DNA from: Pseudorhizobium tarimense
GTDB taxonomy: Bacteria; Pseudomonadota; Alphaproteobacteria; Rhizobiales; Rhizobiaceae
Assembly: GCF_022968135.1 (NCBI RefSeq)
Contig: NZ_JALJRA010000009.1
Coordinates: 62,001-126,000, forward strand
Direction: 5' to 3'
Length of the DNA: 64,000 bases
A model generated the notes under the pieces. It searched no databases and was not told the origin of the DNA. It was given only the letters and a program-made list of their open reading frames with translations. The stretch's first letter is position 1, and each line of letters begins with the position of its first letter. The translations under genes and the position numbers were made by a program. Positions 1 through 64,000 of this stretch are shown here, in pieces.

Positions 1-52
1 GCAGCGCATGGGCCGAGGAGCAGAAATCGGCCTAGAGAGCTCGCAGTGATGG

Positions 53-937
53 CTATGGCAACTGGTAAGCGATAGCCAGCCGTTCCAGCGAACGGAGGAG
101 CAAAGCCTCTCCACCCGGAACCCAACCAAGAACGTGAATTGCGCTCGTGATCATCTCCCGTACGGCTCCTGTATCGGCTTGCCGCGGGAGGGGATGTGGG
201 CAGCGCGACAGGGCCTTCAGCGGCGCCAGGATCGTGGCGGTGTCTGTGACGACGTCGCTGACGTTGAAGCTCCCCTGTGCCTCATCATTCTGCAGCATCA
301 GCCGCACTACCGCTGCAACGTCCCCGCCATGGACCTCTGTCCCTGCACGAGAGGGAATGGGATTACCAGCGAGATAATCGAGAAACAGCGGGTCCCACTT
401 ATTCGGGCGGAGATCGCCGTACACGCCGGTGAGACGAAGGCTGGCGGTCCTGAAGTTGGGCGCTGACAACCGCGCCAGCGCCGCCTCAGCCTCAAGTTTC
501 GCCTGTCCGTAGAGCGAGTTCGGTGCGAGATCAGCGGTTTCGATCAGCGGCAAGCCATCGGCAAGTCCATCATAGACGGCGCGGCTGGAGAGAAAGATGC
601 AGCGGCGGACGCCGGCAGCCTTGGCTTTTTCAAAAACGCGGATCGTGCCGTCGACATTCAGGCTCCGGAACCGGCCAGGATCAGCTCCTTCGCCACCGCG
701 ATATTTTCCTGGAAGGTGATCCAAGGCTGCGTGAACGAAGGCATCGGCACCGTCGAAGGCATGTGCCTGAGCCGCAGTCGGGTCCAACGTCAGAGGCACG
801 AAGCGGGCTTGGCCGACGAACCAGCCCTCCGGCGGCGGTGTCCGTCCGCCGACGGTGACATCGTAGCCCGCTTCCAGCAGTCCGTTGACGATGTATCGGC
901 CGACCAGCCCGGATCCGCCGGCAACGAGCACCCGCAT
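53..937 (-). CDS. sqdC: SqdC-like NAD(P)-dependent epimerase/reductase
   Basis: This 294-aa extended short-chain dehydrogenase starts with a Rossmann GGSGLVG turn (residues 8-14) and carries a YGQAK catalytic Tyr/Lys pair near residue 143. It is the third gene of a minus-strand operon, 3 bases after sqdD. In Sinorhizobium the sqdBDC cluster makes the sulfolipid SQDG, and loss of sqdC in Rhodobacter leads to a sulfoquinovosyl-dihydroxyacetone product. The fold is seen directly; the SqdC name rests mainly on gene order. A generic NAD-dependent epimerase is the alternative. Confidence 0.8.
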   Translation of the reverse strand: MRVLVAGGSGLVGRYIVNGLLEAGYDVTVGGRTPPPEGWFVGQARFVPLTLDPTAAQAHAFDGADAFVHAALDHLPGKYRGGEGADPGRFRSLNVDGTIRVFEKAKAAGVRRCIFLSSRAVYDGLADGLPLIETADLAPNSLYGQAKLEAEAALARLSAPNFRTASLRLTGVYGDLRPNKWDPLFLDYLAGNPIPSRAGTEVHGGDVAAVVRLMLQNDEAQGSFNVSDVVTDTATILAPLKALSRCPHPLPRQADTGAVREMITSAIHVLGWVPGGEALLLRSLERLAIAYQLP

Positions 938-940
938 GGC

Positions 941-1795
941 CTAGCTCCGCGGGTTTGGTAGTTGTGTAGGGTCCGGGACCCGCCCTTCGTGGAAATCGCG
1001 CCAGAGATCGATCAGAGGGCGAAGCTGGTCCGCCTTTGGATGGTCTTCCTCCCAAGGCTTCTCATACTGGTAGTGCAGGATGGCGACGCTTCGCCAGTCC
1101 CACAGGGCCGGCATGTTGAACCAGACGTATTGCAGCATGTTCATGAACACCGGCAGGCCGTGCCAATCGGGGAAGAAACTTCCCAGAAAGGTCTGATCGG
1201 TGCGCCGCCAGAAGGCTCCGGGCTGATCCAGGCGCTGCAGCATCCGGTTGAAGGTATCCGCCGACGGTCGCGCAACGAAGACGCCGGAGTTGAGCCGATG
1301 GAAGTCGGCGAGGCTCTCGTAGACGTTCGGGGCGGCGGAGAATTCCGGGTAGCCGAACAGCTTGTCGACGTTCCTAAGCACGACTGCATCGGCGTCGATG
1401 AAAACGCAGCTAAGGTACTCGGTCAGCTGCCAGAGCCGCAGCTTGCAGAAATTGTCCAACGGTGTGTGGAAGTCAGGCTTCCGCCCCTTCGTGAACGGGG
1501 CGGCACCGTGGATGTTCTTGCGGGCGTGGCGCTCGTTGAAGGCCTCCGAAAGCGGCAGGTGGTCGACCTCGACGAGCCGGCAGCCAATATTGGCGAGGCG
1601 CCCGAGATCCGCCGTCTCTACTGCTCCGGTGTGAAGCACGACGATGTCAGCCGTGGTGCGGGTATGTCGCAATGACTTGGCTAATGCGGTGGCGCCCTTG
1701 GCGTAGTCTGCATTGGTAACCAGGGTGACGAAAGCGCGGTCGCTGCCGGCAGGGGAGGCGGGGCGAAGGCCCTGGGTACCGAAATCGGCCGGCAT
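941..1795 (-). CDS. sqdD: SqdD, glycogenin-like (GT8) glycosyltransferase
   Basis: A 284-aa family 8 glycosyltransferase. It has the metal-binding DAD motif in FIDADAVVLRNVDKL (about residue 140) and the LNSGVFV segment typical of glycogenin-like enzymes. Its ATG overlaps the sqdB stop codon by one base (TGATG), so translation is probably coupled. In the rhizobial sulfolipid pathway SqdD is the candidate transferase moving sulfoquinovose from UDP-sulfoquinovose to diacylglycerol. The family call is firm; the substrate is inferred from the sqdB neighbour. Confidence 0.82.
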   Translation of the reverse strand: MPADFGTQGLRPASPAGSDRAFVTLVTNADYAKGATALAKSLRHTRTTADIVVLHTGAVETADLGRLANIGCRLVEVDHLPLSEAFNERHARKNIHGAAPFTKGRKPDFHTPLDNFCKLRLWQLTEYLSCVFIDADAVVLRNVDKLFGYPEFSAAPNVYESLADFHRLNSGVFVARPSADTFNRMLQRLDQPGAFWRRTDQTFLGSFFPDWHGLPVFMNMLQYVWFNMPALWDWRSVAILHYQYEKPWEEDHPKADQLRPLIDLWRDFHEGRVPDPTQLPNPRS

Positions 1796-3015
1796 CAGGA
1801 GACCGACTTCAGCCGCTTGCCTTCAGGATCGTGTTCCACAGTGGCGGCGATGTCTTTCGTCCAGGCGGAGACGGCCGGAACGCGCGAGCGGTCGACGCGG
1901 TAGGCGAATTTTTTCGCCACGTCGACGATCTCCTCCAGCAGGCCTTCGCCGAGCGTCGTTGGTTGCAGGCCAAGCCCGAGGAACTTCTCGTTCTTGACGA
2001 CCAGGTCGTTCTCCGGCGCTTCCTTGCGCGGGTTCGGCAGCCAAGCGATCTCGGCCCCTGTCATCTTCGCTACCAGCTCGGCGAGATTGCGCACGCGGTG
2101 CGTTTCCGTCATCTGGTTGAAGATCTCCACGCGTCCGCCCCGCTGCGGCGGGTTCTTCAGCGCGATCTCGATGCAGCGGACCGAATCCTGGATGTGGATG
2201 AAGGCGCGAGTCTGCCCGCCCGTGCCATGGACCGTCAGCGGATAGCCGATCGCCGCCTGGATCAAGAAGCGGTTCAGAACAGTGCCGTAGTCGCCGTCGT
2301 AGTCGAAGCGGTTGACAAGCTGCTGGTGTCGACGGGTCTGCTCGGTATGGGTGCCCCAGACAATGCCCTGATGCAGGTCGGTGATCCGAAGGCCATCGTT
2401 TTTAGCGTAGAAGGCAAAGAGCTGCTGATCCAGGCACTTTGTCATGTGGTAGATCGAGCCAGGATTGGCTGGATAGAGGATTTCCTGGCTGACGGTGCGG
2501 CCATCCATCGTCTCGATCCCGACGGGCAGATAGCCTTCGGGAATAGCGGCACCCACCGTGGAATAGCCGTAGACGCCCATGGTGCCGAGGTGGACGAGAT
2601 GGGCATCGAGATCGAGCTCCACCATCGCGTTCAGCAGGTTGTGCGTCGCATTGACGTTGTTGTTGACCGTGTAGTTCTTGTGCCGGTCGCTCTTCATCGA
2701 GTAGGGCGCCGCACGCTGCTCAGCGAAATGGATGATGGCGTCAGGCCGGTGCTTGGCGAGCCAGCCCTTCAGGAGCTCGTAATCCTTCGCGAGATCGATC
2801 AGGTGGAAGTGGATGCGCCGGCCGGTTTCGGCATGCCAGACGCGGGTCCTCTCCTGGATCGAGTCCATCGGCGTCAGCGACTGGACGCCGAGTTCGGTGT
2901 CGATCCAGCGGCGGGAGAGATTGTCGAGGATATGCACCTCATGACCGGCATCGGACAGATGGAGGGAGGTGGGCCATCCGACGAAACCATCGCCGCCAAG
3001 GACTGCAATCTTCAT
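1795..3015 (-). CDS. sqdB: UDP-sulfoquinovose synthase SqdB
   Basis: A 406-aa enzyme that makes UDP-sulfoquinovose from UDP-glucose and sulfite, the committed step of SQDG sulfolipid synthesis. It has the GGDGFVGWP nucleotide-binding turn at residues 7-15, the LGTMGVYG active-site segment and the YHMTK catalytic pair, all as in SQD1/SqdB. I chose the ATG at 3015 because MKIAVLGGDGFVG is the family N-terminus and a GGAG ribosome site lies 7 bases upstream; the open frame continues upstream without family similarity. It is the first gene of sqdB-sqdD-sqdC and divergent from ybgC. Confidence 0.92.
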   Translation of the reverse strand: MKIAVLGGDGFVGWPTSLHLSDAGHEVHILDNLSRRWIDTELGVQSLTPMDSIQERTRVWHAETGRRIHFHLIDLAKDYELLKGWLAKHRPDAIIHFAEQRAAPYSMKSDRHKNYTVNNNVNATHNLLNAMVELDLDAHLVHLGTMGVYGYSTVGAAIPEGYLPVGIETMDGRTVSQEILYPANPGSIYHMTKCLDQQLFAFYAKNDGLRITDLHQGIVWGTHTEQTRRHQQLVNRFDYDGDYGTVLNRFLIQAAIGYPLTVHGTGGQTRAFIHIQDSVRCIEIALKNPPQRGGRVEIFNQMTETHRVRNLAELVAKMTGAEIAWLPNPRKEAPENDLVVKNEKFLGLGLQPTTLGEGLLEEIVDVAKKFAYRVDRSRVPAVSAWTKDIAATVEHDPEGKRLKSVS

Positions 3016-3131
3016 GAGATAACTCCGCTGTTTATCGGACCGAACTTCCTGATAGGGAGGTTTTGTGACAGAAGCACAATACCGCATGGCAACCATCCCG
3101 CCACCCGCTGATGACGACCGTCCACTAAGGC

Positions 3132-3596
3132 ATGACGATGACAGACGAGAATTTTTTGCTTTCCGGGCAGTTTAGCGATGCAGGCCACCGGCTGGTCCAG
3201 CGCGTCTATTATGAAGATACAGACTTTTCCGGCCTCGTCTACCACGCCCGCTACCTGCACTTCCTCGAGCGCGGACGCACCGATTACCTGCGCTGTCTCG
3301 GTTGCCAGCAGAGCGACCTTCTAGCGGCGGACGAGGAGGGGCTGGTCTTCGTCGTCCACCGAATGGAGATCGATTTCAAGGTACCGGCCAGGATGGACGA
3401 CGTGCTGACGATCCTGACAGCGACCGAGAAGGCAGGCGGCGCAAAGATGTTGATAAACCAGGAGATCCGCCGGGGCGAGACACTGCTGATTGCGGCCAAA
3501 GTCGTGATTGCTGTCATCAATCGGCAAGGCCGGCCGCGGCGCTTGCCGGAGGCGATCGCCCAGAAGTTCCTGGGGGTTCAAGCGCCGCCGCGATAG
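3132..3596 (+). CDS. ybgC: Tol-Pal associated acyl-CoA thioesterase YbgC
   Basis: A 154-aa hotdog-fold thioesterase of the 4HBT family. The catalytic Asp sits in YYEDTDFSGLVYHARYL (about residues 32-48), the usual YbgC signature, followed by the LERGRTDYLR segment. YbgC proteins hydrolyse short or long acyl-CoA thioesters and are linked to phospholipid metabolism. The gene is the customary first member of the tol-pal cluster, but about 660 bases separate it here from tolQ, so it may have its own transcript. Confidence 0.92.
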   Translation: MTMTDENFLLSGQFSDAGHRLVQRVYYEDTDFSGLVYHARYLHFLERGRTDYLRCLGCQQSDLLAADEEGLVFVVHRMEIDFKVPARMDDVLTILTATEKAGGAKMLINQEIRRGETLLIAAKVVIAVINRQGRPRRLPEAIAQKFLGVQAPPR

Positions 3597-3697
3597 TGGG
3601 GCGAGTCAGGCAGCTCCCAGCTTTCTCCGGTGCGCTTGTTCATGACCCAGTGATCGCGCCCGCTGATCTTCTGGCGGGCAAATCATCTGCGGAAAGC

Positions 3698-3988
3698 CTA
3701 GGCAGGTCTCGACCTCGTCTCCCATTTTGGATCTAGGAAGTGCTTCTTCTCGTTCGTAGGAGACCTGTCGCCCGCCGTGGCGTATTCGACGACGGTGCCC
3801 GACATGAAGGTTCGGGTCGTCACTGGCTTTCTCACCCATTCGTGGGTGAATGTCGGTGATGTGATGGTGACGCATTCTCTTGGTTGCCGGGGCAGGGACT
3901 GATTTTGCTGCGCATAAGCAGTTCCTTGGGAGAGGCTTGCGAGCAGGTGTAACGCGACTGGCCATGCGGTAAGCTTCACGATCTTCAT
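3698..3988 (-). CDS. Small exported protein, probably truncated by frameshift
   Basis: A 96-aa frame opposite the ybgC-tolQ gap. It begins with a convincing signal peptide (MKIVKLTAWPVALHLLASLS..AYA, about 26 residues), followed by a short polar mature part with one cysteine. It stops at a TAG near 3698. In the same frame after that stop (down to a TGA at 3578) the sequence again looks protein-like (GRDHWVMNKRTGESWELP). The intermediate frame (MGDEVETCLGFPQM) bridges the two, which suggests a compensating pair of indels in a roughly 137-aa gene. No family recognised; it may be a pseudogene. Confidence 0.42.
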   Translation of the reverse strand: MKIVKLTAWPVALHLLASLSQGTAYAQQNQSLPRQPRECVTITSPTFTHEWVRKPVTTRTFMSGTVVEYATAGDRSPTNEKKHFLDPKWETRSRPA

Positions 3989-4049
3989 TCCATAAGAACA
4001 ACTGCGCCAGCGTCTTGCGCAACGCCAGCGATACCTTGATCACACTTTC

Positions 4050-4057
4050 TTAACCAT
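4050..4057. promoter_or_regulatory. CtrA-like TTAACCAT half-site upstream of tolQ
   Basis: TTAACCAT matches the alphaproteobacterial CtrA recognition half-site and lies about 200 bases before tolQ. The same octamer occurs at 7998-8005 upstream of pal. Direct sequence match only; binding is inferred. The rest of 3989-4256 holds no gene that I can support. Confidence 0.35.
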
Positions 4058-4212
4058 AATGATGTCTTGTTGAAGCCCAAGGAATTTGTGCAATGCACGC
4101 CTTCCTTTGACCAAATTTGAAAGCGAGAAGCCAATGCTGAAAGCTCAGGGCACCTTGGGGTAGAAGAGCGCATCCGGCGGCCATGCACATCTCGCGAGAG
4201 CGCTTTTGAACC

Positions 4213-4233
4213 CGCCCGGTCCTGTGCCGGGCG
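4213..4233 (+). promoter_or_regulatory. GC-rich hairpin in the tolQ leader
   Basis: CGCCCGG and CCGGGCG form a perfect 7-bp stem around a 7-base loop, ending 23 bases before the tolQ start. There is no T-tract long enough for a normal terminator, so it could be an attenuator, an mRNA-stabilising stem or nothing. It is seen directly; its function is unknown. Confidence 0.35.
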
Positions 4234-4256
4234 TTTGGATTCGGGGAAATAGGTAG

Positions 4257-4976
4257 ATGGAAGAGGTAGGTTTGGCTGCGGCGACCCATGACGTCAGTCT
4301 CTGGGCGCTGTTCATGCAGGCTGGTTTCGTCGTCAAGTTGGTCATGCTAGGTCTGATCGGAGCATCGGTCTGGACCTGGGCCATCGTCATCGACAAGTAT
4401 GTGAGCTTCGGCAAGGCCAAGCGTCAGTTCGACCAGTTCGAGCAGGTGTTCTGGTCCGGCCAGTCGCTCGAGGAGCTTTACCGCACGCTGGCCGAGCGCC
4501 AGAACGGGGGTCTCTCAGCCATCTTCGTCGCCGCCATGCGTGAATGGAAGAAGAGCTTCGAGCGCGGTGCGCGCTCGCCGATCGGCCTGCAGATGCGCAT
4601 CGATCGGGCAATGGACGTCACCATGGCGCGCGAGAGCGAAAGCTACGAAGCCCGCCTCGGGTCGCTGGCGACCATTGGCTCGGCCGCTCCCTTCATCGGT
4701 CTTTTCGGAACGGTCGTCGGTATCATGACCTCGTTCCAGGCGATCGCGGGTTCCAAGTCGACCAACCTTGCGGTTGTTGCGCCCGGTATTGCCGAGGCGC
4801 TTCTGGCAACAGCGATCGGCCTGGTTGCCGCTATCCCGGCAGTTATCGCCTACAACAAGTTCTCCGCCGATGCCGGCAAGCTGTCGGCCCGCATGGAAGG
4901 CTTCGCCGACGAATTCTCCGCCATCCTCTCGCGGCAGATCGACGAGAAACTGCAGCCGCGCCAGGCTGCGCAGTAA
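4257..4976 (+). CDS. tolQ: TolQ, inner-membrane proton-channel subunit
   Basis: A 239-aa member of the TolQ/ExbB/MotA family. The first membrane segment (about residues 18-42, [20 protein letters not shown]) precedes a long cytoplasmic stretch. Two more spans follow: [17 protein letters not shown] (about 140-160) and the alanine-rich [17 protein letters not shown] (about 182-200). With TolR it uses the proton gradient to drive TolA, which pulls on the outer membrane during constriction. It heads tolQ-R-A-B, with tolR 24 bases downstream. Confidence 0.95.
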
Positions 4977-5000
4977 CGCAGCCGGGAAGGAGCCAGTCTC

Positions 5001-5450
5001 ATGGGTATGTTAGTCGGTGCGAAGGGTTCTGGCGGTGGGCGCAGACGGCGCGGGCGCAAGCACGGTCCGGTCAGCGAAATCAACGTCACGCCGCTCGTCG
5101 ACGTCATGCTGGTGCTCCTGATCATCTTCATGGTGGCAGCGCCGATGATGACCGTCGGCGTGCCCATTGACCTGCCGGAAACGCAGGCGAAGGCGATGAA
5201 TGCCGATACGCAGCCGATCACAGTCTCGGTCAACCCGGCTGGCGAGATCTACCTGCAGGAAACGGCGATCGGGATTGACGAGGTGGTGCCGAAGCTCGAG
5301 GCGATCGCCACCACCGGCTACAACGAACGCATCTATGTCCGTGGTGACACCACTGCCGCCTATGGCGTGGTGATGAAGGTAATGGCGCGCATTTCCGCAG
5401 CCGGTTTCAAGAACATCGGTCTTGTCACGCTGCAGGAACAGGAGCAGTGA
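5001..5450 (+). CDS. tolR: TolR, inner-membrane stator partner
   Basis: A 149-aa ExbD/TolR protein with a basic glycine/arginine-rich cytoplasmic N-terminus and one membrane span, [15 protein letters not shown] (about residues 33-50). The essential Asp lies in PLVDVML, and a periplasmic domain ends the protein. It couples proton flow through TolQR to TolA. tolA starts 10 bases after its stop. Confidence 0.95.
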
Positions 5451-5460
5451 TCGGTTCGCG

Positions 5461-6582
5461 ATGAAGGGAAGTCTGGGGACATCTCTGGTTTTGCACACCA
5501 TGGTGCTTGGCTGGGCGCTTGTTTCGCTCAGCGCGCCTGCGTCTTTCGACGTGGCCGAAGTGGAAGCGCTGCCGGTCGATATCATCCCGGTAGAGTCGAT
5601 CACGCAGATCCAGCAGGGCGACAAGAAGGCGCCGCTCGCCGAGAAGGCCGCCCCTGTCCCGACCACCAAGCCTAATATCGTCGAGAACGCCGAAAATGTC
5701 GGCGACAATGAGGTCGACCTGAAGTCTCCGCCGACCCCGGTCAAGCGCCCGGTCGAGACGGAGGTCGCGGCCGCGCCGGAAAAGACGGAAAAGCCGCTTC
5801 CGGATCCCACGACCGAGACGAACGACATCAAGGACATCGTTCCGGAAGAAACCGCACCGAAGCCGACAGACGTTGCGGCGCTGCCGGAGGCGAAGCCCGA
5901 GACCACACCGCAGCCCACGCCCGAACCGATTCCGGAGCCGGCGCCAGAAGAAACAACCGCGGAAGAACTGCCGCTCCCGGATTCCGTACCGGTTCCGGCC
6001 GCGCGCCCGAAGCCTGAGCCGCCGAAGGAGCAGGCCAAGCCTGTCGAGAAGCCTGCGGAGAAGAAGCCGGAGACACCGAAGGCTGCCGAAAAGCCGACGG
6101 ACAAGAAGGTGGCCGAGAAGAAGCAGGAAAGCGCAAAGTCGACCTCCTCGAAGGACAGCGACTTCAATGCCGACGAGATCGCCGCCCTCCTCAACAAGCA
6201 GGAGGCTGCCGGCGGTGGCGCGAAGCGCTCGGCCGAAACCGCAGCTCTCGGTGGCAAGAAGACAACCGCCGGCTCGACGCTGAGTCAGAGCGAGATGGAC
6301 GCCCTGCGCGGGCAGATCCAGAATAACTGGTCGATCATCGCCGGCATCGAAGGTGCGGAAGGCGTGATCATCACCGTTTCCATGAAGCTGGACGAGACCG
6401 GCGCCATCATTGGCCGGCCGGAAGTCTCCGCAACCGGTGGGTCGGACACCGCCCGCCGCACCCTGGAAGGCAGTGCACTTCGCGCCGTGATGCGCTCGGC
6501 GCCCTTCAAGAACCTCCCTGTCGAAAAATACGATGCCTGGAGCGAGGTCGTCGTGAATTTCGATCCCAGCGAAATGCTGTAA
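5461..6582 (+). CDS. tolA: TolA, periplasm-spanning energy transducer
   Basis: A 373-aa protein laid out as TolA: an N-terminal membrane anchor (about residues 1-25), a long Pro/Lys/Glu-rich low-complexity domain (about 60-235), and a compact C-terminal TolA/TonB-like domain from [15 protein letters not shown] onward. I place the start at 5461, where [12 protein letters not shown] begins the anchor; an upstream in-frame start inside tolR would add 13 residues. The central domain is proline-rich rather than the Ala/Lys helix of E. coli, as is common in rhizobia. The rank order tolQ-R-A-B supports the call. Confidence 0.9.
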
Positions 6583-6602
6583 AAGCTGAAAGGCTGAACA
6601 TA

Positions 6603-7907
6603 ATGATGAAACGCACATTCATCCGCCTGATGATCGCGTTTGCCGGCATGGCGATGTCCTTTGCCCCGGCTTACGCGCTGGTGGAGATCAACATCAACAA
6701 GGGCAATGTCGAGCCGCTGCCGATCGCCGTTACCGACTTCCAGTCTGGCAACGAGCTCGGCGCGCAGATCAGCCAGGTCATCGCAGCTGACCTGCAGCGC
6801 TCGGGGCTGTTTGCGCCGGTCAACAAGGCCGCCTTCATCGAGAAGATTTCCAACCCCGACCAGCAGCCCCGCTTCGAGGACTGGAAGGTCATTAACGCCC
6901 AGGCGCTGGTGACCGGCCGGGTGACACGCGAAAGCGACGGCCGCCTGCGCGCCGAGTTCCGCCTGTGGGATACTTTTGCCGGCCAGCAGATGACCGGCCA
7001 GCAGTTCTTCACCCAGCCGGAGAATTGGCGCCGCGTCGCGCACATCATCGCGGACGCCATCTACGAGCGCGTCACGGGCGAGAAGGGCTATTTCGACACG
7101 CGCGTCGTCTTCGTTTCCGAAAGCGGCCCGAAGACCGCCCGGCAGCGCCAGCTCGCCATCATGGACCAGGACGGCTTCAACGTTCGCCAGCTGACCAACA
7201 GCAACGACATCGTGCTGACGCCGCGGTTCTCGCCGAACCGTCAGGAAATCACCTACATGTCGTTCGAAGGCGATCAGCCTCGCGTCTACCTGCTGCAGCT
7301 GGAAACCGGGCAGCGTGAGGTTGTCGGGAACTTCCCTGGCATGACCTTTGCCCCGCGCTTCTCGCCGGACGGGCAGAAGGTGATCATGAGCCTTCAGCAG
7401 GAAGGCAACTCCAACATCTACACGATGGACCTGCGTTCGCGCACGACGACGCGGCTCACCAATACGGCCGCGATCGACACCTCGCCGTCCTATTCGCCGG
7501 ATGGCACGCGCATCGTTTTTGAAAGTGACCGCGGCGGGCGTCAGCAGCTTTACGTCATGGGTGCGGACGGCTCGGGCCAGACCCGCATCTCCTTCGGCGA
7601 TGGTTCCTATTCGACCCCGGTCTGGTCCCCACGTGGAGACCTGATCGCCTTCACAAAGCAGTCGGGCGGCAAGTTCTCGATCGGCGTGATGAAGCCGGAC
7701 GGTTCGGGCGAGCGGATTCTCACCACCGGCTTCCACAATGAAGGCCCGACCTGGGCGCCTAACGGCCGTGTGCTGATGTTCTTCCGGCAAAATGCAGGCG
7801 CTGGCGGGCCGCAGCTCTACTCGATCGATCTGACCGGCTACAACGAACAGCTGATCAAGACGCCGGCCTTCGCGTCCGACCCGGCCTGGTCGCCTCTCCT
7901 CGAATAG
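6603..7907 (+). CDS. tolB: TolB, periplasmic beta-propeller protein
   Basis: A 434-aa exported protein with a signal peptide (about residues 1-25, ending SFAPAYA). The N-terminal alpha/beta domain starts near LPIAVTDF. The C-terminal WD40-like PD40 repeats are marked by recurring [24 protein letters not shown] and WAPNGRVL strands. It binds Pal and is released by TolA. Length and order (after tolA, before pal) match the family. Confidence 0.95.
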
Positions 7908-7997
7908 TGGCAACAACCGGACGAAGAGGCTGCACCCGCCTCTTTGCCGCCCTATTCTCCTGAAAAAGGAGCGGGGAAGGGACATCGAATCGGTTTG

Positions 7998-8005
7998 TTA
8001 ACCAT
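7998..8005. promoter_or_regulatory. CtrA-like TTAACCAT half-site upstream of pal
   Basis: A second exact TTAACCAT octamer, 78 bases before the pal start in the 175-base tolB-pal gap, next to a 16-base palindrome. It suggests that pal can be transcribed apart from tolQRAB. Binding by CtrA is inference. Confidence 0.35.
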
Positions 8006-8022
8006 ATGTGTTTCATGGGATT

Positions 8023-8038
8023 TAACCGAGCTCGGTTA
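8023..8038. promoter_or_regulatory. Perfect 16-bp palindrome before pal
   Basis: TAACCGAGCTCGGTTA reads identically on both strands, with no mismatch, 45 bases before the pal ATG. Its length and position suggest an operator for a dimeric regulator over the pal promoter. No regulator is identified in the window. Confidence 0.45.
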
Positions 8039-8082
8039 GAGTCTGGCAACTCTATTTACGTTGATCTAAGGAGAGACCGGCT

Positions 8083-8622
8083 ATGGGCCGCACTGATACT
8101 TCGGCAATGAGCCGCATGCAGACACTCGCTCGCAACCCGGCCGTCGTCGCATTGGCGCTGACGCTGGCACTTGCTGGCTGCGCCAACAAGAAGAACCTGC
8201 CGAACAATGCCGGCGATCTCGGCCTCGGCGGCGCAGGTGCGGGTGCTGCGACACCTGGCTCCACTCAGGACTTCACCGTCAATGTCGGCGACCGCATCTT
8301 CTTCGACACGGACTCGACCACGATCCGCGCTGACGCCCAGCAGACGCTTGACCGCCAGGCACAGTGGCTGTCCCGCTACCCGAACTACGCCATTACCGTC
8401 GAAGGCCATGCTGACGAACGCGGTACTCGCGAGTACAATCTTGCTCTCGGTGCGCGTCGTGCGGCCGCGACGAAGGAATATCTGGCGGCACGCGGCGTTC
8501 CGGCTAACCGGATCCGCACCATCTCCTACGGCAAGGAAAAGCCAGTCGCGGTCTGCGACGATATTTCCTGCTGGTCGCAGAACCGTCGCGCTGTCACGGT
8601 TCTCGGTGGCGCCGGCATGTAA
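8083..8622 (+). CDS. pal: Pal, peptidoglycan-associated lipoprotein
   Basis: A 179-aa lipoprotein. The N-terminal region ends in the lipobox LALAGC with the lipidated Cys at residue 33. The C-terminal OmpA-like domain has IFFDTDSTTI and the peptidoglycan-binding GHADERGTREYNLALGARRA signature. The ATG at 8083 has an AAGGAG ribosome site upstream; an internal ATG at 8107 is an alternative. Pal anchors the outer membrane to the wall and partners with TolB and TolA. Confidence 0.95.
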   Translation: MGRTDTSAMSRMQTLARNPAVVALALTLALAGCANKKNLPNNAGDLGLGGAGAGAATPGSTQDFTVNVGDRIFFDTDSTTIRADAQQTLDRQAQWLSRYPNYAITVEGHADERGTREYNLALGARRAAATKEYLAARGVPANRIRTISYGKEKPVAVCDDISCWSQNRRAVTVLGGAGM

Positions 8623-8648
8623 TCGGCGTTGAAACGGACGCAAGCGTG

Positions 8649-8675
8649 AAGGCGGTTCTTCAGAGCCGCCTTTTC
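8649..8675 (+). terminator. Rho-independent terminator after pal
   Basis: AAGGCGG and CCGCCTT form a 7-bp stem around a 10-base loop, followed by a T-rich tail (TTTTCGTTTT). It ends the tol-pal transcript before cpoB. Confidence 0.7.
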
Positions 8676-8797
8676 GTTTTCCATAGTTTGGCCGAACTTG
8701 CGTTGATTTTAGGCGCCGAGCTCAGTTGCTTTTTGGCGTGGATTGACAAAATCTGCAGTCACGCCAAATCGGCGCAGATCAAGGCAGGACGGACAAC

Positions 8798-9790
8798 ATG
8801 AAGAAAATTGTCTTGGCAGCAATGCTGGGGCTGATAGTGGCTGGCGGCCCCGCCGGGGCGTTCTCGTTGCCGGAGCTTCTCCAGCGCAACGGCCAAGCAT
8901 CGCAGGCACCGCGAGCATCAGAAGCGCCGGTGGTCCTGGCGCAAACCAGTGATCCAGCCCGTATCCAGCAGCTCGAGGAGGAAATCCGCCAGCTCAACGG
9001 GCGCATCGAGGAAATGAGTTTCCAGCTTCTGCAGATGCAGGAGCAGATGCGCAAGACCCAGGAAGACAACGAGTTCCGCTTCCAGGAGCTTGAAAAGAGC
9101 GATAACGGAGCGGCCGGGTCACCGGCCGCTACCGCTTCGACGGAGCAGCCGGCAGCGCCTGAGGCCCCGGCCGACGACGTTGCGCGCGTCATCGACACGC
9201 CGCCGCCTGCCGCTCCCAGCACCGGCAGCGGTGCCGGCGCGCCGGAAACCGTTCTCGGCTCCATCGACTTCGACCAGAACGGCAATCCGCGCGATGTCAC
9301 GCGCAACGAGAATGCCAACAACTCGTCCGGGCTTCCAGGTGTCGACACAGGTTCGGGCGTGCCCTCCCCGGGTCAGTCGACCGACGCGCAGCAGACGGCA
9401 TCGCTGGGCAACGAGAACGACACCTACCAGGTGTCCTACAATCACGTGCTGTCCGGCGATTATGCGCTGGCAGAGCAGGGCTTTACGCAGTACCTGACCG
9501 AGTTTCCGGAAGGGGAGCGGGCCGCGGATGCGAGCTTCTGGCTCGGCGAGGCCCAGTACTCGCAGGGCAAGTACAACGAGGCGGCGAAGACCTTCCTCAA
9601 CGCCCACCAGACCTACAACAAGTCGGCGAAGGCGCCGGAAATGCTCCTGAAGCTTGGCATGTCACTTGCCGCTCTCGACAACACGGAGACGGCCTGCGCC
9701 ACTTTGAAGGAAGTGCCGAAGCGTTATCCTGAAGCGCCGCGTCCGGTGCTTGCGAAAACCTCCTCCGAGCAGAAGCGCCTCGGCTGCTGA
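8798..9790 (+). CDS. cpoB: CpoB (YbgF), Tol-associated TPR/coiled-coil protein
   Basis: A 330-aa periplasmic protein: a signal peptide (residues 1-21), a trimerising coiled coil with QQLEEEIRQLNGRIEEMSFQ (about 55-95), a disordered Ala/Pro-rich linker, and C-terminal tetratricopeptide repeats from about residue 205 (YNHVLSGDYALAEQGFTQYL, FWLGEAQYSQGKYNEA). CpoB coordinates peptidoglycan synthesis with Tol-driven outer-membrane constriction. It follows pal behind a terminator, so it probably has its own promoter. Confidence 0.92.
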   Translation: MKKIVLAAMLGLIVAGGPAGAFSLPELLQRNGQASQAPRASEAPVVLAQTSDPARIQQLEEEIRQLNGRIEEMSFQLLQMQEQMRKTQEDNEFRFQELEKSDNGAAGSPAATASTEQPAAPEAPADDVARVIDTPPPAAPSTGSGAGAPETVLGSIDFDQNGNPRDVTRNENANNSSGLPGVDTGSGVPSPGQSTDAQQTASLGNENDTYQVSYNHVLSGDYALAEQGFTQYLTEFPEGERAADASFWLGEAQYSQGKYNEAAKTFLNAHQTYNKSAKAPEMLLKLGMSLAALDNTETACATLKEVPKRYPEAPRPVLAKTSSEQKRLGC

Positions 9791-9800
9791 TCGGCCGCCG

Positions 9801-11126
9801 GTGTTGACGACCGCCGATCATTCTTCGCTCTCGCCGCAAGAGGCGATCGAGCGACTTTTGAAAAAGATGCCGAGCCCTTGTCGGCTGCTCGTTGCAGTCT
9901 CCGGCGGCAGCGACTCGGTAGGCCTGCTCGCGGCGCTCTGCCAGAAAACTGACCCTCAGGTGGAGCTCGTCGCTGCCACCGTCGATCATCGGCTCCGCCC
10001 AGAATCGGCGGCTGAGGCGGCAGATGTCGCCGCGCTCTGTGCCCGACTTGGTGTGCCGCACCACGTGCTCGTCTGGCAGGGCGAGAAGCCGAAAGCCGGA
10101 CTTCCGGCCGCAGCACGCGAAGCGCGCTATGCGCTGCTTGCGAAGGCTGCGGAAGAGGCGGATGCCGATGCCATTCTGACCGGGCATACGCGCGACGATC
10201 AATTCGAAACCATTGCCATGCGATCTGCGCGTGGGGGAGGCGCGGATGCTCCCGGTCTCGCCGGCATGGCGGAAGCAGTATTGCTGCAGCGCCGGTGCTG
10301 GCTGTTGCGACCGTTTCTGCGAACGCGGCGGACTTACATCCGACACTATCTGACACAAAGGGACTTCGGCTGGATCGACGACCCATCCAATGTTGATCCC
10401 CGATTTGAACGTGCGCGGATCCGGAACGAAGCCGGCGGGAGTCAGCCGGAGCGGTTGGAGCCGTTGGAGGCTGCGGCCACAGAGCGGACGGCTCTTTCCG
10501 AAGCGGCAGCCGATCTCCTCGCCACACATGCGACTGTGCAGCACGGGGTGCTGATGCATCTTGCGCCGCCAGCTCTTCTCAATGGTTCGCACGCTCTAAG
10601 ATACGCGCTGGCGATCTCCGCCGCAGTTCTCGGTGGTCGGGAGCAAGCGCTTGCGTCACAGAGCGTTGAACGCGTGATGGCGGCGGTGCGCGACCAGCAA
10701 CCTTTCCGGCTGACGGCTGGCAGAGTGATCTTCGATCTGCGCCGCGGCGGTCTCTTTCTCTGCCGGGAAAGACGAGGGCTGGCCGATGCGGTTGTTCCTG
10801 CAGGACAGACCCTGATCTGGGACGGGCGCTACCGCATCACGAACGCTGGAACCGAAGCCGCAAAAGTAGGTTTGGAGGAGGAAGATCGGCAACAAGCCGC
10901 CGCGCTCTTCTCTGATGTGTCTGCCTCGGTGGCGATGAGAGCCAGACGGGCATTGCCGCATGTCGCTGCTGTATCAGGGGGGAGCGTAAAGATCGAGGCC
11001 ATGCTTGCTCCCTATGACCGCTTCTTGCCGCTGTTCGACTACAAACTCGCGGGCGTTCTGGGGAAGCTTTTCGGATGCGACAATTTTCCCCCGCTTCCGT
11101 TCCGCGATTGCGAACTTAAAAGGTAA
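9801..11126 (+). CDS. tilS: tRNA(Ile)-lysidine synthetase TilS
   Basis: A PP-loop ATPase of about 441 aa that makes lysidine at position 34 of the CAT-anticodon isoleucine tRNA. The ATP-binding SGGSDS motif is near residue 36, followed by the ATVDHRLRPES and GHTRDDQFET segments of TilS. I prefer the GTG at 9801, just after cpoB; a TTG at 9750 would overlap cpoB by 41 bases. The product is essential in most bacteria. ftsH follows about 100 bases later. Confidence 0.88.
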   Translation: MLTTADHSSLSPQEAIERLLKKMPSPCRLLVAVSGGSDSVGLLAALCQKTDPQVELVAATVDHRLRPESAAEAADVAALCARLGVPHHVLVWQGEKPKAGLPAAAREARYALLAKAAEEADADAILTGHTRDDQFETIAMRSARGGGADAPGLAGMAEAVLLQRRCWLLRPFLRTRRTYIRHYLTQRDFGWIDDPSNVDPRFERARIRNEAGGSQPERLEPLEAAATERTALSEAAADLLATHATVQHGVLMHLAPPALLNGSHALRYALAISAAVLGGREQALASQSVERVMAAVRDQQPFRLTAGRVIFDLRRGGLFLCRERRGLADAVVPAGQTLIWDGRYRITNAGTEAAKVGLEEEDRQQAAALFSDVSASVAMRARRALPHVAAVSGGSVKIEAMLAPYDRFLPLFDYKLAGVLGKLFGCDNFPPLPFRDCELKR

Positions 11127-11224
11127 CCAGTCTGTCCGGTTCGCCTTGGCAAGCAGAGGGCGGAACCCTATGTTAGCGGCAAGCAAGGCGGCTCTCGGGC
11201 TGCCATACAGTTCCGGGGAGTTCG

Positions 11225-13156
11225 ATGAACCCAAACTTTCGAAATTTTGCCCTCTGGGCGATCATTGCGCTGCTGCTGATTGCGCTGTTCAGCATGTTCC
11301 AGACTGCGCCGTCGCAATCGGGCTCTCGGGAGATACCCTATTCGCAGTTTCTGAGCGATGTTGACTCGGGCCGTGTTCGCGAGGTGGTCGTCACCGGCAA
11401 CCGCGTGATGGGAACTTACCAGGAGAACGGCTCGGGCTTTCAGACCTATTCGCCCGTTATCGACGACTCGCTCATCGAGCGCCTGCAGTCGAAGGACGTG
11501 ACGATCGTCGCCCGGCCGGAAACCGACGGTTCGTCCGGCTTCCTGAGCTATCTTGGCACGCTGCTCCCGATGCTGCTCATCCTCGGTGTCTGGCTTTTCT
11601 TCATGCGCCAGATGCAAGGTGGTTCGCGCGGCGCGATGGGCTTCGGCAAGTCCAAGGCCAAACTGCTTACCGAGGCGCATGGGCGCGTGACGTTTGAGGA
11701 CGTCGCGGGCGTCGACGAAGCCAAGCAGGACTTGGAAGAAATCGTAGAATTCCTGCGCGACCCGCAGAAGTTCCAGCGCCTCGGTGGCCGTATTCCGCGC
11801 GGTGTGCTGCTCGTCGGCCCTCCGGGTACCGGTAAGACGCTGCTTGCGCGGTCGGTTGCCGGCGAAGCGAACGTGCCCTTCTTCACCATCTCCGGTTCCG
11901 ACTTCGTCGAAATGTTCGTCGGTGTCGGTGCATCCCGTGTACGCGACATGTTCGAGCAGGCGAAGAAGAACGCGCCCTGCATCATCTTCATCGACGAAAT
12001 CGATGCGGTCGGACGCCATCGTGGCGCCGGCCTCGGCGGCGGCAACGACGAGCGCGAGCAGACGCTGAACCAGCTGCTCGTCGAAATGGACGGCTTCGAA
12101 GCGAACGAAGGTGTCATCCTGATCGCTGCGACAAACCGCCCCGACGTCCTCGACCCGGCGCTGCTGCGTCCGGGCCGCTTCGACCGTCAGGTCGTCGTGC
12201 CAAACCCGGATATCGTCGGCCGTGAGCGGATCCTCAAGGTTCACGCGCGCAACGTGCCGCTGGCGCCGAATGTGGACCTCAAGGTTCTTGCCCGTGGTAC
12301 GCCCGGCTTCTCCGGCGCTGACCTGATGAACCTCGTCAACGAGGCGGCCCTGATGGCTGCGCGGCGCAACAAGCGCCTCGTCACCATGCAGGAATTCGAA
12401 GACGCCAAGGACAAGATCATGATGGGCGCGGAACGCCGCTCGTCTGCAATGACCGAGGCGGAAAAGAAGCTCACTGCCTATCACGAGGCAGGCCACGCCA
12501 TCACGGCGCTCAAGGTCGCGGTTGCCGATCCGCTGCACAAGGCGACGATCATTCCCCGCGGGCGCGCGCTCGGCATGGTTATGCAGCTGCCCGAAGGCGA
12601 CCGCTATTCGATGAGCTATAAGTGGATGGTCTCGCGTCTCGTCATCATGATGGGTGGCCGCGTGGCGGAAGAACTGACCTTCGGCAAGGAGAACATCACG
12701 TCGGGTGCTTCCTCCGACATCGAGCAGGCCACCAAGCTTGCCCGTGCCATGGTGACCCAGTGGGGCTTCTCTGATGTGCTGGGCCAGGTCTCCTACGGCG
12801 AGAACCAGCAGGAGGTCTTCCTTGGTCACTCGGTTTCGCAGTCGAAGAATGTGTCGGAAGCGACGGCACAGAAGATCGACACTGAAGTTCGCCGTTTGAT
12901 TGATGACGCCTATTCGGAAGCGCGCCGTATCCTTACCGAGCATCACGACGAGTTCGTCGCGATCGCTGAAGGCCTGCTGGAATACGAGACGCTGACTGGC
13001 GAAGAGATCAAGGCTCTGATCAAGGGGCAGAAGCCCTCCCGCGACGCCGACGACGCACCTCCGACGCGAGGCTCTGCCGTACCCACCACAGGGGCCAAGA
13101 AGGATGAGCCGCGCGGTGGTGAGGCAGAAGGTGGATTGGAGCCCCAGCCGCACTGA
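11225..13156 (+). CDS. ftsH: ATP-dependent zinc metalloprotease FtsH
   Basis: A 643-aa membrane protease. Two N-terminal spans flank a small periplasmic domain (spans about residues 7-25 and 102-122). The AAA module has Walker A GPPGTGKT (about 199), Walker [10 protein letters not shown] and the second region of homology around [18 protein letters not shown]. The zinc site is HEAGH near residue 420. It degrades misfolded membrane proteins and, in other bacteria, RpoH; an rpoH gene lies at 59-60 kb. The tilS-ftsH-glmM order is common in rhizobia. Confidence 0.96.
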
Positions 13157-13180
13157 AGCATCGGCTTCTTTCGAAAAGGA

Positions 13181-13212
13181 AGGCCACCCGCCGTTGCGGG
13201 TGGCCTTTTTCG
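13181..13212 (+). terminator. Terminator after ftsH
   Basis: AGGCCACCCG and CGGGTGGCCT form a perfect 10-bp stem with a 6-base loop, followed directly by a run of Ts. It separates ftsH from glmM. Confidence 0.85.
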
Positions 13213-13365
13213 TCGGTAACGAGATGTAATCACTTTTGACGCTATTTTACGTGCCAGGCCCTTATTAATGTGGCATGACCGCAGCCCCTGACGGGGCGGG
13301 CAACCGCTCGACCGCGGCGCGTGCCGCGATGACGCGCCATGAGGTGCGGTGACGAAGGAGCATGC

Positions 13366-14718
13366 ATGACACGTCGATATTTTGGCACCGACGGTATCCG
13401 TGGCCATTCCAATGTATTCCCGATGACGCCGGATCTCGCCATGCGGGTGGGGATTGCAGTGGGCACGATCTTCCGCAACGGCAACCATCGCCATCGAGTG
13501 GTAATTGGCAAGGATACGCGTCTTTCCGGCTACATGCTGGAGAATGCCATGGTTGCGGGTTTCACCGCCGCCGGCCTTGACGCCTTTATTCTAGGTCCCA
13601 TTCCGACTCCCGCGGTTGCAATGCTGACGCGTTCGCTGCGCGCCGACGTCGGCGTGATGATTTCCGCCTCGCACAACCCTTACCAGGACAACGGCATCAA
13701 GCTCTTCGGCCCCGACGGCTACAAGCTGTCGGACGAAATAGAGATGCAGATCGAGGATTTGATCGAGAAGGATCTTTCGACACAGTTGGCGAAGTCGGCT
13801 GATATCGGCCGGGCCAAGCGTATCGACGGGATCGACGACCGGTATGTGGAGCACGCCAAGCGGAGCCTGCCCCGCGATGTGACCCTGCAGGGGCTCCGCG
13901 TCGTCGTCGACTGTGCCAACGGTGCCGCTTACAAGGTCGCGCCGACCGCCCTGTGGGAGCTCGGCGCGGACGTGGTGACGATCGGCAACGAGCCGAACGG
14001 GCGCAACATCAACCTAGACTGCGGCTCGACCAGCCCCGGCGCACTGCAAAAGAAGGTGCACGAGGTGAGGGCGGATGTCGGTATCGCGCTCGATGGCGAC
14101 GCGGATCGCGTCATCATTGTCGACGAGACGGGTGCCGTCATCGACGGTGACCAGCTGATGGCGGTCATCGCCGAAAGCTGGGTGGCGGAAGAGAAGCTGC
14201 GCGGCGGCGGCATTGTCGCCACCGTCATGTCGAACCTCGGGCTGGAGCGCTTCCTCGCTGACAAGGGGCTGGAACTTGCCCGTACTAAGGTCGGCGACCG
14301 CTACGTGGTGGAACACATGCGCAACCATGATTTTAACCTCGGTGGCGAGCAGTCGGGGCACATCGTGATGTCCGACTTTGGCACGACAGGCGACGGGCTG
14401 GTTGCCGCCTTGCAGATCCTTGCGCGCGCGAAGCGCCTCGAGGTTCCGGTCAGCGAGCTGTGCCGCCGTTTCGAACCGGTGCCACAGCTTTTGAAGAACG
14501 TGCGATTCTCTGGCGGAAAGCCTCTCGAGGACATCATCGTGCGGCAGGCAATTGCCGATGCCGAAGCGGAACTGGCCGGCAAGGGCCGTCTGGTCATCCG
14601 CCCGTCGGGAACCGAGCCACTCATTCGCGTGATGGCCGAAGGTGACGACGAACGGCAGATCGAGCGGATCGTCAACGATCTGATCGGCGTGATTTCGGGC
14701 GTTCGTACCGCAGCCTGA
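13366..14718 (+). CDS. glmM: Phosphoglucosamine mutase GlmM
   Basis: A 450-aa alpha-D-phosphohexomutase that converts glucosamine-6-phosphate to glucosamine-1-phosphate for UDP-GlcNAc. The N-terminus is [10 protein letters not shown]. The phosphoserine loop [14 protein letters not shown] is near residue 100, the Mg loop DGDADR near 243, the sugar loop GGEQSGHI follows, and the phosphate loop is RPSGTEP. The start at 13366 matches the family N-terminus. A terminator precedes it and another follows it, so it appears monocistronic. Confidence 0.95.
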
Positions 14719-14742
14719 ACGAGGCGCAGTAACTCAGAAATG

Positions 14743-14767
14743 CCGGCTCTTGAGTCGGTTTTTTTCT
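14743..14767 (+). terminator. Terminator after glmM
   Basis: CCGGCTC and GAGTCGG pair over 7 bases (one G-T) around a 2-base loop, followed by seven Ts. Confidence 0.75.
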
Positions 14768-14888
14768 TCCTATTGTGGTAAATTAGTATAGTTAAGCCCA
14801 CCTTTACTTTTCTTGTTCATTATCCATGGCGGATCAACCAGTTGGCACGTGCTCGCTGGCCAATGACGACGACCTTGGAGATGAAGCC

Positions 14889-15728
14889 ATGAGAAAGAGC
14901 CTACTGGGCGCTGCCGCACTGGTGCTGTTGGCCGGTGCCGCCCATTCTGCCGATATCTATCAACCTGAACCGCTGCCATCGATCATGGACGCGCCTGAAA
15001 TCACCGTGCAGGAAGCCAGCGGCTGGTACCTGCGTGGCGATATCGGCTACAGCTTCAACAAGAGCCGCGGCGTGGAATACTTCCAGGGCTCCAATGCCCT
15101 GCTGTCTGACTTCGACACGGCCTCGCTGAAGGATAGCTTCCTCGTCGGTGCTGGTGTCGGCTACCAGATCAACAACTACCTCCGCACGGATTTAACCTTC
15201 GACTACATGGAGTCCGATTTCGAAGGGTCGACTTCGGGCAGCGGCGCGAGTTTCGGTGCCTGCATCGGACCTTGCACATCAACTGACCGTTCTACAATGC
15301 GCGCTTACTCTCTGCTGGCGAACGCATATGTGGATCTCGGCACCTATGGTTATGTCACGCCCTACGTCGGCGCTGGTATCGGCGGCACTTACGTGAACTG
15401 GAAGAACCTTCGGAATACGTCTTGTGCCGATGACGGCAGCGGTTGCGACGATACGGTTGAACACCGCGGTCGCGGCAGCTGGCGCTTCACCTATGCGCTT
15501 ATGGCAGGTGCGACTGTGGACATCACATGCGCACTCAAGGCGGACGTCGGATACCGCTTCCGTCACGTCGACGGAGGAGACATGTTTGGCTTCGCCGAAA
15601 ACGGCGGTCCCGGGTACGACAAGGGCTTCTACAGCCACGAAGCTCGCGTCGGCGCACGCTATGTCTTCGGCGGTTGCGATACGCCCGTCAGCTATGAGCC
15701 GCCGATCGAGCCGATCGTCTATAAGTAG
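14889..15728 (+). CDS. Outer-membrane beta-barrel protein, Omp25/RopB-like
   Basis: A 279-aa porin-like protein with a signal peptide (MRKSLLGAAALVLLAGAAHSA). Aromatic beta strands follow, such as GWYLRGDIGYSFNKS, AGVGYQINNYLRTDLTFDY, YVTPYVGAGIGGTYV and ADVGYRFRHVDGG. It ends SYEPPIEPIVYK and lacks the usual terminal Phe. There is a Cys-containing surface loop (ACIGPCTSTDR). I chose ATG 14889 because it starts the signal peptide. It belongs to the OmpA-like transmembrane / Omp25 family of rhizobia and brucellae; the specific role is unknown. Confidence 0.8.
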   Translation: MRKSLLGAAALVLLAGAAHSADIYQPEPLPSIMDAPEITVQEASGWYLRGDIGYSFNKSRGVEYFQGSNALLSDFDTASLKDSFLVGAGVGYQINNYLRTDLTFDYMESDFEGSTSGSGASFGACIGPCTSTDRSTMRAYSLLANAYVDLGTYGYVTPYVGAGIGGTYVNWKNLRNTSCADDGSGCDDTVEHRGRGSWRFTYALMAGATVDITCALKADVGYRFRHVDGGDMFGFAENGGPGYDKGFYSHEARVGARYVFGGCDTPVSYEPPIEPIVYK

Positions 15729-15747
15729 GCTTCTCGAACTTCGCATA

Positions 15748-15778
15748 AAGCCGCTGGAGCAATCCGGCGGCTTTTTTG
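15748..15778 (+). terminator. Terminator after the outer-membrane protein gene
   Basis: AAGCCGC and GCGGCTT form a stem followed by six Ts, about 20 bases after the stop codon. Confidence 0.75.
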
Positions 15779-15865
15779 TTCGTCCGGGATGCCGCTTGCA
15801 AGTGCGCCTGCGTCATTTGCCGCTTGACTAAGACAGGCGCGAGGAATAACCACGGCGGCGGGACA

Positions 15866-15907
15866 CTCCTCCCCAACGAGGAGCTTTCTATCTGGAAGGA
15901 TAGCCAT
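15866..15907 (+). promoter_or_regulatory. serC-type RNA leader, two hairpins over the ribosome site
   Basis: Two perfect hairpins lie back to back just before the serC ATG: CTCCTC/GAGGAG (15866-15883) and CTATC/GATAG (15888-15903). The second holds the GGAAGGA ribosome site in its loop and 3' arm, so folding could hide it. This matches what I recall of the serC RNA motif described in alphaproteobacteria upstream of serC-serA. Ligand or regulator is unknown; identification is by structure and position. Confidence 0.65.
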
Positions 15908-17086
<1,179 letters not shown>

Positions 17087-17173
17087 CCTGATCCCGGTCC
17101 CGCACTCCGAACTGGTTGGCGGGACCGCCTCATTTCATTCCAGAGACTGAACCTCTTTCAAGGAGCCCAGACC

Positions 17174-18769
17174 ATGGCACCTCGCGTTCTCGTATCCGAC
17201 GAACTTTCGGAAACCGCCGTCCAGATCTTCCGCGACCGCGGCGTAGAAGTTGATTTCCTGCCGAAGCTCGGCAAGGACAAGGAAAAGCTTGCCGAGATCA
17301 TCGGCAACTATGACGGCCTCGCCATCCGTTCCGCCACCAAGGCGACCGAGAAGCTGATTGCCGTCGCAACCAACCTCAAGGTGATCGGCCGCGCCGGAAT
17401 CGGCGTCGACAATGTGGACATCCCCGCCGCGTCTAAGCGCGGCATCATCGTGATGAACACACCTTTCGGCAATTCGATCACCACGGCCGAGCATGCGATC
17501 GCTTTGATGTTCGCCGTCGCTCGCCAGCTTCCGGCAGCCGATGCCTCGACGCAAGCCGGAAAGTGGGAGAAGTCTAAGTTCATGGGCGTCGAGATTACCG
17601 GCAAGACGCTCGGCGTCATTGGTGCCGGAAATATCGGCGGCATCGTCTGCAAGAAGGCGCTGGGGCTTGGCATGCATGTCCTGGCCTATGATCCCTTCCT
17701 GTCTGCCGAGCGGGCGCAGGAGATGGGCGTGACCAAGGTCGAGCTCGACGAGCTCTTGGCAAAGGCCGACTTCATCACGCTCCATGTCCCGATGACCGAC
17801 AAAACGCGCGGCATCTTGGGCAAGGAAGCGCTTGCGAAGACGAAGAAGGGCGTGCGCATCATCAACTGTGCCCGCGGGGGCCTGGTCGATGAGGCGGCCC
17901 TTGCCGAAGCCATCAAGTCCGGCCACGTCGCCGGTGCAGGCTTCGACGTCTTCGAGGTCGAACCTGCCACCGAAAGCCCGCTGTTCGGCCTGCCGAACGT
18001 CGTTTGCACACCCCATCTTGGCGCCTCGACCACGGAAGCGCAGGAGAATGTTGCGCTGCAGGTGGCCGAGCAGATGTCCGACTACCTCGTGAAGGGTGCC
18101 GTCTCCAACGCCATCAACATGCCCTCGATCACTGCAGAAGAAGCGCCGATCCTGAAGCCCTTCATCCGACTCGCAGACGTGCTTGGCGCCTTTGCCGGCC
18201 AGGTAACGGAGAGCCCGATCAAGGAAATCGAGATCCTTTACGACGGCTCCACCGCTGACATGAACACGCGGGCGCTTACCAGCGCACTTCTTGCCGGTCT
18301 GATCCGCAACCAGGTGCAGGACGTCAACATGGTGTCGGCGCCGATCATGGTGAAGGAGAAGGGCATCGTCCTGTCCGAGGTCAAGCGCGACAAGACCGGC
18401 GTCTACGACGGCTACATCAAGCTGACCGTGACGACGGAAAACCAGACGCGCTCGATCGCCGGCACCGTCTTCTCCGACGGAAAGCCGCGCTTCATCCAGA
18501 TCAAGGGCATCAACATGGACGCCGATGTCGGCGCCAACATGGTCTACATCTCGAACACCGACGTTCCGGGCATGATCGGCTTCATGGGAACGACTTTGGG
18601 TGAGGGCGGGGTCAACATCGCCAACTTCCAGCTCGGCCGCGACAAGCAGGGGGGCGATGCGATCGCGCTTCTCTACGTCGACGAGCCGGTAAAGCAGGAG
18701 GTGCTGGACAAGCTCACGGCGCATCCGGCCATTCGGCAGGCAAAGCCGCTGACCTTCAACGTCGACTGA
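17174..18769 (+). CDS. serA: D-3-phosphoglycerate dehydrogenase SerA
   Basis: A 531-aa enzyme for the first step of serine synthesis. The catalytic and NAD domains include GRAGIGVDNVDI, Rossmann GVIGAGNIGG (about residues 146-155), INCARGGLVDE and the catalytic His in VCTPHLGASTTEAQ. The long form adds an allosteric substrate-binding domain (about 320-450) and a C-terminal ACT domain (about 455-531), usual for serine feedback. It follows serC in the same orientation. Confidence 0.95.
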   Translation: MAPRVLVSDELSETAVQIFRDRGVEVDFLPKLGKDKEKLAEIIGNYDGLAIRSATKATEKLIAVATNLKVIGRAGIGVDNVDIPAASKRGIIVMNTPFGNSITTAEHAIALMFAVARQLPAADASTQAGKWEKSKFMGVEITGKTLGVIGAGNIGGIVCKKALGLGMHVLAYDPFLSAERAQEMGVTKVELDELLAKADFITLHVPMTDKTRGILGKEALAKTKKGVRIINCARGGLVDEAALAEAIKSGHVAGAGFDVFEVEPATESPLFGLPNVVCTPHLGASTTEAQENVALQVAEQMSDYLVKGAVSNAINMPSITAEEAPILKPFIRLADVLGAFAGQVTESPIKEIEILYDGSTADMNTRALTSALLAGLIRNQVQDVNMVSAPIMVKEKGIVLSEVKRDKTGVYDGYIKLTVTTENQTRSIAGTVFSDGKPRFIQIKGINMDADVGANMVYISNTDVPGMIGFMGTTLGEGGVNIANFQLGRDKQGGDAIALLYVDEPVKQEVLDKLTAHPAIRQAKPLTFNVD

Positions 18770-18785
18770 CTTCGGATGACGTCTC

Positions 18786-18825
18786 AAAAAGCCCGGTGCG
18801 CGCGTAACGCCGCGCCGGGCTTTTT
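18786..18825 (+). terminator. Terminator after serA
   Basis: AAAAAGCCCGG and CCGGGCTTTTT form an 11-bp arm around a GC-rich loop, giving a strong intrinsic terminator. Confidence 0.85.
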
Positions 18826-18839
18826 CTGTTCTCGCTGTT

Positions 18840-18864
18840 GGAACAGCCACCGATGTCAATGGTT
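18840..18864 (+). promoter_or_regulatory. EcfG/RpoE2-type promoter, GGAAC-N16-GGTT
   Basis: GGAAC at 18840-18844 is followed after 16 bases by GGTT, matching the alphaproteobacterial general-stress motif (GGAAC-N16/17-CGTT, or GGAAC-N18-TT) with one change. It lies 112 bases before the Tim44-domain gene. Confidence 0.45.
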
Positions 18865-18975
18865 GTGGCCGCGCCAGTGAAGCCTGTGAGGTAGCGACGC
18901 TCGCTCTTAAATAATCAGGCATCCATCGCTATATAGACTGCTGGTCCGCGACAGGCGGATTTTGAGGAGAAAAGA

Positions 18976-19974
18976 ATGTTGTCATCCATCCGCCGCTTCA
19001 GAAACGTCTTTGCGATCGCCGCGATCGCCATGGCTGTTTCTCTGACGGCTGTCGATTTCGCAGAAGCTCGGCGCGGCGGCGGCTTTGGCAGCCGCGGGAG
19101 CCGTACCTTCAGCAGCCCCGCTATCACCCGGACTGCACCTAATCCGGCCGCGCCGGTCGAGCGCAGCATGACGCCGCGTCCCCAGCAGAATGCCGCAACA
19201 CCGAACGCAGCGCGTCCCGCGACGCAGAACCGTGGCCTGTTCGGCGGCCTCGCCGGTGGCTTGCTCGGCGGGTTGTTCCTTGGCGGCCTGTTCGGCATGT
19301 TGATGGGCACCGGGTTCGGCGGCGGCTTCGGCTTCCTCGGCATGTTGCTGCAGGTGGCGCTGATCGCAGGACTTGCGATGTTCCTGATGCGGATGTTCGG
19401 CCGGCGCCAACAGCCGGTAGGCGGTGCTGCCGGACACGGCAACGGCTACGCCTATGAGCGGCCGCAGCAGCAGGAGCGGTCGTTCCAGATTCCGAAGATC
19501 GGCGGAATGGCGGCCGGATCTACGACAGGCGCCGCGCAGCCTGTGCGCCATGCGTCCGACGCGACCGACGAGATCGGCATCACCAACCGCGACCTCGATC
19601 AGTTCGAGAAGCTGCTTGCTCAGCTGCAGGCGGCCTATGCCGATGAAGATTACGCAGCTCTGCGCGCAATCACGACGCCGGAGGCCATGTCCTATCTCGC
19701 GGAAGAACTGGGCGAGAATGCTTCGAACGGCCTGAAGAACGAGGTCCGCGACGTGACGCTGCTGCAGGGCGACCTGTCTGAAGCATGGCGGGAGAACGGC
19801 CAGGAATACGCGACCGTTGCAATGCGTTATTCCAGCGTCGATTTCATGCGCAACCGCGACACAGGGGCCGTCGTCCAGGGCGATCCGGATCACGCGACGG
19901 AGACCGTCGAAGTCTGGACCTTCGTGCGCAAGCCTGCGCAGGAGTGGAAGCTCTCGGCGATTCAGAACGCCTAA
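18976..19974 (+). CDS. Tim44-like domain membrane protein
   Basis: A 332-aa protein: signal or anchor (about residues 10-30), an Arg/Gly/Pro-rich linker, a glycine-rich membrane region (GLFGGLAGGLLGGLFLGG.. and FLGMLLQVALIAGLAMFLM, about 85-140), and a C-terminal Tim44/MRP-L45 domain from about residue 200 (DLDQFEKLLAQLQAAYADED). Bacterial Tim44-domain proteins have poorly known roles at the inner membrane. Its stop codon overlaps the end of the convergent DUF1810 gene by 4 bases. A stress-type promoter lies upstream. Confidence 0.82.
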   Translation: MLSSIRRFRNVFAIAAIAMAVSLTAVDFAEARRGGGFGSRGSRTFSSPAITRTAPNPAAPVERSMTPRPQQNAATPNAARPATQNRGLFGGLAGGLLGGLFLGGLFGMLMGTGFGGGFGFLGMLLQVALIAGLAMFLMRMFGRRQQPVGGAAGHGNGYAYERPQQQERSFQIPKIGGMAAGSTTGAAQPVRHASDATDEIGITNRDLDQFEKLLAQLQAAYADEDYAALRAITTPEAMSYLAEELGENASNGLKNEVRDVTLLQGDLSEAWRENGQEYATVAMRYSSVDFMRNRDTGAVVQGDPDHATETVEVWTFVRKPAQEWKLSAIQNA

Positions 19975-20402
19975 GGGCGGAGCAGCGCGATCGTCTTGCG
20001 GTCGCGCTCGCCATGATAGAACGAATCAAGGGCTCGCTCGAAAGGCGAGCCCCTTTCGCTGACGGCGGCAAAGAGCGTCATGCAGCTCCTGAACTTCATG
20101 TCGTCCGGTGAGCCCAGGATCTCGTAAGCAGTCTTACCCATGTGCTGAAGCATCAGCGCCGTGCATTCGATCAATCTCTCCCCCAGCAGCGGATGGTCGA
20201 GATAGGCATTTGCTTCATCCTGTGAGGAGATGGCAAAGCGCTTTGCCATGGACGAGAACCCAAGCCCCTTCATCTGCGGAAAGACAAACCACATCCAATG
20301 GCTCCGCTTCGCGCCTGCTTCCAGTTCGGCGAGGACGTGTTCGTAAACCGGATCTTGAGCGTCCACGAACCGCTGGAGGTCGAATGTCTTTGGGGTGGCC
20401 AT
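19971..20402 (-). CDS. DUF1810 (calpastatin-like) family protein
   Basis: A 143-aa soluble protein with the DUF1810 pattern: FDLQRFVDAQDPVYEHVLAEL, then the hallmark SHWMWFVFPQMKGLGFS (about residues 34-50), AKRFAIS and YLDHPLLGERLIECT. The biochemical function is unknown; the family occurs across proteobacteria and fungi. It is convergent with the Tim44-domain gene and divergent from the MscS channel. Confidence 0.88.
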   Translation of the reverse strand: MATPKTFDLQRFVDAQDPVYEHVLAELEAGAKRSHWMWFVFPQMKGLGFSSMAKRFAISSQDEANAYLDHPLLGERLIECTALMLQHMGKTAYEILGSPDDMKFRSCMTLFAAVSERGSPFERALDSFYHGERDRKTIALLRP

Positions 20403-20505
20403 GAGGAACTCCTGCTTTTGTCAGCTCCCGGACGGAGAAGCCTCAGCGGTGGATTTTGTTGCGCAGGGTCTTTCCGATGCTGCGTCGCACCCTACCATAT
20501 GAGGC

Positions 20506-21633
20506 ATGGAAGCGCGCCTGGAACAATATATCCACGAGTTCATCCGCTGGGTCCCCGATCCTATTGAGAGCATTCTGATCCTGCTCTTGGCTTTTGGTTT
20601 GGGCCTCATCATTCACAAGATCGTCTACCGAATCCTGACACGGGTGACGGAGAACCGCGATCTCTTCTGGCGGTCTCTCGTCCAGCGGACGCGGCGGCCC
20701 TTGAGGCTTGCGATCCTCACCTGGGTCTTGTCGCTCGGAGTCGTGATCGCGCCGTTGAACAGCGAGCAGGAAAGTGTTCTCCGCCACATTCTGCTGCTCT
20801 GTTTCATCGTCCTGCTCGGCTGGATGGCGCGGACGGCTCTGCACATCTGGACGACGGTTTACCTGCGCCGCTTCAAGCTCGATGCAGAGGACAACCTGTT
20901 GGCGCGCAAGCACGTCACGCAGTCGCGCATCATGGAACGCGTCGCGGCCACCGCCATCATCGCCGTGACCATATCAGCGGCCCTCATGACCTTTCCGGGC
21001 GTGCGCCAGTACGGTGTTTCGCTGCTCGCCTCTGCCGGGGTCGCCGGTATCGTCCTCGGTCTCGCGCTTCAGCCCGTCCTCAAGAACCTGTTTGCGGGGA
21101 TCCAGCTTGCCATCACCCAACCCATCCGCATCGATGACGCGCTGCTGGTGGAGGGAGAATGGGGAAAGGTCGAAGAAATCACCTCCACCTATGTCGTCGT
21201 CAAGCTGTGGGACTGGCGCCGCCTGATCCTGCCGCTCGGCTATTTCATCGAGAAGCCGTTCCAGAACTGGACGCGCGAAGGCGCTGCGCTGATCGGGACG
21301 GTAATCATCTATCTCGACTACAGCGTGCCGGTGAGCGTTATCCGTCGCAAGGTGGAGGAGATCGCGGCAGCGTCGCCGCTCTGGGATCGGGATGTGGTCA
21401 ATGTCGCCGTGACGGATTTCAAGGAGAGTGTCATGGAGGTGCGTATTCTCGTCTCTGCATCCAATGCCGGGCGAGCCTTCGACTTGCGCTGCGAGGTCCG
21501 CGAGAAGCTGATCGACTTCATTCAGGCCAATTATCCGTCGAGCCTGCCGAAGGTTCGTGCGGAGGGCACCTCCGATGCCGCTGGCCGGGCGACGGCCGCC
21601 GAAGCCTCCCAGAGCACGCCGCTGCAATCATGA
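20506..21633 (+). CDS. MscS-family mechanosensitive ion channel
   Basis: A 375-aa membrane protein with about four membrane spans in residues 15-185. The MscS pore and beta domains follow: VSLLASAGVAGIVLGLALQP, then VLKNLFAGIQLAITQPIRIDD and LVEGEWGKVEEITSTYVVVK, with the YFIEKPFQNWTR segment. Such channels open under membrane tension to release solutes at hypo-osmotic shock. The C-terminal 25 residues are Ala/Ser-rich. mnmA follows after 119 bases. Confidence 0.88.
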   Translation: MEARLEQYIHEFIRWVPDPIESILILLLAFGLGLIIHKIVYRILTRVTENRDLFWRSLVQRTRRPLRLAILTWVLSLGVVIAPLNSEQESVLRHILLLCFIVLLGWMARTALHIWTTVYLRRFKLDAEDNLLARKHVTQSRIMERVAATAIIAVTISAALMTFPGVRQYGVSLLASAGVAGIVLGLALQPVLKNLFAGIQLAITQPIRIDDALLVEGEWGKVEEITSTYVVVKLWDWRRLILPLGYFIEKPFQNWTREGAALIGTVIIYLDYSVPVSVIRRKVEEIAAASPLWDRDVVNVAVTDFKESVMEVRILVSASNAGRAFDLRCEVREKLIDFIQANYPSSLPKVRAEGTSDAAGRATAAEASQSTPLQS

Positions 21634-21752
21634 GCTTTGGCCGCCGCCTTGCATGGCTGCGCAATCCTTTCTATATCCGCCCGGAAACCCTCTTGCGGCC
21701 GACCCCGCTGGAGCTTGGATGCGCCGCTTCGATCTAAATTGACGGCCAAGCG

Positions 21753-22961
21753 ATGAGAGTTCCTTTGAATACGCTGGATTTTAACAAGAGGCCGGAAGAC
21801 ACGCGCGTGGTCGTTGCCATGTCGGGCGGCGTGGATTCGTCCGTTGTCGCCGGGCTCTTGAAGCGCCAGGGCTACGACGTGCTGGGCATTACGCTGCAGC
21901 TCTACGATCATGGTGCAGCGGCCCACCGTGCCGGCTCCTGCTGTGCCGGGCAGGATATCGATGATGCGCGCCGCGTCTCCGAAACGGTGGGCATTCCGCA
22001 TTACGTGCTCGACTACGAGAAGCGGTTTCGCGACGCGGTGATCAACCCGTTCGCCGAAGCCTATGCCATGGGGGAGACGCCGGTCCCCTGCGTTGCCTGC
22101 AACCAGACGGTCAAGTTCGCCGATCTTCTGGCGACGGCCAAGGAACTTGGCGCGGATGCTCTGGCGACCGGGCACTACATCCGTTCGCGACCGAACCCGT
22201 CCGCGGACAACCTCAATCGCCGCGCGCTCTATCGGCCGGTCGACAGCGAACGCGACCAGAGCTGGTTCCTGTTTGCCACCACGCAAGAGCAGATCGACTA
22301 TCTGCGCTTTCCGCTCGGCGGCATGTCGAAGGCCGAGGTGAGGGCGCTTGCGGAGGAGATGGGGCTGGTAGTTGCCAAGAAGGCCGACAGCCAGGACATC
22401 TGCTTCGTGCCGCAGGGCCGCTACACGGACATCATCAACAAGGTGAAGCCGAACGCAGCACTCGGAGGCGACATTGTCCATATTGACGGGCGCGTCCTTG
22501 GGCAGCACGATGGCATCCTGCACTACACGATCGGCCAGCGCCGCGGCATCGGGGTGGCAACCGGCGAGCCGCTTTATGTCGTTTATCTCGATGCACGCGG
22601 GCGCCGGGTCATCGTGGGGCCAAAGGAAGCGCTCGACACGCGCCGGGTCTACCTGCGCGACGTGAACTGGCTGGGAGACCGGCCGCTTTTAGAAGACGCC
22701 CGGGACGGCTTCTCCTGCTTTGCCAAGGTTCGCTCCACGCGCCCGCCCACGCCCGTCACGCTGCACTGTGACGACAAGGGCATCTACGTCGACCTCGCGG
22801 TCGGGGAAGCGGGTGTTGCGCCCGGCCAGGCCTGTGTCCTGTACTCCGCCGAAGGACCGGATTCCCGCGTCTGGGGCGGTGGCTTCATCGAACGCTCGGA
22901 ACGCGCTGCAGAGGCCGAAGCATCGCTGAAGGCGCTGCTTTCGTCCCCCGCCGCGGCTTGA
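21753..22961 (+). CDS. mnmA: tRNA-specific 2-thiouridylase MnmA
   Basis: A 402-aa PP-loop enzyme that makes 2-thiouridine at wobble U34 of Lys, Glu and Gln tRNAs. It has the ATP motif MSGGVDSSV (about residues 24-32), a catalytic Cys in [14 protein letters not shown], and [11 protein letters not shown] plus the [11 protein letters not shown] tRNA-contact segment. The second Cys would be the one in [13 protein letters not shown] or the region near 200. It is adjacent to a tRNA gene, which is probably coincidental. Confidence 0.94.
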
Positions 22962-23015
22962 GGCAAGCCGGTCTTCAGTGCACTGCTTTTCCAAGCGAAA
23001 GTGCAGAAAGCGTGC

Positions 23016-23044
23016 TTGACACTGCGGCGAAGCCAGCTTTATAA
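23016..23044 (+). promoter_or_regulatory. Near-consensus sigma-70 promoter of tRNA-Met
   Basis: TTGACA (23016-23021), a 17-base spacer and TTATAA (23039-23044) give an almost ideal housekeeping promoter. Transcription would start near 23051, about 47 bases before the tRNA. Confidence 0.75.
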
Positions 23045-23097
23045 GCCGCACATCCAAACGGATCGGTCGCTCAGGTTTCAGACGGCGCAGGTCTTGT

Positions 23098-23174
23098 GGC
23101 GGGGTAGCTCAGGTGGTTAGAGCAGCGGAATCATAATCCGCGTGTCGGGGGTTCAAGTCCCTCTCCCGCTACCA
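23098..23174 (+). tRNA. tRNA-Met (CAT)
   Basis: A 77-base cloverleaf: acceptor GGCGGGG with TCCCGCT, D arm GCTC/GAGC, anticodon stem GCGGA/TCCGC enclosing ATCATAA (anticodon CAT), T arm GGGGG/CCCTC with loop TTCAAGT, and an encoded CCA end. The CAT anticodon could also belong to an isoleucine tRNA that TilS modifies. Elongator Met is preferred, but the sequence alone does not settle it. Confidence 0.9.
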
Positions 23175-23216
23175 CTCTTTCTCGATTTCATCCGAACATG
23201 GCTAAGTGCCAGGCCG

Positions 23217-23714
23217 TCAGCTCTTGCGCGGAATAACACTGATCGAGCCGTCGCTCTCGAGGATCACCGCATCCACATCTTCGATGCCCTGAAGCCCCTG
23301 CGACCGGATCGAGGAGAGCACCTCATCCTCGGTCAATCGCTGGTCGAGTAGGGTCTGGCTGCAGAATGCGCCGTTGCGGGCGACTAGAGTCGGCTGTGAC
23401 CTGACCATCTTCGCAAAACCGTGGGAGCGCACGGAGATGAAGGTCAAGAGATACTGAAGGCCGATCAGCAGCCCCAGCGCGACCGCCCCCTCGGCAAGCG
23501 CAATAGACTTCTGGAGCAGGATGGAGGAGAGCGTCGAGCCGAGCGCGACGGTCACGACGAGGTCGAAGGCGTTCAGCTTCCCTAGCGTCCGTTTGCCCGA
23601 GATTCTGACGAAAAGAACCAGCACGACATAGGCCAGCCCGCCGACGATGGCGGTCCGGACGATGCTCGTCCAGTCTTGATAAAACATCTCGCTCCAGTTC
23701 AAGACCACCTCCAT
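23217..23714 (-). CDS. DUF421 (YetF/YcaP-like) membrane protein
   Basis: A 165-aa protein with about three N-terminal membrane spans (AIVGGLAYVVLVLFVRISG, FDLVVTVALGSTLSSILL, GAVALGLLIGLQYLLTF). A cytoplasmic DUF421 domain follows with RSQPTLVARNG and LTEDEVLSSIRSQGLQGIEDV, ending ILESDGSISVIP. These features match the YetF family, whose function is not established. It is convergent with the tRNA. An internal ATG nine codons in is an alternative start. Confidence 0.85.
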   Translation of the reverse strand: MEVVLNWSEMFYQDWTSIVRTAIVGGLAYVVLVLFVRISGKRTLGKLNAFDLVVTVALGSTLSSILLQKSIALAEGAVALGLLIGLQYLLTFISVRSHGFAKMVRSQPTLVARNGAFCSQTLLDQRLTEDEVLSSIRSQGLQGIEDVDAVILESDGSISVIPRKS

Positions 23715-23723
23715 TGCTGATCG

Positions 23724-23751
23724 GGAACTGCAGGAACGCCCGGAAAGTTCC
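23724..23751. promoter_or_regulatory. GGAACT-N16-AGTTCC inverted repeat before DUF421 gene
   Basis: GGAACT (23724-23729) and AGTTCC (23746-23751) are a perfect inverted pair. Each strand also reads as GGAAC-N17-AGTT, a weak EcfG-type match. The minus-strand start site would fall within a few bases of the annotated start, so either an internal start is used or this is an operator. Confidence 0.3.
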
Positions 23752-23927
23752 GAAGCGGGATCCCACGAGCACAGTTGGAGATGCGGGAGAGCTGGCAGTC
23801 CTCCCGAGGCGGAAACCCTTCAAGGGTGCCAGGGTGCGACGACATGATAGTAGTCCATCGCTGCAGATCGGGGTCTGCAGACGGAGTGCGATGAGGCGGG
23901 CACGATGCTCGAAGGCAGCATTTCCTC

Positions 23928-24137
23928 TTACATGGAGATCTCAGCTTCACGCCGCAGCTTCAGCGCCGCCGTCAGGATCGTTCTCGTCCTGAAGGCCACG
24001 AACGGCACCGGTTTGTTGTCCGCCTCGGCGCCCCTTAGCTTCATGTCCATGTAATCGATTGCAGCGACGATCTCGTCACTGTCGACGGAAATATCCTGAG
24101 CAAGCGTGCTCGCCATGGTCGCAAGTCTTTTCGGCAT
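23928..24137 (-). CDS. Small hypothetical protein, 69 aa
   Basis: A 69-aa soluble frame with a GAGGGGG ribosome site before its ATG. It is mostly helical and mixed in charge (MPKRLATMASTLAQDISVDS..). No family recognised. It stands alone between the DUF421 and HPP-CBS genes, both on the same strand. Codon use looks like its neighbours, and nothing else occupies the stretch. Confidence 0.55.
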   Translation of the reverse strand: MPKRLATMASTLAQDISVDSDEIVAAIDYMDMKLRGAEADNKPVPFVAFRTRTILTAALKLRREAEISM

Positions 24138-24274
24138 GGTGCCCCCTCAACTCGCGTAGTTGATAATGCGTACCACCTACGCAGAAGTTTCATTGTGAAC
24201 CTATGCTGTGTGCCGTTCAATCGACCTTTGGAGTAGTTTGGCTAGACAATATGCCTTAGGATTAGCCCCTTGGC

Positions 24275-25450
24275 TTAAACAGCGGCGGCCGGTTCCTTTT
24301 GAACTCCGAGCAGCGCCGCGCGAGAGTTGCGGAAGAGCGCCGCGATGAGATCCGACTGCGTCACCATGCCCACGACGTGATTGTTGTCGTCGACGATCGG
24401 CATATGGTGAAGCCCCATGTCGGCCATGGGCGGCACCAGCTTGGCAATCTTCGTTTCCGGCAAGGCGGATTGGACACGTCTCGTCATGATCTCGCCGACA
24501 CGCTTGGGGCCGCCGCCGGACGGCAGGATCCGTCCTGCCCTCACGCGCAGGCTCAAGGTGCCGCGATCGTTGAGCACGGACATCCGCATGAAGTCGGTCT
24601 GGGTGACGATGCCGACGAGCTCGGATTTTTCGTCGACGACGGGAAGAGCCTTGAGCGGGCCCTGTGCCAGCAATTTCCAGCAGACGCGCAGGCTCGTCTG
24701 CGGCGAGACGGTCTCGATGTCGCCAGACATGATTTCCCCGCAGGTGACTTCGCCGGAGCGTCGCTCATACGCGCGGATCTGGGCCTGATGCAGCAGAGCG
24801 TCCAGTTCCTCCGGGCTGATGTTGACCACCTCGCCATACTGTTCGAGCACGGCACGCAGATCCTCCGGCACAACACCGATTTGTTGGGCAGGCAGTGCGG
24901 TCTCAGCCTTCGCGCCATGTCCTGCAGCGGGTGCCAGATGCGGGTAGGGACGGCCGGTCGCATTGTTGAACACATAGGCGCTGGCAAGCAGCAGCAAAGT
25001 GTTGATACCGACCGGCGACAGAACGAACCAGTACCCCCAGTCATGGATCGCGTTACCGCTAAGAACGGCCGTTAAAGCGACGGCGCCACTTGGGGGATGA
25101 AGGCAGTTCAGGAGCAACATCAAGCCAATCGAGATGGCAATGGCAGCGCTTGCCGCCATGACCGGATCCTGGAGCAGCAGCGCACACGTGATACCCACCG
25201 TTGCCGAGACAAGATTTCCGCCGAGGATCGACCACGGCTGAGCCAGGGGGCTGCTCGGCGCGGCAAACAGCAGTACTGCGGAAGCTCCCATCGGCGCAAT
25301 CAGCAGCGGGAAGCTCCCACCATCTCCCAGCGCCATGCGGCTCAACAGTCCCGTCAGCAGGATGCCGACAAGGGCACCGGACGATGCGCGGATCCGTTCA
25401 GCCGGGCTGACGGGGACGATGGACGGGTTGAGACGTCGGAGGAGGGACAT
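24275..25450 (-). CDS. HPP-family membrane protein with paired CBS domains
   Basis: A 391-aa protein. Its N-terminal HPP domain (about residues 20-165) has four or more membrane spans and the name-giving LNCLHPPSGAVALTAVL motif. Two C-terminal CBS domains (about 245-385) follow, with EIMSGDIETVSPQTSL and EIMTRRVQSALPETK starts. HPP proteins are linked to nitrite or anion transport in plastids and cyanobacteria; CBS pairs bind adenosine nucleotides. I use ATG 25450 (MSLLRRLNPSIVPV), as the upstream extension is unlike the family. Confidence 0.85.
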   Translation of the reverse strand: MSLLRRLNPSIVPVSPAERIRASSGALVGILLTGLLSRMALGDGGSFPLLIAPMGASAVLLFAAPSSPLAQPWSILGGNLVSATVGITCALLLQDPVMAASAAIAISIGLMLLLNCLHPPSGAVALTAVLSGNAIHDWGYWFVLSPVGINTLLLLASAYVFNNATGRPYPHLAPAAGHGAKAETALPAQQIGVVPEDLRAVLEQYGEVVNISPEELDALLHQAQIRAYERRSGEVTCGEIMSGDIETVSPQTSLRVCWKLLAQGPLKALPVVDEKSELVGIVTQTDFMRMSVLNDRGTLSLRVRAGRILPSGGGPKRVGEIMTRRVQSALPETKIAKLVPPMADMGLHHMPIVDDNNHVVGMVTQSDLIAALFRNSRAALLGVQKEPAAAV

Positions 25451-25570
25451 GAAGGGGCACCCGTGGCAGAGGAGCCTCTGATACCAGAGCCTGTGCCACT
25501 GGAATAGGCAGATCGCCCTAAGATGCGCCATCGCCTTGGAAAATCCGTCTGCGATGTGCGGCCATTGACG

Positions 25571-26044
25571 TCACAACTCGTCCGCCGCAAGCGCCTCAAG
25601 ATCCACAAGCATGGGCACTTGACCCTTGAGGATTTTGGTTCGAGCCTGCTCCAGGGCAAACCATTCCGCTTGATCGATTTCAGGGAAGCTCTGCTTGCGT
25701 CCGGAACGGGGTGGCCATTCCAGTTCGAATGTGTTGCTGACGATGGCGGAGGCGTCGATCGGCTGTTGCGGCTCCACCGCCCAGACAAGCACCAGCTTGC
25801 CTCCCGGCTGCCGGTATTCTCCAAGCCAGTGGAAGTCGCCGGAGACGTCTGTGCCGAGCTCCTCGTGCGCTTCGCGACGGGCGGCGAGAAGCGGATCCTC
25901 GCCCGCGTCAACCAGACCCTTGGGAATGGTCCAGGCACCGGCATCCTTGCGGGACCAGAAGGGACCGCCCGGATGGCACAGCAGAACCTCGATCCCATCG
26001 CCCCCACGGCGGAATATCGCCAGTCCAGCGCTTTGTTTCACCAT
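25571..26044 (-). CDS. NUDIX hydrolase
   Basis: A 157-aa NUDIX-fold hydrolase. The NUDIX box reads GLVDAGEDPLLAARREAHEELG (the key part is REAHEELG, near residue 61), and AWTIPKG precedes it. It starts AGLAIFRRGGDGIEVLLCHPGG, as in the subgroup active on bis-nucleoside polyphosphates or used for NTP clean-up. The start at 26044 gives the normal N-terminus; the frame extends 13 codons further. Substrate not determinable. Confidence 0.88.
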   Translation of the reverse strand: MVKQSAGLAIFRRGGDGIEVLLCHPGGPFWSRKDAGAWTIPKGLVDAGEDPLLAARREAHEELGTDVSGDFHWLGEYRQPGGKLVLVWAVEPQQPIDASAIVSNTFELEWPPRSGRKQSFPEIDQAEWFALEQARTKILKGQVPMLVDLEALAADEL

Positions 26045-26225
26045 GCCAGTTTCCTTTGTTCGTCTGGACGCGAAACGCACCAATGCGAGCCTATGACGCG
26101 ATATCTTTCATCGCTCAAGGACCTGCCGCCGCCGGTATGTCCGCACTTGACAAAGATCAATGTGGGTCGTCCGCGGTAGACGTACATGGTTCGAAAATTC
26201 TGCCGTTTGCAGAGGAGGTTAGCAG

Positions 26226-27055
26226 ATGCCCTTCAAGACCATCCTGGCCGTTCTCGGCGGCGACGACATGAGCAAGCACATGCAGCGCGCGCTGGAGCTG
26301 GCCTTGGAAATTGACGCGCATCTTTCGGTCGTGGCGCTGCAGGTGGCGATGGCGCCGACGCTGAGCGATTATCCGGTGGATACGGACTGGCTCGATCATC
26401 GCCGGGCGCATCATGAGACTTTCAAGGCAGCTGCAGAGGCTGAGAAGGACCGTTGCGCGGCGAGCGGAGCATCTTTCGACTTCTCGACCTTTTACGATGA
26501 GCCGCTCTTCCTGACGGAGGAGCTTTCCGACGTGCCCTCTACGCCGACCTGGTTGTTCTGGGAAGCGGGGCGAGAGAGAACGAGGATCTGACACGGGTCA
26601 CCGTTAACGGCGCGCTCTTCGACGCAATGCGTCCGGTGGTTCTGCTCCCGCAGGACAAGGCGCCGACGCTGCAGCCAAAGCGGATCGTGGTGGGGTGGAA
26701 CGACAGGGTCGAGGCTGCGCGAGCAATCCGGGAGTCGCTCGATCTCCTCAAGGGTGCCGAAACGGTGCATGTGGTGATGGTTGATCCGCAGAGCCCCTAT
26801 GGCGACAACGATGGGGAACCGGGGGCGGAAATCGCGACCTACCTTTCCCGCCACGATGTCAATGTTTCCGTCGATCAGCTGCCAAGTGGTGGAGGTGATG
26901 TCGCGGAGGTGATCAGTGCTCACGCGGCCGATGTGTCGGCCGATATGATCGTGCTCGGCGCCTATGGCCATTCGCGGCTGCGCCAGCGCGTCTTCGGCGG
27001 TGTGACGAGTTCGGTGCTCCGCCAGGTGCAGCTTCCGACGCTGATTGCCCGCTAG
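26226..27055 (+). pseudogene. Universal stress protein (tandem UspA) split by a frameshift
   Basis: Two frames together encode a double UspA-domain protein of about 277 aa. The first (from ATG 26226, MPFKTILAVLGGDDMSK) runs to 26591. The second holds the C-terminal domain with RIVVGWNDRVEAARAI and the ATP-binding [18 protein letters not shown] end. At about 26533 the reading switches: after EELSDV the other frame continues ALYADLVVLGSGAR without a gap. Restoring one base (GTGGCCCTC instead of GTGCCCTC) joins them. Either a real single-base deletion or a sequencing error. Confidence 0.8.
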
Positions 27056-27100
27056 CTGGATACGCCCGGAAAAACGCGACTGGCAATAAAGTCTTTGTCC

Positions 27101-27125
27101 GGAACCGCGGTCGCCTGCAGGAGTT
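27101..27125 (+). promoter_or_regulatory. EcfG/RpoE2-type promoter, GGAAC-N16-AGTT
   Basis: GGAAC at 27101-27105 and AGTT after 16 bases, 37 bases before the flavoprotein start. One base off the CGTT consensus. Confidence 0.4.
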
Positions 27126-27162
27126 AGGCGCGTTTGCCCTTGATCAACTCCGGAGGGAACGC

Positions 27163-28104
27163 ATGCCTGCCAGCAATCCGGCGGAACAAGTAGCCACGAA
27201 AGTCCCCTTTGATTGCCTCGTACTCGGTGGCGGTCCGGGCGGCATGACGGCGGCGATCTATCTGGCGCGGATGAACCGCAAGGCTCTCCTCATCGACGGC
27301 GGATGCAGCCGCGCGAGGCTCATCCCGCGATCCTATAACCATCCAGGCTTTCCCGGCGGAGTAAAAGGGCGGGATCTGCTTGGCCGTATGCGCGAGCAGA
27401 TGGCAGAGCTCGGCGTGTCCGTCGTGGACGGAGACGTCACGGGCTTGGAAAAGACGACGGACGGCTTCTTCCAGATGGACATCGACGGTCGGCCTGTCTT
27501 TGGCCAGAACGTCATCTTCGCGACGGGCCTCGAGGACAACCTCCCGCCGTTCGAAGATGCAGCGGATCTCGTTTCGTCGGGTTACCTGCGGATCTGTCCT
27601 ATCTGCGACGGTTACGAGATCGCTGGCCGGCCGGTTGCGGTGATCGGCTCGACCTTGCGGGCGGTCGCTGAAGCCCGTTTCCTGAAGACCTTCACCACCT
27701 CCATCGCCATCGTGACGCTGGGCGAGGTCCCTGGCTGGGACGAGGCCACGGATGCCGAGTTGCGAGACGAGGGCATCGCTGTCGTCGAGCAGGAGCTATT
27801 GACGCTTTCCAGAACCGAGACCGGTGAGCTCGACCTGCTGTTTGAGGACGGGAGCCGGATGAACGGCGTCGTGCTCTACACGGCGCTCGGCGTTCGCCCG
27901 AGATCGCGGATTGCGCAGCAGATCGGCGTCCGTCTCGAGGAGGACGGGCGCATCACGACGGGGCCGCACCAGGAAACGAATGTTGACGGCTGCTTCGCCG
28001 CAGGCGATGTCGTGACGGGCTTGAACCAACTGGGCGTTGCGATGGCGCATGGCGAGGTCGCTGCCGTCGCCATACATAATCGGTTGCGCAACGGAACCGG
28101 CTGA
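27163..28104 (+). CDS. Thioredoxin-reductase-like NAD(P)/FAD oxidoreductase
   Basis: A 313-aa flavoprotein of the TrxR-like family. It has an FAD-binding [16 protein letters not shown] motif (about residues 18-33), a redox-type ICPICDGYE (CxxC, about 145-153), an NADPH domain with [17 protein letters not shown], and a [25 protein letters not shown] end. The third NADPH glycine motif is altered (GSTLRA). True TrxB or a related disulfide reductase is possible; no thioredoxin gene is nearby. Confidence 0.85.
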
Positions 28105-28167
28105 CCGCTGCGGAACTCGGAAGGGGACCGATCGGTTGGGTTGCGCGAAGGAAAGGCAAGGTGGCTC

Positions 28168-28452
28168 ATGAGACATATCGCGATCATTTCCGCACTGGTG
28201 GTGGCGCTTAGCGCCTGCACCACGACCGTTGCATCCACGTCGCCGGGCCTTGAGCCCATCCCAGGCAGCATCACCTATGGAGGGCAGCCCCGCACGCGGC
28301 TGACCAAGGCTCCGATCGGCAGTCCGGTGCATCATCAGTTCCGCAACGAGTTCGGGCAGCGGGTGGAAGAGCTCTACATCATCCAGCCCGACCGCAGCCT
28401 GAAGCTGGTCTCGCGACACGTCTATCGTGGCTGGCCGTTCGGCGACGACTGA
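28168..28452 (+). CDS. Small hypothetical lipoprotein, 94 aa
   Basis: A 94-aa protein whose N-terminus MRHIAIISALVVALSAC ends in a lipobox (LSAC, Cys17). The mature part is Thr/Ser-rich, then basic, and ends SRHVYRGWPFGDD. I chose ATG 28168 over an upstream TTG because it begins the signal sequence. No known family. It ends 15 bases before a bidirectional terminator. Confidence 0.65.
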   Translation: MRHIAIISALVVALSACTTTVASTSPGLEPIPGSITYGGQPRTRLTKAPIGSPVHHQFRNEFGQRVEELYIIQPDRSLKLVSRHVYRGWPFGDD

Positions 28453-28466
28453 GCGTCTTCGCAGGA

Positions 28467-28496
28467 GAAGAAGCCCCGCCGTCACGGGGCTTCTTC
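28467..28496. terminator. Bidirectional terminator between convergent genes
   Basis: GAAGAAGCCCCG and CGGGGCTTCTTC form a perfect 12-bp stem with a 6-base loop between the lipoprotein gene and the convergent SDR gene. Confidence 0.85.
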
Positions 28497-28498
28497 AT

Positions 28499-29302
28499 TC
28501 AGTTGGCCTTGCCGCTGCCGGGTTCGGCCATCTTGCGGTGCTGTCCGGCCAGCATGCCCGCCGGCGTCACATTGGCGGCCGCCGACATGATTTTGTTCTT
28601 CCAGCCGGCAACAACATCGCCTTCACCGTCCATCATGGCCTTGAAGCCGACTTTGGCGACATAGGCCGGATCATCCTTCTTTCCTTGTCCAATCGCCGTA
28701 TCCATCAGATCGGCCCGTTCGAAGAATTCCGTGTCCGTCGGCCCTGGCATAAGGCAGGTGACGGTGATGCCCGTGTCCTTCAGTTCATCCCGAAGGGCGA
28801 GCGAGAAGCTGTTGATGAAGGCTTTGGTGCCGTTGTAGACGGCCTGAAATGCGCCGGGCATGAAGCCGGCAATCGAGCCGGTGAAAAGGATACGGCCTGA
28901 CCCGCGGGTGCGCATGCGGTTACCGATCGCATGGGCCAGATGGATGGTTCCGGTGATGTTGGTGTCCACCACACGCTGGGCATCTTCCGGATTCTCGTCG
29001 AGAAAACCGTGACCGAGGCCAACGCCGGCATTGGCCATTAGAAGATCGACGGGGCGGCCCAGGGAGGAGATGCCGTCGACGAACCGGTGCACGCCGTCTC
29101 GTGTGGCAAGGTCCACCTGCATCGCCTCGACCTGAATGCCGAATTCCTTCAGTTTCATCGCGGCTTCCTGGATGCGCGGCTCGTTTGCCGCGATTGCCAG
29201 GTCGTAACCTTCCTGGGCGGCGCATTTGGCCAGTTCATAGCCGATGCCGGTTGAGGCTCCGGTTATGACCGCCAGGCCCTTGCCTGTTTCCACCGGGTTC
29301 AT
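28499..29302 (-). CDS. Short-chain dehydrogenase/reductase
   Basis: A 267-aa classical SDR. It has the cofactor motif TGASTGIGYELAK (about residues 14-26), NAGVG (about 94), catalytic Ser in LFTGSIAG and YNGTKAF (YxxxK). I place the start at 29302 (MNPVETGKGLAVITG); the open frame upstream is not SDR-like. An EcfG-type motif sits 56-80 bases upstream, suggesting stress control. Substrate unknown. Confidence 0.88.
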   Translation of the reverse strand: MNPVETGKGLAVITGASTGIGYELAKCAAQEGYDLAIAANEPRIQEAAMKLKEFGIQVEAMQVDLATRDGVHRFVDGISSLGRPVDLLMANAGVGLGHGFLDENPEDAQRVVDTNITGTIHLAHAIGNRMRTRGSGRILFTGSIAGFMPGAFQAVYNGTKAFINSFSLALRDELKDTGITVTCLMPGPTDTEFFERADLMDTAIGQGKKDDPAYVAKVGFKAMMDGEGDVVAGWKNKIMSAAANVTPAGMLAGQHRKMAEPGSGKAN

Positions 29303-29357
29303 GGGGTTCTCCTTGTAGCTAGGACGACGCTCCGGCGCCAGTCTTGTTGCCGGACAG

Positions 29358-29382
29358 AACCAGAGGCCGGATGAAAGGTTCC
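29358..29382 (-). promoter_or_regulatory. EcfG/RpoE2-type promoter, GGAAC-N16-GGTT (minus)
   Basis: On the minus strand GGAAC (29382-29378), 16 bases, then GGTT (29361-29358), upstream of the SDR start at 29302. Confidence 0.55.
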
Positions 29383-29493
29383 TATTCCGCTGCGACGGCT
29401 CGTGTCGGGGCAGATTGACGCGCCGTGAACGGAAACCCTTGCTGAGAGAGCAGGTTCGGCAATATGGCAGGAGAAGTTTCGGAAGGACCAGAC

Positions 29494-29928
29494 ATGACAT
29501 CTGATGCGCATTGGGCTCCCTTGTCCCCCTACAGCACCGGGCTGAGGGGCCGCTGCCCGCGATGCGGGCAAGGACACCTGTTCGACGGATTCCTGAAGCT
29601 GCGGCCGAATTGCGAAGTCTGCGGCCTCGATTACTCCTTCGCCGATCCGGCGGATGGGCCGGCCTTCTTCGTCATCTGCTTCGCCTGCGTGCCCAGTGTC
29701 GCCCTTGCGGTCTGGATCGAGGTGGTCTTCCAGCCGCCGTTCTGGGTTCACCTGCTGACTTCGCTTCCCTTCATGCTGCTGACCTGCATCCCGCCACTGC
29801 GGCCGCTGAAGGGTTGGCTTGTGGCGAGCCAGTATTTCTATAAGGCGGAGCAGGGAAAGTGGGATCAGAGCGATCCTGCAAGCTCTCCACCGGCCACCAG
29901 ACAAGTTCAGCCTCAACCTGAGGAATAG
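29494..29928 (+). CDS. DUF983 membrane protein with zinc-ribbon-like N-terminus
   Basis: A 144-aa DUF983 protein. Two CxxC pairs (RCPRCGQGHLFDGFL and CEVCGLDYSFADPADGPAFF, about residues 18-60) precede two membrane spans (FVICFACVPSVALAVWIEVV and LLTSLPFMLLTCIPPL), and KGWLVASQYFYKAE follows. The ATG at 29494 has a GGAAGGA site at good spacing; an ATG ten codons upstream is possible. Function not established in the family. Confidence 0.85.
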   Translation: MTSDAHWAPLSPYSTGLRGRCPRCGQGHLFDGFLKLRPNCEVCGLDYSFADPADGPAFFVICFACVPSVALAVWIEVVFQPPFWVHLLTSLPFMLLTCIPPLRPLKGWLVASQYFYKAEQGKWDQSDPASSPPATRQVQPQPEE

Positions 29929-29982
29929 TCGGAACTTTTCTCCCGCCAAGTAATTCGTCAGGTAGCCAGCAGGGAGCCCGAC

Positions 29983-30234
29983 ATGCTTGACGTAGAAAAA
30001 GACACCGACCGAGAGAGCCATCGCCGAGCGCTTGCCGTGGAGGGCGTTCTCCTCCTTCTGATTGATGGCTTGGCCGCACGCGGCACGATCTCGGCGGACG
30101 AAGCCGAAGACATGCTACGGATACTGTCGAAGAGCAGTGATTTCTCCGCCGCCCGTGCCTCGAGCTCCCTGCGCATCGTCGAGCAGCTGCGGCGCCTGCG
30201 TGGGGGAGACGGGATGGCAACGCCGGGCGCGTGA
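29983..30234 (+). CDS. Small hypothetical protein, 83 aa
   Basis: An 83-aa soluble, helix-rich frame (MLDVEKDTDRESHRRALAVE, then VLLLLIDGLAARGTISADEAEDML). It has a moderately good ribosome site and a strong terminator 17 bases after its stop. No family recognised. It could be co-transcribed with DUF983, 54 bases upstream. Confidence 0.6.
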   Translation: MLDVEKDTDRESHRRALAVEGVLLLLIDGLAARGTISADEAEDMLRILSKSSDFSAARASSSLRIVEQLRRLRGGDGMATPGA

Positions 30235-30250
30235 CAAACATAGTCAAAAC

Positions 30251-30284
30251 AACAAAGGGCGCGATCACCGCGCCCTTTGTTGTT
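30251..30284. terminator. Bidirectional terminator before ugd
   Basis: AACAAAGGGCGCG and CGCGCCCTTTGTT form a perfect 13-bp stem with loop ATCAC, between the 83-aa gene and the convergent ugd. Confidence 0.88.
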
Positions 30285-30304
30285 TGGGAGGACAGACAGA
30301 GAGG

Positions 30305-31684
30305 TCAGGCAGGTGCCGCCGCAATCTCACTCCAGTTGCCGGTTCCGGCGCCGGTGCGGCGGGCCTTGATACGCTCTACGGGAGCAGCCGCCTTGCGACC
30401 GATGCTGACATATTTCAGGCCACGTGCCGCGACGGCCTCAGGCTCAAAGAGATTGCGGCAGTCGATCACGACGCGCCCCGACATGGACTTGGCGAGCCGG
30501 TCGAGGTCCATACCCGCGTATTCGTCCCATTCCGTCAGGATCACGACCACATCCGCATCACGGGCCGCTTCATAGGGGCAATCCGCCCAGGCAGCGCCGG
30601 AGACGTGACGTTCCGTTTCATGACGGGCCTTTGGATCATGGGCGGTCACCTTGGCGCCAGCCTTCAGCAGGAGCGGCATGATCGTCAGCGCTGCGGAATC
30701 GCGCACGTCGTCGGTATTGGCCTTGAAGGCCGTCCCGAGGATCGCCACCCGGCGGCCTTTGCCGCCGAGCTCGGACAGGATGCGTTTGGCGAGGGCAGAC
30801 TTTCGCACCTCGTTGCGGTCGATCAGCGTCTCCACGATCGCCTGCGGCTGGCCGAAGCGGCGGCCAATGGCGGCAAAAGCGCGGGTATCCTTCGGGAAGC
30901 AGGAACCGCCAAAACCCGGCCCCGGGTTCAGGAACGCCCGGCCGATCCGCCGGTCGAGGCCAATGCCGTCTGCAACCGCCGCCACGTCACCGCCTGCGGC
31001 TTCGCACAAATCCGCCACTTCGTTGATGAAGCCGATCTTGAGCGCCAGGAAGGCGTTGGCGGCGTATTTGATCATCTCGGCATTGGTGGTGTTGGTCGCG
31101 ATATAGGGTATGCCCTTTTCCCGCAGCGGCGCGTAGAGCTGTTCAAGCACTTTGGCTGCCCGCGCATCGTCTGCTCCCGCGACGATGCGGTCTGCTTCCA
31201 GGAAGTCGCGGATCGCAGATCCTTCGCGGAGGAACTCCGGATTGGAGGCGACGTAGACATCGCTGCGGCCGCGGGCCTCGTGGACCAGGCGACGAACCAT
31301 CTGAGCAGTGCCCGCCACAACCGTCGACTTGATGACGACCACGGCTTCGGGCTTCAGAAGCGGTGCCAGGGAGGTTGCGGCATTCTTCACATAGGAGAGT
31401 TCTATGTCACCATCTGGACCTGACGGCGTGCCCACTGCGATGAAGACGGCGTCTGCCTTGGAGGCCGCCAGCGCTGGTTCATCCGAAAACGAAAGTCGGC
31501 CAGACTCGACATGCTTGCTGATCAGTTCGGAAAGCCCCGGCTCATAGATCGGGATTTCGGCTCGCCTCAGTCGCGCAACCTTCAGTGCATCATTGTCGAC
31601 GCAGGTGACCCGGTGCCCAAGCTCTGCGAGGCAGGCGCCCGTGGTCAATCCCACATAGCCTGCTCCGATCATCACAACATCCAT
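30305..31684 (-). CDS. ugd: UDP-glucose 6-dehydrogenase
   Basis: A 459-aa enzyme that oxidises UDP-glucose to UDP-glucuronate for surface polysaccharides. It has a Rossmann GAGYVGLTTGACLAELGH at the N-terminus, NPEFLREGSAI, and catalytic Cys in GFGGSCFPKDTRAF (about residue 260). The second nucleotide domain has ILGTAFKANTDDVRDS. The start at 31684 (MDVVMIGAGYVG) fits the family. Rhizobial homologues are called RkpK when tied to K-antigen or LPS synthesis; no polysaccharide cluster is visible here. Confidence 0.93.
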   Translation of the reverse strand: MDVVMIGAGYVGLTTGACLAELGHRVTCVDNDALKVARLRRAEIPIYEPGLSELISKHVESGRLSFSDEPALAASKADAVFIAVGTPSGPDGDIELSYVKNAATSLAPLLKPEAVVVIKSTVVAGTAQMVRRLVHEARGRSDVYVASNPEFLREGSAIRDFLEADRIVAGADDARAAKVLEQLYAPLREKGIPYIATNTTNAEMIKYAANAFLALKIGFINEVADLCEAAGGDVAAVADGIGLDRRIGRAFLNPGPGFGGSCFPKDTRAFAAIGRRFGQPQAIVETLIDRNEVRKSALAKRILSELGGKGRRVAILGTAFKANTDDVRDSAALTIMPLLLKAGAKVTAHDPKARHETERHVSGAAWADCPYEAARDADVVVILTEWDEYAGMDLDRLAKSMSGRVVIDCRNLFEPEAVAARGLKYVSIGRKAAAPVERIKARRTGAGTGNWSEIAAAPA

Positions 31685-31842
31685 GCTGTCTCTCCCTGGC
31701 ATTGTACATTCGCAAGCCGCGGTTCCAGCAGCTGCAGATGCACATGAAACACCGCCGGAGGTCGAGAGTTCCGGAAGAAGTCATTGTTGTTGAAGTTATT
31801 GATGAAGATGCGCGGGCAGCGCTACGCGATTGAGTTCACGAT

Positions 31843-31867
31843 GGAACCTAGCGCGAGGGATGGGGTT
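31843..31867 (+). promoter_or_regulatory. EcfG/RpoE2-type promoter, GGAAC-N16-GGTT
   Basis: GGAAC at 31843-31847, 16 bases, GGTT at 31864-31867, 39 bases before the SDR start. Confidence 0.55.
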
Positions 31868-31906
31868 GGGAAGGGCGATCCAGTTCCCACCTGAAACGAG
31901 GATGCC

Positions 31907-32764
31907 ATGAGCCATTACCCCACGCCGCCTTTCCCTGAAAAGACGTTACCGATGCCCGGCCGGACCAAAGACATGGAGCCGATCCCCGATCACGGCGAAA
32001 AGAGCTATCGTGGGTCTGGCCGGTTGAACGGCCTGAAGGCCGTGATTACCGGCGGCGACAGCGGCATTGGGCGCGCGGTTGCCATTGCCTATGCCCGCGA
32101 AGGCGCGGACGTTCTGATTGCCTATCTGGAGGAAGACGAGGACGCGCAGGAAACGAAGCGGCACGTCGAAGAGGCAGGCCGCAAGGCTGTCCTGGTGCGT
32201 GGCGACATTCAGTCGGCGGAGCACTGCCGCAAGATCATTGATACCGCAGTGAGCGAGTTGGGTGGCATCGACATTCTTGTCAACAACGCGGCCCACCAGG
32301 CGACCTTCTCCTCGATCGGCGACATCTCCGATGAGGAGTGGGAGCTGACCTTCCGCGTCAACATCCACGCGATGTTCTATCTGACCAAGGCTGCCGTGCC
32401 GCACATGAAGCCGAACAGCTCGATCATCAACACAGCATCCATCAATTCGGATTCGCCGAGCCCGAGCTTGCTGGCCTATGCGACCACGAAGGGCGCGATC
32501 CAGAACTTCACCGCGGGTCTCGCTCAATTGCTGGCCGAGCAGGAGATCCGCGCGAATGCCGTTGCGCCCGGTCCGATCTGGACGCCGCTCATCCCTTCGA
32601 CGATGAAGGGGGACCGTCTGACGCAGTTCGGCAAGCAGGTGCCTATGCAGCGTCCGGGACAGCCGGCGGAACTGGCGACGGCGTATGTCATGCTGGCCGA
32701 CCCGCAGTCGAGTTACGTGTCGGGCGCGACGATCGCCGTCACCGGCGGCAAGCCCATCCTCTAA
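31907..32764 (+). CDS. YghA-like SDR family oxidoreductase
   Basis: A 285-aa SDR of the subgroup with a long N-terminal extension (PFPEKTLPMPGRTKDMEPIPD) before GLKAVITGGDSGIGRAVAI. Catalytic residues lie in NTASINSDSPSPSLLAYATTKGA (the YxxxK part is YATTK), and TGGKPIL ends the protein. This group includes E. coli YghA and Bacillus general stress proteins such as YdaD, so a stress role fits the EcfG-type promoter upstream. Substrate unknown. Confidence 0.9.
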   Translation: MSHYPTPPFPEKTLPMPGRTKDMEPIPDHGEKSYRGSGRLNGLKAVITGGDSGIGRAVAIAYAREGADVLIAYLEEDEDAQETKRHVEEAGRKAVLVRGDIQSAEHCRKIIDTAVSELGGIDILVNNAAHQATFSSIGDISDEEWELTFRVNIHAMFYLTKAAVPHMKPNSSIINTASINSDSPSPSLLAYATTKGAIQNFTAGLAQLLAEQEIRANAVAPGPIWTPLIPSTMKGDRLTQFGKQVPMQRPGQPAELATAYVMLADPQSSYVSGATIAVTGGKPIL

Positions 32765-32774
32765 CGCTCTGCTG

Positions 32775-32809
32775 AAGGCGCGGCTTAATGATCAGGCCGC
32801 GCCTTTATC
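32775..32809. terminator. Bidirectional terminator between SDR and P450 genes
   Basis: AAGGCGCGGC and GCCGCGCCTT form a perfect 10-bp stem whose loop contains the stop codon of the convergent P450 gene. A T-rich tail follows on the plus side. Confidence 0.75.
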
Positions 32810-34053
32810 TCTTCAATCACGAAGCCGCTGTCGGGGAGGGCGGGGACGCGGTTCATCTCCACCGATAGATCCTGTGGCGGCACGGTATAGTGCATGCTCT
32901 CCATCAGCAGCCTGACTGATTGCTTCAGCAGTTCGACGGTGATCGTTTCGCCGGGGCAGCGGTGGGTGACGGCTGCCTGTCCCGCACCCTGCGGAATGAA
33001 CTCATAGTCCTGGTCGCGCCAGGATATGGCGCGGTCGGTACGGAAGCGGTCCGGCTCTGGAAACAGGTCGGGGGCGTGCGTCGTGCCGTAGAGGTCTAGG
33101 AGGAGCCACTGTCCCTTCGGCAGCAGGTGACCGTGCCAGCTAATCTCTTCTTTCACTCTTGCGCCGACGAACGGAAAGAAGGGGCTCTTGCGCCGAACCT
33201 CTTCGGCGAAGGCTTCCAATTGCTGGTCGTCTTTTAGGTCTGCTGTCTGCTCCGGTTGCTCGTGCAATTGCAGAGCGGCAAAGACGATGAAGCGCCCCAC
33301 TGCGACCACCGGCCGGAGTATGTTGATAAGCTCGACGGCCGCTTCCTCCACCGTCAGAGGCTTGCCATCCATGTCGACGAAGGTTGCAACACGGTGCAGA
33401 GGAATTTCGGGCTCCAGCGGGAGGGCGCCCGAACGGACCTGTTGAACCAGCTCCCGGGACCACCGTTCGGTACGCCTTCGCCGCCAAAGCGCGGCCACAG
33501 TCGCGGGACGGAAATGTCCGGCGTGCTCCACCATCCCGGCCAGTTCAGTTGTCATCTCTGCATCATCGCGGACCGGCACACCCGTCCATCGGCAGACAGC
33601 CCGCGTCAGGATCAGGTTGACCTCGTCGATCAGAACGACCCGCTCCTGCGCTTCCCAGGACGCCAGACGGGCGAGCCACTCCTCGCGAAAGATGTTTGCA
33701 AGCCGCTCCACCTGGCCTGGCGCCATGAGGATGGAGATGAAGAGGCCCTTGCGATGGCGATGCTGGTCCCCATCCAGCTGCTGAACGCTCCCCTTGTCCT
33801 GCAACAGCCGCAGGACGGTCTGCGGCATGGACTGCTGGCGCGTGAGCGGCGCCTGGCCATAGAAGAGTTCGGCCGCCTGCGGTCCCTGCATGCAGATCAC
33901 GTCGGTCAGCGTGAGCCGGGTCCGGAAGATGTCCGTGCCGAGGCGCCGGCAACGATTGGGAATGAAGTGGTAGCCCTCGCGCAGCAGCGAAAGCGTCGCG
34001 TCCCAGGCGCCGTCACTGGGAATGGCGGGTGAAGATGAAGCATTCTCGGACAT
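32785..34053 (-). CDS. Cytochrome P450 of the CYP152 peroxygenase type
   Basis: A 422-aa P450. The haem Cys is about residue 366 in THRCPGETITVE. The I helix reads NILRPVVAVGRFIVF: it lacks the usual acid-alcohol pair and carries Arg-Pro, the hallmark of CYP152 fatty-acid hydroxylases/decarboxylases that use hydrogen peroxide instead of a reductase. RKSPFFPFVGARV (the K-helix region) agrees. It is last in an apparent operon after ndh and the 94-aa gene, 9 bases after the latter. Substrate, probably a fatty acid, is inferred from the subfamily. Confidence 0.88.
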   Translation of the reverse strand: MSENASSSPAIPSDGAWDATLSLLREGYHFIPNRCRRLGTDIFRTRLTLTDVICMQGPQAAELFYGQAPLTRQQSMPQTVLRLLQDKGSVQQLDGDQHRHRKGLFISILMAPGQVERLANIFREEWLARLASWEAQERVVLIDEVNLILTRAVCRWTGVPVRDDAEMTTELAGMVEHAGHFRPATVAALWRRRRTERWSRELVQQVRSGALPLEPEIPLHRVATFVDMDGKPLTVEEAAVELINILRPVVAVGRFIVFAALQLHEQPEQTADLKDDQQLEAFAEEVRRKSPFFPFVGARVKEEISWHGHLLPKGQWLLLDLYGTTHAPDLFPEPDRFRTDRAISWRDQDYEFIPQGAGQAAVTHRCPGETITVELLKQSVRLLMESMHYTVPPQDLSVEMNRVPALPDSGFVIEEIKARPDH

Positions 34054-34062
34054 GTCGCCTCG

Positions 34063-34347
34063 TCAGGTGCGCCGGCCGACCTCGCGGGCAAGGTCTTCGA
34101 AGTCGAAGGCCTCTCCACGTTCGGAGGCTTCGTTTGCCAGGAGCAGGATGCGGATCGGGAAGGCGACGGCCTTCTGGTGCGACTGCGAAACGGCAAGCGG
34201 CTGGCTGTCATCCAAAACCGTCTGCTCCGCTTCCTGCAACACCGTCTGCAGTTCCGAGCTGGTCACGACCCCCTTGCTGACGAGCAGGCGGTTGATGGCG
34301 GCCAAGGCGAGGTAGAGGCCTTCCAGTTGTGGGTTTGCGGTATTCAT
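34063..34347 (-). CDS. 94-aa hypothetical protein between ndh and P450
   Basis: A 94-aa soluble protein (MNTANPQLEGLYLALAAINR.. ending EDLAREVGRRT), probably all-helical. Its ATG overlaps the ndh stop codon (ATGA at 34344-34347), so translation is coupled, and the P450 start lies 9 bases past its stop. I recognise no family. The tight packing suggests it acts with either ndh or the P450. Confidence 0.8.
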   Translation of the reverse strand: MNTANPQLEGLYLALAAINRLLVSKGVVTSSELQTVLQEAEQTVLDDSQPLAVSQSHQKAVAFPIRILLLANEASERGEAFDFEDLAREVGRRT

Positions 34348-35690
34348 GTTTCTCTCCTCTCGGTCGATGCCGGCACCTCGATCCCCGCATTCTCGTCGAT
34401 CAGGCGGGCGCCCCGCTGGCGAGTGGCGTAGCGCCAGATCCACTGGATGCTGACGAGCAGGCGTTTTTCGAAGTTCACGAGCAGATAGACGTGCACGATC
34501 GCCCATAGGAACCAGGCGAGCCGGCCCTTCATCTTCCACGTGCCGAAATCGAAGATCGCCGCGTTGCGGCCGATCACGGCGGTGTTTCCGCGGTCGTGGA
34601 AGCGGAAAGGCTGCGGTTGGCGTCCCTCCAGAAGCTTTGTCCTCAGCGCTGCTCCAAGATACTCGCCCTGCTGCTTTGCGACCTGGGCGAGCGCGGCGAG
34701 CGGTTTTCCCTCCTCGCCCATGCCAAGCGCCGTATCGCCAACAGCATAGATATTGCTCATCCCGGTGACGGCGAGATCGGGATCGACTGGAATGCGGCCA
34801 CCGGCTTTGCCTTCGATCCCCAGCCAACTGGCGGCCGGTGAGGCTTTCACGCCCGCGCCCCAAATGATGCATCCGGTGCGAAACGTCTGGCCGCCCGCAA
34901 TCACCTCTTCCTTTGAGATCTTCTCGACCGGAGTGTTGGTCAGAACCTGCACGCCCGCCTTCTCCAGCGAGCGCTCGGCATACTGCGCCAGATCGTCGGG
35001 GAAGGCCGCGAGAATGCGTGGCGCGGCTTCGATGAGAATGACCCGGAAATGTTCGGGCGCCAAATCGCGGAAGTCACGGGTGATCATGAAGTGGCCGAGC
35101 TCGGCGATCGCGCCCGCCATCTCGACGCCTGTGGGGCCACCGCCGATGACGATGCTGGTCAGCAGCGCCCGCTTCTCTTCCGGATCCCGCGTCTGTTCAG
35201 CTTTCTCGAACGCGAGCAGCAGGCGCTGGCGGATCAGGCGCGCTTCGTGGATCGTCTTCAAGCCCGGTGCATGAGCGCGCCAGTCGTCATGGCCGAAGTA
35301 GTTGTATTCCGATCCCGTGGCGATGACGAGCTTGTTGTAGGCAATGGGCTCGCCTTCGGAAAGATGCACCACCTTGGCAGCCGGATCGACGCCGACCACC
35401 TCGGCAAGCGCCACCTTTATGTTGCGGTAGCGACCGAGGGTGCGCCTGATCGGTTCCGAGATATCTGCAGGTGAAAGGGCGGCGGTGGCAACCTGGTAAA
35501 GGAGCGGCTGGAAGAGGTTGTGGTTGCGCCGGTCAACGACGGTGACGTCAATTTCGGTGTTGCCGAGCTCTCTGGCACAGGCGAGGCCGGCAAAGCCCGC
35601 GCCGACGATCACGACGTGCGGACGACCAGCCAGTGATCCAGTTGTTGTCGTTCCTTCTTCGACCATGTCTCCCCGCGCTTCTGCGGCCAT
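34344..35690 (-). CDS. ndh: Type II NADH dehydrogenase (NDH-2)
   Basis: A 448-aa flavoprotein that oxidises NADH with quinone without pumping protons. It has the FAD motif VGAGFAGLACARELG (about residues 28-42), NLFQPLLYQVATAALSP, NADH motif IVIGGGPTGVEMAGAIAELG and YAVGDTA. The C-terminal membrane-binding region (LAWFLWAIVHVYLLVNFEKRL) fits the family. An ATG eight codons in is an alternative start. It leads the ndh - 94-aa - P450 operon. A weak EcfG-type motif lies upstream. Confidence 0.9.
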   Translation of the reverse strand: MAAEARGDMVEEGTTTTGSLAGRPHVVIVGAGFAGLACARELGNTEIDVTVVDRRNHNLFQPLLYQVATAALSPADISEPIRRTLGRYRNIKVALAEVVGVDPAAKVVHLSEGEPIAYNKLVIATGSEYNYFGHDDWRAHAPGLKTIHEARLIRQRLLLAFEKAEQTRDPEEKRALLTSIVIGGGPTGVEMAGAIAELGHFMITRDFRDLAPEHFRVILIEAAPRILAAFPDDLAQYAERSLEKAGVQVLTNTPVEKISKEEVIAGGQTFRTGCIIWGAGVKASPAASWLGIEGKAGGRIPVDPDLAVTGMSNIYAVGDTALGMGEEGKPLAALAQVAKQQGEYLGAALRTKLLEGRQPQPFRFHDRGNTAVIGRNAAIFDFGTWKMKGRLAWFLWAIVHVYLLVNFEKRLLVSIQWIWRYATRQRGARLIDENAGIEVPASTERRET

Positions 35691-35712
35691 TCACCGGCGA
35701 CAGCGACAGTTC

Positions 35713-35737
35713 AACACGAGCTTTGGGCAAATGTTCC
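35713..35737 (-). promoter_or_regulatory. EcfG-like promoter, GGAAC-N16-TGTT (minus), ndh
   Basis: On the minus strand GGAAC (35737-35733), 16 bases, TGTT (35716-35713). One mismatch to CGTT. It faces ndh and is back-to-back with the plus-strand element at 35754. Confidence 0.4.
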
Positions 35738-35753
35738 ATCGCCGTCAGAGCCT

Positions 35754-35778
35754 GGAACCTTTTTGCGGTGGCCCCGTT
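35754..35778 (+). promoter_or_regulatory. Consensus EcfG/RpoE2 promoter, GGAAC-N16-CGTT
   Basis: GGAAC (35754-35758), 16 bases, CGTT (35775-35778): an exact consensus match. It lies 30 bases before the first 24-aa membrane peptide gene. Confidence 0.65.
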
Positions 35779-35807
35779 CAACTTGCCGAGAAACACAGGA
35801 GAGAAGC

Positions 35808-35882
35808 ATGTACAGCATCGTCTGGTTGGTCGGCGCAATCGTCATCGTGATCGCCATCCTGAACCTTATCGGCATTGCTTGA
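35808..35882 (+). CDS. 24-aa single-span membrane peptide, copy 1
   Basis: A 24-codon gene, MYSIVWLVGAIVIVIAILNL plus IGIA. It has a strong ACAGGAGAG ribosome site and is almost entirely one hydrophobic helix. It resembles the next gene over its whole length (xSIxWLVGAxVIVxAIL). Short proteins of this type, often MNSIIWLVGAVVIVLAILSF, recur in alphaproteobacteria as far as I recall, with no known function. A consensus stress promoter lies 30 bases upstream, which strongly supports expression. Confidence 0.72.
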   Translation: MYSIVWLVGAIVIVIAILNLIGIA

Positions 35883-35917
35883 TCGTCATCTTTGGTCCTC
35901 AGACAAAGGAGAGGAAT

Positions 35918-35992
35918 ATGAACAGCATCATATGGCTCGTCGGAGCGGTTGTTATCGTTCTTGCCATTCTGTCTTTTCTCGGCCTCGGCTGA
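35918..35992 (+). CDS. 24-aa single-span membrane peptide, copy 2
   Basis: A 24-codon gene, MNSIIWLVGAVVIVLAILSF plus LGLG. Its AAAGGAGAGG ribosome site is 36 bases after copy 1, so both share a transcript, and a terminator follows at once. The paralogy to copy 1 shows a tandem duplication retained at the protein level (same length, same WLVGA core). Function unknown; membrane insertion is inferred from hydrophobicity. Confidence 0.72.
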   Translation: MNSIIWLVGAVVIVLAILSFLGLG

Positions 35993-36017
35993 GAAGACAC
36001 GCATCCCTCAAGGGATT

Positions 36018-36060
36018 AAGAAAGGCCGCTGATCATGATGATGAGCGGCCTTCTTCTTTA
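36018..36060. terminator. Terminator after the membrane-peptide pair and after treY
   Basis: AAGAAAGGCCGCT pairs with AGCGGCCTTCTT (one bulged A) around a 13-base loop. T-rich sequence lies on the plus side and treY converges from the other. Confidence 0.8.
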
Positions 36061-36068
36061 TCGTTCTC

Positions 36069-38599
36069 TCACTGAGAGACCAGCAGAGCAAAAGGATGAC
36101 CCGCAAAGCACCAGTTCACCGACAGGCTGCCCTTCGGCTGGTATTCCCGGCCCGTGAAGATGTCTTTGTAGCTTCGTCCAGCCAGCGTGTCCGGCAGGTC
36201 GATGTCTGTCTCCGCCCAATGTATGGAGGTGTAGTGCCCGTGCCGGAATGCGCCGAAGACGAGCCGGGGCGCGATCAGGATCATTGCGTTGTCCCCGCTC
36301 TGCCTTGCACAGCTGATGATATTGGGTGCCCGCTTTCCTTTGATGTCCAAGGGAAGGTAGTTGCCGGCGGAGAATAACGCGGGCTCCTTTTGGCGCAGGT
36401 TCAAGACCTTCGAGATGACGTTCTGCTTTAGGCGGCCGCTATGCCAGTCCGCTTCTTCCGATGGCAGCTGCGGCCCGTCAGCCAGCCCCTTCCCCAGAAG
36501 CGCGAAGTCGGGCGGGCGGCGGTTGTCGGGATCGACCAGACTGAGATCGAGACGCTCGCTGCCCTGGTAGATGTCGGGTACACCCGGTGCCGTGAGCTTG
36601 ATCAAGGTCTGCGTTATGCCGTTGACCAGCCCGGTACGGACAAACGGGGTGATGGTGTTGGTGAAGTCGGAGAGGAACTCCCTGTTGTCGGGGGCGAGAA
36701 GTGCGGCGGCATAGGCCTTCACCGCGCCTTCGTATTCCTCATTTGTGTCGTTCCAGCTCGTCCGCTGTTTTGCCTCGCGGAGAGCCTTTTCGACGAAGGC
36801 GAGAAACCGCTCTTCCAGTGCCTTCAGCCCAGCCGCATCCTCGGCTGCCAGATCCGCCGGCCAGGCACCGAGGAGAGCCTGGTAGAGCATCCATTCCACC
36901 GCCGGCTCGGGTGCGGGTCCATCGGCGAGCAAAGCGACGTTGGCGCGGTTCATCGCGCGCCAGCGGGTTACCGCCTCGGCCCAGACATCCGGCGCCTCGC
37001 TCAGGGTGTAGAGGCGAGCCCGCGCATCTTCTCCCCGCTTGGTGTCATGCGTCGATGTGCCCGACAAAGCATGCGGCTGACGCTGCAGACGCGTCTGCAT
37101 TTCCTGGTGGAAATGCTCCAATGACGCCGGGTGCGGCTCCGCCTCGCTGCCGACTTCGTTCAGGGCGATGAAGCGGTGGTGGCGGAAGAAGAGCGTGTCC
37201 TCCAGCGACTTGGCCATCAGCGGGCCGGTGAGCTGCTGGAAGCGCATCCGGAAAAGCGATGCCACGTCTGCTTGTTCGGTCGCCACCTCCCCAAGCAAGA
37301 TTCGCTGAATGAACTGGAGCGCTTCCCGACCAGGCGCGTGCGGTCCTTGCTCCACCGACCGAACCACTTCGGCCAGCCGCTCGCGGCCTTCGTTCGGCAT
37401 GCCGTCAGCCGTGCCGTAGGTGCGGTAGACGGGGAAGGCGACAAGAAGTTCGCGTAGTGCGTTGTGCAGGTCATGATCCGATATCGAGTCTGATGCCTCT
37501 CCTGCATCGCGCAGTCGGACTGCCAGCTTTCTCAGGGCGGCAACCTCGCCTTCGAAGTTGTTATTCGCCATCAGGAGCTTCGCCTGACGCAGTTCCTCCA
37601 GCGGGCGGCCCGGTTGTCCCGTGACAGCCTCATAGGCATCCGTCAACGCATCCGACTTGCTGCCGTCGACTAGGGCGTCGCTGAGGGCGCCGATGAACTC
37701 ATAGCCGGTGGTGCCGGAGATCGGCCAGTCGGCGGGGATCTGCTCGCCCTCACCGAGGATCTTCTCCACGACGATATAGGTCTCGGGCCCAACCTCCTTG
37801 CGAAGCCGGTCGAGATAGTCCTTCGGATCGGCCAGCCCATCCACGTGATCGATCCGCAGCCCATCCACCCGTCCGTCCCGTACGAGCTCTAGGACCGTCC
37901 GGTGCGCGGCGTCGAACACCTCCGGATCTTCGACGCGCAGGCCGACGAGGCCCGTGATCTCGAAAAAACGGCGGTAGCTGAGTTCGCGCGGAGCATCGCG
38001 CCACGACATCAGCCGCCAAGGCTGGCGGTCGTGAAGGTCGGCAATCTCTTCCGGCTTTCTGAGAGAGAGCACCTCTTCCTCTCGTCCCTCGTAGCTAGAG
38101 GGTTTGAGCGGGTAGTCGGTCTCGTAGTAGGTAAGGGATGGCTTGCCCGTCTTCGGATCCCGTTGGATCGAGAGTTCGCCGTTGGAGAGAACCGTGTCGA
38201 AGGTGTCGCCGAGAAAGGGCAGAGTGAGGCGGCGGCTCCAGTCGATGTCGAAGTAGTGGGCGAACCGGCTTTCCTCGCCATGCTCGACGACGTCATACCA
38301 CCAGGGGTTTTCGAGCGACGCCGCCATGTGGTTCGGCACGATATCGAGGATCAGGCCCAGCTCATTCTCCTGCAATGCGCGCGACAGCCGGTCGAACCCT
38401 TCGCGGCCGCCCAGCGTCGGGTCCAGTTCATTTGCATCGGTGACGTCGTAGCCATGGGTGGAGCCGCTCGTCGCCGTGAAGATCGGCGAGGCGTAGAGGT
38501 GGCTGATTCCGAGCCGCTTCAGATAGGGAACGAGGGCTGCTGCCCCGTCGAAGGTCATGCCGTTGCGGAACTGAATGCGATAGGTGGAGGAGGGGATGA

Positions 38600-38603
<4 letters not shown>
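36069..38603 (-). CDS. treY: Maltooligosyl trehalose synthase TreY
   Basis: An 844-aa GH13 enzyme that converts the reducing end of malto-oligosaccharides to a trehalosyl unit by transglycosylation. It has the N-terminal STYRIQFRNGMTFDGAAALV, then HLYASPIF, LILDIVPNHMA, GLRIDHVDGLADPKDYLDRL (nucleophile Asp), the catalytic Glu in YIVVEKILGEGE, and GTSTHDTKRGEDARAR. It overlaps the treZ stop by 4 bases (ATGA). With TreZ it makes trehalose from glycogen-type glucans. Confidence 0.95.
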
Positions 38604-40426
<1,823 letters not shown>

Positions 40427-40455
40427 GGATCTACCCCCTGATGCGGAGACGGTCA

Positions 40456-40480
40456 AACGGACGAAGCTGAAGCTTGTTCC
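40456..40480 (-). promoter_or_regulatory. Consensus EcfG/RpoE2 promoter, GGAAC-N16-CGTT (minus), treZY
   Basis: On the minus strand GGAAC (40480-40476), 16 bases, CGTT (40459-40456): an exact match placed for treZ. Confidence 0.65.
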
Positions 40481-40569
40481 AGAGCCTGATTGGCCAGCTC
40501 TAAAGGGTAACGCCGCCGATCGAGGTCAGCCGCAGGATTGCAGTTTCGCCTCAAGGCTCTGTTCAATAA

Positions 40570-40601
40570 CAAAGCGGCCGCACCAGGTCTGGCGCGGCCG
40601 A
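40570..40601 (-). terminator. Terminator after the 47-aa gene
   Basis: CGGCCGC and GCGGCCG form a 7-bp stem; on the minus strand TTTGTTATT follows. It isolates the 47-aa gene from treZ. Confidence 0.6.
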
Positions 40602-40624
40602 TATCGCAAATAGGTATGGAAGCC

Positions 40625-40768
40625 TCAGCGGCCCGCATCGTCCTTCTTGTCCTTGACCTCCCGGCCATTTTCCTTGGCCTTCTTGTCGTCGCGGGCAAGC
40701 TCGTGCTCGACGACATCGCGCGAGCCTTCGGCCGGTTCCTGTTCGAGATGCGATCCGTTCTGCGTCAT
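40625..40768 (-). CDS. 47-aa highly charged small protein
   Basis: A 48-codon frame (MTQNGSHLEQEPAEGSRDVV.. ending KDKKDDAGR). It lacks Trp, Phe, Tyr and Cys and is very rich in Glu, Asp and Lys. An AAGGAGAAAG site precedes the ATG. An EcfG-type promoter is 26-50 bases upstream and a terminator 24 bases downstream, so it looks like a complete single-gene unit. Hydrophilin-like stress protein is an inference from composition; no family recognised. Confidence 0.72.
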   Translation of the reverse strand: MTQNGSHLEQEPAEGSRDVVEHELARDDKKAKENGREVKDKKDDAGR

Positions 40769-40793
40769 GTACTTTCTCCTTGCTCAAAGATCG

Positions 40794-40818
40794 AACCGCG
40801 ACGGGACGGATAGGTTCC
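40794..40818 (-). promoter_or_regulatory. EcfG/RpoE2-type promoter, GGAAC-N16-GGTT (minus)
   Basis: On the minus strand GGAAC (40818-40814), 16 bases, GGTT (40797-40794), in the gap between the phosphoesterase gene and the 47-aa gene. Confidence 0.55.
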
Positions 40819-40822
40819 TCAG

Positions 40823-41587
40823 TTACAGGTCGAGCAAGGCGTAGGGCTTGCCCGTCGGCTTTTCGATATGGGATGCGACATTGTAGACGGGCGCGCCGCC
40901 CGGTGTGCGGCCTTCATAGGTGCCGCGATGGGCGTGACCATGAACCACGGCGGTTACTGGAAAGCGGTCGATCGTTTCTGCCAGGCGGGACGAGCCAAGG
41001 AAGGGAAAGATCTCTGGAGGTTCGCCTGCGACGGTCTCAACGATCGGCGCGTAATGGAGCACGACCATTGCCCGCTCGGAGCGAACCTGCCGAAGCGCGT
41101 TTTCCAGCCGCATCGTCTCCTCAACGCTTTCGGCGACCATCGCCTTGATCGCAGGTTCGCCGAAGGAGCCCAGCATGTAGCGTCCGAAACCGCCGGCAAA
41201 CCCTTTTACCCCTGCAAAGCCGACGCCGTTGATCTCGACCGCCTGACCTTCCAGGATCTGGACGCCCGCGCCCTTGACGATGTCCTTGACCTCATCGACA
41301 TGGCCGCATTCATAGTCGTGGTTGCCAAGGACGGCGACCACGGGGATGGAGCAGGACCTGAGATCGTCGGCCAGCAATTCCGCTTCCTTCGGCTTGCCGA
41401 GGTCGGTCAGATCGCCGGTGAGCACGAGGATGTCGGCCTCCTGCGAGATTTCGGCGAAGAGATCCTTGTAGGACGCTGACCCTGTTTCCTTCACATGCAG
41501 GTCGCCCATGGCCGCGACCCGCTGCAGGCCCTTGGGCTTCTTCGTTTCGCTCTTGGCGTTGCCTTTCACGGATGCGGATTTGCCCAA
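40823..41587 (-). CDS. Calcineurin-like metallophosphoesterase
   Basis: A 254-aa metallophosphoesterase with a lysine/serine-rich N-terminal tail. The metal-ligand series is AAMGDLHV (about residue 28), LVLTGDLTDLG, VLGNHDYECGH, VVLHYAP and VVHGHAHRGT. Its first 22 bases overlap the end of the nucleotidyltransferase gene, implying coupled expression. Substrate not determinable; the class hydrolyses phosphomono- or diesters and nucleotides. Confidence 0.88.
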   Translation of the reverse strand: MGKSASVKGNAKSETKKPKGLQRVAAMGDLHVKETGSASYKDLFAEISQEADILVLTGDLTDLGKPKEAELLADDLRSCSIPVVAVLGNHDYECGHVDEVKDIVKGAGVQILEGQAVEINGVGFAGVKGFAGGFGRYMLGSFGEPAIKAMVAESVEETMRLENALRQVRSERAMVVLHYAPIVETVAGEPPEIFPFLGSSRLAETIDRFPVTAVVHGHAHRGTYEGRTPGGAPVYNVASHIEKPTGKPYALLDL

Positions 41588-42438
41588 GCCGAGCCTCCTT
41601 CTGCTGTTTCCTCTCTTTCACGGAGTTCGCCTTCGCCTCCGACATCGGCGAAGCCCCATTCCTTCACGTCGATCTCGAAGTCGACACGGCTGAACATGCG
41701 TCCGCGGCAGATCTTCATCTGCGGAAGCGGCAACTGGCGCTGCGCCTGCAGCCGGTCGAGGAGTTCGTCGAGCAGCCAGTCGGGGACCTTGTCGCGCTCG
41801 GTTGGGTAGATCCAGCGGAAGTTAAGGAGGTGGATCAGCAGCACCTCCCAGTGCACTTCCATGTGGTTGAGCAGGCGCTGCCAGTCGATCTGGTCATGTG
41901 CGCGCAGGATCACGTGGACGACGTCGCCGCCGTCATAGCGATGGCGCAACTGGACGAAGCATTTCGACCAGATCAGCTCAGTGGGCGCAATGATGCGAAC
42001 CGGATGGCCGTTCAGCGGCATCTGGCGCGCGTTGTCGAACCAGGCGTCGCCGATCGGCATGGTGCCGTTGGAGCCAGCAAAGATGACGTCAAAGAAATGG
42101 TTGCCGCGGATGACCTTGCCAAGCCAGCGATCATCCTCCACCGCGATCTGGTAGCCGCGCTGCTTGAAGTGGGCGAGAATGCGGGCATAGTCGCCGGCGC
42201 GGCAGAAGATGTCGAGATCCTTGGTCGGCCGCGTGATGCCGGTATAGGCGCTGACCGCATAGGTGCCGGCCAGCAGGAAGGGGATGCCGCAGGCGGCTAG
42301 TTCATCCAGCGCCTCCTGCACGAAGGCTTCGGCTTCGGCATCGACCAGCGTAGGTGATGCCTTGGCTTCCATCTGCGGCATCATTTCCATCTGATCGCGC
42401 GCAGGCTTTTCGGCAGGCGGTAAGAACTCGGCTTCCAT
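41566..42438 (-). CDS. Nucleotidyltransferase-fold protein
   Basis: A 290-aa protein. Its core has GIPFLLAGTYAVSAYTGITRPTKDLDIF (about residues 50-78; short forms AGTYAVSAYTG and KDLDIF), the pattern of the AbiEii/MNT-like nucleotidyltransferase superfamily with paired acidic residues in KDLDIF. A later part reads APTELIWSKCFVQLRHRYDGGDV. Such proteins can be toxins or housekeeping enzymes; no antitoxin-like partner is seen. It is coupled to the downstream metallophosphoesterase, and a weak EcfG-type motif lies upstream. Confidence 0.82.
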   Translation of the reverse strand: MEAEFLPPAEKPARDQMEMMPQMEAKASPTLVDAEAEAFVQEALDELAACGIPFLLAGTYAVSAYTGITRPTKDLDIFCRAGDYARILAHFKQRGYQIAVEDDRWLGKVIRGNHFFDVIFAGSNGTMPIGDAWFDNARQMPLNGHPVRIIAPTELIWSKCFVQLRHRYDGGDVVHVILRAHDQIDWQRLLNHMEVHWEVLLIHLLNFRWIYPTERDKVPDWLLDELLDRLQAQRQLPLPQMKICRGRMFSRVDFEIDVKEWGFADVGGEGELREREETAEGGSAWANPHP

Positions 42439-42462
42439 ATGTGTCTCCAGTATAGGCGGGTG

Positions 42463-42488
42463 AACACCTCCGGCCTTCCGCGGGTTCC
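42463..42488 (-). promoter_or_regulatory. Weak EcfG-type promoter, GGAAC-N17-TGTT (minus)
   Basis: On the minus strand GGAAC (42488-42484), 17 bases, TGTT (42466-42463), 25 bases before the nucleotidyltransferase start. One base off the consensus. Confidence 0.3.
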
Positions 42489-42498
42489 GCCAAAACGA

Positions 42499-42528
42499 TG
42501 ATCGGCCCCCGGGGGCGGGAGCCGATCA
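42499..42528 (-). terminator. Terminator after the 86-aa gene
   Basis: TGATCGGC and GCCGATCA form a perfect 8-bp stem with a G/C loop; on the minus strand TCGTTTTGG follows. Confidence 0.65.
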
Positions 42529-42549
42529 GGTGCCGAGGGAAGGCGGCGT

Positions 42550-42810
42550 TCAGCGCTCCGGATTGTCCGCATTGGCCAGCGCGCTGATGCTGCCGTCGTT
42601 GTTCTCGACGTCTTCGCGCTCATCCACGTCTTCGAGATCAGGCTTCACCAGATACGTATCTCCGCCGCCGAGGCGCGAAGCTTCCTTCACCGCGTCCTGA
42701 TTCGTCATGTCGGTCTGGGCGTGCAGCGCATCCTCGGAGCGCTCTCGGCCTTCGCGTTCAAAGCGGGCGGAGGCGTTCGAATTATCCGCGACCTTGTCCT
42801 TGGCATCCAT
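42550..42810 (-). CDS. 86-aa acidic hydrophilic protein
   Basis: An 86-aa protein (MDAKDKVADNSNASARFERE.. ending SALANADNPER) that is rich in Asp, Glu, Asn and Ala and has no Cys or Trp. The ATG at 42810 has a GAAAGGACATC leader. It is divergent from the DUF3008 gene, and each side has an EcfG-type promoter. Composition and promoter suggest a stress-induced disordered protein; no family recognised. Confidence 0.75.
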   Translation of the reverse strand: MDAKDKVADNSNASARFEREGRERSEDALHAQTDMTNQDAVKEASRLGGGDTYLVKPDLEDVDEREDVENNDGSISALANADNPER

Positions 42811-42842
42811 GATGATGTCCTTTCGTTCATGTCTGGCTGTCC

Positions 42843-42867
42843 AACCGCATGGCCGCGACTTGGTTCC
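42843..42867 (-). promoter_or_regulatory. EcfG/RpoE2-type promoter, GGAAC-N16-GGTT (minus)
   Basis: On the minus strand GGAAC (42867-42863), 16 bases, GGTT (42846-42843), 33 bases before the 86-aa gene start. Confidence 0.55.
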
Positions 42868-42878
42868 CGATCGCCGCG

Positions 42879-42903
42879 GGAACCAACGAACCGGTAACCG
42901 GTT
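42879..42903 (+). promoter_or_regulatory. EcfG/RpoE2-type promoter, GGAAC-N16-GGTT
   Basis: GGAAC (42879-42883), 16 bases, GGTT (42900-42903), 32 bases before the DUF3008 gene. It mirrors the minus-strand copy 11 bases away. Confidence 0.55.
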
Positions 42904-42935
42904 GGATTGACGGAACGAAACCAAGGAGCAAGACG

Positions 42936-43121
42936 ATGCCAGCCAAATCGAAGTCGCAGCAGAAGGCGGCAGGCGCAGCATTGGCCGCCAAGCGCGGTGA
43001 CATGAAGAAAAGCGACCTGAAGGGCGCCTCCAAGAGCATGGAGAAATCCATGAGTGAGAAAGATCTGCACGACATGGCGTCCACGAAACGCAAGGGCAAG
43101 CCGGAGCACGCGTCGCAGTAA
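42936..43121 (+). CDS. DUF3008-family small basic protein
   Basis: A 61-aa lysine- and serine-rich protein (MPAKSKSQQKAAGAALAAKR.. KSMSEKDLHDMASTKRKGKP). The start at 42936 has an AAGGAGCAAGACG leader and matches DUF3008 proteins, which begin MPAKSKAQQ; the frame extends upstream but is not family-like. These small proteins are typical stress-induced hydrophilins in alphaproteobacteria, with unknown biochemistry. Its promoter is of the EcfG type. Confidence 0.85.
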   Translation: MPAKSKSQQKAAGAALAAKRGDMKKSDLKGASKSMEKSMSEKDLHDMASTKRKGKPEHASQ

Positions 43122-43293
43122 CCCGCTGCGGCGCCGTCGGCGGCGACGGCTGCCACTCACGTGGCCGCGTGGCTTTCAACGCCTGCCGTTGCTATTCTAA
43201 GCTTTATACCGCTGCCGGCTGGTAATCTCTTATCCGAGTTGCCTCGCCGGCTTAGCCTGAACCATTAGGCCGCCACTTCACCGGAGGACGATC

Positions 43294-43524
43294 ATGCCGC
43301 CCGAAGAACTCGACAAGACACTTGCTGCCATGCCGCTTCGGGTGGGGACCTATGTTCCGGATGACCTGCTGGAAGATTGGTTCGCGCCGGGGACGGGCAT
43401 GAACCCGGTGAGCCGGGAAGCGCTGGACGCGGCCGAAGCCTACGGGCGCCGCTTCGAATGCGAGTTCAAGTATTACCCAGAGCGCCAGGAAGGCGTGTTC
43501 TGGAAATGGGTGCCGGCAATCTGA
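43294..43524 (+). CDS. 76-aa hypothetical protein
   Basis: A 76-aa soluble protein (MPPEELDKTLAAMPLRVGTY.. ending ERQEGVFWKWVPAI) with a GGAGGACG ribosome site. It is acidic and tryptophan-rich at the C-terminus. A strong terminator overlaps its last codons. No family recognised. Confidence 0.7.
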   Translation: MPPEELDKTLAAMPLRVGTYVPDDLLEDWFAPGTGMNPVSREALDAAEAYGRRFECEFKYYPERQEGVFWKWVPAI

Positions 43525-43540
43525 CGCCAGCACCCATTTT
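43504..43540 (+). terminator. Terminator overlapping the end of the 76-aa gene
   Basis: AAATGGGTGC and GCACCCATTT pair over 10 bp, with CGGC/GCC extending the stem; the TGA lies in the loop and Ts follow. Confidence 0.75.
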
Positions 43541-43576
43541 GGGCCTTCAGGTCTAGCTGCCGCGCCTCGGCAAGCC

Positions 43577-44095
43577 TCATGCGTAGCGGCTACGCAAGGC
43601 TTCGAAGCGACTGAGTTGCTCGGCGTTCAGTTCGCGTTGCTCGTCACGGCGGACGAAGACCTTGAACATGGCTGCGCCCTTCTCGTTCATGAACCAGACG
43701 GAGCAGGAGCGGCGGCCATGGAACTGGCGGTCGACGAAGGTGATCGAGGCGCAGTTCTCCTTGCGGATGTGACCGCCGATCGGGCTGTCGCCGTGAATGT
43801 TGAACCACCCGTGGCCTTCGGAGCCCTCCGGCAGGCTGCCTTCCGCCTCGAGCACGATATCGTCCGTGTGGACGATGAAGAGGACGTCACCCCAGCCCGT
43901 CATGTCGGACCAGATATTGGCGAACGCGTCCTTCGCTGCGATCACCGCTGCGCCCGCGGGCAGGACCTGCAGGATTTCGGCCGGCGTCACCTCGGCCTTG
44001 GCGGCCAGCGCTTCCACCACTCCATCGGGCTTTTCGGCCAGAGCGGCCAGAGCCCGCTGCCGTCGATCATCCGATGCTTGAGCCAAGGCACTCAT
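43577..44095 (-). CDS. hutX: Haem-utilisation carrier protein HutX/ShuX-like
   Basis: A 172-aa protein of the HutX/ChuX family, cytoplasmic haem-handling proteins. It shows the ALAEKPDGVVEALAAKAEVT start, then the beta core WGDVLFIVHTDDIVLEAEGSLP, GHGWFNIHGDSPIGGHI and SCSVWFMNEKGAAMFKVFV. The ATG at 44095 fits the family. It follows the IsdG-like gene by 10 bases and is divergent from hmuTUV, consistent with a role after haem import. Confidence 0.87.
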   Translation of the reverse strand: MSALAQASDDRRQRALAALAEKPDGVVEALAAKAEVTPAEILQVLPAGAAVIAAKDAFANIWSDMTGWGDVLFIVHTDDIVLEAEGSLPEGSEGHGWFNIHGDSPIGGHIRKENCASITFVDRQFHGRRSCSVWFMNEKGAAMFKVFVRRDEQRELNAEQLSRFEALRSRYA

Positions 44096-44105
44096 GTCCG
44101 TCGCC

Positions 44106-44453
44106 TCACGCTGCATCGGCCTTGCGCGCCCCGTTGCGGTCTTCGTGGATGATGACCTCGAACCCTTCGAAATGCGGGCCTGAAAGATATTCGACCTTGC
44201 CGCGGTTCTCTCCGGCCTTGGCGTGCGCTGCCCGGAACTGCTCCGACTTGGTCCACGCCTGGAAGTGCTCGAAGCTCTCCCAGACCGTGTGAGAAGCATA
44301 AAGGGTGTGGTCCTCCGCCTTGGCCCCCTTCAGCATGTGGAATTCCACATAGCCGGGCATTTCGGCGAGGCGGCCTTCGCGGCCTCGCCACATGGCCTCG
44401 AAGGCTTCTTCGTAGCCCGGCACCACGCGGAAGCGGTTCATCGCAATGTACAT
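44106..44453 (-). CDS. IsdG/HmuQ-like haem-degrading monooxygenase
   Basis: A 115-aa ABM-fold protein. MNRFRVVPGYEEAFEAMWRG, then PGYVEFHMLKGAK and the DHTLYASHTVWESFEHFQAW segment, resemble IsdG and rhizobial HmuQ (Asn near residue 6, Trp and His in the haem pocket). The GAGAGGGAT ribosome site lies 8 bases before the start. Haem degradation is inferred from the family and from position between hutX and hmuTUV. Confidence 0.8.
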   Translation of the reverse strand: MYIAMNRFRVVPGYEEAFEAMWRGREGRLAEMPGYVEFHMLKGAKAEDHTLYASHTVWESFEHFQAWTKSEQFRAAHAKAGENRGKVEYLSGPHFEGFEVIIHEDRNGARKADAA

Positions 44454-44523
44454 TTTTGCATCCCTCTCAAAAGTTTCCGTTGCCGCTCAAGATATCCATC
44501 GGCCTGCCTTGAAAAGCCGAAAA

Positions 44524-44546
44524 AACTTGTCTAGTCAACTCAAGTT
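44524..44546. promoter_or_regulatory. Inverted repeat AACTTG-N11-CAAGTT in the haem divergent promoter
   Basis: A perfect 6-bp inverted repeat centred in the 130-base gap between the IsdG-like gene and hmuT. It contains TGT-N9-TCA (44528-44542), one base from the RirA iron-responsive operator TGA-N9-TCA. On the minus strand its TTGACT could act as a -35 box. A likely iron or haem control site; the regulator is not shown. Confidence 0.45.
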
Positions 44547-44583
44547 ATAGCCGCTGTTGAAGGCGGAGAATGGTAGGGGCCTC

Positions 44584-45471
44584 ATGTTCAGATCCATATT
44601 TCCTCGCATCGTCGTCGCTTTCACACTAACGGCTGCAGCCTTCGCCGCTGCGCCCGCCGGGGCTTCCGAGGCTGGCAATCCTGCCGCACAGCGCATCGTC
44701 TCCGTCGGTGGCACCATCACCGAAATTCTCTACGCGCTCGGCGCTCATGACCGCCTGGTGGCCGTGGATTCTACTAGCTTCTATCCTTCAGAGGCGACGT
44801 CGAAGCCGGATGTAGGATATATGCGTCAGCTTTCCGCAGAAGGCATTCTAGCACAGAAGCCGGACCTTATTCTCGCCGAAGATGGCTCTGGCCCGCCGCC
44901 GGTGCTGGACATCCTGCGCGCCAGCGGCGTGCCAATGGTGCTCGTGCCGACCCCTGCGACGGCCGAGGGCATCCAAGACAAGATCCGTAACGTCGGCGAC
45001 GCTGTAGGGCTGGCTAAGGAAGCCGAGGCCTTGGCGGCGAAGACGGGTGCGGATCTTGAGCGGATCACGGAAGAGGTCGCTAAGCTGGATGTAGCCAAGA
45101 AGCGCGTGCTCTTCGTGCTGTCGCTGTCGAATGGCCGCATCATAGCAAGCGGAACTGGCACAGAGGCTGCCGCCATCATCGATATGGCCGGTGGCATCAA
45201 CGCCGCATCCGGCGTCTCCGGCTACAAGCCGTTGACGGATGAGGCGGTGATCGCCGCCAAGCCGGATGTGATCCTCGCCATGGCGCGCGGAGACCACAAG
45301 CTGACGCCGGAACAGGTTTTCGCCGTTCCCGCGCTGCAGGGAAGTCCTGCTGCCGCTGACCACTCGCTGATCAGCATGGACGGCCTGTTCCTGCTGGGCT
45401 TCGGTCCGCGGACTCCGGAGGCTGTCCGTGCACTTGCGACGCAGCTCTACCCGGGCGGGATCGGCGGATGA
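44584..45471 (+). CDS. hmuT: Haem ABC transporter substrate-binding protein HmuT
   Basis: A 295-aa periplasmic binding protein with a signal peptide (about residues 1-26). RIVSVGGTITEILYALGAHDRLVAVDSTS is the usual HmuT/BtuF start (short form SVGGTITEILYALG), then KPDVGYMRQLSAEGI and SGYKPLTDEAVIAAKPD. The ATG at 44584 starts the signal peptide. Delivers haem to HmuUV. Its stop overlaps the hmuU start by 4 bases. Confidence 0.93.
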   Translation: MFRSIFPRIVVAFTLTAAAFAAAPAGASEAGNPAAQRIVSVGGTITEILYALGAHDRLVAVDSTSFYPSEATSKPDVGYMRQLSAEGILAQKPDLILAEDGSGPPPVLDILRASGVPMVLVPTPATAEGIQDKIRNVGDAVGLAKEAEALAAKTGADLERITEEVAKLDVAKKRVLFVLSLSNGRIIASGTGTEAAAIIDMAGGINAASGVSGYKPLTDEAVIAAKPDVILAMARGDHKLTPEQVFAVPALQGSPAAADHSLISMDGLFLLGFGPRTPEAVRALATQLYPGGIGG

Positions 45472-46553
45472 GGTCGCTCGCTTTGCCGTTTCGCACAGAG
45501 GCTGACGGAGATCGCTCATCGCGTGGGATCATCGTCGTTGCCGGACTTGTCGTCTTGCTGTTTGCCGCTACGCTCGTCTCGCTCAGCAGCGGCCCGACAG
45601 GCGTTGGTCTCGGCGAGCTCTGGCTTTATGCGACCGGCAATGCCGCCAGCCTTCCTGCACAGGATCTGGTCGTGCTGGAGGCCGTGCGTTTGCCGCGGAC
45701 GGCGCTCGGAATCGTCGTCGGCGCCGGCCTCGCCGTATCGGGTGCAATGATGCAGGGTCTGTTTCGAAACCCGCTGGCCGATCCCGGCATTGTCGGCGTC
45801 ACCTCCGGTGCGGCATTGGCCGCTGTCGTTGCAATCGTTCTCGGTCCGACGCTTCTTGCACCCCTGACGATGATCCTTGGCAACCAGTTCCTGCCGCTGA
45901 TGGCGTTTTGCGGCGCGCTGGTGAACACCTGGGTGCTTTACCTGATTGCGACGCAGGATGGGCGCACCTCCACGACAGCGCTGATCCTTTCCGGTATCGC
46001 CATCGGTGCCTTGAGCGCAGCCGTCATGGGGCTGCTGATCTTCCTCGCCGACGATCGCCAATTGCGCGACATCACCTTCTGGAGCCTCGGCTCGCTCGGC
46101 GGCGCCACCTTCGGACGCGTCCTCTCGATCTTGCCCTTCGTCGCAGGCGTCATCCTCGTCATCCCGTTTGTCGCCCGCGGGCTCGACGCGCTGATCCTCG
46201 GCGATGCGGCGGCATTTCACATGGGGGTTCCGGTGCAGCGGTTGAAGAAGGTGGCGATCGTTGCCGTGGCGGCGGCATGTGGGTCAACCGTTGCCGTCGC
46301 GGGCTCGATCGGCTTCGTCGGCATCATCGTGCCGCATCTGTTGCGGCTCGTCATGGGGCCATCGCATCGCTTCCTGCTGATCGGTTCTGCGGTTGGTGGC
46401 GGTGCGCTGCTGCTCATTGCCGACAGCGTTGCGCGCACCGTCGCTGCGCCTGCCGAGCTCCCGATTGGTGTGGTCACGGCACTCTTCGGCGCGCCGGTCT
46501 TCCTGTTCCTGCTGCTCGGCAAGGGCGGTATTCTGATGAGGGACATGCCATGA
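45468..46553 (+). CDS. hmuU: Haem ABC transporter permease HmuU
   Basis: A 361-aa FecCD-family permease with about ten membrane spans. It has RLPRTALGIVVGAGLAVSGAMMQGLFRNPLADPGIVGVTSG (short form GAMMQGLFRNPLADP), the cytoplasmic coupling segment near VQRLKKVAIVAVAAACGSTV, and GSIGFVGIIVPHLLR. ATGA overlaps link it to hmuT upstream and hmuV downstream. Confidence 0.93.
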   Translation: MRSLALPFRTEADGDRSSRGIIVVAGLVVLLFAATLVSLSSGPTGVGLGELWLYATGNAASLPAQDLVVLEAVRLPRTALGIVVGAGLAVSGAMMQGLFRNPLADPGIVGVTSGAALAAVVAIVLGPTLLAPLTMILGNQFLPLMAFCGALVNTWVLYLIATQDGRTSTTALILSGIAIGALSAAVMGLLIFLADDRQLRDITFWSLGSLGGATFGRVLSILPFVAGVILVIPFVARGLDALILGDAAAFHMGVPVQRLKKVAIVAVAAACGSTVAVAGSIGFVGIIVPHLLRLVMGPSHRFLLIGSAVGGGALLLIADSVARTVAAPAELPIGVVTALFGAPVFLFLLLGKGGILMRDMP

Positions 46554-47332
46554 TTTCGGCAAAGGATGTCACCGTCGCTCGCTCCGGCAGGAAGCTGCTC
46601 AATGCGGTGGACATCCAGCTTCTGCCTGGGCGATTCACCATCGTGATCGGTCCCAACGGTGCCGGCAAGTCGACGCTGTTGAAAGTCATGTCCGGTGAAA
46701 TGTTGGCGAACGAAGGCGAGGTCACCTATTTCGGTGCCGCCGCTCATCTGCACTCGCCGGAGGAATTGGCGCGGCGGCGTGCCGTTCTGCCACAGGCGGT
46801 GCAGCTCGCCTTCCCCTTCACGGCGCTCGAGATCGTGCGGATGGGTTCCGTGGCACAGGGGTCGCTGCAGCCGACGGAGCAGGCGCGCAAGGCGCTAACG
46901 CGCGTAGGCTTACTTGGCTTCGAGGCGCGACCCTATCCCTCCCTCTCGGGAGGCGAGCAGCAGCGGGTGCAGTTCGCCCGCGCTCTGGCCCAGGTCCCGG
47001 AACCGGTGGTGGAGGGGATGCCGCGGGCGCTTTTGCTCGACGAGCCGACGGCGAGCCTCGACATCGGCCACCAGATCTCGGTCCTCGAGGTGGCGCGGGA
47101 GTTCGCTGATGCCGGTGGGATCGTCCTTGCGATCCTGCACGACCTGAACCTTGCCGCCGAATTTGCCGATCATCTTGTCGTGCTGGATCAGGGCAGGGTG
47201 GTGGACGAGGGAGCCTGCGTCGAGACCGTCAGCGACAGGACCATCGGCGGCGTCTACGGCATTTCCGGAGCGGTGGGGCGGCTACCGGCCGCACACATCC
47301 CGTTTGTGCTGCCGCAGTCGCGATATCGTTGA
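46550..47332 (+). CDS. hmuV: Haem ABC transporter ATP-binding protein HmuV
   Basis: A 260-aa ABC ATPase: Walker A GPNGAGKST (about residues 34-42), Q-loop region PQAVQLAFPF, signature LSGGEQQRVQFARAL, Walker B ALLLDEPTASLD and switch His in LHDLNLAAEFAD. The PEPVVEGMP insert is typical of HmuV. The start at 46550 overlaps the hmuU stop. The convergent DUF454 gene ends on the next base. Confidence 0.93.
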   Translation: MISAKDVTVARSGRKLLNAVDIQLLPGRFTIVIGPNGAGKSTLLKVMSGEMLANEGEVTYFGAAAHLHSPEELARRRAVLPQAVQLAFPFTALEIVRMGSVAQGSLQPTEQARKALTRVGLLGFEARPYPSLSGGEQQRVQFARALAQVPEPVVEGMPRALLLDEPTASLDIGHQISVLEVAREFADAGGIVLAILHDLNLAAEFADHLVVLDQGRVVDEGACVETVSDRTIGGVYGISGAVGRLPAAHIPFVLPQSRYR

Positions 47333-47695
47333 TCAGGTGCTAGGCTCAGGCCTTGTCACCACGAAGATTGCCGGAGCGATCATGACGGCTGCGACCAAGA
47401 CCGCGCGCCAGAACGGCGGCGATGTGCCGAACCAGAAGAAAGCGTAGCTAGCCGCCATCATGGTGACGGCCGCAATCTTCGCCTTGCGGGGGATGGCGCC
47501 CTGTTCCCGCCAGTCCCGCAGCGGCTTGCCGAATTTCGGATGGTCGAGCAGCCAGACTTCGAGCCGCGGCGAGGAGCGGGCGAAGCAGGCAACGGCCAGG
47601 ATCAGGAAGGGCGTCGTCGGCAGCACCGGCAGGAAGGCGCCGATCACGCCGATCGTCACGAACAGCCAGCCGAGGCTCAGGTAGATCGCGCGCAT
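47333..47695 (-). CDS. DUF454 (YbaN-like) membrane protein
   Basis: A 120-aa inner-membrane protein. The hallmark N-terminus (IYLSLGWLFVTIGVIGAFLPVLPTTPFLILAVACFARSSPR, short form GVIGAFLPVLPTTPFLI) is followed by LLDHPKFGKPLRDWREQGAIP and two more membrane spans at the C-terminus. Function not known. It abuts hmuV tail to tail with no terminator between. Confidence 0.88.
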   Translation of the reverse strand: MRAIYLSLGWLFVTIGVIGAFLPVLPTTPFLILAVACFARSSPRLEVWLLDHPKFGKPLRDWREQGAIPRKAKIAAVTMMAASYAFFWFGTSPPFWRAVLVAAVMIAPAIFVVTRPEPST

Positions 47696-47816
47696 GTATC
47701 AGATGTCCCCGAAGAAGCTGGCCTTCCTGCAGCGGCTCACCGCCTGCTGCAGCGCGTCAAGGATATGATCACCTGCCGAGGCGAAATCAATTGCCGGCCT
47801 GCGGAAGCTTGATGTG

Positions 47817-47832
47817 AATTGCCGCGGCAATT
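47817..47832. promoter_or_regulatory. Perfect 16-bp palindrome upstream of the glyoxalase gene
   Basis: AATTGCCGCGGCAATT is an exact palindrome 73 bases before the glyoxalase start. A related half-site AATTGCCGG occurs about 30 bases upstream (about 47788). It looks like a dimer-binding operator; no regulator is identified. Confidence 0.45.
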
Positions 47833-47904
47833 GCCCAAGATGGCATTGGCAAGGGTGCGGGCAAGGCCGATAACAGGGCCGTCGCAGATGACAGGGAGTG
47901 CCGC

Positions 47905-48300
47905 ATGGCAAAGATGATCCACTCGATGATCCGTGTGCTCGAGGAAGAGCGCTCACTCGACTTTTACCGGAAGGCCTTCGATCTTGAGGTGGTCGAGCGT
48001 GTTCCCTTTGACGGCTTCACGTTGATCTACCTCGCGAATGCGCAATCCGACTTCGAGCTGGAGATGACGGTGAATGCGGGGCGTTCGGAGGCTTACGATC
48101 TCGGCGACGGCTATGGCCATCTGGCCGTGTCAGTCGAGGACGCCGAGGCGGAGCACAAGCGGTTTTTGGATCTCGGTCTCACCGTCGGTAGGCTCGTCGA
48201 CATGCCGCGAGACGGCAATCCCTTCGCTCGCTTCTTCTTCGCCACCGATCCGGACGGCTACAAGATCGAGGTGGTGCAGCGCGGCGGGCGGTTCAAGTAG
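47905..48300 (+). CDS. gloA: Glyoxalase I (lactoylglutathione lyase)
   Basis: A 131-aa VOC-fold enzyme that isomerises the methylglyoxal-glutathione adduct. [20 protein letters not shown] gives the first metal His, LELEMTV-like FELEMTVN the Glu, GYGHLAVSV the second His, and [11 protein letters not shown] the last Glu. Length is normal for the monomer. A perfect palindrome lies upstream. ung follows closely. Confidence 0.88.
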
Positions 48301-48311
48301 AGGCGGCCGTG

Positions 48312-49007
48312 ATGCAGGAGGGGGTGAAGCTGGAGGAGAGCTGGAAGCAGGCCTTGGCGCCCGAGTTCGGCAATCCCTACATGAACGAACTGCGCCGCTT
48401 CCTCCTCAACGAGAAGGAGGCGGGCAAGCGCATCTTCCCGAAGGGAAGCGAGTATTTCCGGGCACTCGACCTCACGCCGCTCGATGAGGTGAAGGTCGTG
48501 ATCCTCGGGCAGGATCCCTACCATGGATTCGGCCAGGCGCACGGCCTCTGCTTCTCCGTCCAGCCGGGCGTGCGCATTCCGCCCTCGCTCGTCAACATCT
48601 ACAAGGAACTGCAGACGGATCTCGGCATCCAGCCTACCAAACACGGTTTCCTCGAGCACTGGGCGCGGCAGGGCGTGCTTTTGCTGAACAGCGTGCTGAC
48701 GGTGGAGGAGGCGCGGGCCGCTTCGCATCAGGGCAGGGGATGGGAGCGGTTCACGGACGCGGTGATCCGCGCAGTGAACGAGCGTTGCGATGGCGTCGTC
48801 TTCATGCTGTGGGGTTCCTATGCACAGAAGAAGGCAGCCTTCGTTGACAAGGAGCGCCACCTCGTGCTGAAGGCGCCGCATCCATCGCCGCTTTCCGCCC
48901 ATAACGGCTTCTTCGGCTGCAGGCACTTTTCCAGGGCGAACGCGTTTCTGCAGTCACGGGGAAAGTCGCCGATCGACTGGCAGCTGCCGGAACGTCCTGA
49001 GGTGTGA
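48312..49007 (+). CDS. ung: Uracil-DNA glycosylase
   Basis: A 231-aa family 1 UDG that removes uracil from DNA. It has the catalytic water-activating motif [18 protein letters not shown] (about residues 60-77), a conserved [36 protein letters not shown], and the minor-groove loop [17 protein letters not shown]. The start is ATG 48312; a GTG one codon upstream is possible. It begins 11 bases after gloA stops. Confidence 0.95.
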
Positions 49008-49132
49008 ACGGGAATGGCTGATGTGTTGCTGGATGGTGAACGATGCGTTCGGATGTGGTTCTCTAGGCATGGAGGGTCTCCCTCGCCAAATATCGCCCAG
49101 AAGAGGCTCACGGAGCCAGAAGGGGTTTGGAA

Positions 49133-50065
49133 ATGATCGACCAGATCAGAGGGCTGCATCACGTCACGTCGATGGCCGCAAGCGCCCGCACCAACAACGC
49201 ATTCTTTGCCGATACACTTGGGCTGCGCCGGGTGAAGAAAACCGTCAACTTCGACGCACCGGACGTCTATCATCTCTACTATGGTGACGAGGTCGGGACG
49301 CCGGGCTCAGTGATGACCTACTTCCCGTTCCCCCATATTGCCCGTGGGCGACCCGGGACGGGCGAGGTCGGCACGACGTTGTTCACCGTTCCCGAAGGTT
49401 CGTTTGGCTTCTGGAGCGAACGGCTAACGCAGGCTGGGGTCGAGGGGCTGAAGACCGGCGCCGCGTTCGGCGAGAACCGCCTGTACTTTTCGGGTCCTGA
49501 TGGGGATGGCTTTGCCCTCGTCGAGGCGAAGGACGATCCGCGCGCACCCTGGACCGGCAACGGCGTCGGGGAAGACCACGCGATCCGCGGCTTCCACTCC
49601 GCTTCGCTACGCCTTCGCGACGAAGGAGCAACTGCGGAGCTGCTGAAGTACATGGGCTACCAGCAGATCGACAGCCAGGACGGGGTCCTGCGCTTCGGGA
49701 TTCTTGGCGGCAATGGCGCAGACATCATCGACATCGAGACGATGCCGAACATCAACGGCGCCCGGCTCGGTGCCGGTTCGGTGCACCACATCGCCTTTGC
49801 CGTGGAGAACCGCGAAAGGCAGCTCGAGGTGCGCAAGGCGCTGATGGAGACTGGTTACCAGGTCACGCCGGTCATCGACCGCGACTATTTCTGGGCGATC
49901 TACTTCCGCACACCGGGCGGCGTGCTGTTCGAGATCGCCACCAACGAACCGGGTTTCGATCGCGACGAAGATACGGCGCATCTGGGCGAAGCACTGAAGC
50001 TTCCTAGCCAGCATGCGCATCTGAGGCCGATCCTCGAAGAGCAACTCGAACCGCTGGAGGCTTGA
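49133..50065 (+). CDS. VOC-family ring-cleaving dioxygenase, MhqO-like
   Basis: A 310-aa double glyoxalase-fold protein. The first domain begins IRGLHHVTSMAASARTNNAFF and the second FHSASLRLRDEGATAELL. Metal ligands are expected in LHHVT, VHHIAFAV and GVLFEIATNEPGFDRDE, the MhqO/LinE-type ending. It is followed by an MhqD-like esterase, as in quinone-detoxification pairs. Actual substrate unproven. Confidence 0.87.
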   Translation: MIDQIRGLHHVTSMAASARTNNAFFADTLGLRRVKKTVNFDAPDVYHLYYGDEVGTPGSVMTYFPFPHIARGRPGTGEVGTTLFTVPEGSFGFWSERLTQAGVEGLKTGAAFGENRLYFSGPDGDGFALVEAKDDPRAPWTGNGVGEDHAIRGFHSASLRLRDEGATAELLKYMGYQQIDSQDGVLRFGILGGNGADIIDIETMPNINGARLGAGSVHHIAFAVENRERQLEVRKALMETGYQVTPVIDRDYFWAIYFRTPGGVLFEIATNEPGFDRDEDTAHLGEALKLPSQHAHLRPILEEQLEPLEA

Positions 50066-50091
50066 GGCGTTAGGTTTCCCAAGGAGTTTGT

Positions 50092-50706
50092 ATGAGTTAC
50101 GACAGTTACATCCATCGCGCCAAGCCGGGCGAACCGGGAGCGCCGATCCTCTTCGTCTTTCACGGCACGGGGGGCGACGAGAACCAGTTCTTCGATTTCG
50201 GCGGCTGCCTCCTGCCGAACGCCACGATTGTTTCGCCGCGGGGAGACATCTCCGAACACGGCGCAGCGCGCTTCTTCCGGCGCAAGGCGGAAGGCGTCTA
50301 CGACTGCGAGGACTTGGCGCGCGCCACCAATCGCATGAGCGACTTCGTGACGGCGAACCGGGAGCGCTATCAGTCCGGTCCCGTCGTGGGGCTCGGCTTC
50401 TCCAACGGCGCCAACATCCTGGCGAGCGTGCTGATCGAGAAGCCCGGTCTCTTTGACGCGGCCGTGCTGATGCATCCGCTCATCCCCTATGAGCCGGAAC
50501 AGCGGCCGGTCTCGTCCAAGACACGGATCCTGATCACTGCAGGCCAGCGGGACCCGATCTGTCCCGTCGAACTCACCACGCAGCTCGGCGACTACTTCCG
50601 TCGCCGGGACGATCAGGTGGAGTTCGAATGGCATTCGGGTGGGCACGAGTTGCGCCCCAACGAGATCGAGGCGGCGAAGACCTTTCTCGCTCCATATCGA
50701 GGCTGA
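50092..50706 (+). CDS. Alpha/beta-hydrolase (carboxylesterase), MhqD-like
   Basis: A 204-aa alpha/beta-hydrolase of the phospholipase/carboxylesterase type. It has the oxyanion segment LFVFHGTGGDENQFFDF, the nucleophile elbow GLGFSNGANILAS (Ser about residue 107), Asp in ITAGQRDPICP and His in HSGGHELRPNEI. It follows the dioxygenase by 26 bases, in the same order as bacillus mhqO/mhqD pairs. Confidence 0.87.
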   Translation: MSYDSYIHRAKPGEPGAPILFVFHGTGGDENQFFDFGGCLLPNATIVSPRGDISEHGAARFFRRKAEGVYDCEDLARATNRMSDFVTANRERYQSGPVVGLGFSNGANILASVLIEKPGLFDAAVLMHPLIPYEPEQRPVSSKTRILITAGQRDPICPVELTTQLGDYFRRRDDQVEFEWHSGGHELRPNEIEAAKTFLAPYRG

Positions 50707-50772
50707 TGAAGGGGTTGCGAGGGTCGCGGGCGTGCCCGATAGTGGAGACTGTTCCGCTTGGGGGTGTGCCCG

Positions 50773-52203
50773 ATGACCAGCAATCACTTGAAGTTCTTCA
50801 TTGATGGCGTCTGGGTCGAGCCTGTGCTGCCGGTTGCCCTGGATATCATCGATCCGGCCACCGAGGAGCCTTTTGCCCAGATCGCGCTCGGCAGCGAGGA
50901 GGATGTCGGCCGCGCCGTCGCGGCCGCGAAGGCTGCTTTCCGGAGTTTTTCCTGCTGGTCGCGAGAAGAGAAACTGGCGCTGCTGTGGCGCATCCTTGCC
51001 GAATACGAGAAGCGTTACGAGGATATCTCCCAGGCAGTGAGCCGGGAAATGGGAGCTGCGATCACCTTTGCACGCGACAGCCAGGCGGCGGCGGGGAAGG
51101 CGCATCTGCTTGCGACGATCGAGGCACTGGAAACGTTCCGCTTCTATGAGCAGCGGGGCACCACGCGGATTGTGCGGGAACCGATAGGCGTCTGCGCCCT
51201 CATTACGCCGTGGAACTGGCCGCTCAACCAGATCGTCTGCAAGGTCGCACCTGCCCTTGCCGCCGGTTGCACTATGGTGCTGAAACCGTCCGAAATCGCG
51301 CCGATCAGCGGCTTGCTGTTTGCCGAGGTGATGGAAGCGGCAGGCACGCCGGCGGGCGTTTTCAACCTGATCAATGGCACTGGACCGGATGTCGGCCAGG
51401 TGATGGCCAGTCATCCAGACGTGGACATGGTGTCCTTCACCGGCTCGACCCGGGCCGGCATCATCGTCGCCAAGGCTGCGGCAGATACGGTGAAGCGCGT
51501 TGTGCAGGAAATGGGAGGCAAGTCCGCCAACATCATTCTGCCGGATGCGGATCTCGAACATGCTGTCTCCGAGGGCGTCATCTCGTGCTTTGGCAATTCC
51601 GGCCAGTCCTGCGATGCACCGACGCGCATGCTCGTGCCGGCAGACCGGCATGACGAGGCGCTGGCAGTCGCCAAAACCGCTGCCGCGACGCTGAAGGTGG
51701 GGGATCCGCGTGCAGCCGACACCGATATCGGGCCTGTGGTGAGCGCGCAGCAGTTCGACAAGATCCAGCGGTTGATCGAGACTGGCATGAAGGAAGGGGC
51801 CACGCTGGTAACCGGAGGACCGGGACGCCCCGAAGGTCTCAACCGCGGTTACTATGTCCGCCCGACCATCTTCGGAAACGTCTCCAATTCGATGACCATC
51901 GCACGGGAGGAGATCTTCGGCCCGGTGCTGTCGATCCTGCCCTATGGCAGCGAAGAGCAGGCGGTCGCCATCGCCAACGATACCGTATACGGGCTTGCAG
52001 CCTATGTCCAGGGGGCGGACATCGATCGGGCGCGCGATGTGGCGGCCCGGCTACGGGCAGGATCCGTCTATATCAACTATCCCGATTGGAATACGAGCGC
52101 TCCCTTTGGCGGCTACAAGCAGTCCGGCAATGGACGCGAGTATGCCGATTGGGGCATTCACGAGTTTCTGGAGATCAAGGGCATCGTCGGCTACGGTGCC
52201 TGA
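50773..52203 (+). CDS. Aldehyde dehydrogenase family protein
   Basis: A 476-aa NAD(P)-dependent aldehyde dehydrogenase. It has LITPWNWPLNQIVCKVAPAL, the GSTRAGIIVAKAAA cofactor loop, the catalytic Glu in VVQEMGGKSANIIL (about residue 250), and the nucleophile Cys in NSGQSCDAPTRML (about 285). REEIFGPVLSI and APFGGYKQSGNGREY follow. ATG 50773 is preferred. It may extend the quinone/aldehyde-detoxification unit upstream; substrate unknown. Confidence 0.92.
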   Translation: MTSNHLKFFIDGVWVEPVLPVALDIIDPATEEPFAQIALGSEEDVGRAVAAAKAAFRSFSCWSREEKLALLWRILAEYEKRYEDISQAVSREMGAAITFARDSQAAAGKAHLLATIEALETFRFYEQRGTTRIVREPIGVCALITPWNWPLNQIVCKVAPALAAGCTMVLKPSEIAPISGLLFAEVMEAAGTPAGVFNLINGTGPDVGQVMASHPDVDMVSFTGSTRAGIIVAKAAADTVKRVVQEMGGKSANIILPDADLEHAVSEGVISCFGNSGQSCDAPTRMLVPADRHDEALAVAKTAAATLKVGDPRAADTDIGPVVSAQQFDKIQRLIETGMKEGATLVTGGPGRPEGLNRGYYVRPTIFGNVSNSMTIAREEIFGPVLSILPYGSEEQAVAIANDTVYGLAAYVQGADIDRARDVAARLRAGSVYINYPDWNTSAPFGGYKQSGNGREYADWGIHEFLEIKGIVGYGA

Positions 52204-52237
52204 CGTCCTGTCTGGTGCTCCGCTATAAGCGCGGCGT

Positions 52238-52986
52238 TCAACCCGGCGGGTTCGGGTAGGTCCAGGATTTAAGCGCGCACAGGTTGGGCGTTTTCTTAGT
52301 GATGTGCTCGTCAATGCGGGACATGAGGTGGTCGAGCAGGCTGACCGCCTCCGCAACGGCTGCACCCTTGTTCAGCATCAAGCATTCAGCGCGCGCCGCC
52401 ATGGCCGCATCGGTCATCTCGCCGCGTGTGGGGATCCCGCTTTCACCAGGTCTTCCAGCACGTGGGTCGCCCAGATTGTCGGGACGGACGCCGCCTCGCA
52501 GAGCCAGAGGATCTCCTCCTGCATATCGGCGGCGCGCTCGAAGCCGATCTCGGCCGCAAGATCGCCGCGGGCAATCATCACCCCGAGGAGCGATGGTGCC
52601 GAAGAGCGACGGCGATCAGCGCCGGCAGGTTTGACAAGGCCTCTGGCTGCTCGATCTTGGCGACCAGGCCGAGCGGACGGTCGCCGGGCGGAAGCTCGGC
52701 CAGGATGTCCTCCAGCATGTCGATGTCATCCGGTCGGCTGAGGAAGGAGTAGCCGAGCATGTCCGCATGTTCGGTCACAACGGCCAGATCTTCATGGTCC
52801 TTTGTCGTTGATGGCGATAGGCCGAGGGCAGTGTCCGGCAGGTTCAGGCCCTTTTCCCACTTTAGCTTGGTGCCGTTGATCTTCGTGCGGGTCACCCGGA
52901 TGACAGCTCGTTTTGCGAGAGTTCTTCGACCAGCCCCTCGAGCTTTCCGTCGTCCTAGCGGATGCGGTCGCCCACTTTGAACAGGG
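52238..52986 (-). pseudogene. Decayed pyruvate-kinase-like gene
   Basis: On the minus strand three frames together encode pieces of a pyruvate kinase: TRTKINGTKLKWEKGLNLPD.., then [20 protein letters not shown] and [13 protein letters not shown], then [20 protein letters not shown], ending TYPNPPG at a TGA at 52238. A TAG at 52955-52957 interrupts the first piece (KVGDRIR stop DDGKLEGLVEEL). The upstream half is missing: the remnant starts directly against the lytic transglycosylase gene. At least three frameshifts, near 52900, 52590 and 52435. Not functional. Confidence 0.85.
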
Positions 52987-53559
52987 CTAGTAACCGCAGG
53001 AGCGGAGTTGGGCCTCGTAGCGGGAGGCGATATTGGCCGATCGCTGAGCACCTTTTCGCGCAGTTGACGTGAAGGAGCCGCGTGAATAGCCGGCATGGCC
53101 GGTGTAATAGGCGAGGTAGAGGTTGTAGCTGTCACCGAGCGGTATGCCGTTCTTCAGGTGGCTGCGATTGTGATACCAGCCGATGAAGTGGATCGCATCG
53201 CCGAAATCGCTCCGCCTCGCCGACCACCGGCCAGTCGCCCGCTGATACTCCGCCCACGTGCCATCCAAGGCCTGGGCATAGCCATAGGCGGTCGACTGGC
53301 GCTTCCAGGGGATGAAACCGAGCAGCTTGGTGCGCGGTGGACGGGCACGGGGGCGGAAGCCTGACTCAGTATAAACCGTCGCCATCAGCACCGGCACCGG
53401 AACGCCGAACTCTCGTTCGACCTTCTTGGCTTCTCTCGACCAGTTGTTGAACAGCCCGTCACGCTGCTCGAAGATCGCGCAGGCATTGGTGATCTGGCTG
53501 GGGGCGGACGCGCAGGCTGAGAGCAACAGCAGGAGCGCGATGGAAAACGCAATACGCAT
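52987..53559 (-). CDS. Lytic transglycosylase lipoprotein (SLT domain)
   Basis: A 190-aa lipoprotein: MRIAFSIALLLLLSAC ends in a lipobox (LSAC, Cys16). The SLT domain has the catalytic Glu in LMATVYTESGFRPRARPPR (about residue 66), then STAYGYAQALDGTWAEYQ, IHFIGWYHNRS and YYTGHAGYSRG. It cleaves peptidoglycan with anhydro product formation. It abuts the decayed pyruvate-kinase-like remnant. Confidence 0.88.
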   Translation of the reverse strand: MRIAFSIALLLLLSACASAPSQITNACAIFEQRDGLFNNWSREAKKVEREFGVPVPVLMATVYTESGFRPRARPPRTKLLGFIPWKRQSTAYGYAQALDGTWAEYQRATGRWSARRSDFGDAIHFIGWYHNRSHLKNGIPLGDSYNLYLAYYTGHAGYSRGSFTSTARKGAQRSANIASRYEAQLRSCGY

Positions 53560-53828
53560 CGCTAGACCTCTTGGTTGAGAAGAGTGTTGGCGCGTAAAAT
53601 TTAACGAAAAGTTTAAGGACCCGGATTCCGGCCGCTGCAGAGCAAAAAAGGCAGACTGTCCAATGCGGGAAAGAAAACGACTTTCGATAAATTCGAATCT
53701 TTTTGCTTAAGCCGCCTGAAATTCCCATCCGCTATCGGGATACATAACGGCATCAGGCCAGCAGCTCGGGATGAACCCGAAACCATGAGGCGGCAACAAA
53801 GCTGCCCGACCAGAACAGGGTCTCAGTC

Positions 53829-54362
53829 ATGTCGATGAAACGTCTTGCCAGTATGGCATTTATGGCTGCAATCATCTCCGCGCCTGCGGCTTATGCTGCC
53901 GGCCCTGCCGGCTTTGCGGCATCTCCGGCACATGAACTCCAACTGGCGGAAGGGGGTATCGTTGAGAGGGCTGCTCGCATCCTCGACCGGAATAGCGCGA
54001 TGGGACTGCTGCGCGTCAACCAGGCGGTCAATCGGGCGATTGGCGATCTGGATAGCTATTTCGACGGGCTTGCTGCGGGGTTGGCGTCCGGTGCGGAAAC
54101 GGGCGGTTGCACCGATTGTGCAGACATCAAGCGCGACCGGCTCCTGGCTCTTGGCTGGCGAAAGGACATGATGCGGATCGCCTACGCCGTCAGCGACCGT
54201 GGCCGCATTCAGCGTGTGCTGGTTGTGCGAACGGATCGTGGCGAGGTGGTGCTCGGAGAGCACCTCGCGTTCATCCGGGGTTCGCGTGAGCAACAAGCGG
54301 GTTTGGCCGCTGAGACGTTCCGGCGCGACACATCGCCAGCAACGTCCTATTCCGATATCTAA
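53829..54362 (+). CDS. Transglutaminase-like (BTLCP-type) exported protein, degenerate active site
   Basis: A 177-aa protein with a signal peptide (about residues 1-24). The mature part resembles the bacterial transglutaminase-like cysteine proteinase family: VNQAVNRAIGDLDSYF, then GGCTDCADIKRDRLLALGWRKDMM with the Cys kept (short form GCTDCADIKR). Where the family has a catalytic His (GHAVL..) this protein reads RIQRVLVVRTDRG, and the following Asp position is Gly. It is probably not an active protease. Homologues occur in rhizobial secreted proteins. Confidence 0.7.
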   Translation: MSMKRLASMAFMAAIISAPAAYAAGPAGFAASPAHELQLAEGGIVERAARILDRNSAMGLLRVNQAVNRAIGDLDSYFDGLAAGLASGAETGGCTDCADIKRDRLLALGWRKDMMRIAYAVSDRGRIQRVLVVRTDRGEVVLGEHLAFIRGSREQQAGLAAETFRRDTSPATSYSDI

Positions 54363-54378
54363 TTCATCTGAAACGCCA

Positions 54379-54409
54379 GAAAGTCCACCTCAGACTGAGG
54401 CGGGCTTTC
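54379..54409. terminator. Probable bidirectional terminator
   Basis: GAAAG..CC..CCTCA pairs with TGAGG..GG..CTTTC with two small mismatches, between the convergent transglutaminase-like and DMT genes. It overlaps the DMT stop codon. Confidence 0.45.
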
Positions 54410-55277
54410 CGCGTTCTGCGATTGCGATGCCGCCGAGCGCCAATACAAGGGCTGCGACGTGAAATGGCTGCATATCTTCACCAATAATTGCCACTGAAAG
54501 TAGCGTCCCGAACACGGGGATCAGGTTGATGAAGAGGCTCGCCCTGTTCGGGCCGATCCCTTCGACGCCCTTGATGTAGAGGATCTGCGCCACGAGCGAG
54601 GCGAAGAGAGCGGTATAGAGCGCGACGATCCAGCCGCGGGCGTCCGGCCAGATCGCCTGGCTGTTGGCCTGCTCCCAAAGCGCCAGAGGCACCGTCGTGA
54701 GCAGGGCGAAGAGGGCAGGGATCGCCATCAGCGTGCGCCAGTCGATGAGCGGCTTCCAGCGCAGTGAAACAGTGTAGACCGCGTAGGCGACGACGGCGAT
54801 CAGCATCAAGGCATCGCCGAAGTTCACGGTCAGTTCGAGCAGCGTCGCGAGATCGCCATGCGCTGCGGTGAGCGCCACGCCAACCAATGTGAGCGAGAAG
54901 CCGAGGATCTGCGCGATCGACACCCGCATCCTGAACAGGATGAAGTTGATCATGAAGATCAGCATCGGGATGCCGGCCTGTTCGATCGCCACATTGATCG
55001 CAGTGGTGTATTTCAGCGCCGTATAAAGCGTCGCGTTGAACGTCGTGTAGCCGATGATGCCGTAGAACATCAGGATTGGCAGGCGCTTCTTCACGACCGG
55101 CCAGTCCTTGATCAGCTGCGGAACGGAGATCGCGAAGATGATCGCGACCGCAAAGGTCCAGCGCCAGAATGTCAGCATCATCGGGCTGATATGACCAACG
55201 GCAAGCTTGCCGGCGACCGCATTCCCGCCCCAGCACAGCGTCGCGATGACGAGACACAGATAGGCCTTCTTGTGCAA
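54390..55277 (-). CDS. EamA/DMT-family transporter
   Basis: A 295-aa protein with ten predicted membrane spans in two EamA repeats. The first begins LCLVIATLCWGGNAVAGKLAV and the second AYAVYTVSLRWKPLIDWRTL. I chose a TTG start at 55277 because GGAG lies 6 bases upstream and the EamA domain begins a few residues later; the only ATG-type option adds 33 residues unlike the family. Such proteins usually export small metabolites. It is divergent from purA. Confidence 0.82.
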   Translation of the reverse strand: MHKKAYLCLVIATLCWGGNAVAGKLAVGHISPMMLTFWRWTFAVAIIFAISVPQLIKDWPVVKKRLPILMFYGIIGYTTFNATLYTALKYTTAINVAIEQAGIPMLIFMINFILFRMRVSIAQILGFSLTLVGVALTAAHGDLATLLELTVNFGDALMLIAVVAYAVYTVSLRWKPLIDWRTLMAIPALFALLTTVPLALWEQANSQAIWPDARGWIVALYTALFASLVAQILYIKGVEGIGPNRASLFINLIPVFGTLLSVAIIGEDMQPFHVAALVLALGGIAIAERGKPASV

Positions 55278-55463
55278 GGGAGACTCCGTAGGGGGCAGGC
55301 GGGAGTATTTCAGGTCGCAGGCTGATAGACCGCTCGTTTGTGCTTTGTCACGCAAAAACCGCTTTTGTCTCCACAAACGGTTCGCTTTCCTGGCATCTTG
55401 GTTTTATAGATGCGCCGGTTTGAGTGGGCGCAACAGCTTGCGCGGAAATAGGAAAGCGAAGAA

Positions 55464-56762
<1,299 letters not shown>

Positions 56763-56820
56763 TGTTCACGATTGATCAATCATCATTCGGTGAACGACCA
56801 CTGATCATGAGAAAGTGCTG

Positions 56821-59166
56821 ATGGCAGATTTTGTTGCGGTGATCCGCCGCGCCGTCGACGGTCTGGCGAAGAACACGCCGGAGATGCGCGAAAAGGTGTA
56901 CGACAAGGCACGCGGCGCGGTTCGGCGGCAGCTGGAGAACATGAAGCCGGCGCCACCGGAATCGATGCTTCAGCGGCAGATGGAAAAGCTGGAAGCGGCG
57001 ATCGTCTCGGTCGAGGCGGAGCATGAGGAGGCCTTGCCTGCGGTTGAGCCCGTAACGGCGCCGATCGTTGCATCGGAACCGGATTATGAAGAGGCGCCGT
57101 ACGAAGCGCCTGCTGCCGCCGAGGCGTATGACCGTCCCTCCGAAGAGGCTTACGAGCCCGAGGCTTCCGTTCCGGCACAGTGGCCGGAGGAAGACCGCGC
57201 CGCTGCTGCACCTGAGGAGGTCTACGCCGCCCCGGAAGCGCCGCAGACTTTTGCGCAAGAACAAGAACCCGCATCCTACGCCGAGCCTGCCTTCGAACAG
57301 CAGGACGAGCCACCCTACGAGCCGTCTGCTGCCGATCACGAGCCGGTCTCCGACCAGCATGACGATCAGTCTGCCGCTGACGAAGGCCTGGTCGCACCAG
57401 TCCATGGCGCAGACGAAAGTTGGCCACCTCGGGAAGAGGCTGAGACCTACGCCGGTGGCGTGCATGACGGCAATCATGTATCGGATGCCTCCTTCGAGGA
57501 TAGGACCGCTCCAGAACCTCTCGGTATCTGGCCGACATCAGACGCAGACCAGCCGCAGGACGAACGCTCGGTAGAGGCCGTACCGGGCGAACAGCATGAC
57601 TGGACGGTCACTGAGCCTGCCCCCAACGAGTCGGAGGTCGTTGCGCCATCCTGGGAAGACGAACGCCAGGAACTGGCTGCTCCCGCAGCTGACGACAGCT
57701 GGCAATGGCCGGAGGAGCAGCCCGCACAGGCAGAAGCCGCCTGGCAGGACGTTCCCGACCTGACGCCGGAGCCCGCTTCATCGGCGGTGCCCGAGACTGT
57801 CGACGCCCATTTCGACCAGGAAACGCGTGCCAGCGTCTCTTCAGTCCGCATGCCTTCAACAGATGATTTCCTGCCGTTCGGCCAGCCGCAGGCGGCTCAC
57901 GAGCATCCTGGGCATGACAGCTTCGAAGAAGCACTCCGGGTTCCGGGCGATTCCGCAGCCGCCGCTGCTTCCCCCGCTGCGAAGGATCCGTGGGAGGATA
58001 TCGAGGAGCTGATTGGTTACAATCAAAACGCGATGCCGGCCGGCGGCGCGGCGTCGAACGCAGACGATATGGTTAAGGATGCGGACATGGTTCCGCCTCC
58101 GCCGCGTCCCTACCGAGTAGCGCCGAAGAAGCGTAATTATACGGCACCAATTCTGGCACTGATCGGCCTGATCATCGTCGCCGCAGGCGGTTACGCGCTG
58201 TGGCTGAACCGCGATGTGCTGAGTGAAGTCGTCGGCCTCGCAGGAGAAGAGCCTACGGCAGTCGCACCTTCGGGGGAGGCTGCCGATGGCATCATAGAAG
58301 AGCCGACGGCGACCGCAGGCGATGACGCTGCTCCGGCAGAGCAGACGGCAACCGATACTGAAGCGACCGCTCCGGCCACACCTGAGGTTGCCGCCAGCAA
58401 CAAATTCACGCAGCGCCTTCTTCCTGACGGCACGGAAGTGGATCAGGGACCGGGGCCGGCCGATGGTGCAGGTTCGGGCCAGTCTGTTGCCCAGCTGAAT
58501 GCGCCGCCTTCCTCTCCGGCTGAAGCCGGAGATGCAGGTGCCTCCGCTGCACCGGCCGGTGAAGCCGCCCCGACGGCAACCCCTGCCGACACGGCAGCAT
58601 TGTCAGGGGAGAAGATGTTCCTCTACGAAGAGCGTGTCGGGCAGACGGCGCCGACGGCGATCGAAGGTGCTGTCTCCTGGTCTCTGCAGCGCGAAGCCAA
58701 TGCCAACGGCGTTCAGGAGCCGGTGGTGCAGGGACGGGTGAACATTCCGGGACGCGGTCTGACGGCGCTGATCACCTTCAAGCGCAATACGGATGCCTCG
58801 CTTCCCGCCAGCCATCTGGTTGAAGTGGTCTTTGCCGTGCCGCCGGGCTTTGAGGGCGGTGCGATCGACAGCGTTCAGCGGATCGCTATGAAGCAGACGG
58901 AACAGGATCGGGGTGACGCCCTGATCGCGGTGCCGGCCAAGATCACCGACGACTTCCACATGATCGCGCTCAACGACTTTCCCGATGCGCGCGCAACCAA
59001 TCTCGAACTGCTGCGGACGCGCAATTGGATGGACATTCCGGTAACCTACCGCAACGGGCGCCGGGCGCTTCTCACCCTGCAGAAGGGTGAAGAGGGCACG
59101 CAAACCTTCAACGAAGCCATCCGCGAATGGCAATCGTTGAGCAACGATGGGAATACCGGCCAGTAG
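56821..59166 (+). CDS. 781-aa single-span membrane protein, mostly disordered
   Basis: The protein has four parts. A helical N-terminus (MADFVAVIRRAVDGLAKNTP.., to about residue 65). A long acidic Glu/Pro/Ala/Trp-rich disordered region (about 70-430). One membrane span, YTAPILALIGLIIVAAGGYA (about 440-460). A second Ala/Thr/Pro-rich linker and a folded C-terminal domain (about 600-770, AVSWSLQREANANGV.., ending AIREWQSLSNDG). Charges suggest a cytoplasmic N-terminus and a periplasmic C-domain. I recognise only weak similarity to uncharacterised rhizobial transmembrane proteins. It lies between purA and rpoH. Confidence 0.82.
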   Translation: MADFVAVIRRAVDGLAKNTPEMREKVYDKARGAVRRQLENMKPAPPESMLQRQMEKLEAAIVSVEAEHEEALPAVEPVTAPIVASEPDYEEAPYEAPAAAEAYDRPSEEAYEPEASVPAQWPEEDRAAAAPEEVYAAPEAPQTFAQEQEPASYAEPAFEQQDEPPYEPSAADHEPVSDQHDDQSAADEGLVAPVHGADESWPPREEAETYAGGVHDGNHVSDASFEDRTAPEPLGIWPTSDADQPQDERSVEAVPGEQHDWTVTEPAPNESEVVAPSWEDERQELAAPAADDSWQWPEEQPAQAEAAWQDVPDLTPEPASSAVPETVDAHFDQETRASVSSVRMPSTDDFLPFGQPQAAHEHPGHDSFEEALRVPGDSAAAAASPAAKDPWEDIEELIGYNQNAMPAGGAASNADDMVKDADMVPPPPRPYRVAPKKRNYTAPILALIGLIIVAAGGYALWLNRDVLSEVVGLAGEEPTAVAPSGEAADGIIEEPTATAGDDAAPAEQTATDTEATAPATPEVAASNKFTQRLLPDGTEVDQGPGPADGAGSGQSVAQLNAPPSSPAEAGDAGASAAPAGEAAPTATPADTAALSGEKMFLYEERVGQTAPTAIEGAVSWSLQREANANGVQEPVVQGRVNIPGRGLTALITFKRNTDASLPASHLVEVVFAVPPGFEGGAIDSVQRIAMKQTEQDRGDALIAVPAKITDDFHMIALNDFPDARATNLELLRTRNWMDIPVTYRNGRRALLTLQKGEEGTQTFNEAIREWQSLSNDGNTGQ

Positions 59167-59171
59167 CCAAC

Positions 59172-59203
59172 AAAAAACCGGCGGAGCGATCCGCCGGTTT
59201 TTT
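59172..59203. terminator. Bidirectional terminator between the 781-aa gene and rpoH
   Basis: AAAAAACCGGCGGA and TCCGCCGGTTTTTT form a perfect 14-bp stem with a GCGA loop, flanked by As and Ts, serving both convergent genes. Confidence 0.9.
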
Positions 59204-59222
59204 CATCGAGATTTTCTGACGC

Positions 59223-60125
59223 TTAGGCGTCGACGACGCGAAGAGCCTGGGCCTGAGCAAGCGCTTCCTTCTGCACCGCGTCCTGCACCTTCTCGAACGC
59301 TCTCACCTCTATCTGGCGCACGCGCTCGCGGCTGATGTCGAACTCCGATGACAGCTCTTCCAGCGTGATCGGGTCGTCGGCCAAACGCCGGGCCTCAAAG
59401 ATGCGCCGCTCGCGGTCGTTGAGCACGCCCATCGCCTTTGAGAGCATGCGCCGGCGGGTGTCGAGCTCGTCCTGCTCGATCAACACCTGCTCCTGGCTTT
59501 CGTGCTCGTCGACGAGCCAGTCCTGCCACTGCCCGGATTCACCTTCGGTGGCGCGGATCGGCGCGTTCAGCGAGGCATCGCCGGATAGTCGGCGGTTCAT
59601 CGAGACGACTTCTTCTTCCGAAACGTTCAGCTTGGTGGCGATCTCCGCCACCTGTTCCGGCTTCAGGTCGCCTTCGTCGATCGCCTGGATGCGGCCCTTG
59701 AGCCGGCGCAGGTTGAAGAAGAGCCGCTTCTGGTTGGCGGTCGTCCCCATCTTCACCAGAGACCAGGACCGCAGGATGTATTCCTGGATCGAGGCCTTGA
59801 TCCACCACATCGCATACGTGGCCAGACGGAAGCCGCGCTCGGGATCGAACTTCTTGACCGCCTGCATCAGTCCGACATTGCCTTCGGAGACGACTTCACC
59901 GATTGGCAGGCCGTAGCCGCGATAGCCCATGGCGATCTTAGCCACGAGACGAAGATGGCTCGTTACTAGTTGATGTGCGGCGTCGCGATCCCCATGTTCG
60001 GCGTAACGCTTGGCGAGCATGTATTCCTGCTGCGGCTCAAGCATGGGGAATTTGCGGATTTCGTCGAGATAGCGGTTGAGACCGCCTTCGCCGGACGTGA
60101 TGGACGGCAATGTATTGCGGGCCAT
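59223..60125 (-). CDS. rpoH: RNA polymerase sigma-32 factor RpoH
   Basis: A 300-aa heat-shock sigma factor. Region 2 has YRGYGLPIGEVVSEGNVGLM and YAMWWIKASIQEYILRSWSLVK. The RpoH box follows as QKRLFFNLRRLK (about residues 131-142), and region 4 ends with LEELSSEFDISRERVRQIEVRAFEKV. The promoter region upstream has CTTGAA and TTATCT elements on the minus strand. Rhizobia usually have two rpoH copies; this one resembles rpoH1 in its purA / rluD context, which is an inference. FtsH, an RpoH protease elsewhere, is at 11-13 kb. Confidence 0.95.
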   Translation of the reverse strand: MARNTLPSITSGEGGLNRYLDEIRKFPMLEPQQEYMLAKRYAEHGDRDAAHQLVTSHLRLVAKIAMGYRGYGLPIGEVVSEGNVGLMQAVKKFDPERGFRLATYAMWWIKASIQEYILRSWSLVKMGTTANQKRLFFNLRRLKGRIQAIDEGDLKPEQVAEIATKLNVSEEEVVSMNRRLSGDASLNAPIRATEGESGQWQDWLVDEHESQEQVLIEQDELDTRRRMLSKAMGVLNDRERRIFEARRLADDPITLEELSSEFDISRERVRQIEVRAFEKVQDAVQKEALAQAQALRVVDA

Positions 60126-60302
60126 GAAGCACCCCCTTCTGATCTAATCTGGGTTCCCTCGTCACGAGCGACTGGCGCTGAGGCGAACCGTACGGTGTAG
60201 GTCATTGACGACCTCCCACACCGACCCAATTGTCAGATAAGTGCGGCAAAAGGGTGATTCAAGTGATCACGCTAGCGTTATATCATTACAAGTTGGTAAT
60301 GC

Positions 60303-61340
60303 TCAGGCCCCCTGGTGCCCCTGTTCCAGGGCGTCGACCAGTTCCTGCATATCGGCCGGAAGCGGAGCTTCGAATTCCATCACCTCACCAGTGCGCGGAT
60401 GCTCGAACGCCAGAAGATAAGCGTGCAGCGCCTGCCGGTGAAATGCCTTGACGACGGTCTTCGCTGGCTCCGGCAGCAGGTTCGCCTTGGTCCGGAAGCC
60501 GGCGCTATAATCGGGGTCGCCCACGAGGGGGCAACCGATATGGGCCATGTGAACGCGGATCTGGTGCGTTCGGCCGGTCTCCAACTGGCATTCGATGAGC
60601 GAGGCGAGTGCTGTCGCATCTGGCCGCTCGAAGAAGCGCTTAAGGACCTCGTAATGGGTGACGGCTTCGCGCGCGTCGATGCTATCTTCGTGCTTTACCG
60701 CACGTTTCGTGCGGTCACCAGCTCGGCCCAGAGGAGCGTCAATCGTACCCCGCAGCTGCTTCGGCCGGCCCCACACCACCGCCTTATAGGCTCGCTCGAG
60801 TTGGCCTGTGCGGCCATGATCGGCGAACTGCGCAGCGAGATGGCGGTGGGCAGCGTCATTCTTGGCTGCAACCAGGACGCCGCTCGTATCCTTGTCCAGA
60901 CGATGAACAATGCCGGGGCGCCGGACGCCGCCGATCCCCGACAGGCTGTCACCGCAGTGGTAGATCAGGGCATTGACGAGTGTGCCCGTCCAGTTGCCGG
61001 CGCCCGGATGGACGACGAGGCCGGCGGGCTTTGAAATGACAATCAGATCGGCATCCTCGTAGAGCACGTCGAGGGGGATGTTCTCGCCCTGAGGAACGGG
61101 GTCTTCCGGTTCCGGAAGAACGATCTCGACCCGATCTCCGGGCTGCACCTTCTTCTTCGGCTCGGTGCAGACGGCGCCACGCAGAAGGACGGCCCCTTGT
61201 TCGATCAAGCTCTTGATGCGGCTGCGGGAGAAATCGCCTTTCAGCGTGGCGGTCAGCCAGGCATCCAGCCGGCCTTCGGCATCTTCTCCGGCGACCAGCA
61301 CTTTCCTTGGCGGCTCGGCTTGTTTAAAGGGATCGTTCAT
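60303..61340 (-). CDS. rluD: RluD-type 23S rRNA pseudouridine synthase
   Basis: A 345-aa RluA-family enzyme: an S4 RNA-binding domain (GRLDAWLTATLKGDFSRSRIKSLIEQG, short form SRSRIKSLIEQG), then the catalytic HRLDKDTSGVLVAAKNDAAH (Asp about residue 151), and CQLETGRTHQIRVHMAHIGCP. RluD modifies helix 69 of 23S rRNA; RluC or RluA specificity cannot be ruled out. It is convergent with no gene and divergent from the 129-aa membrane protein gene. Confidence 0.9.
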   Translation of the reverse strand: MNDPFKQAEPPRKVLVAGEDAEGRLDAWLTATLKGDFSRSRIKSLIEQGAVLLRGAVCTEPKKKVQPGDRVEIVLPEPEDPVPQGENIPLDVLYEDADLIVISKPAGLVVHPGAGNWTGTLVNALIYHCGDSLSGIGGVRRPGIVHRLDKDTSGVLVAAKNDAAHRHLAAQFADHGRTGQLERAYKAVVWGRPKQLRGTIDAPLGRAGDRTKRAVKHEDSIDAREAVTHYEVLKRFFERPDATALASLIECQLETGRTHQIRVHMAHIGCPLVGDPDYSAGFRTKANLLPEPAKTVVKAFHRQALHAYLLAFEHPRTGEVMEFEAPLPADMQELVDALEQGHQGA

Positions 61341-61373
61341 TCAATGGACCCGACAGCAGCAAGGAAACCCAGC

Positions 61374-61763
61374 ATGGCAAATCCTGATCCCGAGGAACAG
61401 GAAGCACCGCTTGACCCGGCAATGGAAAGGATCCGCCGGAAGATGGTGCTGCTGCAACTCGTTTCGGGCGGGATTTTGTTCGTCTGCTTTATGGCCGTCC
61501 TCGCTGCGGTTGTCTACAAGGTCTCGCAAGGACCGGAAACGGCACCCGTTGCGGCCCTCGGCAATTCCGTTCCCGCCGATCAGCCGCTTGCATCTTCCGT
61601 GACGCTTCCCGAAGGTTTCGACGTTCAGTCTGTTTCCCTATCGGGCAGCCAGATGCTGTTCTATGGCGCGATCGGCGGCCAGCAGAAGGCTCTTGTGTTC
61701 GATCTCAACGTCGGGCGCATCGTTGCTGACGTGACGGTCGTAGGCGCGCGCCAGGGGCTATGA
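61374..61763 (+). CDS. 129-aa membrane-anchored hypothetical protein
   Basis: A 129-aa protein with a polar N-terminus (MANPDPEEQEAPLDPAMERI), one membrane span (LLQLVSGGILFVCFMAVLAAVVY, about residues 26-48) and a small periplasmic beta domain (VTLPEGFDVQSVSLSGSQML, ALVFDLNVGRIVADVTV). The ATG at 61374 has AAGGAA at 8 bases; an ATG at 61344 would add ten residues. It overlaps the methyltransferase start by 4 bases. No named family, though a similar protein is common beside rluD in rhizobia as far as I recall. Confidence 0.75.
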   Translation: MANPDPEEQEAPLDPAMERIRRKMVLLQLVSGGILFVCFMAVLAAVVYKVSQGPETAPVAALGNSVPADQPLASSVTLPEGFDVQSVSLSGSQMLFYGAIGGQQKALVFDLNVGRIVADVTVVGARQGL

Positions 61764-62593
61764 CGGCACCGCGGCATGTGATCCGGATCGAGGACCCCGA
61801 CGATCCGCGGATCGCCGCGTTTCGCAGCATCCGGGAGCGGGACCTGACCGGCCGCGAGAACCGCTTCATTGCGGAAGGCACGGTCGTTCTTCGCATGCTC
61901 GCCGCCGCCCATGCACGGGGAGGGGACTTCGCCGCCGAGAAGCTCCTGCTTCTGGAAAACAGGGTGGCAGGTCTGGCCGAGGAATTGGCAGCGTTTCCTC
62001 CAGACGTCCCCGTGTATGTCGCAAGCGCTTCCGTCCTCGACGCAATTGCTGGTTTTCACCTCCATCGCGGCGTACTGGCGCTTGGGCATCGGCAGACAGT
62101 GGCGAGTCCGGCTGACCTCATCGACCGGCTGCCGGCGTCGGCACTGGTGGTCATGGCGGCCGGCATCTCCAACCACGACAACATCGGTTCGATCTTCCGC
62201 AATGCCGCAGCATTCGGCGCCGACGCGGTGATCATGGACGCAACGTCTTGCGATCCGCTCTACCGCAAGGCGCTGCGCGTGTCCGTTGGTGGGGTTCTGA
62301 AGGTGCCTTATGCACGAAGCGGCAGCATCGAGGAGAACCTCTCGCTTCTTCTCCAGCGCGGTTTCGAGGTCTGGGCGCTATCGCCTGCCGGTCGAGCCGA
62401 GGTGCGGACAATTGCCGCCGCGCCACGGATGGCGCTCATCACCGGAACAGAGGGAAGTGGGCTTCCCTCTGCGATCCTGGATAGGTTCAACACAGCCCGT
62501 ATTGCACAGGCGCCTGGTTTAGACAGCCTTAACGCGGCAACCGCAACCGGCATTGCCCTCTATGAGATTGCACGCGCCCAGGGTCGTCTTTAG
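61760..62593 (+). CDS. SpoU/TrmH-family RNA methyltransferase
   Basis: A 277-aa SPOUT enzyme. An N-terminal substrate-binding region (ENRFIAEGTVVLRMLAAAHA) precedes the trefoil-knot domain with GISNHDNIGSIFRNAAAFGADAVIM (motif 1), RMALITGTEGSGLPSAIL (motif 2, about residues 228-245) and SLNAATATGIALYEIARAQ (motif 3). It transfers methyl from SAM to a ribose of rRNA or tRNA; the exact site is unclear. Coupled to the upstream gene (ATGA). Confidence 0.9.
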   Translation: MTAPRHVIRIEDPDDPRIAAFRSIRERDLTGRENRFIAEGTVVLRMLAAAHARGGDFAAEKLLLLENRVAGLAEELAAFPPDVPVYVASASVLDAIAGFHLHRGVLALGHRQTVASPADLIDRLPASALVVMAAGISNHDNIGSIFRNAAAFGADAVIMDATSCDPLYRKALRVSVGGVLKVPYARSGSIEENLSLLLQRGFEVWALSPAGRAEVRTIAAAPRMALITGTEGSGLPSAILDRFNTARIAQAPGLDSLNAATATGIALYEIARAQGRL

Positions 62594-63792
62594 GCGGGCG
62601 TGGCCGGTTCCTGATCGGCGAGAGCTTTTCGCGCCCGTGCGGCGAGGCTTTCCCGCATCTCGCTTTCGCTTTGGACATTCTCGAGCATCGTCCTGATAGG
62701 AGAGGACGGACCTTCCGCGCGGGCCGTTAGGGCAATCATGGACGCGGCAATGGAGGCCATCTCATCGCGGATGGCAGCATCATTGCCGTCTGATCTTGCC
62801 TTCAGCAAGCGCTCGGAGAGCGCAGTCGCCCTGTTATGGGCGCTGTCTGCCAGGTCGGACAACTCGGGAGAGGCGGCAATGACGGCGGCGATATCCGCCG
62901 GGCCGGAACTCGCGTCGGCGGCAAGCGGCGTCACTTCAACTTCGGAGGCGCCATTCCGCTTGGGCGCGGAGGCTTTTGTGCTGGACTTGCGAGATGCGCG
63001 AGACACTTCGCGGGCTTCCGCTGTTGCCACCTTCAACCTTTCCTTCAGGCGTGCCACCTCCTCGATGCGGCGCTCCAGCGCGTTTTCCTTGTCGGAGCGC
63101 ACCGCAATTTCGCGCGAGAGCTTGTCTTCCAGCCGCAGCGCGCGGTGTTCTTCCTGCGCCAGACGGGCTTCGGCATCCTTGGCGCGAGTGGTCTGCAGCT
63201 TGACGTCGTTGCGCAGGCTCTCCCGCTCATCCCGGAGCGTTGCGATGCGAAACTTGAGGTTCTCGACTTCGGTGTCGCGCGCGGAGAGGTCGATGCGCAG
63301 GTTATCTGCGTCAGCCCTCAGCCTGGAGATTCTGCGCTGAAGTTCCTCGATCTCTATGCCCTTGGCAGCATCGGCTTCTTCTGCGGCTTCGACGGCCGCC
63401 TTCAACTGCTGGATGTAGCTGCCTTCCTGGCGCAGGCGCGCCCTTAAGTCAGCGGCTTCGACATCCATGTCGGCAATCTGCATCTGCAGGTCGTGGTTCT
63501 CGGACTGCAGCCGGCGCGCCTCGTCCGCAAGTCTGTCGTTGCGAAGCCTCAAGGCGACCCCGCTGTCCTTCTCCTGTACCAATTCCTGCTTGGTACGGGC
63601 GTTTTCCGCCGCATAAACGGCGCGCGCCATGTCGCGCTGGGCGCGCACCTCCTGCGGACTGATCGGCAGCGTCGCCTTGATGCGGTTTTCCGTATAGCGG
63701 ACGATGCGCCCATGAACGGCTGGCGCGATCAACATGACGAGCAGGGCAGCGCTGAGGAAACCCAGTCCGAAGAGAAGAGCGAATTGGATCAC
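62590..63792 (-). CDS. 400-aa membrane-anchored coiled-coil protein
   Basis: One N-terminal membrane span (FALLFGLGFLSAALLVMLIA, residues 4-23) is followed by a very long charged coiled coil (about residues 50-260, e.g. LRQEGSYIQQLKAAVEAAEE, LQRRISRLRADADNLRIDLS). A less regular C-terminus (about 270-400) is rich in Ala and Ser. It overlaps the methyltransferase stop by 4 bases on the opposite strand. No family recognised; a scaffold or envelope role is possible. Confidence 0.75.
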   Translation of the reverse strand: MIQFALLFGLGFLSAALLVMLIAPAVHGRIVRYTENRIKATLPISPQEVRAQRDMARAVYAAENARTKQELVQEKDSGVALRLRNDRLADEARRLQSENHDLQMQIADMDVEAADLRARLRQEGSYIQQLKAAVEAAEEADAAKGIEIEELQRRISRLRADADNLRIDLSARDTEVENLKFRIATLRDERESLRNDVKLQTTRAKDAEARLAQEEHRALRLEDKLSREIAVRSDKENALERRIEEVARLKERLKVATAEAREVSRASRKSSTKASAPKRNGASEVEVTPLAADASSGPADIAAVIAASPELSDLADSAHNRATALSERLLKARSDGNDAAIRDEMASIAASMIALTARAEGPSSPIRTMLENVQSESEMRESLAARARKALADQEPATPA

Positions 63793-63940
63793 GACAGGGC
63801 CATCTCGCCGGCTTGGACGCGGGGTGGGGCGGTGAGCCGTTTAAGCACAACCGCGGTGTCCCGGCAAGCGATGCTGAAAGCGCTGGGCCTCATGGCCGGC
63901 ATCTGATCCCCCTTTGTCTTGGGGGCTATAATCCATTGGC

Positions 63941-64000
63941 TTAGAAAGGGTTCCAGGTGGGGGAAGGGGTGAGCTTCAGATAGCCGACATTGATGCCGAG
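63941..64000 (-). CDS. C-terminus of a gene cut by the window end
   Basis: The minus strand reads LGINVGYLKLTPSPTWNPF and then TAA at 63941-63943, open to the window edge. The terminal Phe and alternating pattern would suit an outer-membrane beta-barrel end, but 19 residues are too few to name it. A CCCCC/GGGGG stem just downstream (about 63908-63925) may be its terminator. Confidence 0.5.
   Translation of the reverse strand, partial: LGINVGYLKLTPSPTWNPF

What the first reader, a model, noticed from the sequence alone, without database searches (positions are those of the whole stretch)
27101..42903. A cluster of EcfG/RpoE2 general-stress promoters
I find GGAAC-N16-NGTT upstream of genes at 27101 (AGTT), 29382 minus (GGTT), 31843 (GGTT), 35737 minus (TGTT), 35754 (CGTT), 40480 minus (CGTT), 40818 minus (GGTT), 42867 minus (GGTT) and 42879 (GGTT). 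There is one more at 18840, and N17 variants at 42488 minus and 23724-23751. With equal base use, GGAAC-N16-NGTT is expected about twice in 64 kb on both strands; these ten all sit in upstream gaps in the right orientation. The targets (treZY, SDRs, a TrxR-like flavoprotein, small hydrophilic proteins, two 24-aa peptides) form a coherent stress set. GGAAC-N18-TT is the known S. meliloti RpoE2 motif.
Basis: partly seen in the sequence, partly recalled or inferred. Interest (0 to 1): 0.78.

Follow-up and report, generated by a model that had tools for sequence, protein, structure and literature searches.

The report
Stress-promoter cluster with membrane microproteins
A 16-kb stretch of a soil bacterium's genome carries an unusually dense, conserved set of general-stress gene switches of a known type, and one of them drives two 24-amino-acid, probably membrane-bound proteins of a family that recurs in many related bacteria.

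Summary
All 10 precede a gene in the right orientation. In 11 related loci, 74 of 76 orthologues of the motif-bearing genes keep the motif, against 1 of 55 orthologues of neighbours without one. The genome has a phyR-nepR-rpoE2 locus. These are very probably EcfG/RpoE2 general-stress promoters, a known kind; transcription was not measured.

Less expected are the two 24-codon ORFs at 35808 and 35918. They belong to a conserved hydrophobic microprotein family found in 49 of 121 genomes sampled from the window's family and 32 of 385 from its class (own genome counted in both). The window's two subfamilies evolve under strong purifying selection (median dN/dS 0.03 and 0.07). The copies tested have no Pfam match and no NCBIfam match over cut-off. 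Of 63 copies read, 43 have an exact EcfG-type site within 260 bases; 12 of the other 20 have a one-mismatch site (1.3 expected). In 17 of 63 loci a membrane-protein-like gene follows a copy directly. Their function is inferred.

The parts
27101..27125 (+). EcfG-type promoter (N16, AGTT) of the TrxR-like flavoprotein
   Evidence: no orthologue in the flanks of the relatives, so not footprinted
27163..28104 (+). thioredoxin-reductase-like flavoprotein (Pyr_redox_2)
   Evidence: below the TIGR01292 cut-off
28112..28137 (+).
   Evidence: motif in 8 of 9 orthologues
28168..28452 (+). 94-aa ORF, lipoprotein-like by eye
   Evidence: no Pfam
28499..29302 (-). short-chain dehydrogenase
29358..29382 (-). 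EcfG-type promoter (N16, GGTT) of the 28499 SDR
   Evidence: 2 of 2 orthologues
30305..31684 (-). UDP-glucose 6-dehydrogenase-type enzyme
   Evidence: TIGR03026 over cut-off
31748..31772 (-).
   Evidence: 2 of 2
31843..31867 (+). EcfG-type promoter (N16, GGTT)
   Evidence: 9 of 9
31907..32764 (+). SDR oxidoreductase
34344..35666 (-). type II NADH dehydrogenase-like flavoprotein
   Evidence: Pyr_redox_2; NDH2_C just over cut-off
35713..35737 (-). EcfG-type promoter (N16, TGTT) of the NDH-2-like gene
   Evidence: 9 of 9
35754..35778 (+). EcfG-type promoter (N16, CGTT) of the microprotein pair, back to back with 35713 (16 bases between the -35 elements; 14-15 in 10 of 11 relatives, no such pair seen in L040)
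   Evidence: 10 of 10 rows
35808..35882 (+). microprotein A, 24 aa
   Evidence: median dN/dS 0.03 over 77 locus pairs
35918..35992 (+). microprotein B, 24 aa
   Evidence: median dN/dS 0.07 over 63 locus pairs
36018..36055 (+). hairpin, probable terminator between the microprotein pair and the end of treY
   Evidence: -22.9 kcal/mol, z -5.06; the scan listed no terminator here
36069..38603 (-). treY
   Evidence: TIGR02401 over cut-off
38600..40426 (-). treZ
   Evidence: TIGR02402 over cut-off
40456..40480 (-). EcfG-type promoter (N16, CGTT) of treZY
   Evidence: 11 of 11 at -28 to -32
40625..40768 (-). 47-aa hydrophilic protein
   Evidence: no Pfam
40794..40818 (-). EcfG-type promoter (N16, GGTT)
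   Evidence: 2 of 2
41566..42438 (-). nucleotidyltransferase-like protein, ahead of a calcineurin-like phosphoesterase (40823-41587)
42463..42488 (-). EcfG-type promoter (N17, TGTT)
   Evidence: 8 of 9
42550..42810 (-). 86-aa hydrophilic protein
   Evidence: no Pfam
42843..42867 (-). EcfG-type promoter (N16, GGTT)
   Evidence: 7 of 7
42879..42903 (+). EcfG-type promoter (N16, GGTT), back to back with 42843 (11 bases between the -35 elements)
   Evidence: 6 of 6
42936..43121 (+). DUF3008 protein
   Evidence: PF11450
18840..18864 (+). outlying N16 site 111 bases upstream of a Tim44-domain protein (18976-19974)
   Evidence: no orthologue to test
23726..23751 (-). outlying N17 site upstream of a YetF-like protein (23217-23714); a second N17 site overlaps it on the + strand (23724-23749)
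   Evidence: no orthologue to test

Best explanation
The block is a cluster of promoters read by the alphaproteobacterial general-stress sigma factor EcfG (RpoE2). Inferred chain, from established knowledge: stress activates PhyR, PhyR binds the anti-sigma factor NepR, RpoE2 is released and takes RNA polymerase to GGAAC-N16/17-NGTT. Shown here: 10 exact N16 and 2 N17 sites upstream of the block's genes, most of them conserved in relatives, and the regulator locus elsewhere in the genome. The targets look protective: trehalose from alpha-glucan (TreY/TreZ), redox enzymes, small hydrophilic proteins, and one short operon (promoter 35754, microproteins A and B, hairpin at 36018-36055) for two 24-residue hydrophobic peptides. 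These belong to a conserved alphaproteobacterial microprotein family whose copies mostly have EcfG-type promoters (43 of 63 exact). Inferred: under stress the peptides enter the inner membrane and act there by contact with other membrane proteins or by changing membrane state, as E. coli YohP does; the membrane-protein-like gene directly downstream in 17 of 63 loci points to a partner in some lineages.
For: 12 sites against 1.3. 234 N16 against 113 N15 and 183 reversed, whole genome. Densest 15.8 kb, null maximum 8. In the 831,717 own bases held, 45 of 82 N16 and 16 of 31 N17 sites are upstream in the right orientation, against 20 of 293 at the 16 other spacings from N8 to N25. 74 of 76 against 1 of 55 orthologues. 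PhyR, NepR and RpoE2 ORFs at C20. Motifs ahead of phyR, Ku, topoisomerase IB and a sigma-70-type factor. Literature: EcfG-dependent trehalose cluster, Ku and topoisomerase IB in Sphingomonas melonis (passages); GGAACN16-17cgTT promoter active with rpoE2 in strain NT-26 work (passages). Microproteins.
Against: No expression data. By raw count N17 (31) does not exceed N10 (32) in the stretches held; it stands out only by placement. 20 of 63 microprotein copies lack the exact motif and 8 of these also a one-mismatch site; the copy in the genome behind L059 has none although NepR is there. NepR was not found in 7 of 39 microprotein-bearing genomes tested, 4 of which nevertheless have the motif ahead of the copy. 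Sites 27101, 23726 and 18840 could not be footprinted. That the peptides act in the membrane is untested.
Confidence: 0.92

Rival explanations
1. The sites are promoters, but for another ECF sigma factor, such as the EcfG-like one at C2:201261 or that at C11:145423, alone or sharing the sites with RpoE2.
For: Two further EcfG-like genes exist (42% and 38% identity); the one at C2 itself has N16 and N17 sites upstream.
Against: The motif is that published for RpoE2 and lies ahead of phyR too; but paralogues can share it, so sequence alone cannot decide.
Confidence: 0.15
2. The sites are chance matches favoured by composition.
For: The genome has 113 such word pairs at the neighbouring spacing N15, so about half of the 234 N16 sites could be chance.
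Against: In the block: 10 sites where 0.4-0.8 are expected, upstream placement, and conservation.
Confidence: 0.02
3. The 24-codon ORFs are not translated: the promoter makes a small regulatory RNA.
For: Short transcript with a hairpin end; S. meliloti has 23 sRNAs with predicted sigma-E2 promoters (passages).
Against: Differences fall mainly at third codon positions, dN/dS 0.03 and 0.07; an SD-like 4-mer precedes 53 of 63 copies; exactly 24 codons in 30 of 30 family and 26 of 29 class copies. A double role is not excluded.
Confidence: 0.05
4. The microproteins are membrane-damaging toxins, as of type I toxin-antitoxin modules, rather than protective proteins.
For: Small and hydrophobic with one predicted helix; the YohP paper notes shared features of such proteins and membrane toxins (introduction). 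39 of 63 copies have K, R or H in the last two residues.
Against: Tandem copies under a stress sigma factor, conserved over many families. Antisense RNAs were not searched for beyond Rfam, which gave only a tRNA in 22-46 kb.
Confidence: 0.1

Closest known systems
EcfG/RpoE2 general stress regulon of Alphaproteobacteria (S. meliloti, Rhizobium sp. NT-26, Sphingomonas melonis, Bradyrhizobium diazoefficiens)
   Same: Promoter words and spacing, PhyR-NepR-EcfG locus, trehalose, Ku, topoisomerase IB and sigma-factor targets
   Different: Ten N16 sites within 16 kb, largely kept in related loci. I saw no paper describing such a cluster in paper searches (listings and abstract starts) or in the passages; that is a narrow search
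E. coli YohP, a 27-residue stress-related membrane protein (PMC12719787; abstract and introduction read)
   Same: Size, a single hydrophobic stretch, link to stress; YohP dimerises by a glycine motif, and G9 and G22 are invariant in the 22 rows of alignment A2 (one row composed by me)
   Different: No sequence relationship was tested; different sigma factor; a tandem pair here; a membrane-protein-like gene directly downstream in 17 of 63 loci
S. meliloti SEP6 (PMC10117765; passages read)
   Same: Under 30 residues, predicted transmembrane helix, translated, sORF conserved in Hyphomicrobiales
   Different: Its sequence was not open to me, so membership is undecided; the main text does not contain the word RpoE2

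Membership tests
EcfG/RpoE2 promoters | GGAAC -35, 16-17 base spacer, NGTT -10 | tested here: met
EcfG/RpoE2 promoters | position upstream of genes in the right orientation | tested here: met
   10 of 10 N16 sites of the block
EcfG/RpoE2 promoters | cognate PhyR, NepR and EcfG in the genome | tested here: met
   NepR by Pfam; PhyR and RpoE2 read from the ORFs beside it; EcfG-like paralogues
EcfG/RpoE2 promoters | conservation across relatives | tested here: met
   74 of 76 against 1 of 55; four genes could not be tested
EcfG/RpoE2 promoters | stress-induced, RpoE2-dependent transcription | not testable with these tools
   needs RNA data
Stress-induced small membrane proteins (YohP-like in action) | under 50 residues with one hydrophobic stretch | tested here: met
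   the sequences; no topology program was run
Stress-induced small membrane proteins (YohP-like in action) | translated | tested here: inconclusive
   coding signature and SD-like sequences only
Stress-induced small membrane proteins (YohP-like in action) | membrane location and effect on membrane state | not testable with these tools
   needs fractionation and potential measurements
A Pfam or NCBIfam family for the 24-aa peptides | match over a curated cut-off | tested here: not met
   Pfam: two peptides, no match. NCBIfam: four peptides, best 14.9 bits against a cut-off of 33

The most novel reading that the evidence does not exclude
A 24-residue membrane microprotein that I found undescribed is a widespread direct output of the alphaproteobacterial general stress response: a functional counterpart of YohP under a different sigma factor, working in some lineages with a membrane protein of about 300 residues encoded directly downstream. 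It is easily overlooked: the gene tables of the 3 annotated plasmid records in which I read the ORF do not list it (those tables are incomplete).
Probability: 0.55. Interest if true: 0.72.

Novelty: new member of a known kind. Interest (0 to 1): 0.56.

Why it matters
The cluster gives a compact, conserved readout of the general stress response, near a strain (NT-26) in which an RpoE2 promoter has been shown to work. The microprotein family, if confirmed, adds a conserved stress output whose role can be tested by deleting one or two very short ORFs, and bears on what single-helix microproteins do for stressed bacteria, which the YohP paper calls poorly understood (abstract).

Tried and rejected
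Chance and composition: rejected for the block by shuffles, other spacings and conservation. By raw count in the stretches held, N17 (31) is no higher than N10 (32), so its reality rests on placement (16 of 31 upstream against 3 of 32).

Faulty control: the 22 stretches that labels 'unselected' were picked with the site list in view and hold 2 N16 sites where the genome average predicts about 21. They are no N16 background and are not used as one. The stretches were partly chosen because they hold N16 sites, so N16 totals in the stretches held are inflated; whole-genome counts are not.

C47, first suspected of being noise, was fetched: 9 N16 sites in 32 kb, of which 4 upstream, 4 intergenic otherwise and 1 in a CDS, with DUF892-like and manganese-catalase-like targets by eye.

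Tblastn of the peptide against plasmids gave nothing, probably through the low-complexity filter (not tested). DNA search gave 5 records; 4 were opened. All 4 contain the ORF: two with an N16 site (Agrobacterium sp. MA01; Rhizobium sp. T1473; my first pattern had missed this ORF) and two without an exact site in 260 bases (Phyllobacterium zundukense, Neorhizobium galegae HAMBI 540). S. meliloti pSymA and pSymB and two other plasmids gave no match; the S. meliloti chromosome was not searched. Of the 35 TreZ loci, the 24 outside the 11 Rhizobiaceae showed no such peptide pair within their flanks (one unrelated pattern match in L048). The downstream membrane protein was not found in the window's genome (one query), so it is not a general partner. 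The 31907 SDR has relatives on Rhizobium plasmids; the two regions opened lack the rest of the cluster. N17 was not counted genome-wide. Overlapping sites on both strands (for example 23724-23751) were not pursued.
Full report
Setting. The window is bases 62001-126000 of contig C50 of a 4.86-Mb genome in 50 contigs. Its TreZ is 82-83% identical to those of 'Rhizobium halophilum' and Pseudorhizobium pelagicum, so I take the organism to be a Rhizobiaceae near Pseudorhizobium (inferred).

The observation. GGAAC-N16-NGTT occurs 12 times in the window, against 1.30 (sd 1.27, largest 5) in 100 dinucleotide shuffles; 10 of the 12 lie in 27101-42903. Genome-wide there are 234 N16 sites, against 113 with a spacer one base shorter and 183 for the reversed pattern. 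I had places for 225 of the 234. Among them the block is the densest 15.8 kb, with 10; 2000 uniform placements never exceeded 8. Next come C2:189-203 kb (9) and C47:73-87 kb (8).

Placement. With a simple coding-model gene caller, 9 of the 10 N16 sites of the block are upstream of a gene in the right orientation; the tenth, 35754, precedes a 24-codon ORF below the caller's size floor. Both N17 sites of the block are upstream. N12-N15 and N18-N21 have one hit in the block, inside a CDS. Over all own sequence held (831,717 bases, partly chosen for N16 sites), 45 of 82 N16 and 16 of 31 N17 sites are upstream, against 20 of 293 at the 16 other spacings from N8 to N25. By raw count alone N17 (31) is no higher than N10 (32).

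Conservation. For 22 window genes I took the best tblastn match (at least 35% identity and 40% coverage, no reciprocal test) in 11 related loci (L032-L040, L057, L060) and read 260 bases upstream (recounted). The 11 motif-bearing genes with matches keep an exact N16 or N17 motif in 74 of 76 cases; the 7 genes without a motif that have matches show one in 1 of 55 (L039, where the NDH-2-like gene was not matched and the site next to its place now precedes its neighbour). Six control spacings together gave 2 hits in the 131 cases. TreZ has it in 11 of 11, at -28 to -32. Four genes (27163, 23217, 24275, 18976) had no match in the flanks. Most 'pepA' rows aligned to the second peptide copy, so the distance shown is longer but the promoter is the same. 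The 11 loci are related, so cases are not independent. Over 13 loci (window, the 11, L087) the microprotein promoter keeps GGAACCTTTT in 12 and CCGTTCA in 13 while the inner spacer varies.

Regulators and other targets. NepR is at C20:12431, with ORFs that I read as PhyR and RpoE2 beside it. Two more EcfG-like genes lie at C2:201261 and C11:145423. Elsewhere motif sites precede phyR, a sigma-70-type factor (rpoH-like by my reading), Ku, topoisomerase IB, DUF892 proteins and a PLD-domain protein. Ku, topoisomerase IB and a trehalose cluster with both malto-oligosyltrehalose enzymes are among EcfG-dependent genes of Sphingomonas melonis (passages of PMC6599016). In Rhizobium sp. NT-26 an RpoE2 promoter of this form was mapped, and needed rpoE2 to work in E. 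coli (passages of PMC6011840); that NT-26 belongs to Pseudorhizobium is recalled.

Gene content. Family searches give treY and treZ over cut-off, a UDP-glucose dehydrogenase-type enzyme, two SDRs, a TrxR-like and an NDH-2-like flavoprotein, a CYP152-like P450 (under that model's cut-off) and DUF3008. The -35 elements of the divergent pair 35713/35754 are 16 bases apart; the pair is present with 14-15 bases in 10 of the 11 relatives and was not seen in L040.

The microproteins. The ORFs at 35808 and 35918 encode 24-residue hydrophobic peptides with SD sequences. Both are next to treY in 10 of the 11 Rhizobiaceae loci and one is in L039; the other 24 TreZ loci, mostly Enterobacterales and Rhodobacterales, have none in their flanks. 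Differences fall mainly at third codon positions (A, 13 loci: 548 of 680 pairwise differences; B, 12 loci: 465 of 619); median dN/dS is 0.03 over 77 of 78 pairs and 0.07 over 63 of 66 pairs. A hairpin at 36018-36055 (-22.9 kcal/mol, z -5.06) closes the unit. A profile finds the family in 49 of 121 genomes sampled from the window's family and a broader profile in 32 of 385 sampled from its class, own genome included in both. From the loci returned I read 30 copies in 28 of 29 family loci (own excluded; L097 gave none) and 29 copies in 29 class loci. An exact N16 or N17 site lies within 260 bases in 22 of 30 and 18 of 29; the other 12 spacings from N10 to N23 give 4 and 2 in all. With the own pair and two further loci (L153 no site, L155 one) the tally is 43 of 63; of the 20 left, 12 have a one-mismatch site within 140 bases, 1.32 expected from mononucleotide shuffles. 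An SD-like 4-mer precedes 53 of 63. NepR (E up to 0.001) was found in 32 of 39 microprotein-bearing genomes tested, 30 of them over Pfam's cut-off, and in 4 of 20 without (Fisher p 8e-6). The 20 are simply those listed, include very small genomes, and so confound size with absence. Four of the 7 NepR-negative genomes (G438, G500, G458, G215) still have the motif ahead of the copy.

Context. In 17 of 63 loci a gene of one sequence cluster (mostly 273-331 residues, hydrophobic stretches by eye) follows a copy: 16 start 77-171 bases after the start of the best copy, and in L104 it lies behind the second copy. The one member given to Pfam had no match. Holin-X-like and DUF3618-like genes recur in 9 loci each. 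The window's genome has no match to one such partner. Two peptides had no Pfam match and four no NCBIfam match over cut-off. Five sequence fragments occur in no paper of the library, which does not cover supplements or papers outside it. Three annotated plasmid records that contain the ORF list no gene there (the plasmid gene tables are incomplete). S. meliloti SEP6 may be a member.

How it most likely works. Shown: sites, placement, conservation, regulators, coding signature. Inferred: RpoE2 reads the sites when stress frees it from NepR; trehalose, redox enzymes and small proteins protect the cell; the microproteins go to the inner membrane. Their action is modelled on YohP, whose production lowers membrane potential and fluidity and whose absence lowers survival under stress (abstract, section titles and introduction of PMC12719787). 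The analogy is of size, hydrophobicity and stress regulation; descent was not tested.

Verdict. The new element is the microprotein family.

Noticed in passing
G000:C2:137001-205717 (L067-L070): A second, longer stretch rich in EcfG-type sites with Ku, an EcfG-like sigma factor, a PQQ dehydrogenase, topoisomerase IB, PLD and DUF892 genes; it runs up to near the contig end.
   Followed up: partly
G000:C47:66001-98000 (L159, L160): A third cluster with 9 N16 sites, DUF892-like and manganese-catalase-like targets by eye.
   Followed up: partly
G000:C9, both ends of a 91158-base contig: The same site sequences appear mirrored at both ends (1682/89453, 3574/87561, 5642/85493), suggesting a terminal inverted duplication of at least about 4 kb, or an assembly artefact.
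   Followed up: no
window 38600-40426: TreZ is 59-67% identical to TreZ of Enterobacterales, Cronobacter plasmids included, closer than to the listed Rhodobacterales (55-57%); possible gene transfer.
   Followed up: no
window 32785-34053: CYP152-like P450 (under the CypC cut-off), without a motif in two of two orthologues.
   Followed up: no
L107, L110, L114, L115, L116 and others: In several genomes the microprotein lies near Holin-X (PF07332) and DUF3618-like genes, in some near a BrkB-like gene.
   Followed up: no
L153 (genome behind L059): A microprotein copy with a strong profile score but no EcfG-type site, although NepR is present.
   Followed up: partly
L181 (Phyllobacterium zundukense plasmid), before 3001: A further small hydrophobic ORF lies just upstream of the microprotein, and an HWE histidine kinase, a response regulator, a 'general stress protein' and a CsbD gene are near.
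   Followed up: no
window 23098-23171: A tRNA gene on the + strand, the only Rfam match at gathering threshold in 22-46 kb.
   Followed up: no
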